Positions 1-25,413 of a DNA stretch of 25,413 nt are shown here, in pieces. Below the pieces are notes generated by a model. It was not told where the DNA came from. It saw only the letters and a list, made by a program, of their open reading frames with translations, and ran no database searches. A program made the translations under genes and the position numbers. Where the stretch lies: the IMG/VR virus record IMGVR_UViG_3300026257_000024, positions 1 through 25,413 of that record. One strand, written 5' to 3'. The stretch comes from a virus. Each line of letters begins with the position of its first letter. Positions within the stretch are counted from its first letter, which is position 1.

Positions 1-1
1 A

Positions 2-58
2 ATGTCCAAGACAGAGCACACCTATAGAGGTGTTGCCTACAAGCCAAAGGCGGCATAA
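2..58 (+). CDS. Short DUF4278-like peptide (18 aa, possibly the 3' end of a longer gene)
   Basis: The frame from the ATG at base 2 to the TAA at 56-58 reads a short basic peptide containing TYRGVAYKPK. The T/L-Y-R-G-V-x-Y pattern resembles the start of DUF4278-type small proteins found in cyanobacteria and their phages. The window edge lies one base upstream, so I cannot tell whether this ATG is the start or an internal Met of a longer gene. It is followed at once by a strong terminator, as expected for the last gene of a unit. The family link is tentative. Confidence 0.35.
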   Translation: MSKTEHTYRGVAYKPKAA

Positions 59-64
59 GATTTG

Positions 65-91
65 GAGGGTGTGTTGACACCCTCTTTTTTT
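65..91 (+). terminator. Intrinsic terminator
   Basis: A perfect 8-bp stem, GAGGGTGT (65-72) with ACACCCTC (77-84), has a GTTG loop and is followed by seven T residues (85-91). It ends the unit entering from the left. Its loop and 3' arm contain the -35 box of the next promoter. Confidence 0.9.
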
Positions 92-101
92 ATGCTATAG
101 T
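74..101 (+). promoter_or_regulatory. Sigma70-type promoter overlapping the terminator
   Basis: TTGACA (74-79) is separated by 16 nt from TATAGT (96-101), which is preceded by TGC (94-96), an extended -10 element. The 11-mer TATGCTATAGT (91-101) recurs with small changes at 1226-1236 and 7945-7955. It would drive the ParB-like gene at 173. The leader between them can form a hairpin, TGTTCA (113-118) with TGAACA (136-141). AGGA at 161-164 may be the ribosome binding site. Confidence 0.65.
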
Positions 102-172
102 ATTATAGTTCTTGTTCAGAATTGGGATTTCTGCATGAACACCTAACCGTTCACACAACTAGGAACTAGACT

Positions 173-1207
173 ATGGCACTAACCGATGTTACACAACGTA
201 AGGGATTTAATGGTGATGGAATCATTGACCTTGCAGATTTTGATAGCCTTCCAGTGAAGGAGCAACTTAATGCTAAGTTTTTAGGATTTGATTTCCTTGA
301 CTTAGATACAGTAAATAAGTGGACTGATGACTATAAGAACATTGCAATACGTGATGAGAAAGATAACGTTAGATTAGATGAACTGTCTGACAGTTTTTAT
401 AGGCAGGGATTTCTAACAAAGTATTGGCCACCATGTGTGGGTATTGATGATAATTCACCTCGTGATGGTAGAGGAAGGATTAGAGCAGCACTCATGAATG
501 ATGAGAGATGGATACCTGTTGCTAAGTATAGATATGATGATAGAAGTGAAAGAAACTATTTAACTAATGGGTTGATTGCTAACAATCATGATCCTTCTGC
601 ACGTGCCACCCCACAGAATTTTATTGATGTTGGTGTTACTCTTATTTCTGAGGGTCAACTGCTCTGCAATAAGAATGATGTTGTGGATTGGCTTTATGGT
701 GAGGCAAATGTAAAACACTTCTGGCCAAATGATACTTGTAAAGGTGTAATAACTAGAATTATTGATACAATTTTAGTAAGAGGTAGTAAAGATGGAGCTC
801 CATTAACACACAGGCAAGATAGACCTGATTGGCAAGAGTGGGTCACTGATACTCTAGGGTATACGAAGAAAGATTTTTGGTTATGCTCTGCAGATAATGT
901 ATCGTATCTCTTTAGAGCATGGTGTGAAAAGATTCTTCCTTCTGTTTCTAAGGGTATTTCCCCTGTAAATATTATCCTGTACAGTAACTCTTATGATCCT
1001 AATAAATGTCGGAAGAATGTTCGTCAATGTGGGGATAGTCTTGATACCTTTTATCGTCAATCCTTTGGCCTGGTAAACGATAGTTTAAAGGGAGTCATAG
1101 AAGTTAAACCTTCTGAGACCCGTCCTTATAAAATATTAGGATGTGTTCCTCAGATCGTAGGTGAACATGATTTAAACGGTGGTTTGATTCCAGTTGACGA
1201 ATATTAA
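173..1207 (+). CDS. ParB-like domain protein (344 aa)
   Basis: Residues about 70-125 contain a ParB/Srx-like core: a short strand ending in a proline-rich turn, then DGRGRIRAALMNDERWIPV, which parallels the G-x-R-R-x-x-A motif and following strand of ParB N-terminal domains. The C-terminal two thirds (helical, with several Cys and Trp residues) I do not recognise. The gene stands alone: a terminator and promoter precede it and a new promoter follows its stop, so it behaves like a moron-type insertion. Phage proteins with this fold can be DNA-binding or nuclease-like, or can act on DNA modification; which applies here cannot be told. The start is the ATG after AGGAACTAGACT. Confidence 0.55.
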   Translation: MALTDVTQRKGFNGDGIIDLADFDSLPVKEQLNAKFLGFDFLDLDTVNKWTDDYKNIAIRDEKDNVRLDELSDSFYRQGFLTKYWPPCVGIDDNSPRDGRGRIRAALMNDERWIPVAKYRYDDRSERNYLTNGLIANNHDPSARATPQNFIDVGVTLISEGQLLCNKNDVVDWLYGEANVKHFWPNDTCKGVITRIIDTILVRGSKDGAPLTHRQDRPDWQEWVTDTLGYTKKDFWLCSADNVSYLFRAWCEKILPSVSKGISPVNIILYSNSYDPNKCRKNVRQCGDSLDTFYRQSFGLVNDSLKGVIEVKPSETRPYKILGCVPQIVGEHDLNGGLIPVDEY

Positions 1208-1208
1208 G

Positions 1209-1256
1209 TTGACTCCCTGATCTTTTATGCTAAAGTGGACGCAGTAAAACTAAATA
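1209..1256 (+). promoter_or_regulatory. talC promoter region: sigma70-like plus late-type element
   Basis: TTGACT (1209-1214), 16 nt, then TAAAGT (1231-1236) inside TATGCTAAAGT (1226-1236), the same extended -10 block as at 91-101. Fourteen bases further is CTAAATA (1250-1256), a variant of the T4 late -10 box, about 20 nt before the talC ATG. This suggests expression both early from the host-type promoter and late. Confidence 0.55.
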
Positions 1257-1276
1257 TTGTAGTCCACCTTATACCA

Positions 1277-1930
1277 ATGAAAATATTCCTAGACAGTAGT
1301 AACGTAGAAGAGATCACTGCTGCCGTGGAGACGGGGTTAGTTGATGGTGTTACTACCAACCCATCCTTAATGCTTCAGGCAGGACAAGATCCTAATGAAG
1401 TACTGAAACAAATTACTGGACTGTTCTCATGGGATGCCTCAGTATCTGCTGAAGTTAGTGGAGAAGTAGCAGAGAACATGCTAGACATGGCAGAGGAATA
1501 CCTCAGCATTCATCCAAGTATTACAATCAAAGTCCCATGTAATGTAGAGGGACTCAAAGCATGTAAAGAATTATCTGATGATGAGATACCTGTTAACGTT
1601 ACCCTAGTATTCTCTACAGCACAAGCAATTCTTGCTGCTAAAGCAGGTGCTGCATACGTATCACCATTCGTGGGTAGGGTCAATGATAACTCCTTTAGTG
1701 GGGTTGAGTTGATCGAACACATCAGTAGAACTTATAAGAAGCATGATGTCAAGACAGAGATCCTTGCAGCGAGTCTCAGGGACGTGTTCGATGTGTCAAA
1801 GTGTTACGAAGTAGGTGCAGATGTGGTAACCATGCCCCCAAAGATCTTCTGGGGGATGTATAATCATATTCTAACCGAGAAAGGGTTAGCCAAATTTAAC
1901 GAGGACTGGAGGAAAGTCTTAGACCGATGA
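1277..1930 (+). CDS. talC: Transaldolase, TalC/fructose-6-phosphate aldolase-like family
   Basis: Transaldolase moves a dihydroxyacetone unit between sugar phosphates in the pentose phosphate pathway. The 217-aa product has the short-transaldolase length, starts MKIFLDSSNVEEI, and carries the TTNPS motif (residues 26-30) and the Schiff-base lysine in TIKVP (Lys85). Glu59 in SAEVSG sits where fructose-6-phosphate aldolases have Gln, so true transaldolase activity is more likely. The ATG at 1277 is chosen over an upstream in-frame GTG (1235) that lies within the promoter. This is a classic cyanophage auxiliary gene, thought to push host carbon toward NADPH and ribose-5-phosphate. Its stop overlaps the next ATG (ATGA). 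Confidence 0.95.
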   Translation: MKIFLDSSNVEEITAAVETGLVDGVTTNPSLMLQAGQDPNEVLKQITGLFSWDASVSAEVSGEVAENMLDMAEEYLSIHPSITIKVPCNVEGLKACKELSDDEIPVNVTLVFSTAQAILAAKAGAAYVSPFVGRVNDNSFSGVELIEHISRTYKKHDVKTEILAASLRDVFDVSKCYEVGADVVTMPPKIFWGMYNHILTEKGLAKFNEDWRKVLDR

Positions 1931-2070
1931 AATGTGAAGTACAACTCTACGTTGCAGGAACAGTCATCCGAGAGGTGGTTCAGTGTCGTAACTACGACCA
2001 TGCTAAAGAGATTGCTCTAGCAAGGAACCCTGGATGTAAAATCATAAGTGTCACCGCTATATTCACATGA
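1927..2070 (+). CDS. Small conserved-type cyanophage protein (47 aa)
   Basis: An ATG overlapping the talC stop opens a 47-residue frame beginning MKCEVQLYVAGTVIREVV, with a central segment RNYDHAKEIALARNPG and a C-terminal strand IISVTAIF. It reads as a compact beta-alpha-beta protein. It ends in ATGA, overlapping the next start at 2067, so it is translationally coupled on both sides. I recall similar short proteins in other cyanomyoviruses, but no function is known to me. Coupling and a sensible protein composition make it a real gene. Confidence 0.75.
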   Translation: MKCEVQLYVAGTVIREVVQCRNYDHAKEIALARNPGCKIISVTAIFT

Positions 2071-2351
2071 ACGCACTAATCATTTTCATGTCCTTCTTGG
2101 ACTTCATATTCTATCCTACTATAGTAGCAACAATAGTTGCTGTTATCATTGAGCAGATTGTGAGAAGGATAAGTAATCCAGAGTGGAACGATGATCAGAA
2201 GTTGATCAACACTACCATGAGGATACGTAAGTTCTTCTATAGACAATCAATCATTATCAATGTACTATGGTTCCTAGGGTATGCTATACTGATGCTTACT
2301 GTAGGTAGGCAGCAACCAGCAGCAATGCCTGATATGATTTGGCAAGGATAG
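2067..2351 (+). CDS. Predicted two-pass membrane protein (94 aa)
   Basis: Two hydrophobic stretches, residues about 5-30 and about 60-78, flank a charged central segment rich in Arg and Lys with PEWNDDQK. There is no recognisable enzyme motif. It lies between talC and an oxygenase in the coupled operon; its stop TAG is immediately followed by the next ATG (2352). It is likely inserted in the host inner or thylakoid membrane, but its role is unknown. Confidence 0.65.
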   Translation: MNALIIFMSFLDFIFYPTIVATIVAVIIEQIVRRISNPEWNDDQKLINTTMRIRKFFYRQSIIINVLWFLGYAILMLTVGRQQPAAMPDMIWQG

Positions 2352-2858
2352 ATGTGGGTTGAGGAAGACCTCCACGTGGAAGAGTATTTCTGTCCATTTG
2401 AGAGTGAGATAAACCCACGTTTGTATGATCTTATTGTTAAGGCACCTCAGAATACTGAACCGCCTGATAATATTAATGCAAAGATGACAGACTGGCACAT
2501 AGAATGTGATCAGTTAGTTGATTGGGTAGCAGAATGTATTTACAAAGACTTCTCTGTACCACCTGACACTTTAAAGTGTTCGGAGGTATGGGGAGTTTTA
2601 TATAATGAGGGTGACTTTACTACACCTCATCAACATTCACCTAGTCTATTCTCATTCGCTTACTATGTGAATGCACCCTTTGGTTCTGCTCCATTAGTAT
2701 TCTTTACTTCTAACCACAAAATATATCCTGAACCAGGTATGTTAGTGGTCTTTGAGAGTAGACTCAAGCACGGTGTACCACCTAATCATTGTAGGAATAG
2801 GTGTATGGTAGCAGGTAACTTTATACATGCAAGAGACAGTGGAACCTATGGATTATAA
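2352..2858 (+). CDS. Putative 2OG-Fe(II) oxygenase (168 aa), paralogue of 21742-22293
   Basis: The double-stranded beta-helix signature of the putative 2OG-Fe(II) oxygenase group is visible: TPHQHS (His93, His95), a strand with YYVNAP, then GMLVVFESRLKHGVPP (distal His140) and Arg150, which should bind 2-oxoglutarate. Such enzymes hydroxylate proteins, nucleobases or small molecules using O2, Fe(II) and 2-oxoglutarate; the substrate is unknown. Its core aligns well by eye with the protein at 21742-22293 (EVWG/ECWG, HxH, YYVN, PLV-F, GML-F). Its end overlaps purM by 11 nt. Confidence 0.75.
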   Translation: MWVEEDLHVEEYFCPFESEINPRLYDLIVKAPQNTEPPDNINAKMTDWHIECDQLVDWVAECIYKDFSVPPDTLKCSEVWGVLYNEGDFTTPHQHSPSLFSFAYYVNAPFGSAPLVFFTSNHKIYPEPGMLVVFESRLKHGVPPNHCRNRCMVAGNFIHARDSGTYGL

Positions 2859-3735
2859 AACTTCAGGTGTTGATATAGATGCTGCTAATGCATTTGCAAA
2901 GTCTATACCTATTGCTAGTCATGGATTTGGTGGAACGTTCCCAGTGCCTACTGGATATGAGAAACCTGTCTTAGTATCTGGTGCTGATGGTGTCGGAACT
3001 AAGATGAATATATGTAGAGTTGCTAATGATTATACTACTATTGGTATAGATCTAGTTGCTATGTGTGTCAACGATGTGATCACTAGTGGTGCTAAACCAT
3101 TATACTTTTTGGATTATGTTTCCACTAAGAAGATAGATGACAAGGTTGCTGACATCATGGTTGGTATCCTTAAAGGATGTGAGATAGCAGGGATAGATCT
3201 CCTAGGTGGAGAGACAGCAGAGCATTTCAGACAGAGTGACTATGATCTCGCAGGATTTTGCACAGGTATAGTAGAACAGGCCGAACTTATAGATGGAAGA
3301 CTTATAAAACCAGGTGATAAGATCATTGGACTGGACAGTAGTGGAGTTCATAGTAATGGATATACTATTGTTAATGATGGTCTATGGAGACATCATCTAG
3401 TATATAAAGACCAACCAGAACTCCTTACTCCAACTACAATCTATGCTCCTTTAGTTGCTGATCTATTAGATGAGTATCCTATCGTAGGTATGGCACACAT
3501 CACAGGTGGTGGACTGGTTGAGAATGTCCCACGTATATTACCTAAAGGATTAAAAGCAGAGATTGATTACGATTCTTGGGAGAGACCAGAGATTTTTAAC
3601 ATCATACAAAATAATTGTGATGTGGCAGAGGAAGAGATGAGGAGAGTATTTAATCTTGGCATAGGGTATTGCCTTATTGTACCTCCTGATGTTACTATAG
3701 ATATAGGTAAGGTTATAGGGGAGGTAAAAATGTGA
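2848..3735 (+). CDS. purM: Phosphoribosylformylglycinamidine cyclo-ligase (AIR synthase)
   Basis: PurM closes FGAM to aminoimidazole ribonucleotide using ATP, in purine synthesis. Family blocks are clear: start KTSGVDIDAAN, SGADGVGTK (ATP/substrate loop), VNDVITSGAKPLYFLDY, GGETAEHF, DLAGFCTG, SSGVHSNGYTIV and HITGGGLVENVPRILP. The ATG at 2848 is preferred to one at 2827 because it matches the family N-terminus and gives less overlap with the upstream oxygenase. The protein is about 295 aa, roughly 45-50 shorter than bacterial PurM, with a compressed C-terminal region. A GTGA junction couples it to the next gene. Confidence 0.95.
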   Translation: MDYKTSGVDIDAANAFAKSIPIASHGFGGTFPVPTGYEKPVLVSGADGVGTKMNICRVANDYTTIGIDLVAMCVNDVITSGAKPLYFLDYVSTKKIDDKVADIMVGILKGCEIAGIDLLGGETAEHFRQSDYDLAGFCTGIVEQAELIDGRLIKPGDKIIGLDSSGVHSNGYTIVNDGLWRHHLVYKDQPELLTPTTIYAPLVADLLDEYPIVGMAHITGGGLVENVPRILPKGLKAEIDYDSWERPEIFNIIQNNCDVAEEEMRRVFNLGIGYCLIVPPDVTIDIGKVIGEVKM

Positions 3736-4034
3736 GTAAGAAACCGATACCAGGATCTTACATCGATACTCAAGGTATGGGTGCTCCTGCTGATCCTAAT
3801 TACAAAGGACCAAAGGGAAAAGTAGATTACAAACCTGCCATCGTTAAACCTCGTAGGTTATTCACAGAAGATATGGTTAAGGAGGCAAAGATTCTCATCA
3901 ATGAAGTATTAGATGAGAGAGAAGGTAAGTTTGATTACACATCTTATTTTGACACTGAAAAGTTTAAGCACACAGTATTAGAAGAGGAACCACCTTATGA
4001 CAAGAGACGACACTCCAAGAATAGATCCAAGTGA
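3732..4034 (+). CDS. Hypothetical hydrophilic protein (100 aa), GTG start
   Basis: The frame starts with GTG (MSKKPIPGSYIDTQGM), overlapping the purM stop as GTGA. A strong ribosome binding site, GGGGAGG (3718-3724), lies at ideal distance and decides this start. The protein is Pro/Gly-rich at the N-terminus, helical around residues 43-63 and ends in a basic tail (DKRRHSKNRSK). I recognise no domain. It sits between two purine genes, but nothing in its sequence ties it to purine metabolism. Confidence 0.7.
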   Translation: MSKKPIPGSYIDTQGMGAPADPNYKGPKGKVDYKPAIVKPRRLFTEDMVKEAKILINEVLDEREGKFDYTSYFDTEKFKHTVLEEEPPYDKRRHSKNRSK

Positions 4035-4188
4035 ATACATGCAGAAGGGATGGGACGAATCACCACTAGGTGCTCATCCTTACGTCAAAGGATCCCGTCA
4101 CAATAAGATTGGGATGTGGGTAATGTGGACCTACTATGTTATTTTTATCCTCATGGTCATTAGACTTATAGTTGTATTAAACTCATGA
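3997..4188 (+). CDS. Small single-pass membrane protein (63 aa)
   Basis: A polar N-terminal half (DPSEYMQKGWDESPLG) is followed by a hydrophobic helix at residues about 40-62. GAGG lies upstream of the ATG at 3997, supporting this start although it overlaps the previous gene by 38 nt; an alternative ATG at 4039 would avoid the overlap. The stop overlaps purN (ATGA). No function can be assigned. Confidence 0.6.
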   Translation: MTRDDTPRIDPSEYMQKGWDESPLGAHPYVKGSRHNKIGMWVMWTYYVIFILMVIRLIVVLNS

Positions 4189-4706
4189 GAATAGGAGTAA
4201 TGTGTTCTGGGAATGGCACTAACTTCGAGAACATAGTAAGAACCTGCAGTAAACATGAAGTTGTGTTGATGATACACAACAAGAAAGAGTGTGGTGCCAT
4301 CAAGAGAGCAGACAAATTAGGTATAGCTCACTGCAGGATCTCTACCAAGGATGAGGATCAAATGATCCTGTTGTTTCAGGCATGGAGAGTTGATCTCATA
4401 GTATTAGCAGGATATATGAGGGTGTTATCACCTGATTTCATCAAAGCATTTCCTGATAAGATAATTAATGTGCATCCATCTTTGTTACCAAAGTATAAAG
4501 GAATGTATGCCATCGAACAAGCCCTAGATAGTGGTGATAAGAAGACAGGATGCACTGTTCACTATGTAAATGAAGAGTTAGATGGTGGTAAGATCATAGA
4601 TCAATCAGTCGTGATGATTTGTCCCGATGATGATGTAAAGACTTTAACTCAGAGAATACAACAGGCAGAGCATAGATTGCTTCCATTAGTAATCAATTCA
4701 TTATGA
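4185..4706 (+). CDS. purN: Phosphoribosylglycinamide formyltransferase (GAR transformylase)
   Basis: PurN transfers a formyl group from 10-formyl-tetrahydrofolate to GAR, two steps before PurM acts. The catalytic set is intact: Asn95 and His97 in INVHPSLLPKYKG, Thr124 in GCTVHYV and Asp133 in ELDGG. The N-terminal CSGNGTNFENI is the phosphate-binding loop. At 173 aa it lacks about 30-40 residues at the C-terminus compared with Escherichia coli PurN, beyond the catalytic core. It overlaps both neighbours by ATGA, so it is translated in step with them. Confidence 0.95.
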   Translation: MRIGVMCSGNGTNFENIVRTCSKHEVVLMIHNKKECGAIKRADKLGIAHCRISTKDEDQMILLFQAWRVDLIVLAGYMRVLSPDFIKAFPDKIINVHPSLLPKYKGMYAIEQALDSGDKKTGCTVHYVNEELDGGKIIDQSVVMICPDDDVKTLTQRIQQAEHRLLPLVINSL

Positions 4707-5041
4707 AACCGCAGAGTGCTAAGGGGAAAGGCCGAAGATTCCAACAGTGGGTACGTGACATGCTCATAGAGCATAGAGATGTGCACCCAGAAGATATAGA
4801 GTCACGTAGCATGGGTGCTGGTGGTGAAGATCTCATCATGGCAAGAGATGCTAGACAAAAGTTCCCGTTTAGTATAGAATGTAAGAATGTAGAGAAATTA
4901 AATGTATATGAGGCATATGCACAGGCATGTGCCAATGCAAAGGGTCATGAACCTATCTTGTTTATGAAGAAGAACCATAAGAAACCCCTTGTTGTTGTTG
5001 ATGCCGAATGGTTTATTAAGAATGTTTACAATACCGATTGA
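4703..5041 (+). CDS. PD-(D/E)XK nuclease, Holliday-junction-resolvase-like (112 aa)
   Basis: An N-terminal basic helix (KGKGRRFQQWVRDML) is followed by SMGAGGEDL (Asp43) and PFSIECKN (Glu59, Lys61), the D...ExK catalytic arrangement of small archaeal-Hjc/VRR-like nucleases. The tail ILFMKKNHKKPLVVVDAEWF matches the late strands of this fold. It may cleave branched DNA during replication or packaging, or degrade host DNA. It is coupled to purN by ATGA and overlaps the next gene's start. Confidence 0.75.
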   Translation: MKPQSAKGKGRRFQQWVRDMLIEHRDVHPEDIESRSMGAGGEDLIMARDARQKFPFSIECKNVEKLNVYEAYAQACANAKGHEPILFMKKNHKKPLVVVDAEWFIKNVYNTD

Positions 5042-5597
5042 GTCTTTCAGTGTACCTAACTGGGACCACTGGAAACCAGAAATATTATCTAATCTAACTA
5101 CTGGTAGCACACTAGCAGAGATAAACTCCAGTGGCTACGGTAAGTTTGATGACATGGAGTCGGATTATTTTGACAATAATAATAGTCAAACCCTCCCAAG
5201 ATATTATGATGTCGTTACAGAGGCATTACAACCCGTTCTAGAGGAGTTTGAGGAGTCTTATCCGAGTGATATAAAGATCACAAGTATGTGGTATCAGAAA
5301 ACATTTTCTGGACAGATGCATGGAGTACATAATCACGGTGTTTTAGGTGTGTCTGCTGCCTTCTATATCGAGTTCGATCCACTTATACATAAACCTACTA
5401 CCTTCTATGCACCCTTCCATAATTTTTTTAATGGAGACATGGTATCATATACTCCAGAGGTGAAGGAAGGAGACATAGTATTCTTTCCAAGTTACTTACT
5501 ACATCAACAGGATCCAAACAAGAGTCCTGTTATTAGGACGATAATTTCTTTTAACATCGCAGGTTATACTCCAGTACATCATGAATTACAGAGATAG
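5022..5597 (+). CDS. Putative 2OG-Fe(II) oxygenase (191 aa)
   Basis: Metal ligands fit HGVHNHG (His103 and His105, with His100 as an alternative) and His161 in FFPSYLLHQQ; Arg172 in VIRTIISFN is the expected 2-oxoglutarate anchor. The pattern (HxH, FFPS-x-x-x-H, R-x-x-I-S-F-N) is that of the putative oxygenase group with the ISFN ending. The start chosen is the ATG at 5022, giving MFTIPIESFSVPNW and a 20-nt overlap with the nuclease; an upstream ATG at 4989 lies deep inside that gene. It is the first of three consecutive oxygenase genes. Substrate unknown. Confidence 0.75.
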   Translation: MFTIPIESFSVPNWDHWKPEILSNLTTGSTLAEINSSGYGKFDDMESDYFDNNNSQTLPRYYDVVTEALQPVLEEFEESYPSDIKITSMWYQKTFSGQMHGVHNHGVLGVSAAFYIEFDPLIHKPTTFYAPFHNFFNGDMVSYTPEVKEGDIVFFPSYLLHQQDPNKSPVIRTIISFNIAGYTPVHHELQR

Positions 5598-6096
5598 ATA
5601 TGTCACCGTTGATCTTGAGGATGATGAGTTCTCAAGGATACTTAAAGAGATAGGAGAACCTAAGTATGAACCAACAGAAATCGAGGACGTACGTCAGTCT
5701 TCTGTCGCCTTTATTGAGTCGCAACTCCTCAAAGATGTCATCCAAAGTTATTGTCAGCGAGTTAACGAAGCTGCTAAGTGGCACTTCGATCTCGACTTTC
5801 TGGAGCCTCTACAGATTTCGAAGTATGCAGAGGGAGATAGATATGATTGGCACCAAGACGAATCAGAGTGGTGTAGAAACAAAAGAAAAGAAGAACGAAT
5901 AAGAAAAGTCTCCTTCGTACTTCTTCTGAATGATGACTTCGAAGGTGGAGAGTTTATGTTACTCAATCAAGAGATACCATTAAATAAAGGGTCAGCAATA
6001 TTTTTCCATGCTGACGACTATCATCAGGTTAATGCAGTTACTAAAGGAGAACGTATGAGTTTAGTAGGATGGATACAGGGGCCACCATGGGTATAG
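5581..6096 (+). CDS. 2OG-Fe(II) oxygenase, prolyl-4-hydroxylase-type (171 aa)
   Basis: The P4H-type motif order is complete: YDWHQDES (His91, Asp93), the strand SFVLLLNDDFEGGEF, then YHQVNAVTKGERMSLVGWIQGP (His148, Arg158). The N-D-x-F-x-G-G-E-F block and the closing W-x-Q-G are typical of PKHD-type hydroxylases, which hydroxylate proline or other residues in proteins. It overlaps the previous gene by 17 nt and the next by 10 nt. Target protein unknown. Confidence 0.85.
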   Translation: MNYRDRYVTVDLEDDEFSRILKEIGEPKYEPTEIEDVRQSSVAFIESQLLKDVIQSYCQRVNEAAKWHFDLDFLEPLQISKYAEGDRYDWHQDESEWCRNKRKEERIRKVSFVLLLNDDFEGGEFMLLNQEIPLNKGSAIFFHADDYHQVNAVTKGERMSLVGWIQGPPWV

Positions 6097-6704
6097 ATCA
6101 AGCTATACTTTACGATGGCATGGTTGCCAAACCTCGTACTGATTTTCTGTACACAGAATTCATAGACGAGAAGGCAACTGATGCATTGGTAGATTTTTAT
6201 CACACTCAAGACATCTTTGAGGGTGGTGAAGGGCAGACTATCGATGATCAAGGTGGTGGCATGGTCAACAAAGACATCAAAGACTCCATGGATTATCCTA
6301 TCTTTGTAGGTATCCAAGACCGTAGAGTCAGAGACTTCACTGAGGAAGTCAATCGTGTCTGTCATAACTATGCTGAGAGATTTCCACTGTGTACTAAGAC
6401 AAACATGTGGAAGATGGAAGAGTTCTTTAACCTTCAGTACTATAAACCTGGAGGTGGGTATCATCTATGGCATTGTGAAAGACAATCATCAAGCAGATCT
6501 AACACGTACAGACATCTGGTTTGGGTGGTATACTTAAACGATGTTCCTAATGGAGGTACAGAGTTCTTTCACCAGCAACAATACATAGAAGCAGAGAAGG
6601 CAAAGTGTTGCATCTGGCCATCAGATTGGACATTCACCCACAAAGGACGCAAGTCCGATACTCACGAAAAGATCATAGCAACAGGATGGTATCATTTCAT
6701 ATGA
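6087..6704 (+). CDS. 2OG-Fe(II) oxygenase with HxE ligand pair (205 aa)
   Basis: GGGYHLWHCERQ carries an H-x-E ligand pair (His129, Glu131), followed by the strand LVWVVYLNDVPNGGTEF and CIWPSDWTFTHKGRKS (distal His185), with a basic residue about ten positions on (Lys195) to bind 2-oxoglutarate. Glu in place of Asp is seen in some cyanophage oxygenases. The ATG at 6087 is preferred over 6069: AGGGG lies five bases upstream and the overlap is shorter. It is coupled by ATGA to a 24-codon ORF. Confidence 0.8.
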   Translation: MGIDQAILYDGMVAKPRTDFLYTEFIDEKATDALVDFYHTQDIFEGGEGQTIDDQGGGMVNKDIKDSMDYPIFVGIQDRRVRDFTEEVNRVCHNYAERFPLCTKTNMWKMEEFFNLQYYKPGGGYHLWHCERQSSSRSNTYRHLVWVVYLNDVPNGGTEFFHQQQYIEAEKAKCCIWPSDWTFTHKGRKSDTHEKIIATGWYHFI

Positions 6705-6775
6705 AACGGGTACTAAAATGGATTAAAAAATGGTTAGACTTATCACACCCAACACCTTGGAGGCATCATAAATGA
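6701..6775 (+). CDS. 24-aa cationic microprotein
   Basis: A short frame begins at an ATG overlapping the oxygenase stop and ends in a TGA overlapping the next ATG at 6772, so both ends are ATGA junctions. The peptide begins MKRVLKWIKKWLDLSH and is rich in Lys, Trp and His; its first part could form an amphipathic helix. It could be a translational coupler or a functional membrane-active peptide. No homologue is known to me. Confidence 0.5.
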   Translation: MKRVLKWIKKWLDLSHPTPWRHHK

Positions 6776-7137
6776 CATTCACACCATATCATCAAGCAGT
6801 AATCGCAGCGAAGGCAGCAGTCATCGAAGGACTTAAGATTGACGAGAAAGAAGAAACACTCTCCGAACTATGGAGACATTACATGGGACTACGTGCTATC
6901 GAACAACAGAATCAGCACACAGAACTGGATGACAACAAGCCAACTGAGAGTATTACCTTTAATGTGAAGGATAATTTTGGATCTGATCCATTTACAATGG
7001 AGAACCCATACATCCCAGCGATGAATGGCCCATACATCCCACTAGACTTAGGTGACGCAACCATTGCTGCTGATACAGTAACAGTTGGTAGTGGTTTGAT
7101 TGGTGGCATGGGTCAAGATCACATTACATTTTCCTGA
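6772..7137 (+). CDS. Hypothetical protein (121 aa)
   Basis: The N-terminal 50 residues are helical (AVIAAKAAVIEGLKIDEKEETLSEL is 25 long; residues about 9-33). The remainder is low in charge with a PYIPAMNGPYIPLDLG segment and a Gly-rich end. I recognise no catalytic motif; a structural or assembly role is possible. It is the last gene of the talC operon before the new promoter at 7153. Confidence 0.6.
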   Translation: MTFTPYHQAVIAAKAAVIEGLKIDEKEETLSELWRHYMGLRAIEQQNQHTELDDNKPTESITFNVKDNFGSDPFTMENPYIPAMNGPYIPLDLGDATIAADTVTVGSGLIGGMGQDHITFS

Positions 7138-7152
7138 CATAGGTAAAAATAC

Positions 7153-7182
7153 TTGACAGAAGTTTTAGATTTACTATATAAT
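7153..7182 (+). promoter_or_regulatory. Consensus sigma70-type promoter
   Basis: TTGACA (7153-7158) and TATAAT (7177-7182) are both perfect hexamers, spaced 18 nt; an overlapping TATATA at 7175-7180 gives 16. It lies in the short gap between genes and would drive the three small genes at 7207-7776 with host RNA polymerase, so early expression is expected. Confidence 0.7.
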
Positions 7183-7206
7183 TATGTTACGTTACTTAAC
7201 ATAAGA

Positions 7207-7356
7207 ATGAGCGACTTCCAAATGGCAATATTATTTCCATTTGTACCACTTTTAGCCTTCATTATCATCGAACTTCTCTTGGACATCTCAAGTCCAGGAG
7301 ATGACGATGACGATCAAGGTGGTGGCAAGATGATCCCCCAGTATATTCTACAATAA
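7207..7356 (+). CDS. Small membrane protein with acidic tail (49 aa)
   Basis: The ATG at 7207 gives MSDFQMAILFPFVPLLAF, a single transmembrane helix to about residue 27, followed by SSPGDDDDDQGGGK. The longer frame starting at TTG 7153 would begin inside the promoter and is rejected. Small membrane proteins with a run of Asp after the helix recur in cyanophages as I recall them; function unknown. Confidence 0.65.
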   Translation: MSDFQMAILFPFVPLLAFIIIELLLDISSPGDDDDDQGGGKMIPQYILQ

Positions 7357-7379
7357 ATACTGCAGACCCGATCCTTATC

Positions 7380-7541
7380 ATGTGTTCTCTAGAAATTAGA
7401 AAGGGAGATCGTTGGGTAAAACTTAAGAATTATTCCAGGATCTCTAAAAGAAAAGCAGAGTTTTATCTGACGCTTTGTGATATGATGATAAGGGTTCGAC
7501 CCGATGTCCCTATTATCAGAGTAGTGCAGTATGATCCCTGA
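7380..7541 (+). CDS. Small basic protein (53 aa)
   Basis: The frame from ATG 7380 to TGA 7539-7541 begins MCSLEIRKGDRWVKLKNYS and continues with a basic helix (ISKRKAEFYLTLCDMM) and a C-terminal strand IIRVVQY. It overlaps the following start (7531) by 11 nt, in the style of this genome. The beta-alpha-beta pattern suggests a folded domain; no function is recognised. Confidence 0.6.
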   Translation: MCSLEIRKGDRWVKLKNYSRISKRKAEFYLTLCDMMIRVRPDVPIIRVVQYDP

Positions 7542-7776
7542 ATGGAATTACGAGAAGAATGATCTCGATGCAAGAAAATTTTGCTTAGGTGCAATCGTTA
7601 GTGCTCGTAAACATAACATTGACAGAAACACTTATGAATTCTGCCAATCCTTTGTGGAGTCAGGGAAAGCAAGGGAAATTATAGAGCAAGAGCTTCCTAT
7701 GGAGGAGGCATTTGCCTTGATACAGGATGAGTATCAAATGCTACTTGACAAAAGACTTAACAGAAAGTTATACTAA
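7531..7776 (+). CDS. Hypothetical acidic helical protein (81 aa)
   Basis: MIPEWNYEKNDLDARKF is followed by a mostly helical protein with an acidic centre (REIIEQELPMEEAFALIQDE). There is no known motif. It is the third gene after the promoter at 7153, and its stop codon lies within a CTAAATA late-type box (7773-7779). Confidence 0.6.
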   Translation: MIPEWNYEKNDLDARKFCLGAIVSARKHNIDRNTYEFCQSFVESGKAREIIEQELPMEEAFALIQDEYQMLLDKRLNRKLY

Positions 7777-7779
7777 ATA
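7773..7779 (+). promoter_or_regulatory. Late-type promoter box CTAAATA (5' of RNA candidate)
   Basis: CTAAATA overlaps the TAA stop of the upstream gene. A start about 6-8 nt downstream would place the RNA 5' end at about 7785, exactly at the first hairpin of the non-coding region that ends in a terminator at 7923. Confidence 0.45.
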
Positions 7780-7865
7780 ATTCGTCAGGTTAATCTGACT
7801 GCGGTGACCCCCTTATAGGTTCAGGGTTAGCGGCGATAGGAACCTATTGCTATTGGATAAAGTCG

Positions 7866-7889
7866 TATATTATTTCGACTTTTGATTAC
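7866..7889 (+). repeat. 24-bp exact repeat, copy 1
   Basis: Contains TATTATTTCGACTTTTGATT. All 24 bases recur at 22294-22317. In this copy the repeat supplies the loop and 3' arm of helix 3 and runs straight into the terminator stem. Confidence 0.85.
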
Positions 7890-7890
7890 C

Positions 7891-7923
7891 AAATACCCCG
7901 AAAAAAAATCGGGGTATTTTTTT
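7891..7923 (+). terminator. Strong intrinsic terminator
   Basis: An 11-bp perfect stem, AAATACCCCGA (7891-7901) with TCGGGGTATTT (7909-7919), has a seven-A loop and its final T residues run on to 7923. The A-rich 5' arm would let it act in both directions. It separates the RNA region from the purC unit. Confidence 0.92.
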
Positions 7924-7944
7924 GGTCTGCAGGGATTTAAAAAA

Positions 7945-7960
7945 TATGCTATACTAAATA
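7945..7960 (+). promoter_or_regulatory. Extended -10 plus late box upstream of the purC unit
   Basis: TATGCTATACT (7945-7955) is the third copy of the extended -10 block, overlapping CTAAATA (7954-7960). No good -35 is seen at the usual distance, which the TGC extension may offset. It lies 25 nt before the ATG at 7986. Confidence 0.5.
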
Positions 7961-7985
7961 CTATCACTCACCCCCACCATTGGCA

Positions 7986-8171
7986 ATGGATTGGGATCTA
8001 GAATTACACGCAGAAAGACTTCAGCATATGTTAACAGTCTACCAAGATCACATCGAGGAACTAGAAGCAGAAGCAAAGGAAATGCAGAAAGAAATTGTCT
8101 TTCTGAAAGAACAGCTTGACTTAAAAACACTTGGTTATGAGAAGTATGAAGACCTTAATCAACGAAGGTAA
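7986..8171 (+). CDS. Small coiled-coil protein (61 aa)
   Basis: MDWDLELHAERLQHML starts a protein that is almost wholly helical, with heptad-like spacing of Leu/Ile and many Glu/Lys (residues about 5-50). The ATG at 7986 is chosen; a TTG two codons upstream is also in frame. It overlaps purC by 26 nt. A dimeric or scaffolding role is possible, but no function is known. Confidence 0.6.
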   Translation: MDWDLELHAERLQHMLTVYQDHIEELEAEAKEMQKEIVFLKEQLDLKTLGYEKYEDLNQRR

Positions 8172-8844
8172 AGTAAAGAGCGTCTATGACTATCCTGGCG
8201 ATGCCCAGAAGGTCGAGATGCTTTTTCATGATAAAGTTACAGCATGGAATGGTAAGCACGTAGAATACCCTGAAGAGAAGGGTGCTACGTGCTGTTTAAT
8301 TTCTGCATTACTCTTCGAGATGTTAGAGAGGGAAGGTATTAAGACACACTACCTTGATCTACCATCACTTAACACTATGGTGTGTAGGAAACTAACTATC
8401 ATACCTGTTGAGGTTATCGTTAGGAACATTGCTGCTGGTAGTATCGTAAAGAACACCAACATAACAGAAGGACAGTTAATTAATCCACCTATAGTGGAGT
8501 ACTTCTTAAAGGATGATGCTAAAGATGATCCTCTCCTTACATATGATAGAGTAAGACTGATGGGCATTGACCCTGAACCTATGAAGGAGCAAGCACTGCT
8601 AGTTAACTATCAGTTGCAATCCTTATTCACCCTTATGGGTATTGACCTTGTAGATTTTAAATTGGAGTTTGGACACGATGCTTTTGGCGATTTATTCCTG
8701 GCTGATGAACTATCACCTGACAACATGCGACTCTGGAAAAAAGATACGAAAGAGAGATTCGATAAAGATCTTTTTCGTAAAGATGAAGGAGACATTGTAG
8801 AAGCATATAAGAAAATACTATTCCAAGTGGAGCAGTTCGCATGA
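8146..8844 (+). CDS. purC: SAICAR synthetase
   Basis: PurC joins aspartate to CAIR with ATP, following PurM in the purine pathway. The family signatures are present: NEGKVKSVYDY (ATP-binding N-terminus), VEVIVRNIAAGS, LVDFKLEFG and ADELSPDNMRLWKKD. At 232 aa it is the normal length. The ATG at 8146 gives MKTLINEGKVKS, the family-like start, rather than two upstream ATGs (8131, 8137). With purM and purN in the talC operon, three purine steps are encoded in this window. The stop overlaps a 12-codon ORF. Confidence 0.95.
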   Translation: MKTLINEGKVKSVYDYPGDAQKVEMLFHDKVTAWNGKHVEYPEEKGATCCLISALLFEMLEREGIKTHYLDLPSLNTMVCRKLTIIPVEVIVRNIAAGSIVKNTNITEGQLINPPIVEYFLKDDAKDDPLLTYDRVRLMGIDPEPMKEQALLVNYQLQSLFTLMGIDLVDFKLEFGHDAFGDLFLADELSPDNMRLWKKDTKERFDKDLFRKDEGDIVEAYKKILFQVEQFA

Positions 8845-8879
8845 CTGAGCACAAATACAAATGGGAGGTACTCCGATGA
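8841..8879 (+). CDS. 12-codon coupling ORF
   Basis: ATG at 8841 overlaps the purC stop (ATGA). The frame MTEHKYKWEVLR ends in a TGA that overlaps the ATG at 8876. It contains GGGAGG (8863-8868), which is the ribosome binding site for the next gene, so it may serve only to deliver ribosomes, or be a remnant of a small gene. Confidence 0.35.
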   Translation: MTEHKYKWEVLR

Positions 8880-9037
8880 AGATTACACAAAAGATTATTG
8901 ATGACCTCACTGAGGCATTAGCACATACCAAGAAGGATGGTACTGAGAACTGGAAAGATGGAGATGAAATAGATGTCTGTCTTGCTGGTACATTTGCAGC
9001 AGATAAATTTATTACATTAATCAATAGATCTAAATGA
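8876..9037 (+). CDS. Small conserved-type protein (53 aa)
   Basis: Preceded by GGGAGG at good spacing, this frame begins MKITQKIIDDLTEALAHTKK and continues with NWKDGDEIDVCLAGTFAADK. The helix-strand composition and coupling on both sides (ATGA at 8876 and 9034) support a real gene, and I recall similar small proteins in other cyanophages. No function is recognised. Confidence 0.7.
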   Translation: MKITQKIIDDLTEALAHTKKDGTENWKDGDEIDVCLAGTFAADKFITLINRSK

Positions 9038-9543
9038 ACATAATCAGGGACTCTATCTCTAAGAAACTACACGATGAATTAAATACTGAGGTCAGATCTT
9101 TAGCAGGTCGTCAGGTTTGGTTGTCTAGTGCAGTAGACTGGTGTGATTCCATCAAGCAAGGTGTTCAGGGTAGTACATTGACCACACCTATGCCTGCTGA
9201 GTTGGGTGATATGTTAACAGAAGAACTAAAGGATCACTTACCCCCTTACGATGAACTGAAGTACTCTTTTTATATTTGGCAAGCAAACTCTGGTATTGCC
9301 ATGCATGATGATAATAACTATAAATTTAGTGGTACTATCTATCTCAATGATGAGTGGTATCCACAATGGGGTGGATTATATGTGTGGATAGATATGGATG
9401 CACCAGATGATGCTGTAGGGCATGCTTTATTACCTAAGGCTCGGACGTGTGTCCTAAATACTCAGAGTGAGTATCATATGGTAACCCCAGTGTCACCATA
9501 TGCTCAAGCACCAAGATTTACAGTACAATTTAGAGCTCAATAG
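9034..9543 (+). CDS. 2OG-Fe(II) oxygenase, prolyl-4-hydroxylase-type (169 aa)
   Basis: SGIAMHDDNNYKFSGTIYLN gives the H-x-D pair (His91, Asp93). The strand TIYLNDEWYPQWGGLYVW, distal His148 in EYHMVTPV and Arg161 in APRFTVQF complete the P4H set. The gene ends in TAG, whose G is the first base of the GTG start of the 1255-aa proline-rich protein, so the two are translationally coupled. That makes the giant protein a natural candidate substrate (inference). It carries a CTAAATA box at 9454-9460. Confidence 0.85.
   Translation: MNIIRDSISKKLHDELNTEVRSLAGRQVWLSSAVDWCDSIKQGVQGSTLTTPMPAELGDMLTEELKDHLPPYDELKYSFYIWQANSGIAMHDDNNYKFSGTIYLNDEWYPQWGGLYVWIDMDAPDDAVGHALLPKARTCVLNTQSEYHMVTPVSPYAQAPRFTVQFRAQ
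9454..9460 (+). promoter_or_regulatory. Possible late promoter box for the giant structural gene
   Basis: CTAAATA lies within the end of the oxygenase gene, 82 nt before the GTG at 9543. It is the only plus-strand CTAAATA noticed inside a coding region; its place just ahead of a likely virion gene makes promoter function plausible. Confidence 0.35.
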
Positions 9544-12500
9544 TGTTAGGTCATACATGTTATAGTTCTGGTCCGATTCCACTCCTACCAGACGGTGCAA
9601 TACCTGGTCAGAATCCTGCTCAATCTCAGGGCACACCTCCACCAGTACCTGTCACGCAGCCTGGTGCAGAGATTAGAACCATAGTTGGTACATGTTATGG
9701 TCCTGCTTTACCTTTAACACCATCAATAGATATACCTCCTTATAGACAGGGAGAACAAGCACCTCCACCTACCATAGATCCTGGCGAAACTATAAGGACT
9801 ATCGTAGCGAGATGTTATCCACCTATAACTCCTGATCCACCTGGTCCACCACCAGATGGTCCACCACCACCTATTATAGAGATACCTAATTTCTGTGACA
9901 TCATACCTTGGGCAGACTTGGGTTTAGATGTACCATCTTTCTGTGGTGAGTTAGATATTATAATTAAACCACCTTTTCCATCACCTGAACTACCTCCATG
10001 GTGGGGAAAGGGTGCTGACTGTAAGCGTTTAGCACCACTGTTGGATATGGATCCACCTGCTGCACGTAAGCATGAAGATTGGAACCAAGGTGCAGAGCAA
10101 CCACCAGACGGTAAGAAGTATGTCTGGGTTGTGCTTAGAGACTATGGAGAAGGTGCATATGCAGTACGTAAGGGTGAAGAATTAGTATGTGACAACGAAC
10201 AGCACCCACTAAACCCTCCATGGGGTAAGTGTGTAGAGGATGCTATCGAGTGTCTCTTTAAACCATATGTTACTGGTACATGGAGACCACCTACTGCTAA
10301 CTGTGAGACATATTACTTTAGAGGTCAGAACTCTACTACAGGTCAGATTTGTGTTAAGAACTGCTTCCCAAATCGTATGCCTATCTATGAGTACAGAAAA
10401 GGTGCTCCAGTAGGTAACATACAGATCATGCCTTTTGGTAGAGGATTCCATAACCGTAGGTTTGTTACTACTAGAGCAGATGGTTCATGGAATGAAAGAA
10501 AGGTACGTTGTGAAGGTGGTAACGCAGTCTTTAATAGTACTAGTACACAGACACAAACTTTTACTGCCAATGGATTGACTATCACTGTCAAGGTCACACC
10601 TATAGATGATGGTGGTGAGTATGATAGTAGATGGTGGGTTGAGTCATGGTCAGGAACCATGCCTGCTATTGGTACTACATGGGAACACTCATGGAATGCT
10701 GGTAAAGGTACAGTATATGTAAAGGTCACTGTTGTTGATGGTGCTGACAGTGGACAAGATCATAGTTATGGTAGAGAGATGGTAGCACCTGCAGGGTATG
10801 ATCGTGTTCATACTGGACCTGCTTTCCATATCTTACAGTACCCTGAGAGGGGCACAGTGCCTCTGTATAAGTTCTATAGTCCTACGACTGTAGATACTTT
10901 CCTTACGACCAATCCAGGTGCTCCAGACACCGAAGGTGCTGGTGAGAGAGCGACTATGAATGCTGCTGGCATGTCACAAGGTGAGATATTAGGGTATGCC
11001 TTTAAGAATAAAGAGGATGCCATTGCATACTTGGGTGAAGACGAACAGATAGTGGAATTGCATAGGTATTTTGCTAACTCTGTTACTAACAGTGCATATA
11101 ATGATCACATGTACTCCATTGTGGAGCAGGGCACTGAGACTCCTCCCAAGTATGGAAAGCGTCAGACATATAGACTACCCACTAACCCTAAGACTTCATA
11201 CATCGTTTCATATAAGATGATGAAGCCTGCTGCTTCTTATAAGAACTCATGGGGTGTTGTTATACACAATAAAGAGTGTACTGAGATCTACTGGACTAAG
11301 ACCATCGAGTCTAATGTTAACCAGAACAGTGAGTTCAGACAGTTTGAGGTTCCATTGTCTGTTCTTAAGACACATCCTGGTCAGGAGATGGGATTCTATC
11401 TCATACCTGATGGGCATGACTATAGTGTAACTAATAACGATGCACCTCAGTTCTATGCGTCTGGTGATGGATGGAAGAGGACAGGAGGTAGTGCTCAGAG
11501 TGATTGGGTGTTCTTCTCTGATCCTCAGATGAATCCAGGTAATAGAAATAAGACCAAGTGGGTAGGTAACAACTGGCAGTGGTGGGAAGACTTACTTGCT
11601 GGTGATGATGACTACGATGACTTTAAGGTACACTATGAGGTATTAGCAGGAGGCGGTGCCTATTATTATGAGGGTGTACAGTGCTATGTCTTTGCAGATC
11701 CTGCACCAGAGAAGATAATGATTGATATAGTTGAGAAGGATAAGTGTTCTACTAATATATTTGATGGTACTTTTGATGATGTACTGTTGACCAGATCAGA
11801 TTGTGGTCCACTAGCACCACCTACTACATGGACTGCAGAGAGTTCTATCATGGGATGTGGTACATGTACTGGTGACTATGTAATGGACATGCATAGGGAG
11901 CAGACACTGAAGGTACTGAAGGGTGCTAGTCTGCAACTGAAATCATTTGGTTGTCTTATCTCTGCACCTGAGCAAGAGTGTATGACCTTCAGGTTCCTTG
12001 TTAAGAAGAATGGTAGTAACGTAGTGGATGAGACCTATGAGTTAGCAACGTTCCCCTTTGTTGGTATGGATATAGGTAACGCTTTTAGTGTTGCTAAGGA
12101 TGACACTGTAACCTTTAGGTTGGAATCGATTGATTCTGGTCCTTACTTCGGCAATGCATCTGCTAACTTTATATTCCTGGCAAATGGTGCTGAGTTCAGT
12201 GGGTCATGGTCTGCTAGGTTGGGTACTATATCTGCTGATGATAAGATTGCTGGTCGTGCTGAGACCTATTCTAGTAACCCTTATGGTGGTGGATCTATTA
12301 AGAAGATGTCTGTTGAGGTATGGGATCATGAGAAGTCAGAGTGGAGTCCTGCTGTTACTGTCTGGGATAATGGACAACAGAATACTAATAATGCTAATGG
12401 TCAGACAGCAGATTGGTCTAATGTATACTTCAGTGGCAACACTTGGAACTGTTCTGGTTTAGACCCATGTCCTGCACCATACTATGAGAATGGTACGACA

Positions 12501-13310
12501 GATCGTAATGGTCATGTACTTACTACTCGTATCAATGCTAATGGTCAGACTACTACTGATGGTATCCAGTATGACAAATTATTTGGACACTCACGTGGTC
12601 TGATTATGAAGGCTGCTGAACCTAATGTTAGGAACACCAGTGACCTAGGTAACATGACTGATTGGGTACATCATTCTATAGGTGACGGTTATACCTCATG
12701 GTTTAATAACAAACAGTTACAGAAGGCAGGTAATGCACAAGATGCTATCAATGACATAGATGCTGTGTATTCAGCAGGTATACAGGCATGGAACGGTGGT
12801 GTCAGTGGGTCTGCATACAATGGATCCTATAGTAAGATGGCATTCTTCCATGACTACGTACTAGGTGCTGCATTGGATGGTACATATAGAACCTTGGTAC
12901 AACCAACAGGTAAGGTACGCATGGCATTCTGGCCCTATGCTGACGAGGGTGATGCAAGTGCAAGAGATAGGTGGGGTTGTGCTATAGAACTATTCGGTTT
13001 GGTTGATGCTGGCAATCACTATAGACAAGGAGACCAATTTGAGTTAGTATGGCCACCTAGGCAACCAAAAGACACTGCTTATCAAGCACTGCCTGGTACT
13101 ACTCCTTACTATCCTAAGGATGATCCCGCTTATTCTTTCCCTGACAGGTTAGAGTTATTGGTACGGGGAGAGAATAATCCAGAGCAGTTCACACCTAGAG
13201 AAGCATTCTATCAAGAGTCACATAACAGAGACTCTAACGTCTGGTTACTCTGTCAGCATAAGCTAGATAGAGTTAAGTTTAGAATCACCATTGATGAGAT
13301 TACAACATGA
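9543..13310 (+). CDS. Large proline-rich multidomain virion/adhesin-type protein (1255 aa)
   Basis: GTG start, overlapping the oxygenase stop (TAGTG). Residues 1-115 are proline-rich with imperfect repeats: TCY/RCY at 5-7, 50-52 and 90-92 and IRTIV at 44-48 and 84-88. Residues 92-115 (from YPPITPDPP) are 14 of 24 proline. Around 440-525 there are DUF5648-like half-repeats (PLYKFYSPTTVDTFLTTNPG and VELHRYF...YNDHMYSI). Around 590-705 there is a DUF4114-like region: GFYLIPDG and WEDLLAGDDDYDDFKVHYEV. The rest is Gly/Asn/Trp-rich beta material. DUF5648 and DUF4114 occur in surface and adhesive proteins, so a host-contact or fibre role fits; virion location is inference. Genes on both sides are 2OG oxygenases or a small coupled protein. 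Confidence 0.7.
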   Translation: MLGHTCYSSGPIPLLPDGAIPGQNPAQSQGTPPPVPVTQPGAEIRTIVGTCYGPALPLTPSIDIPPYRQGEQAPPPTIDPGETIRTIVARCYPPITPDPPGPPPDGPPPPIIEIPNFCDIIPWADLGLDVPSFCGELDIIIKPPFPSPELPPWWGKGADCKRLAPLLDMDPPAARKHEDWNQGAEQPPDGKKYVWVVLRDYGEGAYAVRKGEELVCDNEQHPLNPPWGKCVEDAIECLFKPYVTGTWRPPTANCETYYFRGQNSTTGQICVKNCFPNRMPIYEYRKGAPVGNIQIMPFGRGFHNRRFVTTRADGSWNERKVRCEGGNAVFNSTSTQTQTFTANGLTITVKVTPIDDGGEYDSRWWVESWSGTMPAIGTTWEHSWNAGKGTVYVKVTVVDGADSGQDHSYGREMVAPAGYDRVHTGPAFHILQYPERGTVPLYKFYSPTTVDTFLTTNPGAPDTEGAGERATMNAAGMSQGEILGYAFKNKEDAIAYLGEDEQIVELHRYFANSVTNSAYNDHMYSIVEQGTETPPKYGKRQTYRLPTNPKTSYIVSYKMMKPAASYKNSWGVVIHNKECTEIYWTKTIESNVNQNSEFRQFEVPLSVLKTHPGQEMGFYLIPDGHDYSVTNNDAPQFYASGDGWKRTGGSAQSDWVFFSDPQMNPGNRNKTKWVGNNWQWWEDLLAGDDDYDDFKVHYEVLAGGGAYYYEGVQCYVFADPAPEKIMIDIVEKDKCSTNIFDGTFDDVLLTRSDCGPLAPPTTWTAESSIMGCGTCTGDYVMDMHREQTLKVLKGASLQLKSFGCLISAPEQECMTFRFLVKKNGSNVVDETYELATFPFVGMDIGNAFSVAKDDTVTFRLESIDSGPYFGNASANFIFLANGAEFSGSWSARLGTISADDKIAGRAETYSSNPYGGGSIKKMSVEVWDHEKSEWSPAVTVWDNGQQNTNNANGQTADWSNVYFSGNTWNCSGLDPCPAPYYENGTTDRNGHVLTTRINANGQTTTDGIQYDKLFGHSRGLIMKAAEPNVRNTSDLGNMTDWVHHSIGDGYTSWFNNKQLQKAGNAQDAINDIDAVYSAGIQAWNGGVSGSAYNGSYSKMAFFHDYVLGAALDGTYRTLVQPTGKVRMAFWPYADEGDASARDRWGCAIELFGLVDAGNHYRQGDQFELVWPPRQPKDTAYQALPGTTPYYPKDDPAYSFPDRLELLVRGENNPEQFTPREAFYQESHNRDSNVWLLCQHKLDRVKFRITIDEITT

Positions 13311-13642
13311 GTAACGCTGAAGGATTTGGACCGAAGGCAACTAAGGCAGATAGAGATCTTTATAAGTCTGCTAGAGAGTTGTCTGCTATTCATAAGGTGC
13401 TTAGGAAGCATCCACAGGACAATGCTGGTCGTCGTAAGATGTTAAAGCAACTGAAGAGGTACTATCGTGGTCCTCTTGCTGAACTAGATCGTATTGATAT
13501 GAAGGAACCTACCTTCCCCAAAGATGCTGAGTGGATGAAGACAGATGAGGAACTAGAAGAGATAGAGCAAGAACAGAAGGTTCAGATTAATACAGATAAA
13601 CTTCGTCAATCATTGGGTAAAGATGTTCCAGAAACTAATTAA
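13307..13642 (+). CDS. Highly charged helical protein (111 aa)
   Basis: Coupled to the giant gene by ATGA. The N-terminal half is basic and helical (KSARELSAIHKVLRKH, RRKMLKQLKRYYRGPL); the C-terminal half is acidic (KTDEELEEIEQEQK). There is no known motif. The position directly after a large structural gene suggests a chaperone or minor virion partner (inference). It overlaps the next oxygenase by 20 nt. Confidence 0.65.
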   Translation: MSNAEGFGPKATKADRDLYKSARELSAIHKVLRKHPQDNAGRRKMLKQLKRYYRGPLAELDRIDMKEPTFPKDAEWMKTDEELEEIEQEQKVQINTDKLRQSLGKDVPETN

Positions 13643-14183
13643 TCCTAAGACTGAGACCTATAAGTTAGTTAAGGAGTTCACATTATCACCAGAGTTTCCA
13701 TGGTTCTATGTGGAGAATGCTACACCACAGGATGTATCTAACGATGAGTTCCAGACTGTACCATTCTATAGTCATGTACTGATAGCAAGACCTAAGTGGC
13801 AGGGTATAGGTGGTAACTATATGTTCCCTGAACCTCAGTCAGAGCATTTAACACAGTTCTATCCTCTATTAGAGGAGATTATAGTTGCGAATGAGATACC
13901 AGTCACCACATTGCTCAGATATAATGTGAACTGTACTCATCCACAGGAAGATGATCGGTTATCCACACCACACTTCGATCATCCCTATCCTCACAAGAAT
14001 ATAGTCGTATATCTCCAAGGCGAAGGTGACACAGTTTGTTTCCCAGATGGAGTTGACCCTTCATGGTCAAATGCTGACAGTTTCAGTCCAGAAGAGGATG
14101 ATGTGCTATTATTACAGGGACTACACTGCATGAGACCACCTGAAACAGGAAGGAGGATTATTCTAGTTGCTACATTCCTTTAA
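13623..14183 (+). CDS. Putative 2OG-Fe(II) oxygenase (186 aa)
   Basis: STPHFDHPYPHKNIVVYLQ gives H-x-D (His117, Asp119). EEDDVLLLQGLHCMRPPETG has the distal His168, and Arg177/178 in GRRIILVATF would bind 2-oxoglutarate. The fold order and length fit the superfamily, though it is distant from the P4H-type enzymes upstream. It closes the unit with the giant protein and is followed by a new promoter. Confidence 0.75.
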   Translation: MFQKLINPKTETYKLVKEFTLSPEFPWFYVENATPQDVSNDEFQTVPFYSHVLIARPKWQGIGGNYMFPEPQSEHLTQFYPLLEEIIVANEIPVTTLLRYNVNCTHPQEDDRLSTPHFDHPYPHKNIVVYLQGEGDTVCFPDGVDPSWSNADSFSPEEDDVLLLQGLHCMRPPETGRRIILVATFL

Positions 14184-14221
14184 AGTTTTCCCAAGTTCAC
14201 CCAGTTTCTCAACTGGCACAC

Positions 14222-14255
14222 TTGACAAGATTTTAAAAGTTTGCTACTATAAATA
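14222..14255 (+). promoter_or_regulatory. Dual promoter: TTGACA/TACTAT and T4 late TATAAATA
   Basis: TTGACA (14222-14227), 17 nt, then TACTAT (14245-14250), overlapping a perfect late box TATAAATA (14248-14255). The same site could be read by host-type polymerase early and by the gp33-dependent late holoenzyme. Confidence 0.7.
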
Positions 14256-14401
14256 ACTCAACGTGAAGGACGCTTTACGTATCTTAACACTCCGAATGTC
14301 TCAATTACTCACGCTAGGTGTTGTCAAGGAAGCCTCAAACGGATCTAGTCGAAGATCCTAACATCCGTAGGTTAATCTCTACGAGACACTTAACTACTAT
14401 T
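14256..14401 (+). promoter_or_regulatory. Long structured 5' leader
   Basis: There are about 145 nt between the promoter and the ATG at 14402 with no credible gene. Two hairpins exclude each other: GGATCT (14341-14346) with AGATCC (14353-14358), and ACGGAT (14339-14344) with ATCCGT (14363-14368). It may regulate translation or stabilise the mRNA. Confidence 0.4.
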
Positions 14402-14788
14402 ATGTCTATTAAATCAACAATCGCTGCTATTGCAGCAAGCCCATTTCTACTCGCTGGAGCCGCTTTTGCTGGTCCTTATGTGAACGTAGAAAGCAACCTC
14501 TCTTATCCAGATGGAGACTACTCTGCAGCAACTACTGACGTTCACGTTGGGTATGAAGGTGGAGAAGGACAACTAGGATATTATGTCCAAGCTGGTCCAG
14601 CATTCGTACATAGCGAAACTGATTCTGATACAGAAACAGAATTCTCTGGTAAAGTTGGTCTTAACGTAGCTGCTACTGAATCTCTTGGAGTATACGGCGA
14701 AATCGCTGGTATCTCTAATGGCGAAGACAGTGGTGGAGACACCATCATTGACTGGGGTGCTAAAGTTGGTGCTAAGTTCACTTTCTGA
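14402..14788 (+). CDS. Exported outer-membrane-like beta-rich protein (128 aa)
   Basis: A signal peptide is clear: MSIKSTIAAIAASPFLLAG then AAFA followed by GPYVNV, giving a likely cleavage after residue 23. The mature part alternates polar and aromatic or hydrophobic residues in short strands (LGYYVQAGPAFV, SGKVGLNVAA, SLGVYGEIAG) and ends in aromatic Phe (KVGAKFTF), the hallmark of an outer-membrane beta-barrel C-terminus. It resembles a small porin or OmpW-like protein. The longer frame from GTG 14318 is rejected because the signal peptide starts at 14402. Its own promoter and terminator make it an independent cassette. Confidence 0.7.
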   Translation: MSIKSTIAAIAASPFLLAGAAFAGPYVNVESNLSYPDGDYSAATTDVHVGYEGGEGQLGYYVQAGPAFVHSETDSDTETEFSGKVGLNVAATESLGVYGEIAGISNGEDSGGDTIIDWGAKVGAKFTF

Positions 14789-14805
14789 TCACTTATCAAT
14801 ATAAA

Positions 14806-14812
14806 CTAAATA
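14806..14812 (+). promoter_or_regulatory. Late-type promoter box CTAAATA upstream of glutaredoxin
   Basis: CTAAATA abuts the 5' arm of the terminator hairpin (14813). A start about 7 nt downstream would fall inside the hairpin, so transcripts of the next operon would begin there and escape the terminator. Confidence 0.45.
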
Positions 14813-14836
14813 GGGTGTCTCATGACACCCTTTTTT
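14813..14836 (+). terminator. Intrinsic terminator
   Basis: A perfect 7-bp stem, GGGTGTC (14813-14819) with GACACCC (14824-14830), has a TCAT loop and is followed by six T residues (14831-14836). It ends the exported-protein cassette. Confidence 0.92.
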
Positions 14837-14852
14837 ATTGGAGAACAAACAT

Positions 14853-15101
14853 ATGGCAAATCCTGGTGGTACTGTAATCTACACCCGTGGTGGGTGTCCC
14901 TATTGCGTTAAGGTAAAAGAGGTGTATAATGCTAAGGGGTGGCCCTTTAGAGAGTACACTTTAGGTAATCAGTTCACACGTGAACAGTTTAAACAGGAGT
15001 TTGGTCAACAGGCAACCTTCCCACAGGTACTCATCAACGGTCAACGAATTGGTGGATGTACTGAGACAATCAAATTTTTAAGGGAGACAAAGCAACTCTG
15101 A
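14853..15101 (+). CDS. grx: Glutaredoxin
   Basis: Glutaredoxins reduce disulfides with glutathione, for example in ribonucleotide reductase. The active site CPYC (Cys15-Cys18) follows VIYTRGG; the cis-Pro loop TFPQVLINGQRIGGCTE and the total of 82 aa match the family. The ATG at 14853 with GGAGAA upstream is chosen; an in-frame TTG at 14838 lies next to the terminator and is unlikely. Its stop overlaps the next ATG by one base. Confidence 0.93.
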   Translation: MANPGGTVIYTRGGCPYCVKVKEVYNAKGWPFREYTLGNQFTREQFKQEFGQQATFPQVLINGQRIGGCTETIKFLRETKQL

Positions 15102-15478
15102 TGTCTAATTATGATCCTGATAATGAAGCCCTTTACTCTTTGTTAGATAAGGCGATTGATACTGCAATGATCCAACAGAAGTTTCTCTTTAACATGAGGA
15201 AATATTTGGAGGATCATTCTTATACTCGTAAACAGACGAAAGAATTGTTAGAATCTTCAGTTATGGAGGAGGTCGTTACTAATACTGGTGATCTCAATGG
15301 GTACCTAGATGGTGACAAGCAATGTAAAGAAGCATATGGTCATATAAAGAAGGTACAGGTGGTTAAGATTCGTAATTATCTTGCCAAGATAACAACGGAT
15401 GTTCATGAGTACTATGCTCATCGAAAACCAGGCAGACCTAAAGGTTCTAAAAACAAGAAGAAGAAGGCATCTAAATAA
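15101..15478 (+). CDS. Hypothetical protein with AT-hook-like basic tail (125 aa)
   Basis: The first 100 residues are helical with no known domain. The C-terminus RKPGRPKGSKNKKKKASK contains the P-G-R-P core of an AT-hook flanked by basic residues, which binds the minor groove of AT-rich DNA. A role in binding phage or host DNA is therefore likely (inference). It is co-transcribed with glutaredoxin (TGATG junction), and its stop codon overlaps a CTAAATA box. Confidence 0.65.
   Translation: MSNYDPDNEALYSLLDKAIDTAMIQQKFLFNMRKYLEDHSYTRKQTKELLESSVMEEVVTNTGDLNGYLDGDKQCKEAYGHIKKVQVVKIRNYLAKITTDVHEYYAHRKPGRPKGSKNKKKKASK
15471..15477 (+). promoter_or_regulatory. Late-type promoter box CTAAATA
   Basis: CTAAATA overlaps the TAA stop of the AT-hook protein gene and lies 23 nt before the ATG at 15501, as at 1250 and 7954. 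AAGTAAGGGAG follows as ribosome binding site. Confidence 0.45.
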
Positions 15479-15500
15479 AAAAAAGTAAGGGAGTATCCGT

Positions 15501-15743
15501 ATGGAACATTTAGATTTTTTATACATTTCCCTCTTTCTAACACTCGGAAGCTTCCTACTAGGGTTTCTAGTAGCATGGAACATCAGAGCAGTCTATGATT
15601 CATGGGTTGCTAGGGCAGATTATGCTGCTATGGTTATGCATCCTGAGATGTATGACGAACATGGCGCATTAATTAATCCTGACGAGTTGATGTACTTGCG
15701 TATTGCTGACGATGATGATACAATTGATGATGACGATGAGTAA
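15501..15743 (+). CDS. Membrane protein with acidic tail (80 aa)
   Basis: One strong hydrophobic helix (residues about 6-27, FLYISLFLTLGSFLLGFLVA) is followed by NIRAVYDSW, a soluble segment and an acidic end DDDDTIDDDDE. A GGGAG site precedes the ATG. The shape (one helix, acidic tail) recalls the 49-aa protein at 7207. Function unknown. Confidence 0.7.
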   Translation: MEHLDFLYISLFLTLGSFLLGFLVAWNIRAVYDSWVARADYAAMVMHPEMYDEHGALINPDELMYLRIADDDDTIDDDDE

Positions 15744-15746
15744 ACT

Positions 15747-16178
15747 ATGAAATTATTGATTTCTGAGGTGCTCCAGAAGGCACACAATGCCAAGACAAAG
15801 GCAGAGAAGGTAAAGATTTTACGTGAGAATAAAACAGATGCATTGATGTCTGTCTTTATTATTAACTATGATGAATCTGTTGTCTCTCTACTACCTGAAG
15901 GCAATGTACCTTTCCGAGAGAACGAAGCACCCGAAGGTACTGAACATACCAAACTGGAACATGAAGCGAGACTTCTATTCCATTTCTTTAAAGGTGGGTC
16001 GAAATTACCTGGTCTTAAAAGAGAGACTATGTTTATCCAGATGCTAGAAGGTTTACATCCTTCTGAATCACAAGTTATTATCCTTGCTAAGGATAAGAAA
16101 CTTAATACCAAGTATAAAGTAACCAAAGCCTGTGTAACGGAGGCATTCCCAGAGATTACATGGGGCGGCAGGTCATGA
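15747..16178 (+). CDS. DUF6433-like conserved phage protein (143 aa)
   Basis: Reads as the DUF6433-type protein common to T4-like cyanophages: MKLLISEVLQKAHNAKTKAE, then APEGTEHTKLEHEARLLFHF, KRETMFIQMLEGLHPSE and an end VTEAFPEI. Helical and charged, it probably binds nucleic acid or protein, but no activity is established to my knowledge. It overlaps the next gene by ATGA. Confidence 0.75.
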   Translation: MKLLISEVLQKAHNAKTKAEKVKILRENKTDALMSVFIINYDESVVSLLPEGNVPFRENEAPEGTEHTKLEHEARLLFHFFKGGSKLPGLKRETMFIQMLEGLHPSESQVIILAKDKKLNTKYKVTKACVTEAFPEITWGGRS

Positions 16179-16456
16179 ACCTCAAGATACTAGTGCAAGA
16201 ATGCACTGATGAGGACGTGGCAGATAAGAAACTACCAGTCCATTCATATGTGGTATCATATGTGAAGGAGGATAAAGTTTGTCGTGACATTGTACTCGCT
16301 GGTAGTAAAGGAACGGTAGAGATTTTTGATCACTACTGGGACCTCTACAAGGAGGGGTTACAAGGTTGGCAACAAACTAATGGTCGTGTACCAGTGAGTA
16401 GATGGAACAATCAACGCAAGGTGGATGAGAAACCAAAACCCAAAAGGAAAAAATGA
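16175..16456 (+). CDS. Hypothetical protein with basic tail (93 aa)
   Basis: The ATG at 16175, overlapping the previous stop (ATGA), is preferred to a GTG or ATG further up. It begins MNLKILVQECTDEDVADKKL, contains HSYVVSYVKEDKVCRDIVLA (two strands), and ends in a lysine-rich tail KPKPKRKK. No family is recognised. ATGA couples it to the next gene. Confidence 0.65.
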   Translation: MNLKILVQECTDEDVADKKLPVHSYVVSYVKEDKVCRDIVLAGSKGTVEIFDHYWDLYKEGLQGWQQTNGRVPVSRWNNQRKVDEKPKPKRKK

Positions 16457-16677
16457 CTGAGATGAATGACAATTGGAAGGTGATGAGTGATCTAGAGGTT
16501 GCATTTTCTGAGATCACTACATTTAATTTTATGCTGGAACAACTACAGGAGGCAGTAGACAATAGTAGGACTAATGAAATTGTAGACCTTACACTTGCAC
16601 TTAATGCTTTCATGCCTGTTTATACTGATAATTGGGACAGGAAATTTAGAGACGCATGGGATCAGGTAGTAAAATGA
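16453..16677 (+). CDS. Hypothetical acidic helical protein (74 aa)
   Basis: MTEMNDNWKVMSDLEVAF starts a mostly helical acidic protein (FMLEQLQEAVDNSRTNEIVD). Both ends are ATGA junctions. No motif. It belongs to a run of four small coupled genes leading to thyX. Confidence 0.6.
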   Translation: MTEMNDNWKVMSDLEVAFSEITTFNFMLEQLQEAVDNSRTNEIVDLTLALNAFMPVYTDNWDRKFRDAWDQVVK

Positions 16678-16898
16678 ATTCGATATATGATTTTGCAAAA
16701 GGTAATAAGACCGATGAGATCGACAAGGAGTCCAAGATCCTTGGAGCACAAGCTGCTACTGCGATCTTGGGTATAATATTTGGACCTTTTGTAGTGTGGG
16801 CAGCATGGAATGTAGTGATGCCAGCACTCTTCGGACTACCTACTATTGGGTACGTCTATTCTTTAGCACTTTATGTACTTGTTAAGACCCTGAAATGA
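16674..16898 (+). CDS. Membrane protein (74 aa)
   Basis: The ATG at 16674 (overlapping the preceding stop) gives MNSIYDFAKGNKTDEIDKES, a polar segment, then two hydrophobic stretches at about 26-45 and 52-72. The longer start at 16656 is rejected because it lies inside the neighbour. It is coupled to thyX by ATGA. Role unknown. Confidence 0.65.
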   Translation: MNSIYDFAKGNKTDEIDKESKILGAQAATAILGIIFGPFVVWAAWNVVMPALFGLPTIGYVYSLALYVLVKTLK

Positions 16899-17602
16899 CA
16901 AATAAAGTATGTGTAATCTCCGTCACTCCAGATGCTGAGAGAACTATAGGATACATAGCACGTGTATCTAACCCAAAGAACCAGGACAACGAGAAGGTCT
17001 CTGGTCTTTTAAAGTATTGCATTAAGCATGGACACTGGTCTGTCTTTGAGCAAGCACACATGACTGTTGAGATTAATACAACACGTGGACTTGCTGCACA
17101 GATACTGAGACACAGGTCATTCACATACCAAGAGTTCAGTCAGAGGTATGCTGATTCATCTTTACTAGGTGATGAGATACCACTACCAGAACTAAGAAGA
17201 CAGGACACTAAGAACCGTCAGAATAGTATCAATGATCTTGACCCTAAGGTGGTCAACAAGTATGAGATACTCATGGCAGATCACTTCAGACATGGTATGG
17301 ATCTCTATCAGCAGATGCTTAATGATGGTATCGCTAAGGAGTGTGCTAGGTTTGTACTACCACTAGCGACACCCACTAGGTTATACATGACAGGTAGTGT
17401 ACGTAGTTGGATTCATTATATAAACTTACGCTCTGCTAATGGTACTCAGAAAGAGCACATGGACATTGCTAATACTATTAAGAGACACTTTGTGTGTCAG
17501 TTTCCAGTAGTATCAGAAGCATTAGAGTGGTGTGATAATGAATGTGATTGTAAAGAAGATGATTACTGGGGTGATACACAACCCTGCCTACGTATAGATT
17601 GA
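16895..17602 (+). CDS. thyX: Flavin-dependent thymidylate synthase
   Basis: ThyX makes dTMP from dUMP with FAD and methylenetetrahydrofolate. The signature RHR-x7-S is present as Arg72-His73-Arg74 to Ser82 (RHRSFTYQEFSQRY), and the C-terminal region has RSWIHYINLRSANGTQKE, the second substrate-binding block. The length of 235 aa is normal. It provides thymidine for phage DNA, joining purC, purM and purN as a nucleotide supply set. ATGA upstream and TGATG downstream couple it to its neighbours. Confidence 0.95.
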   Translation: MTNKVCVISVTPDAERTIGYIARVSNPKNQDNEKVSGLLKYCIKHGHWSVFEQAHMTVEINTTRGLAAQILRHRSFTYQEFSQRYADSSLLGDEIPLPELRRQDTKNRQNSINDLDPKVVNKYEILMADHFRHGMDLYQQMLNDGIAKECARFVLPLATPTRLYMTGSVRSWIHYINLRSANGTQKEHMDIANTIKRHFVCQFPVVSEALEWCDNECDCKEDDYWGDTQPCLRID

Positions 17603-18189
17603 TGGCAGAAGTAGTACCAGCATTTTCTTCACCCATCTATGTGACAGGTGAGGACAAAGACTTTCCATTGATTAACTGGGAGTGTCTAGAGTTCACACCA
17701 TATAATGTAGAGAGTGTAGGATACCGTACAGTTGATCAGCATGTGTTAGACTCATTCCCTGACTTAGAGGGGTGGGTCTTTCAGCATGTATTGGACTATG
17801 TTATTGGTGCAATGGGAGTTGATCCTGATCTACATTGGCCTGAGATAACATGCTCATGGATCAACAAGTATAAGAAGGGACAAGCATCAGTACCTCATCA
17901 CCATGCTAACAGCATGTACTCAGGTAATATATTCTTGCAAGGAGACACAGGTAACTTAGTGTTTGAGAAACCTAAACATATGGTTGTAGAACCCACGCTC
18001 TCCCAACAGAACCTATATAATTCTACTAGCTTTACTTTACCACCAATAAAGTCAGTGCTATGTATGTTTCCGTCTGATCTTATGCATTACACCTTGCCAA
18101 ATGAATCAGAATCGGATAGAATAACACTCTCCTTTAATGTAATGGTTAGAGGAACACCACGATGGATAGAAGACAATGCCCACGTATGA
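17602..18189 (+). CDS. Putative 2OG-Fe(II) oxygenase (195 aa)
   Basis: SVPHHHANSMYSGNIFLQ (His99-His101) and CMFPSDLMHYTLPNESESDR with LSFN (distal His162, Arg173) match the putative 2OG-Fe(II) oxygenase group with the H-x-H and FPS-x-x-x-H patterns. The ATG at 17602 is chosen over TTG 17599; it overlaps the thyX stop as TGATG. It resembles the enzyme at 5022 in motif style. Substrate unknown. Confidence 0.8.
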   Translation: MAEVVPAFSSPIYVTGEDKDFPLINWECLEFTPYNVESVGYRTVDQHVLDSFPDLEGWVFQHVLDYVIGAMGVDPDLHWPEITCSWINKYKKGQASVPHHHANSMYSGNIFLQGDTGNLVFEKPKHMVVEPTLSQQNLYNSTSFTLPPIKSVLCMFPSDLMHYTLPNESESDRITLSFNVMVRGTPRWIEDNAHV

Positions 18190-18409
18190 TTTTAGAAACA
18201 AAGAGACAGGTGAGATCATCGAGAACGTAGTCATGTCTATGTGTGACCTCGATAAATATAAAGAGGAGCATCCAGAGTTAGAAAGATACTTTGGTAACCA
18301 AGCTCCAAAGGTTGCTTATGGATTACCTAAGCAGTCAGATGGATTTAAAGATGTGATGAGTAAGATACAATCTAATCATCCTGCCGCTGACTTATCAAGA
18401 TTTACCTAA
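18176..18409 (+). CDS. FmdB-like protein lacking the zinc ribbon (77 aa)
   Basis: MPTYDFRNKETGEIIENVV matches the first strands of FmdB-type regulatory proteins (MPTYEYRC-x-x-C-G), but RNKETG replaces the Cys-x-x-Cys-Gly pair, so it cannot bind zinc at that knuckle. The rest (DLDKYKEEHPELERYF) is helical. Such cysteine-less forms are known to me from cyanophages; function unknown. It overlaps the oxygenase by 14 nt. Confidence 0.7.
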   Translation: MPTYDFRNKETGEIIENVVMSMCDLDKYKEEHPELERYFGNQAPKVAYGLPKQSDGFKDVMSKIQSNHPAADLSRFT

Positions 18410-18412
18410 ATT

Positions 18413-19168
18413 ATGGCAGTAAAGAAGCGTAAGACAACCTCTCAAAACAACAGCAGAAGTGCTAAAGCAATGAGACGCAAGAAGCCTATAAGCATAGACC
18501 AACTTAAACAGATCGAACCGATAGGTGACAATCAGAAGTTGGTTTTTGATTCCTTTAAAGAGGGTAGGAATCTTGTGTTGCATGGTGCTGCTGGTACTGG
18601 TAAGACATTCATCAGTCTTTACCTAGCACTGGAGCAGGTACTTGACTTATCGTCACCATATGAGAAAATATATATGGTTCGCTCTCTTGTACCTACGAGA
18701 GAGATTGGTTTCCTACCAGGAGATCACGAGGACAAGTCAAACTTATATCAGATACCTTATAAGAACATGGTGAAATACATGTTCGAGATGCCTGATGAAC
18801 CTTCATTTGAGATGCTTTACGATGGTCTAAGAGTACAGCAGACCATATCTTTTTGGTCTACCTCTTTCATACGTGGTACAACATTTGACAGGTCTATTAT
18901 AATAGTAGATGAGTTCTCTAACTTAAACTTCCATGAGCTTGACTCTATTGTTACTCGTGTGGGGCAGGACTGTAGGATTATATTCTCAGGGGACTATTCA
19001 CAATCTGACTTAATCAAAACAGGAGAACGTCAAGGTGTGCTAGACTTCATGAAGATCCTCCAATCTATGCCGTCCTTTGAGACTGTGGAGTTTGGTATCG
19101 GAGACATCGTACGTTCTGGGTTAGTACGTGAGTATTTACTCAGCAAAATCAATCTAGGGTTTCATTAA
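18413..19168 (+). CDS. phoH: PhoH-like ATPase
   Basis: Walker A is GAAGTGKT (residues 58-65); Walker B is IIIVDEFSN near residue 163, with SGDYSQ further on as sensor. The basic N-terminus (KKRKTTSQNN, MRRKK) may bind RNA. PhoH proteins are NTPases linked to RNA handling; cyanophage copies are common, and a phosphate link is not established. The fold and length (251 aa) fit. DEFSN in place of the more usual DEAQN is a mild departure. Confidence 0.9.
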   Translation: MAVKKRKTTSQNNSRSAKAMRRKKPISIDQLKQIEPIGDNQKLVFDSFKEGRNLVLHGAAGTGKTFISLYLALEQVLDLSSPYEKIYMVRSLVPTREIGFLPGDHEDKSNLYQIPYKNMVKYMFEMPDEPSFEMLYDGLRVQQTISFWSTSFIRGTTFDRSIIIVDEFSNLNFHELDSIVTRVGQDCRIIFSGDYSQSDLIKTGERQGVLDFMKILQSMPSFETVEFGIGDIVRSGLVREYLLSKINLGFH

Positions 19169-19872
19169 TGAAAGTGTTTAATCATGTGGGTCCTGCGAGG
19201 AAGTTGGATGAACTTCCCACCCAAAACGTTGAGGGCAGACGATTTTATAAGTCTCCCGAAGGTCATTGGTACCCCTCTGTTACTACTGTGGTTGGTAAAC
19301 AATCCATAGATGGTATAAAGAAATGGGAAGAGAGAATAGGTTGGGTTAAAGCAGAGAAGATTCGTAGAGAATCCTCTTGGCGTGGTACTCAGTACCATAC
19401 TATCGTGGAGTATTATCTTAACAATGACATTACGAAAGTTGAGAAGAGCGAGGGTCTTCCCTCGTACCTTTTTGGGTTTAGTCGTGAGATCCTTGATCGT
19501 ATTGATAATATTCACCTTCTGGAAGCCCCTCTTTATTCTAACGATCTACGGATTGGTGGGCGTGTTGATTGTATTGCTGAGTTTGATGGCGAGCTTGCTA
19601 TAATAGACTTTAAGACAACCAAGGACATCAAGAAGGTGGAATGGTTGGACAAGTATTTTGTACAAGAAGCAGCGTACGCTTACATGTACTACGAACGCAC
19701 TGGTGTGGAGGTTAAGAAACTTGTGACCTTATCTGTTGCAGAGAATGGTCAGACTCAAGTCGAAGAACGCTACGACAAGGCTCCTTACATAGACACACTG
19801 TGTGAGTGGATCAAAGAGTTTCAGATGGAGTTCCTAACTGAATCCATAACTAATGGAGTTATTACAGAATGA
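19168..19872 (+). CDS. RecB-like PD-(D/E)XK exonuclease
   Basis: The motifs run in order: GTQYH (His77), Glu119 in LLEAPLYS, GGRVDCIAEF (Asp134), AIIDFKTTKD (Asp147, Lys149) and the Q-x3-YAY of helix 4 (Gln166). This is the catalytic set of RecB-family exonucleases (Cas4/lambda-like). It probably processes phage DNA ends or degrades host DNA. It lies next to the T4-style 33-32 replication cluster and is coupled to gene 33 by ATGA. Confidence 0.85.
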   Translation: MKVFNHVGPARKLDELPTQNVEGRRFYKSPEGHWYPSVTTVVGKQSIDGIKKWEERIGWVKAEKIRRESSWRGTQYHTIVEYYLNNDITKVEKSEGLPSYLFGFSREILDRIDNIHLLEAPLYSNDLRIGGRVDCIAEFDGELAIIDFKTTKDIKKVEWLDKYFVQEAAYAYMYYERTGVEVKKLVTLSVAENGQTQVEERYDKAPYIDTLCEWIKEFQMEFLTESITNGVITE

Positions 19873-20114
19873 AAGAGCTTGAGGAAAATTTTATGTCACA
19901 AAGTAAGTTTAGTACTTTGGTAGAACATACCGTACAGAATAGTAATGGTCTCATAAACTACATAGAGGCAGTCGCAGCAGTGTGTGACGAATATAATATT
20001 GAGATCGAAGTCGTTAACAAATTGATTTCTAAACCACTGAAGGATAAGATCAAAGCTAACGCACAACTTTTAAATTGTATCAAACGCACAAGTAGGGGGG
20101 TTTTACCATTATGA
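19869..20114 (+). CDS. 33: gp33-like late transcription coactivator
   Basis: In T4, gp33 bridges the host RNA polymerase flap to the sliding clamp and activates late promoters with gp55. The core INYIEAVAAVCDEYNIE, then VNKLISKPLKDKIKANAQLLN, matches the gp33 family pattern (YIEAV, C-E, LIS-x-x-L-K-x-K-I). At 81 aa it is shorter than T4 gp33, as in other cyanophages. The ATG at 19869 is an ATGA junction; the ATG at 19893 has a better ribosome site (GAGG) and may be the true start. Position near gene 32 agrees with T4 order. Confidence 0.8.
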   Translation: MKELEENFMSQSKFSTLVEHTVQNSNGLINYIEAVAAVCDEYNIEIEVVNKLISKPLKDKIKANAQLLNCIKRTSRGVLPL

Positions 20115-20485
20115 ATGAAGATTTCTTCCGTTCTGAAGTGATAGCAAAAGAACTAGATGATCTTCAGACAACTTACAATGAGTTGTTAAAGATGTCTAGT
20201 AAATTAAACACACTAGACAAGGTGCAGCAGTTGGATCATATCAACAAGACGTTAGAGTTGGTTGCCAAGCAGAAAGTATTTTATGCTCGTCTTCAGTTGA
20301 TGAGTACCTATGTCACAAACGAGGAAGATGATCAGTCGTCAGACGTTAAAGAGGTGAAGGAAAGGATCGATATGGTCAGTAACCTATACTCTGGTGGCAA
20401 CAGCAATCTTTTAGATATATTACAGGCGATGGAGGACAAACTCCTGTGTTGGAAGAAGGATTTAGAGGGGGTTGACAAGACCTAA
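20111..20485 (+). CDS. DUF1825 family protein (124 aa)
   Basis: FFRSEVIAKELDDLQTTYNEL, KLNTLDKVQQLDHINKTLEL and VAKQKVFYARLQLM match the DUF1825 pattern of cyanobacterial proteins (FF-S-E-I/V, Y-x-x-L, Q/Y-x-x-F-x-x-R). The protein is helical and acidic, and its function in cyanobacteria is unknown. It occupies the place of the T4 small genes between 33 and 32 and is coupled by ATGA to gene 33. It is probably of host origin (inference). Confidence 0.75.
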   Translation: MNEDFFRSEVIAKELDDLQTTYNELLKMSSKLNTLDKVQQLDHINKTLELVAKQKVFYARLQLMSTYVTNEEDDQSSDVKEVKERIDMVSNLYSGGNSNLLDILQAMEDKLLCWKKDLEGVDKT

Positions 20486-20488
20486 ATA
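20482..20488 (+). promoter_or_regulatory. Late-type promoter box upstream of gene 32
   Basis: CTAAATA (20482-20488) overlaps the stop codon of the DUF1825 gene, as at 7773 and 15471. TTGACA lies at 20472-20477. A start would fall in the palindrome at 20494-20507. Confidence 0.4.
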
Positions 20489-20493
20489 GTATG

Positions 20494-20507
20494 CCATCAT
20501 ATGATGG
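20494..20507 (+). promoter_or_regulatory. 14-bp perfect palindrome in the gene 32 leader
   Basis: CCATCATATGATGG is its own reverse complement, extendable in RNA by a G-U and a U-A pair. It lies 36 nt before the gene 32 ATG, where T4 has an autogenous operator, so it may be a protein or RNA control site. GGAGA at 20534-20538 is the ribosome site. Confidence 0.5.
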
Positions 20508-20543
20508 TAAACAAGCCAAATACAAAAACACACGGAGAATACA

Positions 20544-21446
20544 ATGTCATTTGCATCCCTTAAGAAGTCCTCTAGGTCTTCCATTGCTAGTTTAACAAAG
20601 GAACTAGAGAAACTGAACACTAAGGGCGGCGGTAACGGTCCTGACGAACGACTCTGGAAACCAGAAGTCGATAAGGCAGGCAACGGTTATGCTGTCATTC
20701 GTTTCCTTCCTGCTCCAACAGGAGAGGAACTACCTTGGGCACAGGTATGGTCACATGCTTTCCAAGGACCAGGAGGTTGGTACATCGAGAACAGTCTGAC
20801 TACATTAGGTCAGAATGATCCAGTTGGTGAACTCAACCGTATCCTATGGAACAGTGGTCTGGATACAGACAAGGACGTTGCACGTAAGCAGAAGCGTAAG
20901 CTTTCTTACTACAGTAACATCTTGGTCGTTAAAGATCCTCTACACCCAGAGAATGAAGGAAGAGTCTTCCTATACAAGTATGGTAAGAAGATCCATGACA
21001 AGTTAGTTGAGGCAATGAAGCCACAGTTTGAGGATGAGCAACCCATCAACCCATTCGATTTTTGGAAGGGTGCTGACTTTAAGTTAAAGATTGTCAGGCA
21101 AGATGGATATTGGAACTATGATCGTTCCGAGTTCGCATCACTATCAGTCTTAGGTGACTATGATGATGCTAAACTAGAGGAGATCTATAACCAAGAGTAT
21201 AGTCTCGCAGCATTTACTAATGCTGAGAACTTTAAACCTTACGAGGCATTAGAGAAGAGATTAAACCTAGTTCTAGGTAAGAACAAGGCACGTGTACAGA
21301 CACGTGACGAGGAACTGGAAGATCCTGTGCCAGTTGTAGAAGAGAACACTACGGTCACCGCAGGGTTCGGAAACAGTGTAGAATCATTAAAGACAGATGA
21401 GGATCCTGATCTGTCATATTTTGCACGATTAGCCGAGGAAGGTTGA
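20544..21446 (+). CDS. 32: Single-stranded DNA-binding protein gp32
   Basis: gp32 coats ssDNA in replication, recombination and repair. The basic N-terminus (SFASLKKSSRSSIASL) supports cooperativity, the core has WKPEVDKAGNGYAVIRFLPAP and WYIENSLTTLGQNDPV, and the acidic C-terminus (DEDPDLSYFARLAEEG) contacts other replication proteins. At 300 aa it matches T4 gp32. It has no cysteine at all, so the zinc knuckle of T4 gp32 is absent; Ser, Asn and Gly occupy the positions. The stop overlaps the next ATG (TGATG). Confidence 0.93.
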   Translation: MSFASLKKSSRSSIASLTKELEKLNTKGGGNGPDERLWKPEVDKAGNGYAVIRFLPAPTGEELPWAQVWSHAFQGPGGWYIENSLTTLGQNDPVGELNRILWNSGLDTDKDVARKQKRKLSYYSNILVVKDPLHPENEGRVFLYKYGKKIHDKLVEAMKPQFEDEQPINPFDFWKGADFKLKIVRQDGYWNYDRSEFASLSVLGDYDDAKLEEIYNQEYSLAAFTNAENFKPYEALEKRLNLVLGKNKARVQTRDEELEDPVPVVEENTTVTAGFGNSVESLKTDEDPDLSYFARLAEEG

Positions 21447-21742
21447 TGAAGAAATGGTTACTAGCATTACCTTTGGTCATGTTTGCAGCACCTGCTCAAG
21501 CAGTAACATGGGAACAACTAGTAGAGTGGGCAGAAACGCCCACTCATTACCATTCTCCACCATATCACCATCACCATGGTCATTCACATTACCAGGAACG
21601 TCGTTGGTGTAATCAGATAGTATATAAGGAAGAGTACGTACCAGGCAGACCTGATTACCATGGTAATTGGATGCCAGGACATGTTAACAAGTGGCAAGAG
21701 ACAAATAGGATCCCATGTAGACGGAGGAGACATTATCACTGA
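21446..21742 (+). CDS. Exported His-rich protein (98 aa)
   Basis: The signal peptide MKKWLLALPLVMFAAPAQA is followed by VTWEQ, with cleavage likely after residue 19. The mature protein has a histidine cluster (residues about 35-50, with HHHHGHSHY), two cysteines that could form a disulfide, and a basic end RRRRHYH. This suggests metal binding (Zn, Cu, Ni or Fe) in the periplasm or at the cell surface. The true ATG is 21446 with AGGAAGG upstream; TTG 21443 is rejected. The function is otherwise unknown. Confidence 0.7.
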   Translation: MKKWLLALPLVMFAAPAQAVTWEQLVEWAETPTHYHSPPYHHHHGHSHYQERRWCNQIVYKEEYVPGRPDYHGNWMPGHVNKWQETNRIPCRRRRHYH

Positions 21743-22293
21743 TGCTATATCAAACATATAATAATCCTGAAGCAAAGGAAATGAATCCTAAGCTTCATGA
21801 AAGTGTGAAGAAATACGTTGTTACTGACCTTGCTAAGGGTGGTGCATCAAGAACAGAATTTAACTTCCATGAGAAGAAAATAGACGACCTAAGTCGTCTT
21901 TTTAATTGGATAGAAAATGTGTTACCTCAAGCAGCATTTCATTTCGCTCAGGGTAGTGTTGATGATAAATATGATCCAACTCTATTAGGGTTTGATCCAA
22001 AAAGATTTAAGATAGCAGAGTGTTGGGGTATAGAGTTTAACAAAGGAGATACTGTAGAAGCACACAACCATTTCCCATACTCCATGTCATTCTGTTACTA
22101 TGTTAATGTACCAGACAAGGACACACCACTGGTTCTCTTTAATGAACTAGGAAATAGTAGTGACATGATGGGTGAAGCAGTTCCTGTTGAGGATGGTATG
22201 CTATGCTTCTTCCATTCTAAGACATTTCACTTCGTACCTCCGAGTCAGAGCGACGGACGTTGTACTATCGTAGGAAATATATTATATAATTGA
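21742..22293 (+). CDS. Putative 2OG-Fe(II) oxygenase (183 aa), paralogue of 2352-2858
   Basis: AHNHFPYSMSFCYYVNVP (His108, His110) and GMLCFFHSKTFHFVPPSQS (His163) with Arg173 before CTIVGNI show the superfamily ligands. By eye the core (ECWGIEFNKGD, YYVNVP, PLVLF, DGMLCFF, FVPP, VGN) follows the protein at 2352 block by block. It is coupled by TGATG to the His-rich gene. It is the last plus-strand gene before the convergent baseplate genes. Substrate unknown. Confidence 0.78.
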   Translation: MLYQTYNNPEAKEMNPKLHESVKKYVVTDLAKGGASRTEFNFHEKKIDDLSRLFNWIENVLPQAAFHFAQGSVDDKYDPTLLGFDPKRFKIAECWGIEFNKGDTVEAHNHFPYSMSFCYYVNVPDKDTPLVLFNELGNSSDMMGEAVPVEDGMLCFFHSKTFHFVPPSQSDGRCTIVGNILYN

Positions 22294-22317
22294 TATATTA
22301 TTTCGACTTTTGATTAC
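22294..22317 (+). repeat. 24-bp exact repeat, copy 2
   Basis: Identical to 7866-7889. It sits in the 55-nt gap between convergent genes. CGACTT (22304-22309) in the repeat can pair with AAGTCG (22322-22327). What follows (GGAAAAAAAACTC then GGTATTTTT) looks like a decayed version of the terminator after copy 1. Confidence 0.85.
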
Positions 22318-22348
22318 AGATAAGTCGGAAAAAAAACTCAAGGTATTT

Positions 22349-23233
22349 TTAACTTCCAGAGGTTGAGCTAGAATCTGTAGTACCAGAGATAACTCCAGAT
22401 GAGTTAACAGTACCAGTATTTGATGTATCTACAGTTCTGACCTGTTCACCAGATGACAGTGTAGTCACTGTAACGGTTCTATTGACTAATTCTTGATTAG
22501 ACGCAAAAGCGACTGTAGCAGATTGACCATATACTGTGCTATATCCATTTTTCTCTGTAACGAAGATTTCCTCTACAGCACCCCAAGTCATTTTTACGTC
22601 ACCAGAATCAACTTCTTCATGTGGCGAATATTGGCATAATCGTCTAAATTCCTCTGCAAAGGTTTCTACGTATGCAGGCTTTAATAACCATATATTTGCC
22701 TTATAGTCATTTATCTGTTTTTCATGTTCATAGTTGGTAATAGGCACTGACGCATTTGTCACTGTGACTCCCTGAATCTTATAGGTGAAATTTTCGTTTA
22801 CTTGTAATCCTGCAGGTACAACGATATCACCTCTATTGGATATTACCTCTTCATCTTGGTGATAGTCATTTGATCTTATTTCGTTAGTTTCGTAATGGTG
22901 GATTTCATCGGTATTACCATATTTCTTCGTAATTACGTTATATAACTGATCTTCGGATAATGGCCATTCATCATAAACGTTTATAATATTGTTACATAGC
23001 AAAACAATCCAATCATAGTCAGTAGATCCATAAAACCTTTGAGCGACCTGATCTGGTCTTTCGTTATTTTGTATAGTTACTTGCTCAAATCCAAGAATTG
23101 CTTTTTGGATAGTATCAATAATTTTTGCTCTTCTAAAGATATTCGTAGCTACAACATATGGTTCGACGTTATTGCGTCGTATACTAGTAACCCTTACTTT
23201 GACTTTAGGTAGATATTTAAAATAATTTGACAT
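22349..23233 (-). CDS. 53: Baseplate wedge subunit gp53
   Basis: The N-terminus MSNYFKYLPKVKVRV, followed by TNIFRRAKI, and then NERPDQVAQRFYGSTDYDWI, VLLCNNIINVYDEWPLSEDQL, is the gp53 signature with a LysM-like segment (residues about 57-110). gp53 joins wedges in the T4 baseplate. At 294 aa it is longer than T4 gp53 (196), with an added C-terminal domain and a Ser/Thr/Gly-rich tail. Start and stop overlap gene 48 (TAATG on the minus strand). Confidence 0.88.
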   Translation of the reverse strand: MSNYFKYLPKVKVRVTSIRRNNVEPYVVATNIFRRAKIIDTIQKAILGFEQVTIQNNERPDQVAQRFYGSTDYDWIVLLCNNIINVYDEWPLSEDQLYNVITKKYGNTDEIHHYETNEIRSNDYHQDEEVISNRGDIVVPAGLQVNENFTYKIQGVTVTNASVPITNYEHEKQINDYKANIWLLKPAYVETFAEEFRRLCQYSPHEEVDSGDVKMTWGAVEEIFVTEKNGYSTVYGQSATVAFASNQELVNRTVTVTTLSSGEQVRTVDTSNTGTVNSSGVISGTTDSSSTSGS

Positions 23234-24363
23234 TATGTGCCTCGTGCTCCAACATTAGGGTTAATTACTTCAGGGAATCTTTTATTCGGTTGATCATCAT
23301 TAAGTTCACTCCATATAAGGTCGTTGGTGAGGAATGCAGTCTCATCAAATCTTAGGGTCATCTTATAAGAACCAGGACCATAATCCTCTGTCTGTGCTTC
23401 ACCTTTTTCATTATAGGATCTAAGAGACGTGTTTTGACCATTAGGGGTCAAGTTTAACTGCATATCTGTCAATACCATTTTGACAGGGAATTGCATAATT
23501 TTGGTTAGTGTCTGTGGTCTTGATAACCTATCCATTCCCTGTCCACTTTCTAGTTCTGCTGGTGTGAAACGGACAATATCAGTTTTAAAGAATTTAGGAA
23601 TAGATAGCCATTCATCGTTACTACCCGTTTTTGTGGGTAGCATTGCAAATCTTAAAACATCAATAATATTCTGAATATTTCTCATTTCACTATAGTTTCT
23701 AGGTTGCATATCGAAGTTAAAGGAATGACTACGATACCGAACACCTTTAAATGTAGTTTCTTCGTATGGGTTAAATACTCTCTTATTCTGTAATGCTGAT
23801 AGTGCGTCTTTATCTGCTACAGAACCACCTGTAAATGCTGAAGCACCATTAAATGCACCTGTAATTGCTTGGAATATTGCCTGTTTTCCTCTAACCTTTG
23901 CACCTGCTTGTAGCAGTTCTGCCCCAAACCCACCAGCGTCCATATTCCCGTCTTTATCTATTATATTATTTTCTGCCCATTCAGCAGCACCAAGTAATGA
24001 ATTACCAAATGGTCCTAGAGCACTTCTATTGTAGTTAGTACTATATTGTTCGTTAAGTTGGTGAGGTAGATATAAATAAACAGTACGCCATATACCTTGG
24101 GTACTATCACCTTGTTTCCGTCCACCTTGGAATCCAATACCTTTTTCTAGTGCACTGAAACTTTTCTCACCAGCACCTTGGGATTTTCGCTTTGATTTTA
24201 TGTAATTGTATGGATTTGATTTCTCTGGGTCATATATGGTGAACTTAAGGTAATCCATTACCTTAGTTCCAAATTTGGCTCTATGCTTTATCTCATCATT
24301 ACTACTACCTGGACCTGCAGGAGGAATCTCTGGATAGATTAATTTATTCTTGGCGGCAGACAT
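23233..24363 (-). CDS. 48: Baseplate tail tube cap gp48
   Basis: 376 aa against 364 in T4. RSHSFNFDMQPRNYSEMRNI parallels the T4 gp48 block with FTWDLTPRS, and MVLTDMQLNLTPNGQN and SYKMTLRFDETAFLTND match its C-terminal strands. gp48 caps the baseplate and starts the tail tube with gp54. A Gly/Ala-rich middle part is unlike T4. It overlaps gene 53, and its ATG touches the ATG of gene 4 as CATATG. It would be transcribed from the minus-strand late promoter at 24429-24436. Confidence 0.82.
   Translation of the reverse strand: MSAAKNKLIYPEIPPAGPGSSNDEIKHRAKFGTKVMDYLKFTIYDPEKSNPYNYIKSKRKSQGAGEKSFSALEKGIGFQGGRKQGDSTQGIWRTVYLYLPHQLNEQYSTNYNRSALGPFGNSLLGAAEWAENNIIDKDGNMDAGGFGAELLQAGAKVRGKQAIFQAITGAFNGASAFTGGSVADKDALSALQNKRVFNPYEETTFKGVRYRSHSFNFDMQPRNYSEMRNIQNIIDVLRFAMLPTKTGSNDEWLSIPKFFKTDIVRFTPAELESGQGMDRLSRPQTLTKIMQFPVKMVLTDMQLNLTPNGQNTSLRSYNEKGEAQTEDYGPGSYKMTLRFDETAFLTNDLIWSELNDDQPNKRFPEVINPNVGARGT
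24071..24078 (+). promoter_or_regulatory. T4 late promoter TATAAATA (plus strand)
   Basis: A perfect TATAAATA lies inside gene 48, on the other strand, about 285 nt before gene 4, giving a candidate late start for the plus-strand structural genes. Confidence 0.5.
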
Positions 24364-24804
24364 ATGAGTTATTCAGGAAAATTCAGACCATCACGAAGAC
24401 ATAAGTATAAAGGAGACCCTACAAACATTATTTATAGAAGTTTGTGGGAACTTAAATTTATGAAGTGGTGTGACAAGAATGAAAACGTTTTGGAATGGGG
24501 AAGTGAAGAGATTATTATTCCATATGTCTCTCCCGTGGATAATCGTGTGCATCGTTATTTTCCCGATTTCTATGTTAAAGCAGTCACGAGAAATGGAAAA
24601 TCCTCAAAAAGCATCATTGAGATCAAACCTTATGCTCAGACTAAACAACCGAAACGTACAACCACTCGTAAGGTGAGTAGAAGGTATCTTAGTGAAGTCA
24701 AGACATATGCTGTTAACAATGCTAAGTGGAAAGCAGCAGATAGTTATTGTAAGGATCGTAGAATGACGTTTCGTATACTCACAGAAAAAGAACTCAAAGT
24801 ATGA
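24364..24804 (+). CDS. 4: Head completion protein gp4
   Basis: SYSGKFRPSRRHKYKGDPTN, RSLWELKFMKWCD (Glu29), RYFPDFYV (Asp68) and KSIIEIKP (Glu86, Lys88) match gp4 (gp50/gp4) of T4-like phages, which completes DNA-filled heads before tail joining and has a TnsA-like nuclease fold. At 146 aa it is close to T4 gp4 (150). The start abuts the gene 48 start on the other strand. ATGA couples it to the next gene. Confidence 0.85.
   Translation: MSYSGKFRPSRRHKYKGDPTNIIYRSLWELKFMKWCDKNENVLEWGSEEIIIPYVSPVDNRVHRYFPDFYVKAVTRNGKSSKSIIEIKPYAQTKQPKRTTTRKVSRRYLSEVKTYAVNNAKWKAADSYCKDRRMTFRILTEKELKV
24429..24436 (-). promoter_or_regulatory. T4 late promoter TATAAATA (minus strand)
   Basis: TATTTATA on the plus strand reads TATAAATA on the minus strand, pointing at gene 48 and lying about 66 nt before its ATG, inside gene 4. 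It is the likely late promoter of the 48-53 operon. Confidence 0.6.
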
Positions 24805-25271
24805 GCATCTTTAAGGACATCAAGGAACTTGCTGGTGGTAAACCTCAATCAAAAGATTGGTATCGCTCACAGTTATTTTATGGATTGCCAGATTTGCAGA
24901 CAGATATAAAGGCAGGATTGGTATTATTTTATAATTACAATGCTACTACTGAGGGATTACCATTCTTTGATCGTTATCCGATGACTCTGATTAGTGGGAT
25001 TAATCCAGCTACAGGTCATTTTTATGGCGGTAATCTACACTATTTACGTCCAGAAGTACGACAGGGAGTGGCAAAAACATGGGGTAATGGTGGTACTACA
25101 TATCCTCTTCGTTGCCATCATAAATACTTAATGTCAAATGCTACAACTATAAAGGTGGTAGAACCTATAGAACTGCGTGATATGATCCCGTTACCGTTAG
25201 AAAAATTTGTTGTTAACGTTGCTGGTCAGAGACTTGATATACCTAGTAGCTTCATTTGGAGTCGAGTCTAA
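24801..25271 (+). CDS. Conserved phage structural-region protein (156 aa)
   Basis: SQLFYGLPDLQTDIKAGLVL, LPFFDRYPMTLISG and GGNLHYLRPEVRQG form a pattern I recall from T4-like phage proteins annotated as hypothetical or DNA end protector-like; at 156 aa it is shorter than T4 gp2 (274), so that label is uncertain. It is coupled on both sides (ATGA at 24801, TAATG at 25271) in a head-tail gene run. Confidence 0.55.
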   Translation: MSIFKDIKELAGGKPQSKDWYRSQLFYGLPDLQTDIKAGLVLFYNYNATTEGLPFFDRYPMTLISGINPATGHFYGGNLHYLRPEVRQGVAKTWGNGGTTYPLRCHHKYLMSNATTIKVVEPIELRDMIPLPLEKFVVNVAGQRLDIPSSFIWSRV

Positions 25272-25413
25272 TGGCAATGAACACGCATCCCAATAATTAT
25301 CAGGCTTTTACGGAAGCAGTAGCAACTGGAAAATTAGAACCATCCAGACAGAATTTATATGGTGTTTCGATAGCACCTCCTTTAACTTTACGAAAGATAC
25401 TAAGTACTACTGC
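25271..25413 (+). CDS. Partial CDS, possibly tail tube initiator gp54
   Basis: The ATG at 25271 overlaps the previous stop, and the frame stays open to the window edge (47 codons). MAMNTHPNNYQAFTEAVATG is followed by LEPSRQNLYGVSIAPPL. The order (helix, R-x-N-L/M-Y/F, short strand, P) resembles the start of T4 gp54, the partner of gp48, but 47 residues are too few to be sure. Confidence 0.5.
   Translation, partial: MAMNTHPNNYQAFTEAVATGKLEPSRQNLYGVSIAPPLTLRKILSTT

Follow-up and report, generated by a model that had tools for sequence, protein, structure and literature searches.

The window, by which we mean the whole 25,413-nucleotide stretch of the viral record IMGVR_UViG_3300026257_000024 that was analysed, contains eight genes, all on the plus strand, whose products resemble 2OG-Fe(II) oxygenases. 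Four encode 2OG oxygenase-like proteins of the HxH class: P0001 (2352..2858; ligands and anchor H93/H95/H140/R150), P0002 (5022..5597; H103/H105/H161/R172), P0007 (17602..18189; H99/H101/H162/R173) and P0008 (21742..22293; H108/H110/H163/R173). Three encode 2OG oxygenases of the HxD class, namely the PKHD/P4H-like P0003 (5581..6096; H91/D93/H148/R158), P0005 (9034..9543; H91/D93/H148/R161), which abuts the gene for a protein of 1255 aa, and P0006 (13623..14183; H117/D119/H168/R178); the remaining one, P0004 (6087..6704; H129/E131/H185/K195), is an HxE oxygenase with a lysine anchor. P0002, P0003 and P0004 form, in this order, a trio of adjacent genes. The initial annotation had described eight different oxygenase genes between 2352 and 22293, each with a metal-binding pair, a distal histidine and a basic 2-oxoglutarate anchor, and at least three motif styles among them. 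All eight open reading frames were found where it had placed them, with the first histidine, the distal histidine and the anchor (R or K after the distal histidine) intact in each, and the styles are indeed HxH (four), HxD (three) and HxE (one).

Starts in this set overlap or adjoin the upstream reading frame: the P0001 gene starts directly after the stop codon of the frame before it, and that of P0007 shares one base with the end of a thyX-like frame; alternative upstream starts are found for P0002 (TTG, 4989), P0004 (ATG, 6069) and P0007 (TTG, 17599). Neither chance nor assembly error accounts for the eight genes, because other overlapping contigs agree with the window (99-100% identity) and contigs L019 (99.4%) and L021 (93%) run across the joint near 8873-9013, at which one further assembly is broken.

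The profile search that had been proposed for these products was run and placed seven of the eight above the gathering score of a 2OG-Fe(II) Pfam family. The HxH proteins all pass the curated cut-off of PF13759 (27 bits), P0001 with 42.7 bits (E 7.9e-11), P0002 with 43.1 (E 5.8e-11), P0007 with 62.8 (E 4.3e-17) and P0008 with 33.6 (E 5.3e-8), and miss the 62.5-bit cut-off of TIGR02466 (36.7, 37.4, 51.2 and 23.4 bits, respectively). P0003 (E 8.2e-17) and P0004 (E 9.7e-9) match PF13640, P0005 matches both PF13661 (E 2e-6) and PF13640 (E 2.3e-6) above the cut-offs, and P0006 matches no Pfam family at E 1 or below. Six proteins match phrog_81 or phrog_61, each named 2OG-Fe(II) oxygenase (for example P0001 with phrog_81, and P0004 with phrog_61 at E 2e-35); P0005 and P0006 match no PHROG so named. 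Sequence searches of the PDB returned prolyl 4-hydroxylase and PKHD chains for P0003 (E about 6e-5 to 8e-5), and nothing below E 0.1 for P0004, P0005 or the P0006 profile.

The predicted model of P0002 (mean pLDDT 78) has its best fold matches in 2rg4 (Z 16.5) and 3bvc (Z 16.4), while the model of P0006 (mean pLDDT 86) matches 6n1f (Z 16.0) and has the fold of a 2OG oxygenase; the nearest folds of both models include prolyl hydroxylases and PKHD enzymes. A double-stranded beta-helix is thus predicted by modelling for P0002 and P0006, and is probable through Pfam homology for the other six. With PKHD-type hydroxylases and prolyl 4-hydroxylases/PHD2 the window proteins share the fold, a sequence likeness in the case of P0003, and the HxD...H...R pattern in P0003, P0005 and P0006; unlike these enzymes they are single short domains (169-186 aa), and the NCBIfam equivalog cut-offs are missed (for PKHD, P0003 scores 56.7 against 143 with PRK05467, and lower against the higher cut-offs of the other three models). 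Membership of all eight in the 2OG-Fe(II) oxygenase superfamily is confirmed, for P0006 on the strength of its profile match, its ligands and its modelled fold. The His-x-carboxylate...His triad is present in P0003, P0004, P0005 and P0006 and absent in P0001, P0002, P0007 and P0008, which by homology are superfamily members with a variant metal site; the initial annotation had passed over this missing carboxylate.

The eight genes belong to separate lineages, in agreement with their description as different genes: one or more reciprocal best partners were found for each among twelve other cyanophages, though for some of the genes at an identity of just 27-31%. The partners of P0005 are limited to S-H9-2, S-RIM32 and S-SCSM1 among the 12 genomes, and the nearest row to P0008 in the tree is P0001, with 42% identity over 74 columns. 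Values of dN/dS between 0.07 and 0.26 across all eight indicate purifying selection (P0001, 0.07 from one pair; P0002, 0.10-0.11 at 90-96% identity; P0003, 0.12-0.15; P0008, 0.11-0.24). Near relatives vary the middle residue of the motif (HQH/HEH, HDD/HND, HFD/HID/HRD) and leave the ligands unchanged.

Such genes were counted in 12 cyanophage genomes, which hold 176 of them and together with the window give a sample of 184 proteins; 18 records had been searched with the family models, and W10, W13, W16, W17 and W18, some of which (W16 and W18, for example) have fewer matches, were omitted from the census. The genomes carry 7-24 oxygenase genes each, exceeding the range of 1-5 commonly cited from a 2010 survey, in whose text phytanoyl-CoA-dioxygenase-like proteins are counted apart (Sullivan et al., 2010; PMC3037559). 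The initial annotation had regarded the density of the window as unusual, and had singled out the trio at 5022-6704. We reject density as a signal, since five of the 12 cyanophages reach eight or nine genes in a stretch of 19,942 bases (nine each in P-RSM6, S-SSM7 and S-WAM1; eight each in S-SCSM1 and Syn9); sets of four adjacent oxygenase genes are present in Syn9 and S-SSM7, and the partners of the trio form a run of three in P-RSM6 also. An oxygenase neighbour was found for 62 of the 176 genes against 26.9 expected, the highest of 1000 shuffles being 44. Oxygenase genes cluster with one another, and the trio is therefore part of a general habit. The suggestion of several distinct hydroxylation targets thus survives in part, in that separate lineages fit several targets, whereas the argument from density falls away.

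Multi-copy carriage is already in print and is normal for these viruses, and the census suggests that it is common rather than confined to S-SCSM1. The oxygenases of S-SCSM1 (24 in print, 22 here), S-SZBM1 (9 in print, 13 here) and S-CREM1 (10 in print) belong to the same superfamily and Pfam families, are scattered through the genome as in the window, and do not differ in kind. T4 has none in the census, with no match to PF13640, phrog_274 or phrog_61; a single weak and partial match was obtained there with phrog_81 (E 4.5e-4, 16 bits).

We put at roughly 55% the joint reading that the window belongs to a T4-like cyanophage genome and holds eight divergent, intact double-stranded beta-helix oxygenases, and that these oxidise different targets. 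Each would bind Fe(II) and 2-oxoglutarate, activate O2, and hydroxylate or otherwise oxidise a target of its own during infection. Our best guess is that the substrates are protein side chains, most likely of phage or host proteins. Four of the proteins (HxD/E...H) have a 2-His-1-carboxylate site, and in the other four (HxH...H) a histidine stands where the carboxylate would be.

A special case of protein side chains as substrates would be the hydroxylation of large virion proteins, such as giant tail fibres or, if it is a virion protein, the 1255-aa neighbour of P0005 (9543..13310, plus strand; phrog_26996), and we regard this as possible and on balance unlikely. The neighbour is a putative substrate by virtue of its abutting position and its proline-rich N-terminus (33% proline in residues 32-111); it has a weak match to DUF4114 (E 4.6e-5, below the cut-off). 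An oxygenase adjoins four of 19 genes of at least 3000 aa (1.3 expected, P 0.037) and seven of 39 of at least 1800 aa (3.5 expected, P 0.038), but the thresholds (1500, 1800, 2200 and 3000 aa) were picked after the list had been seen, which makes this weak, the values at 1500 and 2200 aa are P 0.10 and 0.09, and giant genes from related phages do not count as independent cases. The slot that follows the large protein plus a small gene is filled by an HxD oxygenase in the window and in S-WAM1, by an HxH oxygenase in P-RSM6, and by an annotated tryptophan halogenase in P-TIM40; in S-SZBM1, however, the large protein, likewise fairly rich in proline at its N-terminus, is present and the annotation shows no enzyme at that place. 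Such N-termini are indeed proline-rich in all five phages (20-33% in the richest 80 residues), enzyme in the slot or not, and the partners of P0005 in other phages do not abut the large protein. Position does not support virion proteins as general targets, because within one or two genes of large genes there is no enrichment at 700, 900 or 1200 aa (12 of 183 against 18.3 expected, 10 of 109 against 11.3, and 7 of 65 against 6.6, respectively).

Nucleic acids as the targets of some or all of the oxygenases, in AlkB-like repair or base modification, are likewise improbable. Roles in DNA repair have been proposed in the literature (PMC3037559 among others), the P0002 gene overlaps by 20 bases a RusA-like nuclease gene (4703..5041, plus strand; phrog_244, E 2.3e-21), and AlkB chains align to the predicted model of P0006 with Z up to 13.0, about equal to the 13.9 of prolyl hydroxylases. 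Fold similarity, however, says nothing on substrate, and P0003 finds prolyl hydroxylases and PKHD enzymes as its significant PDB sequence matches, with no AlkB among them. The label of the P0006 family in public records, 'DNA endonuclease V/denV', is suggestive of DNA repair but does not hold. P0006 matches phrog_274 (E 1.9e-24) and neither PF03013 nor phrog_1183; H117, D119, H168 and R178 are present in all 23 rows of its alignment, which has 13 invariant columns, and the oxygenase ligands occur in all six of the so-labelled cyanophage proteins checked. T4 denV (64939-65355) matches PF03013 and phrog_1183 only, and a phrog_274 search of T4 gives no match although T4 carries denV, so that T4 endonuclease V is a separate family which has the name alone in common with the relatives of P0006. 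Judged by sequence, a gene that several public records present as a DNA-repair nuclease encodes an oxygenase. The P-RSM6 gene at 2750-3319, a candidate partner of P0006 by position, was rejected, its product being an HxH protein.

At the second metal-ligand position of the 184 proteins, histidine is found in 86, aspartate in 80 and glutamate in 18; the HxH share in the 12 genomes is 82 of 176. Both histidines are kept in all 184 and the basic anchor in 181, an invariance that is partly built in, as the ligand columns are part of the profiles with which the proteins were detected. The anchor is lysine in all 18 HxE members, and R or K in 84 of the 86 HxH members, with Ser or Thr two residues later in 62. 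In a tree of 184 rows and just 80 columns the HxH label requires four changes. Profile alignment sets H103/H105/H161/R172 of P0002 onto H117/D119/H168/R178 of P0006 (probability 70%, E 4e-5). No other conserved acid was found in the HxH class (no alignment column exceeds 60% D+E), and the class therefore resembles a three-His iron site that retains the 2OG anchor; the four HxH proteins of the window may accordingly have such a site and still use 2-oxoglutarate.

The solved, uncharacterised bacterial relatives 3bvc and 2rg4 are HxH as well; P0007 matches 3bvc by sequence (E 1.1e-6, HxH aligned on HxH), and P0002 shares with both the fold and the HxH...H...R pattern, differing in that they are cellular and only 14-17% identical in the fold alignment. 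Support from bacteria rests on these two, because a pattern scan for cellular HxH relatives, made with a smaller alignment, gave 52 pattern matches and no relative. Asp-to-His changes in 2OG enzymes are usually harmful to activity, which counts against a three-His enzyme. Among open-licence PMC texts on three-histidine or HxH 2OG sites, PF13759 and TIGR02466, one precedent was found, the JmjC subgroup JFP6, which likewise combines a 2OG oxygenase fold with a histidine where the acid would be (HxHxH) but lies on a separate branch of that fold; its authors leave the activity open (PMC2453528).

The HxH members might instead be pseudo-enzymes, that is, metal- or ligand-binding proteins of this fold without oxygenase activity, since they have lost the defining carboxylate of the classical site. 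We think this quite unlikely, because a decayed site should drift, whereas the HxH site is conserved: the second position is only ever His, Asp or Glu, the basic anchor is kept almost throughout the class, and the four window genes are under purifying selection. We tentatively propose, at somewhat less than even odds, that roughly half of the marine T4-like cyanophage 2OG oxygenases, along with, probably, the PF13759 family at large, are natural three-His, 2OG-dependent iron enzymes with a chemistry that may reach beyond hydroxylation. If true, this would be a broad exception to the 2-His-1-carboxylate rule with the 2OG anchor kept, in an enzyme class that can be directly expressed and tested.

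The oxygenases could, finally, be auxiliary metabolic genes acting mainly on the host pool of 2-oxoglutarate and, through it, on NtcA/PII nitrogen signalling. This 2-oxoglutarate/nitrogen idea, raised in the initial annotation, is not new, having been put forward for cyanophages with many such genes by Sullivan et al. (2010; PMC3037559), but it is very unlikely, as such diversity is needless for a drain on 2-oxoglutarate. Eight divergent enzymes with separate partners and individually conserved sites point rather to distinct substrates.

The initial annotation had assigned eight window genes (starting at 2352, 5022, 5581, 6087, 9034, 13623, 17602 and 21742) to the 2OG-Fe(II) oxygenases, and this observation was accurate: seven exceed a Pfam 2OG-Fe(II) cut-off, and six match phrog_81 or phrog_61. 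The remaining two have sole PHROG matches named “DNA endonuclease V”: phrog_19810 for the gene at 9034 (E 1.7e-4) and phrog_274 for that at 13623. Gene content of this kind is already known; what is added here is a putative three-His class and a corrected “denV” name. The modeled product of the 13623 gene (mean pLDDT 86) has a 2OG-Fe(II) oxygenase as its best fold match (Z 16.0), followed by 3dkq, a putative oxygenase elsewhere named PKHD-type hydroxylase (Z 14.3), PHD2 chains (Z 13.9) and AlkB chains (Z 13.0), and HxD, distal His and Arg are kept in all 23 rows of an alignment of its relatives. For the gene at 5022-5597 (pLDDT 78), the top matches are 2rg4 (Z 16.5) and 3bvc (Z 16.4), with a 2OG epimerase, PKHD enzymes and PHD2 all at Z 14-15. 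Each of the eight begins within the last 20 bases of a preceding ORF or directly after its end, and all show dN/dS of 0.07-0.26 against relatives at 85-97% identity, the 2352 value coming from one pair. Pairs with identity of at least 99.5% or below 60%, coverage below 90% or a repeated identity value were dropped; no ratio came from pairs with saturated dS or from two near-identical pairs that lack silent changes (1-2 amino-acid changes each).

The window is a viral record of 25,413 bases in its own right, and the named phages that match its DNA best are P-RSM6, S-SZBM1 and S-WAM1, all T4-like cyanophages. Profiles name a RusA-like nuclease and a DNA end protector, features under the DNA matches name purM, phoH, thyX and gp32, and we read transaldolase, purN, purC, glutaredoxin and tail genes from ORFs and syntenic annotation. 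Other overlapping contigs agree at 99-100% identity, and two contigs (L019 and L021) span 8873-9013, where one other assembly stops; the gene order is therefore real. The window also holds a cyanophage outer-membrane-like beta barrel (14318-14788; PF24653, E 2.8e-42), a 344-aa ORF (173-1207) that matches nothing in PHROG (cut-off E 0.01) or Pfam (cut-off E 0.1), and, directly 5' of the eighth oxygenase, a 99-aa ORF (21443-21742) that has a signal-like start, contains a His-rich stretch and likewise matches nothing in Pfam at that cut-off.

The suggestion that eight such genes in the window represent an unusual density was not borne out. Eighteen phage records were searched with four family models, and 13 of these (12 cyanophages and T4) were taken into a census of ORFs of at least 60 aa by iterated profiles seeded with the eight window proteins. 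Gene totals, with the maximum within 19,942 bases in brackets, were 24 (7) in P-SSM2, 23 (9) in S-SSM7, 22 (8) in S-SCSM1, 19 (9) in P-RSM6, 17 (9) in S-WAM1, 13 (6) in S-SZBM1, 12 (6) in P-TIM40, 12 (8) in Syn9, 10 (3) in S-RIM2, 10 (5) in S-RIM32, 7 (4) in S-H9-2 and 7 (4) in S-PM2; T4 had none, its single weak partial phrog_81 match (E 4.5e-4) coming from the family-model search. Since five cyanophages reach 8-9, the window, with 8, lies at the high end of normal. In print, the counts usually quoted are 1-5 per genome, others being 9 (S-SZBM1), 10 (S-CREM1) and 24 (S-SCSM1); the 2010 survey (Sullivan et al., 2010; PMC3037559) tallies phytanoyl-CoA-dioxygenase-like proteins separately. A further 10.5-kb contig (L181, 39-10007) carries six 2OG oxygenase genes, apparently mixed HxH and HxD.

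The window oxygenases look like old, separate lineages, not recent tandem copies. Reciprocal best partners in the twelve cyanophages place the trio at 5022-6704 with genes of S-SZBM1 (67-73% identity), P-RSM6 (61-75%) and S-WAM1 (53-70%), in the same order 3' of a RusA-like gene in P-RSM6, and separated by other genes and tRNAs in S-SZBM1 and S-WAM1. Partners of the 9034 gene are confined to S-H9-2, S-RIM32 and S-SCSM1 (35-37%), and the gene at 13623 finds its best in Syn9 (50%) and S-WAM1 (41%), with four further at 24-30%. The genes at 2352 and 21742 are mutual nearest rows in the tree, with none but distant partners elsewhere (27-31%).

Across the 184 census proteins, window included, the first and distal His are present in every sequence. 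The search profiles include those columns and so partly build in this invariance, but they do not account for the split at the second position. Here we found His in 86, Asp in 80, Glu in 18 and no other residue (82/77/17 among the 176 outside the window), while the anchor is Arg in 147, Lys in 34 and other in three. The HxH class has a basic anchor in 84 of 86 members, and Ser/Thr two residues further in 62; a Trp precedes the motif in 81. In comparison with the 13623 profile, the His of this class falls on the Asp (67 columns, probability 70%, E 4e-5). No alignment column of this class exceeds 60% acid, so that no conserved acid is seen elsewhere to replace the carboxylate; N-terminal parts align poorly, and the sequences thus suggest, and do not prove, that such a substitute is absent. 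The solved structures 3bvc and 2rg4 are likewise HxH, and the three His may hold the metal. The only His-for-acid precedent found in open-licence PMC text is JmjC subgroup JFP6, on which the authors are undecided (PMC2453528).

The reading of the 13623-14183 family as T4-type denV is rejected. Five among 15 listed of 36 records with relatives of this gene (P-SSM2, S-SSM5, S-TIM4, S-CAM1 [NC_020837] and S-RIM50) name it “DNA endonuclease V” or “denV,” the named gene covering the match wholly or almost in each, and the remaining listed records give “hypothetical protein,” alone or with a neighboring gene; the S-WAM1 relative (NC_031944) is likewise so named. The family includes P-SSM2 138413-138982, S-WAM1 177087-177632 and L265-L268. 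All six so-named proteins match phrog_274 and conserve the 2OG oxygenase ligands of the window protein (H117, D119, H168 and R178); PF13640 is just reached in P-SSM2 (27.3-27.4 against a cut-off of 27) and falls below cut-off in S-WAM1 and S-CAM1, and those of S-SSM5, S-TIM4 and S-RIM50 have no Pfam family match. T4 denV belongs to phrog_1183 and PF03013, and phrog_274 has no match in the T4 genome, though denV is present there (64939-65355). The P-SSM2 and S-SSM5 genes share cluster number T4-GC 100, and the 2010 survey has “denV” in its set of genes from 13 cyanophages that non-cyanophages lack, which would be strange for a true denV because T4 itself carries one. A true pyrimidine-dimer glycosylase may also be present in cyanophages, since the authors on S-CREM1 report predicted ones, earlier called hypothetical. 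A similar mistake seems to lie behind the phrog_2297 name “DNA endonuclease,” which relatives of the 6087 gene bear in P-RSM6 and S-WAM1, and “ferrochelatase” is probably a wrong label on the S-SZBM1 partner of the 5581 gene (68301-68819, or L007 28302-28820; 67% identity); phrog_3531, a weaker match of the 5581 gene, is also so named.

We favor a reading in which the eight genes encode distinct 2OG-dependent hydroxylases that would act mainly on proteins, since the nearest folds, and for the 5581 gene the nearest sequences too, include characterized protein hydroxylases. That they merely drain 2-oxoglutarate is argued against by eight separately conserved active sites. Such explanations are not mutually exclusive, and their odds need not total one. 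Oxygenase position next to large genes gave the protein-target reading no general support, with weak hints, found after the fact, for the largest genes only. What occupies the slot 3' of a large protein (in the window 1255 aa, 9543-13310) and a small gene differs from phage to phage: an HxD oxygenase in the window (13623-14183) and in S-WAM1, an HxH one in P-RSM6 (2750-3319) and an annotated tryptophan halogenase in P-TIM40 (183746-184885), with no enzyme annotated in S-SZBM1. This would fit, and proves nothing about, varied enzymes modifying one common neighbor. By eye, the N-terminus of the large protein has degenerate repeats round a Cys-Tyr pair (e.g., IRxIVxxCYxP) amid proline-rich stretches, and Cys-Tyr pairs occur in all five large proteins (window, P-RSM6, S-SZBM1, S-WAM1 and P-TIM40).

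Follow-up and report, generated by a model that had tools for sequence, protein, structure and literature searches.

The window, the whole 25,413-nucleotide stretch of viral DNA analysed here (IMG/VR record IMGVR_UViG_3300026257_000024), carries on its plus strand, between a unit of small genes and purC, a short interval that an initial annotation had described as a candidate free-standing cyanophage small RNA or switch. The features listed in that annotation, a CTAAATA heptamer, a pair of pseudoknot strands and a terminator, were all found where it had placed them. The interval is preceded by a predicted sigma-70-type promoter, TTGACA (7745-7750) and TATACT (7769-7774) separated by 18 nt, which matches 11 of 12 positions, is one of the top three among 63 promoter-like sequences found over 20 kb and, with homology running from the -35 box onwards, is orthologous to the psbA-leader promoter of three other contigs (L111, L232 and L251). 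CTAAATA (7773-7779) is present and overlaps the -10 box of this much better promoter; it may be a T4-like late promoter element, a role that we presume, and L111 has ATAAATA at the equivalent position, but the window shows no enrichment of the heptamer (7 occurrences against 5.5 expected). The 11-bp terminator is confirmed as a psbA-type intrinsic terminator (7891-7926) with a stem of 11 pairs (7891-7919) followed by a T run; the stem is the longest of 21 terminators found in 20 kb, and the T run would mark the end of a predicted transcript of about 140 nt. No plausible coding frame exists over 7778-7925, as had been claimed: two ORFs of at least 20 aa overlap it, one of 46 aa on the minus strand and one with a TTG start from 7882. 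The region 7773-7930 folds more stably than chance (z -4.2), and does so with the terminator removed (z -2.9). As anatomy, the free-standing small RNA of the initial annotation thus stands: promoter, covarying pseudoknot, terminator and no ORF.

The RNA itself occupies 7784-7847, about 64 nt, and consists of a 5′ hairpin, P0, sitting immediately 5′ of an H-type pseudoknot built from helices P1 and P2. P0 (7784-7799) has the stem strands GTCAGG and TCTGAC around a TTAA loop. The 5′ strand of P1 (7802-7810, CG-G-TGACCC) pairs with its 3′ strand (7824-7832, GGGTTA-G-CG), with one G-G mismatch between 7804 and 7830, and the 5′ strand of P2 (7815-7822, ATAGGTTC) pairs with the 3′ strand (7840-7847, GAACCTAT) that ends the conserved RNA. 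The loops are L1 (7811-7814, CCTT), strongly conserved in 101 sequences, the single A of L2 (7823), and L3 (7833-7839, GCGATAG). Among the matches listed, L2 is A in 168 of 168 copies selected without regard to P1 and L3 reads GCGAYAG in 166 of 166 contexts, an invariance that is partly built in by construction, the search patterns having fixed parts of the loops; phage P-SSM2 has a different L3, GCTATAG (GCUAUAG in the RNA).

The fold is established by covariation across an alignment of 101 of the at least 102 distinct cores, in which the window stands for L082, a contig of its own population, and L276 (see below) is left out. Standard pairs fill 99.9% of the 1688 pair cells, and G-U pairs make up 108 of them, as expected for an RNA. 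Double changes occupy 266 pair cells compared with 75.8 in shuffled alignments, none of 500 shuffles reaching as high, and changes on both sides occur at 11 of the 18 pairs; sliding the partner strands by 1-3 columns lowers pairing to 13-52%. The compensatory change that the initial annotation had proposed to look for among homologous cyanophage loci is therefore overwhelming, and its suggested pseudoknot partners, ACCC (7807-7810) and GGGT (7824-7827), turn out to be exactly part of the covariation-proven P1. Selecting copies without P1 gives the same picture: among the matches listed, all five inner P1 pairs form in 166 of 168 distinct copies and four in the other two, with 29 different combinations of P1 strands. 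In relatives of phage S-B05 one G-C pair of P1 is replaced by U-A.

The window copy is one member of a new cyanophage RNA family with conserved loops and a hairpin at its extreme 5′ end. By BLAST the core (7798-7843) is about 91% identical in ACG-2014f phages and S-SCSM2R, immediately 5′ of tRNA genes, with weaker matches in S-SKS1, RB11-B, S-H68, S-B05, S-B43, S-SM2 and Bellamy; a covariance model adds P-SSM2. The element occupies 144051-144102 in P-SSM2 and 142161-142210 in S-SM2. A match in S-PM2 (E 0.086) was dropped, as by eye it lies in coding sequence and has no motif. Pattern scans of IMG/VR, which give a lower bound on abundance, yielded at least 226 copies that pass the structural filters, at least 166 of them distinct with their flanks and at least 102 distinct in their cores; the contexts analysed below were filtered for a P2 of at least 5 bp, at least 5/6 of P1 and at least 4/6 of TGCGGT. 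The same family is effectively absent from the bacterial and archaeal genomes scanned: the genome contigs of 84,980 species gave 20 pattern matches, of which L276 alone fits the structure. This putative bacterial homologue was rejected, since its ‘Rhodobacteraceae’ contig consists of cyanophage DNA, with 94% of it covered by phage Sf-FS3 at 76.5% identity; the contig in question, NZVE01000057.1 of a metagenome-assembled genome, has evidently been mis-binned. Among 22 complete isolates examined 13 are without the RNA, which is therefore not essential. Carrier genomes are larger (median 210 versus 182 kb, p 0.0017), a difference from which nothing is inferred as the genomes were not sampled at random. 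A role at the replication origin was considered and set aside, the cumulative GC skew of S-SM2, S-SKS1 (first 200 kb) and P-SSM2 being nearly monotonic and so uninformative.

The RNA is usually present once per record. When whole records were searched, 20 of 22 had a single copy and two had none; a further search of 50 records gave one copy in 47 and two in three. In a search of 19 records, P-SSM2, a second ACG-2014f isolate, S-H68, S-B43 and four IMG/VR contigs each gave a single significant copy, and 11 gave nothing significant (P-SSM4, S-PM2, Syn9, S-RSM4, P-SSM7, S-SSM5, S-SSM7, P-RSM4, S-SM1, Syn1 and S-WAM1). Among the two-copy records, both copies lead tRNAs in one (L030), one leads a tRNA and the other an ORF in the second (L205), and the third is an inverted pair with identical flanks (L135/L223) that is perhaps an assembly artefact.

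What follows the RNA varies. Of the 166 contexts among the matches listed, 93 were scored as followed by a tRNA, 64 by an ORF, 2 by a terminator and 7 by something else; by eye three of these seven (L015, L056 and L214) are tRNAs truncated where the contig ends, and L082 was scored as ORF though a terminator follows, so that with the window population counted a terminator-like hairpin stands behind 3 of the 166. The tRNAs called by ARAGORN in the 93 listed contexts are Arg-UCU (63) and Pro-UGG (30), and the gap between RNA and tRNA is 2-6 nt in 92 of these 93 listed cases and 9 nt in one. Downstream ORFs include PsbA (L111, L232 and L251), a PstS-like protein, peptide deformylase, a 2OG oxygenase, a protein weakly matching a Phd/YefM-like antitoxin, and PHROG 552, a family of unknown function; these genes share no pathway. 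Conversely psbA occurs without the RNA in P-RSM6 and S-SZBM1, and tRNA-Arg without it in S-SZBM1. Given these varied neighbours and the same genes elsewhere lacking it, the RNA is bound to no particular downstream gene. Two units are free-standing, that of the window and that of L253, which runs from psbA through TATAAT, 6 nt, P0 and pseudoknot to a terminator with nothing coding between them; L253 was rejected as an emptied psbA unit, because its psbA stops just upstream of the RNA. In a separate contig (L238, 2995-3482) a hairpin and an ORF that by eye has the appearance of an HNH endonuclease lie between the RNA and the tRNA, as if a homing gene had taken the junction as its insertion site.

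These contexts bear on the suggestion that the element is a switch or a metabolite-sensing attenuator. A conserved pseudoknot with conserved loops is what a ligand-sensing RNA might look like, and in the window it is followed by a terminator and then purC. The hairpin said to compete for 7840-7847 is present there. It is found, though, in just 1 of the 166 contexts among the matches listed, that of the window population, which makes it a local accident and leaves a switch or attenuator unsupported; neither a conserved, mutually exclusive helix nor an expression platform turned up in these 166 listed contexts. The terminator-like hairpins in 3 of the 166, the 2-6 nt left by 92 of the 93 listed tRNA-linked copies, too little for an expression platform, and the want of a common downstream pathway all speak against it, and we consider a ligand-sensing riboswitch or attenuator quite improbable.

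A self-cleaving ribozyme that would release the tRNA or downstream RNA is an idea invited by the compact pseudoknot, the phage setting and the tRNA neighbours, as in the HDV-like theta ribozymes. Theta ribozymes of gut phages are small pseudoknotted RNAs adjoining tRNA genes and sit at the 3′ end of the tRNA (PMC10879173). The RNA described here is a simple H-type pseudoknot, in contrast to their nested double one, and precedes the tRNA 5′ end in 93 of 93 ARAGORN-called cases among the matches listed, none of which places a cleavage site at the tRNA 3′ end. A nested double pseudoknot with a P3 helix and a catalytic C in J4/2 is not formed either, as the gap from the 5′ strand of P2 to the 3′ strand of P1 is a single nucleotide, too short for any P3. 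The predicted start site would already set the 5′ end, and the core has no conserved flanking site; a ribozyme is accordingly very improbable.

The family apparently has not been described so far, is strongly conserved and occurs in many viruses of ocean cyanobacteria. No description was found in the open-licence literature searched, subscription literature lying outside the scope. The comparison with Rfam proposed in the initial annotation, naming the phage-associated manA and wcaG motifs, assigned no family to the element: at the gathering score none of the 4227 families of Rfam 15 lies over it in the window or in the related loci scanned, where the matches (tRNA, manA, wcaG, tmRNA and glutamine families) are all elsewhere. 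Permissive matches in the window fall far below the cut-offs and include neither manA nor wcaG, and the L126 copy gave no Rfam match at E up to 5, those two included. Likewise neither the window nor the L126 copy attains the covariance-model scores of manA (55.2 bits) or wcaG (42 bits).

The RNA is a new family within the general kind of structured cyanophage RNA, and so not categorically new. Like it, manA (RF01745) is a structured cyanophage RNA set in tRNA clusters and wcaG (RF01761) often shares its gene neighbourhood; the manA model, however, has 192 positions, and the sequences and folds of both are unrelated to the pseudoknot. In all nine complete carrier isolates run for both families, one of them lies 78-2593 nt from the pseudoknot RNA; in four isolates manA is 78 nt away with tRNA-Arg in between. 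Both are usually annotated as cis-regulatory. The order in ACG-2014f and RB11-B is pseudoknot RNA, tRNA-Arg, manA, tRNA, with 1 nt on each side of manA, which is wedged between two tRNAs at L003 2555-2913 and L127 857-1215; here manA looks like an RNA gene of a stable-RNA (tRNA) operon and less like an mRNA leader, an arrangement that puts a purely cis-regulatory switch in question for these phages. In P-SSM2 the model start of manA follows about 8 nt behind a TATAAT box. Another RNA of these clusters is a match to cyanobacterial-type tmRNA at L102 3577-3818 (minus strand), in a cyanophage tRNA cluster that also holds the pseudoknot RNA and a wcaG RNA.

The type III antitoxin RNAs of the ToxI type are tandem pseudoknot repeats beside a ToxN gene. 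They resemble the present RNA in being small H-type pseudoknots, which could bind protein, and differ in their tandem repeats, of which there are none at the pseudoknot RNA; a search of the window for ToxN gave no match, nor did the control genomes.

In relatives the position of the RNA behind a sigma-70 promoter is locked to the predicted start site. Among the matches listed, 137 of 165 contexts with P0 have a -10 box (at least 5/6) within 25 nt; a -35 box of at least 5/6 accompanies 122 of these 137 listed copies, and exactly 6 nt separate the -10 box from the first base of P0 in 125 of them. By comparison a -10 box was found 150 nt further upstream in 7 of 163 listed contexts. Counting distinct upstream sequences, the 6-nt rule is kept in 106 of 123 among the matches listed, all beginning with GT. 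A P0-type stem (5 bp or more, short loop) is present in 65.7% of 140 distinct upstreams among the matches listed; swapping the flanks lowers this to 29.0% and shuffling to 6.9%. From this spacing, transcription is predicted to start at base 1 of P0 in most copies. The psbA-type copies deviate, the window having 9 nt between -10 box and P0. Elsewhere, seven contigs (L018, L071, L079, L097, L201, L260 and L262) have no promoter or P0 and carry upstream a larger conserved structured stretch, GGGCAU..AUGCCCC, for which Rfam scans of two of the loci, L018 and L079, gave no match.

Such a lock is also what a cis-acting 5′ leader would show, the main rival of the reading as an RNA gene set out below. 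The hairpin at the start site and the pseudoknot would shield the 5′ end from host RNases that depend on it, or act on RNA polymerase in the manner of put RNA of phage HK022, and so raise downstream expression. Reportedly put consists of two hairpins in the early operons; it too is structured and stands at the head of phage transcripts that host RNA polymerase produces, and by this description is set apart from a pseudoknot that is mostly single-copy and stands before tRNAs and many genes. A buried 5′ end is compatible with stabilisation, and tRNA operons, psbA, pstS-like and deformylase genes are among those that follow the RNA. Against a leader, most records have a single copy despite many strong promoters (at 5+5 matches, 80 in S-SM2, 104 in 200 kb of S-SKS1 and 107 in P-SSM2), related phages have the same genes without the RNA, the free-standing copies stop at a terminator, and the loops are conserved beyond the need of a protective hairpin. 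We therefore regard a cis-acting leader as unlikely on balance.

The window copy is apparently a psbA unit without psbA. Its promoter and leader are homologous to psbA leaders (85% identity with L111, 78% with L232 and 80% with L251), the alignments stopping at 7844, 7846 and 7845, respectively, and from 7848 onwards about 1 kb of the window matches L344 at 97% identity. This contig begins inside psbA, so that the comparison covers no leader of its own, and continues through the last psbA codons and the 3′ UTR to the terminator and, beyond it, a small ORF and purC. Positions 7849-7860, overlooked in the initial annotation, are by this alignment the final psbA codons (GCT ATT GGA TAA), and 7861-7890 the psbA 3′ UTR, identical to that of L344. 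No psbA was found in the window. In L111 the order is pseudoknot RNA, psbA, terminator and purC; and of the seven IMG/VR contigs with the terminator pattern, six carry it closely behind psbA and one is L082, from the window’s population. The homology breaks off at the final base of P2, and the two homologies together suggest that the psbA reading frame was deleted from the last P2 base pair to the final codons, apparently the reason why the RNA now separates the small-gene unit from purC, as had been pointed out. An assembly fault at the junction is unlikely, since two contigs with different ends share it; they are 99.9% identical over 9 kb, and the psbA-less arrangement was found in this one population.

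The deletion raises the question of whether the window copy is a degenerate leftover of psbA, devoid of function, within a family that is itself real. An apparently lost psbA and an extra hairpin with GCGATAG that is new in the window would fit such a relic. Yet all pairs of P0, P1 and P2 and the conserved loops are intact, the promoter retains 11 of 12 matches, the terminator is perfect, and the two contigs agree at 99.9% over 9 kb, which renders a relic improbable. The apparent loss amounts to a natural experiment in which the leader has been set apart from its gene, although retention of the copy says little if the loss, seen in one population, is recent.

Taken together, covariation, the start lock, the mostly single copy, the varied neighbours and the free-standing units favour a small stable phage RNA gene that probably acts by binding protein, to which we assign a probability of roughly 45%. 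Host RNA polymerase would transcribe it and its triphosphate 5′ end would be buried in P0, while the 3′ end would be made by whatever follows: RNase P at a tRNA, the terminator in the window and L253, or other processing. The transcript would be short-lived as a precursor and stable as the small RNA. The loop nucleotides (CCUU of L1, A of L2 and GCGAYAG of L3) most likely serve to bind a protein of host or phage, so that the RNA would work in trans, as a decoy or an effector, at takeover. A counterpoint to action in trans is that in 64 of the 166 contexts among the matches listed the RNA was scored as lying ahead of an ORF, a setting in which it might act in cis. Nor does one copy per genome alone show it: single copy as a proof of trans action is weakened by the controls, since the 14 complete genomes searched include 7 with a single manA and 11 with a single wcaG, the latter exceeding the curated cut-off in 10. 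More tentatively, it is possible that this is a phage-only, trans-acting, start-locked RNA gene that moves between tRNA-operon, psbA, pstS-like and free-standing transcripts and borrows their 3′-end makers, and that it would form, with manA and wcaG, a set of single-copy RNA genes of cyanophage tRNA islands that serve host takeover and do not act as riboswitches. The RNA is in any case a strongly supported family of abundant ocean viruses, and its presence in cultured phages (P-SSM2, S-SM2, S-SKS1, Bellamy, ACG-2014f and S-B05) makes it directly testable.

Some further terminator arrangements were observed. A second, decayed psbA-type terminator stretch (82% identity) lies at 22294-22350 of the window behind a 2OG-Fe(II) oxygenase gene, and S-SZBM1 has a similar terminator behind a single-stranded DNA-binding gene. 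At 64-101 the window contains a composite terminator-promoter, in which the hairpin GGAGGGTG..CACCCTCT shares bases of its loop and 3′ arm with the -35 box TTGACA and the T run of the hairpin forms part of the spacer before TATAGT; a like arrangement precedes manA in P-SSM2.

Follow-up and report, generated by a model that had tools for sequence, protein, structure and literature searches.

A prolyl-hydroxylase-fold oxygenase gene beside a conserved giant and small protein pair in T4-like cyanophages

T4-like cyanophages carry a conserved two-gene unit, consisting of a giant protein and a small protein, and the genes that flank this unit are exchangeable. We describe the unit here in a marine cyanobacterial virus, on a stretch of 25,413 bases with about 40 genes that match T4-like cyanophages (Kyanoviridae; IMG/VR record IMGVR_UViG_3300026257_000024, positions 1-25,413; hereafter the window). 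In this lineage the gene directly upstream of the giant encodes a 2OG-Fe(II) oxygenase with the predicted fold of a protein prolyl hydroxylase (Table 1). The best single reading is that this enzyme hydroxylates the proline-rich N-terminal stalk of the giant, which is plausible and has comparative support, and to which we give somewhat less than an even chance.

Table 1. Features of the locus in window coordinates.
Feature	Coordinates	Strand	Basis
2OG-Fe(II) oxygenase, predicted protein-prolyl-hydroxylase fold, 169 aa	9034..9543	+	Pfam 2OG-FeII_Oxy_3/4 above cut-off
Giant protein, 1255 aa, GTG start, phrog_26996	9543..13310	+	PHROG 1459 bits
N-terminal region of giant, three Cys-Tyr/proline repeat units	9543..9932	+	CY at residues 6, 51, 91; alignment and counts
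Proline tract of giant, residues 92-115, putative hydroxylation target	9816..9887	+	13 prolines in 24 residues
DUF5648-like stretch of giant, residues 417-459	10791..10919	+	below Pfam cut-off
DUF4114-like domain of giant, residues 612-696	11376..11630	+	E 4.6e-5, just below Pfam cut-off
Small partner, 111 aa, phrog_24392	13307..13642	+	PHROG 93 bits
Second 2OG-Fe(II)-type protein, 186 aa, phrog_274	13623..14183	+	slot between small partner and Phage_OMP gene
Phage_OMP/DUF680-type protein, apparent signal peptide	14403..14788	+	phrog_417; Pfam Phage_OMP in homologue; synteny

The giant and its small partner form a conserved pair

Scans of viral contigs yielded 120 distinct homologues of the giant after deduplication. 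Downstream DNA could be read at 118 of these loci, and the small gene follows directly at 117 of them; at the one exception (L043) it appears in another gene call. The two genes are usually offset by -1, -4 or +2, and the small partner has the conserved motif D..GR.KMLK. In the window both families (phrog_26996 and phrog_24392) were matched in adjacent genes. The right border of the locus is constant, a Phage_OMP/DUF680 protein and then glutaredoxin, and in many loci psbA is found to the left of the giant. The isolates P-RSM6, S-SZBM1, S-WAM1 and P-TIM40 carry direct homologues of both genes, with order and locus as in the window. In these isolates the gene upstream of the giant, unlike that of the window, encodes something other than a 2OG oxygenase. 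Downstream of the pair they vary, with 2OG genes of two different types, a tryptophan halogenase gene, or neither.

The slot directly upstream of the giant was readable in 86 loci; it holds a 2OG gene in 11 of them, with four subfamilies represented, and a tryptophan-halogenase-like gene in 12. The enzyme type of the window is restricted in this slot to the window and its nearest relatives. The slot that separates the small gene from the OMP gene holds 2OG genes in 37 of 115 loci and halogenase-like genes in 9, and the type of the second enzyme (phrog_274) recurs there in other lineages. At least one 2OG or halogenase-like flanking gene is present in 46 of the 82 loci readable on both sides; many loci behind all these slot counts are related, and the counts are therefore not independent. 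The original prediction had taken hydroxylase, giant, small partner and second hydroxylase as one possible module. This order is confined to the window and its nearest relatives, and the genes do separate: the four isolates have the giant without this enzyme, and other relatives of the enzyme occur without the giant. Another gene often found upstream of the giant, phrog_591 (L004:4326-5015; L003:4532-5152; L249:3423-4094), has an HEGWH (HExxH-like) motif and an apparent signal peptide and is possibly an exported metalloprotease.

The three Cys-Tyr/proline repeat units at the N-terminus of the giant are conserved. A proline-rich, repeated N-terminus had been predicted and is present; the tract at residues 92-115 holds 13 prolines, not the 14 first counted. 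The GTG start is supported by orthologues that begin at the same position (MSVQGHTCY, MTLGHTCY). A search for Cys-Tyr repeats in other phage proteins with a 140-aa query from one giant (L081) gave no match at E 0.01. The core is modelled at moderate confidence (mean pLDDT 74.5) as a chain of beta-sandwich domains. Its DUF4114-like part is also found in relatives and has a fold match to an Orpheovirus DUF4114 protein, and the DUF5648-like match is stronger in the giants of L081 and L058, yet still below cut-off. No solved structure matching the giant by sequence was found, and the fold search with its model gave no strong match, with weak pilin-like sandwiches only (Z < 7). The giant may have a surface or adhesin-like role.

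That the giant is part of the virion, as originally proposed, is unsupported. In the LC-MS proteome of S-SZBM1 virions, which comprises 30 proteins, the homologous giant SSZBM1_92 and small protein SSZBM1_91 are missing and the neighbour SSZBM1_90 is present (PMC9146016, Table 1); this is one study of a homologue's phage, and a low-copy protein could escape detection. The giant gene also lies in the psbA region outside the structural gene block, between psbA-side genes and Phage_OMP, glutaredoxin, thyX and phoH.

At this locus about 280 isolates have a PA14-type protein, which has a small partner of its own. The Synechococcus phage PA14-domain protein T4-GC1038 and the small gene GC441 downstream of it likewise overlap, by 1 nt, and lie like the giant pair between psbA/psbD and DUF680-nrdC. 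These PA14 proteins differ from the giants in N-terminus and overall architecture and have no Cys-Tyr/proline repeats in those examined. We rejected them as orthologues of the giant because the similarity is partial and extends to some giants only. One paper names a PA14-domain gene separately from the single virion gene in a Synechococcus-enriched set (PMC3037559), which adds little, and the S-P4 annotation 'structural protein with PA14 domain' comes with no basis given. RefSeq cyanophage records (NC_021072, NC_020859 and others; L244, L245) give the name 'major head protein' to the PA14-type protein next to psbD. This is apparently an annotation error that has spread between records (S-TIM4 gp220 'precursor of major head subunit').

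The upstream enzyme and the proline content of the giant

All four open reading frames of the predicted module and their overlaps are present. The stop codon of the enzyme (TAG, 9541-9543) has its G in common with the GTG of the giant (9543-9545). Strict coupling had been read as the sign of a functional pair. This argument fails: in the window 15 of the 39 neighbouring gene pairs overlap by 1 or 4 nt, and thus the overlap of enzyme and giant alone is ordinary. Their adjacency by itself is likewise unsurprising, since the window has at least 8 2OG-Fe(II)-type open reading frames among its genes, six of them elsewhere (2352-2858, 4989-5597, 5581-6096, 6069-6704, 17599-18189 and 21742-22293). 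By chance, ~38% of gene pairs should have at least one flanking 2OG gene, and ~4% should have them on both sides.

The AlphaFold2 model of the enzyme (pLDDT 95.3) is a double-stranded beta-helix that is nearest to protein prolyl hydroxylases. The closest solved structure is P. putida PPHD (4j25; Z 18.5 over 158 residues, 2.5 A), followed by PHD2 (Z 18.1), PPHD with EF-Tu (4iw3; 18.0) and Trichoplax PHD (17.7). Other 2OG enzymes stand less than 2 Z units behind in this ranking (SnoN, 17.0; PiuC, 16.9). A sequence-profile search of the PDB also returned the hydroxylase 9blq and the P4H-domain protein 9ei6. Residues H91, D93, H148 and R161 (HxD...H...R) are invariant in relatives, over 43 sequences; by sequence position, H91, D93 and H148 would form the iron triad and R161 would be the basic residue for 2-oxoglutarate. 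The same fold and residues are found in P. putida PPHD and in animal PHD2/EGLN1, at ~18% identity to the window enzyme, which is known here from its sequence and predicted model. The known substrates of these two enzymes are EF-Tu for PPHD and HIF for PHD2. The earlier designation as a P4H-type oxygenase is supported by the predicted model and the alignment, in that the fold is that of protein prolyl hydroxylases and the catalytic residues are intact. Fold and residues are consistent with a protein prolyl hydroxylase, and the substrate is not proved thereby. An NCBIfam scan of the four proteins gave no useful match; the match to the YhhC cyclophane oxygenase (E 0.085) is not significant.

A comparative link exists between the upstream slot and the N-terminus of the giant. 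Proline makes up 24.9% of the first 160 residues in giants that directly follow a 2OG gene and 18.4% in the others. In a phylogenetic regression of this proline fraction on the tree of the giants' core (85 giants), an upstream 2OG gene adds 0.045 (t=4.9, p=5e-6), for a span of 160 residues that was fixed with the ranking already known; with the span cut to the first 100 residues, t is no more than 1.8. Proline is the sole one of the 20 amino acids with |t|>2.2, and past residue 300 of the giant no effect of an upstream 2OG gene on proline was found. The effect holds when any one upstream enzyme type is omitted (t 3.9-4.7), and 0 of 3000 random clade-wise traits matched it. G+C content as a confounder had no effect. 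With genes of other types in the upstream slot, proline is not raised; for upstream halogenases the effect is negative (t -2.6), and downstream 2OG genes are weakly linked to proline (t 1.8). Upstream 2OG genes were gained in three or four independent lineages only, and the true sample is therefore small; with four lineages, a sign test reaches no better than 0.06. Three giants (L272, L273, L086) combine a high proline content with the absence of a 2OG gene directly upstream, in a clade whose relatives have one. Two of the four upstream enzyme types have HxH, not HxD, as read by eye. The link between an upstream 2OG gene and N-terminal proline is suggestive, not proven. Two further giants with a proline-rich N-terminus (L091, L093) are on contigs that stop 200-300 nt upstream, where a 2OG gene is predicted.

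Readings of the locus

The conserved part of the locus is a giant of several beta-sandwich domains, whose N-terminus carries Cys-Tyr/proline repeats, together with a small partner that would be made right after it. The flanking genes would be exchanged between lineages and often encode oxygen-using modifying enzymes. In the lineage of the window a 2OG oxygenase of predicted prolyl-hydroxylase fold would have been inserted directly upstream of the giant, and the two are probably produced together, because the stop codon of one overlaps the start codon of the other. The enzyme would then hydroxylate prolines of the giant's N-terminal stalk (residues ~1-160, above all 92-115), and this would stiffen the stalk or change its binding. 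Catalysis by the enzyme, its substrate and site, the role of the small protein and the place of the giant, in the virion or in the infected cell, we infer. From the original idea of a surface protein that is hydroxylated after translation, hydroxylation draws support from the predicted fold and the proline link among the 85 giants, and virion location and a strict module are not supported.

The main alternative is a coincidence at an insertion hot spot, in which the enzyme has nothing to do with the giant and works on a small molecule or a target in the host. The abundance of such genes speaks for it: 2OG genes make up 58 of 903 genes (~6%) in four complete giant-bearing isolates and number up to 24 in S-SCSM1 (PMC9602691), and the psbA region is described as a hot spot in a published study (PMC3037559). 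Enzyme and giant also occur apart freely, and gene overlaps are common in the window. However, a hot spot does not predict an excess that is specific to proline and to the N-terminus when a 2OG gene lies upstream, nor the frequent halogenase-like genes in both slots. We hold this coincidence to be a serious possibility that is nonetheless doubtful. A broader reading takes the whole locus as a modular modification system, in which exchangeable 2OG and flavin-dependent halogenase-like enzymes vary the conserved giant with its partner, and the giant's sequence is adapted in each lineage; in this wide form it seems unlikely to us.

Two other substrates have to be weighed. PPHD, solved also with EF-Tu, is among the nearest structures, and the enzyme might act as PPHD does and hydroxylate EF-Tu or another protein of host translation, and so tune host translation during infection. 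The fold is, however, common to PHD-type enzymes irrespective of substrate, and this role leaves the place of the gene and the proline link unexplained; we regard it as improbable. More remote still, and in our view very improbable, is that the ancestral substrate was a large phage tail protein and that tail proteins are modified by the enzyme to this day, with its position next to the giant being secondary. Outside the giant locus the relatives of the enzyme have no proline-rich neighbour, which counts against hydroxylation of the stalk, and several lie upstream of a very large tail protein (4027-aa class) at a distance of 0-2 genes, sometimes with a halogenase-like gene between. Against this, that tail protein has only 4% proline, and the corresponding tail gene is outside the window. 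Since it is not proline-rich, the enzyme family need not target proline-rich proteins in general. Enzyme relatives near the tail protein MPLTRLDNL... were seen in L099, L102, L113, L104, L105, L107, L108 and L111 and in the isolates S-H9-2 (L341) and S-RIM32 (L006), and in some contigs the gene between the two is tryptophan-halogenase-like.

Precedents and meaning for cyanophage biology

The nearest precedent for a viral prolyl hydroxylase is the prolyl 4-hydroxylase of chlorovirus PBCV-1, whose hosts are green algae, unlike those of the window's virus. We know of no tie of this enzyme to one neighbouring giant gene. It converts proline to hydroxyproline in peptides in a sequence-specific manner, and hydroxyproline was undetected in PBCV-1 virions (PMC7019647). 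Our literature search found no report of hydroxyproline or peptidyl hydroxylation in a bacteriophage, which is not proof of absence.

The 2OG genes of cyanophages are numerous and uncharacterised (PMC9602691). For none of these oxygenases is a substrate known, and an enzyme linked to its substrate would permit a concrete test. If hydroxylation of the giant's stalk by its upstream neighbour is true, it would suggest that a bacterial virus carries out peptidyl hydroxylation, and it could account for the halogenase-like genes that are found in the same slots.
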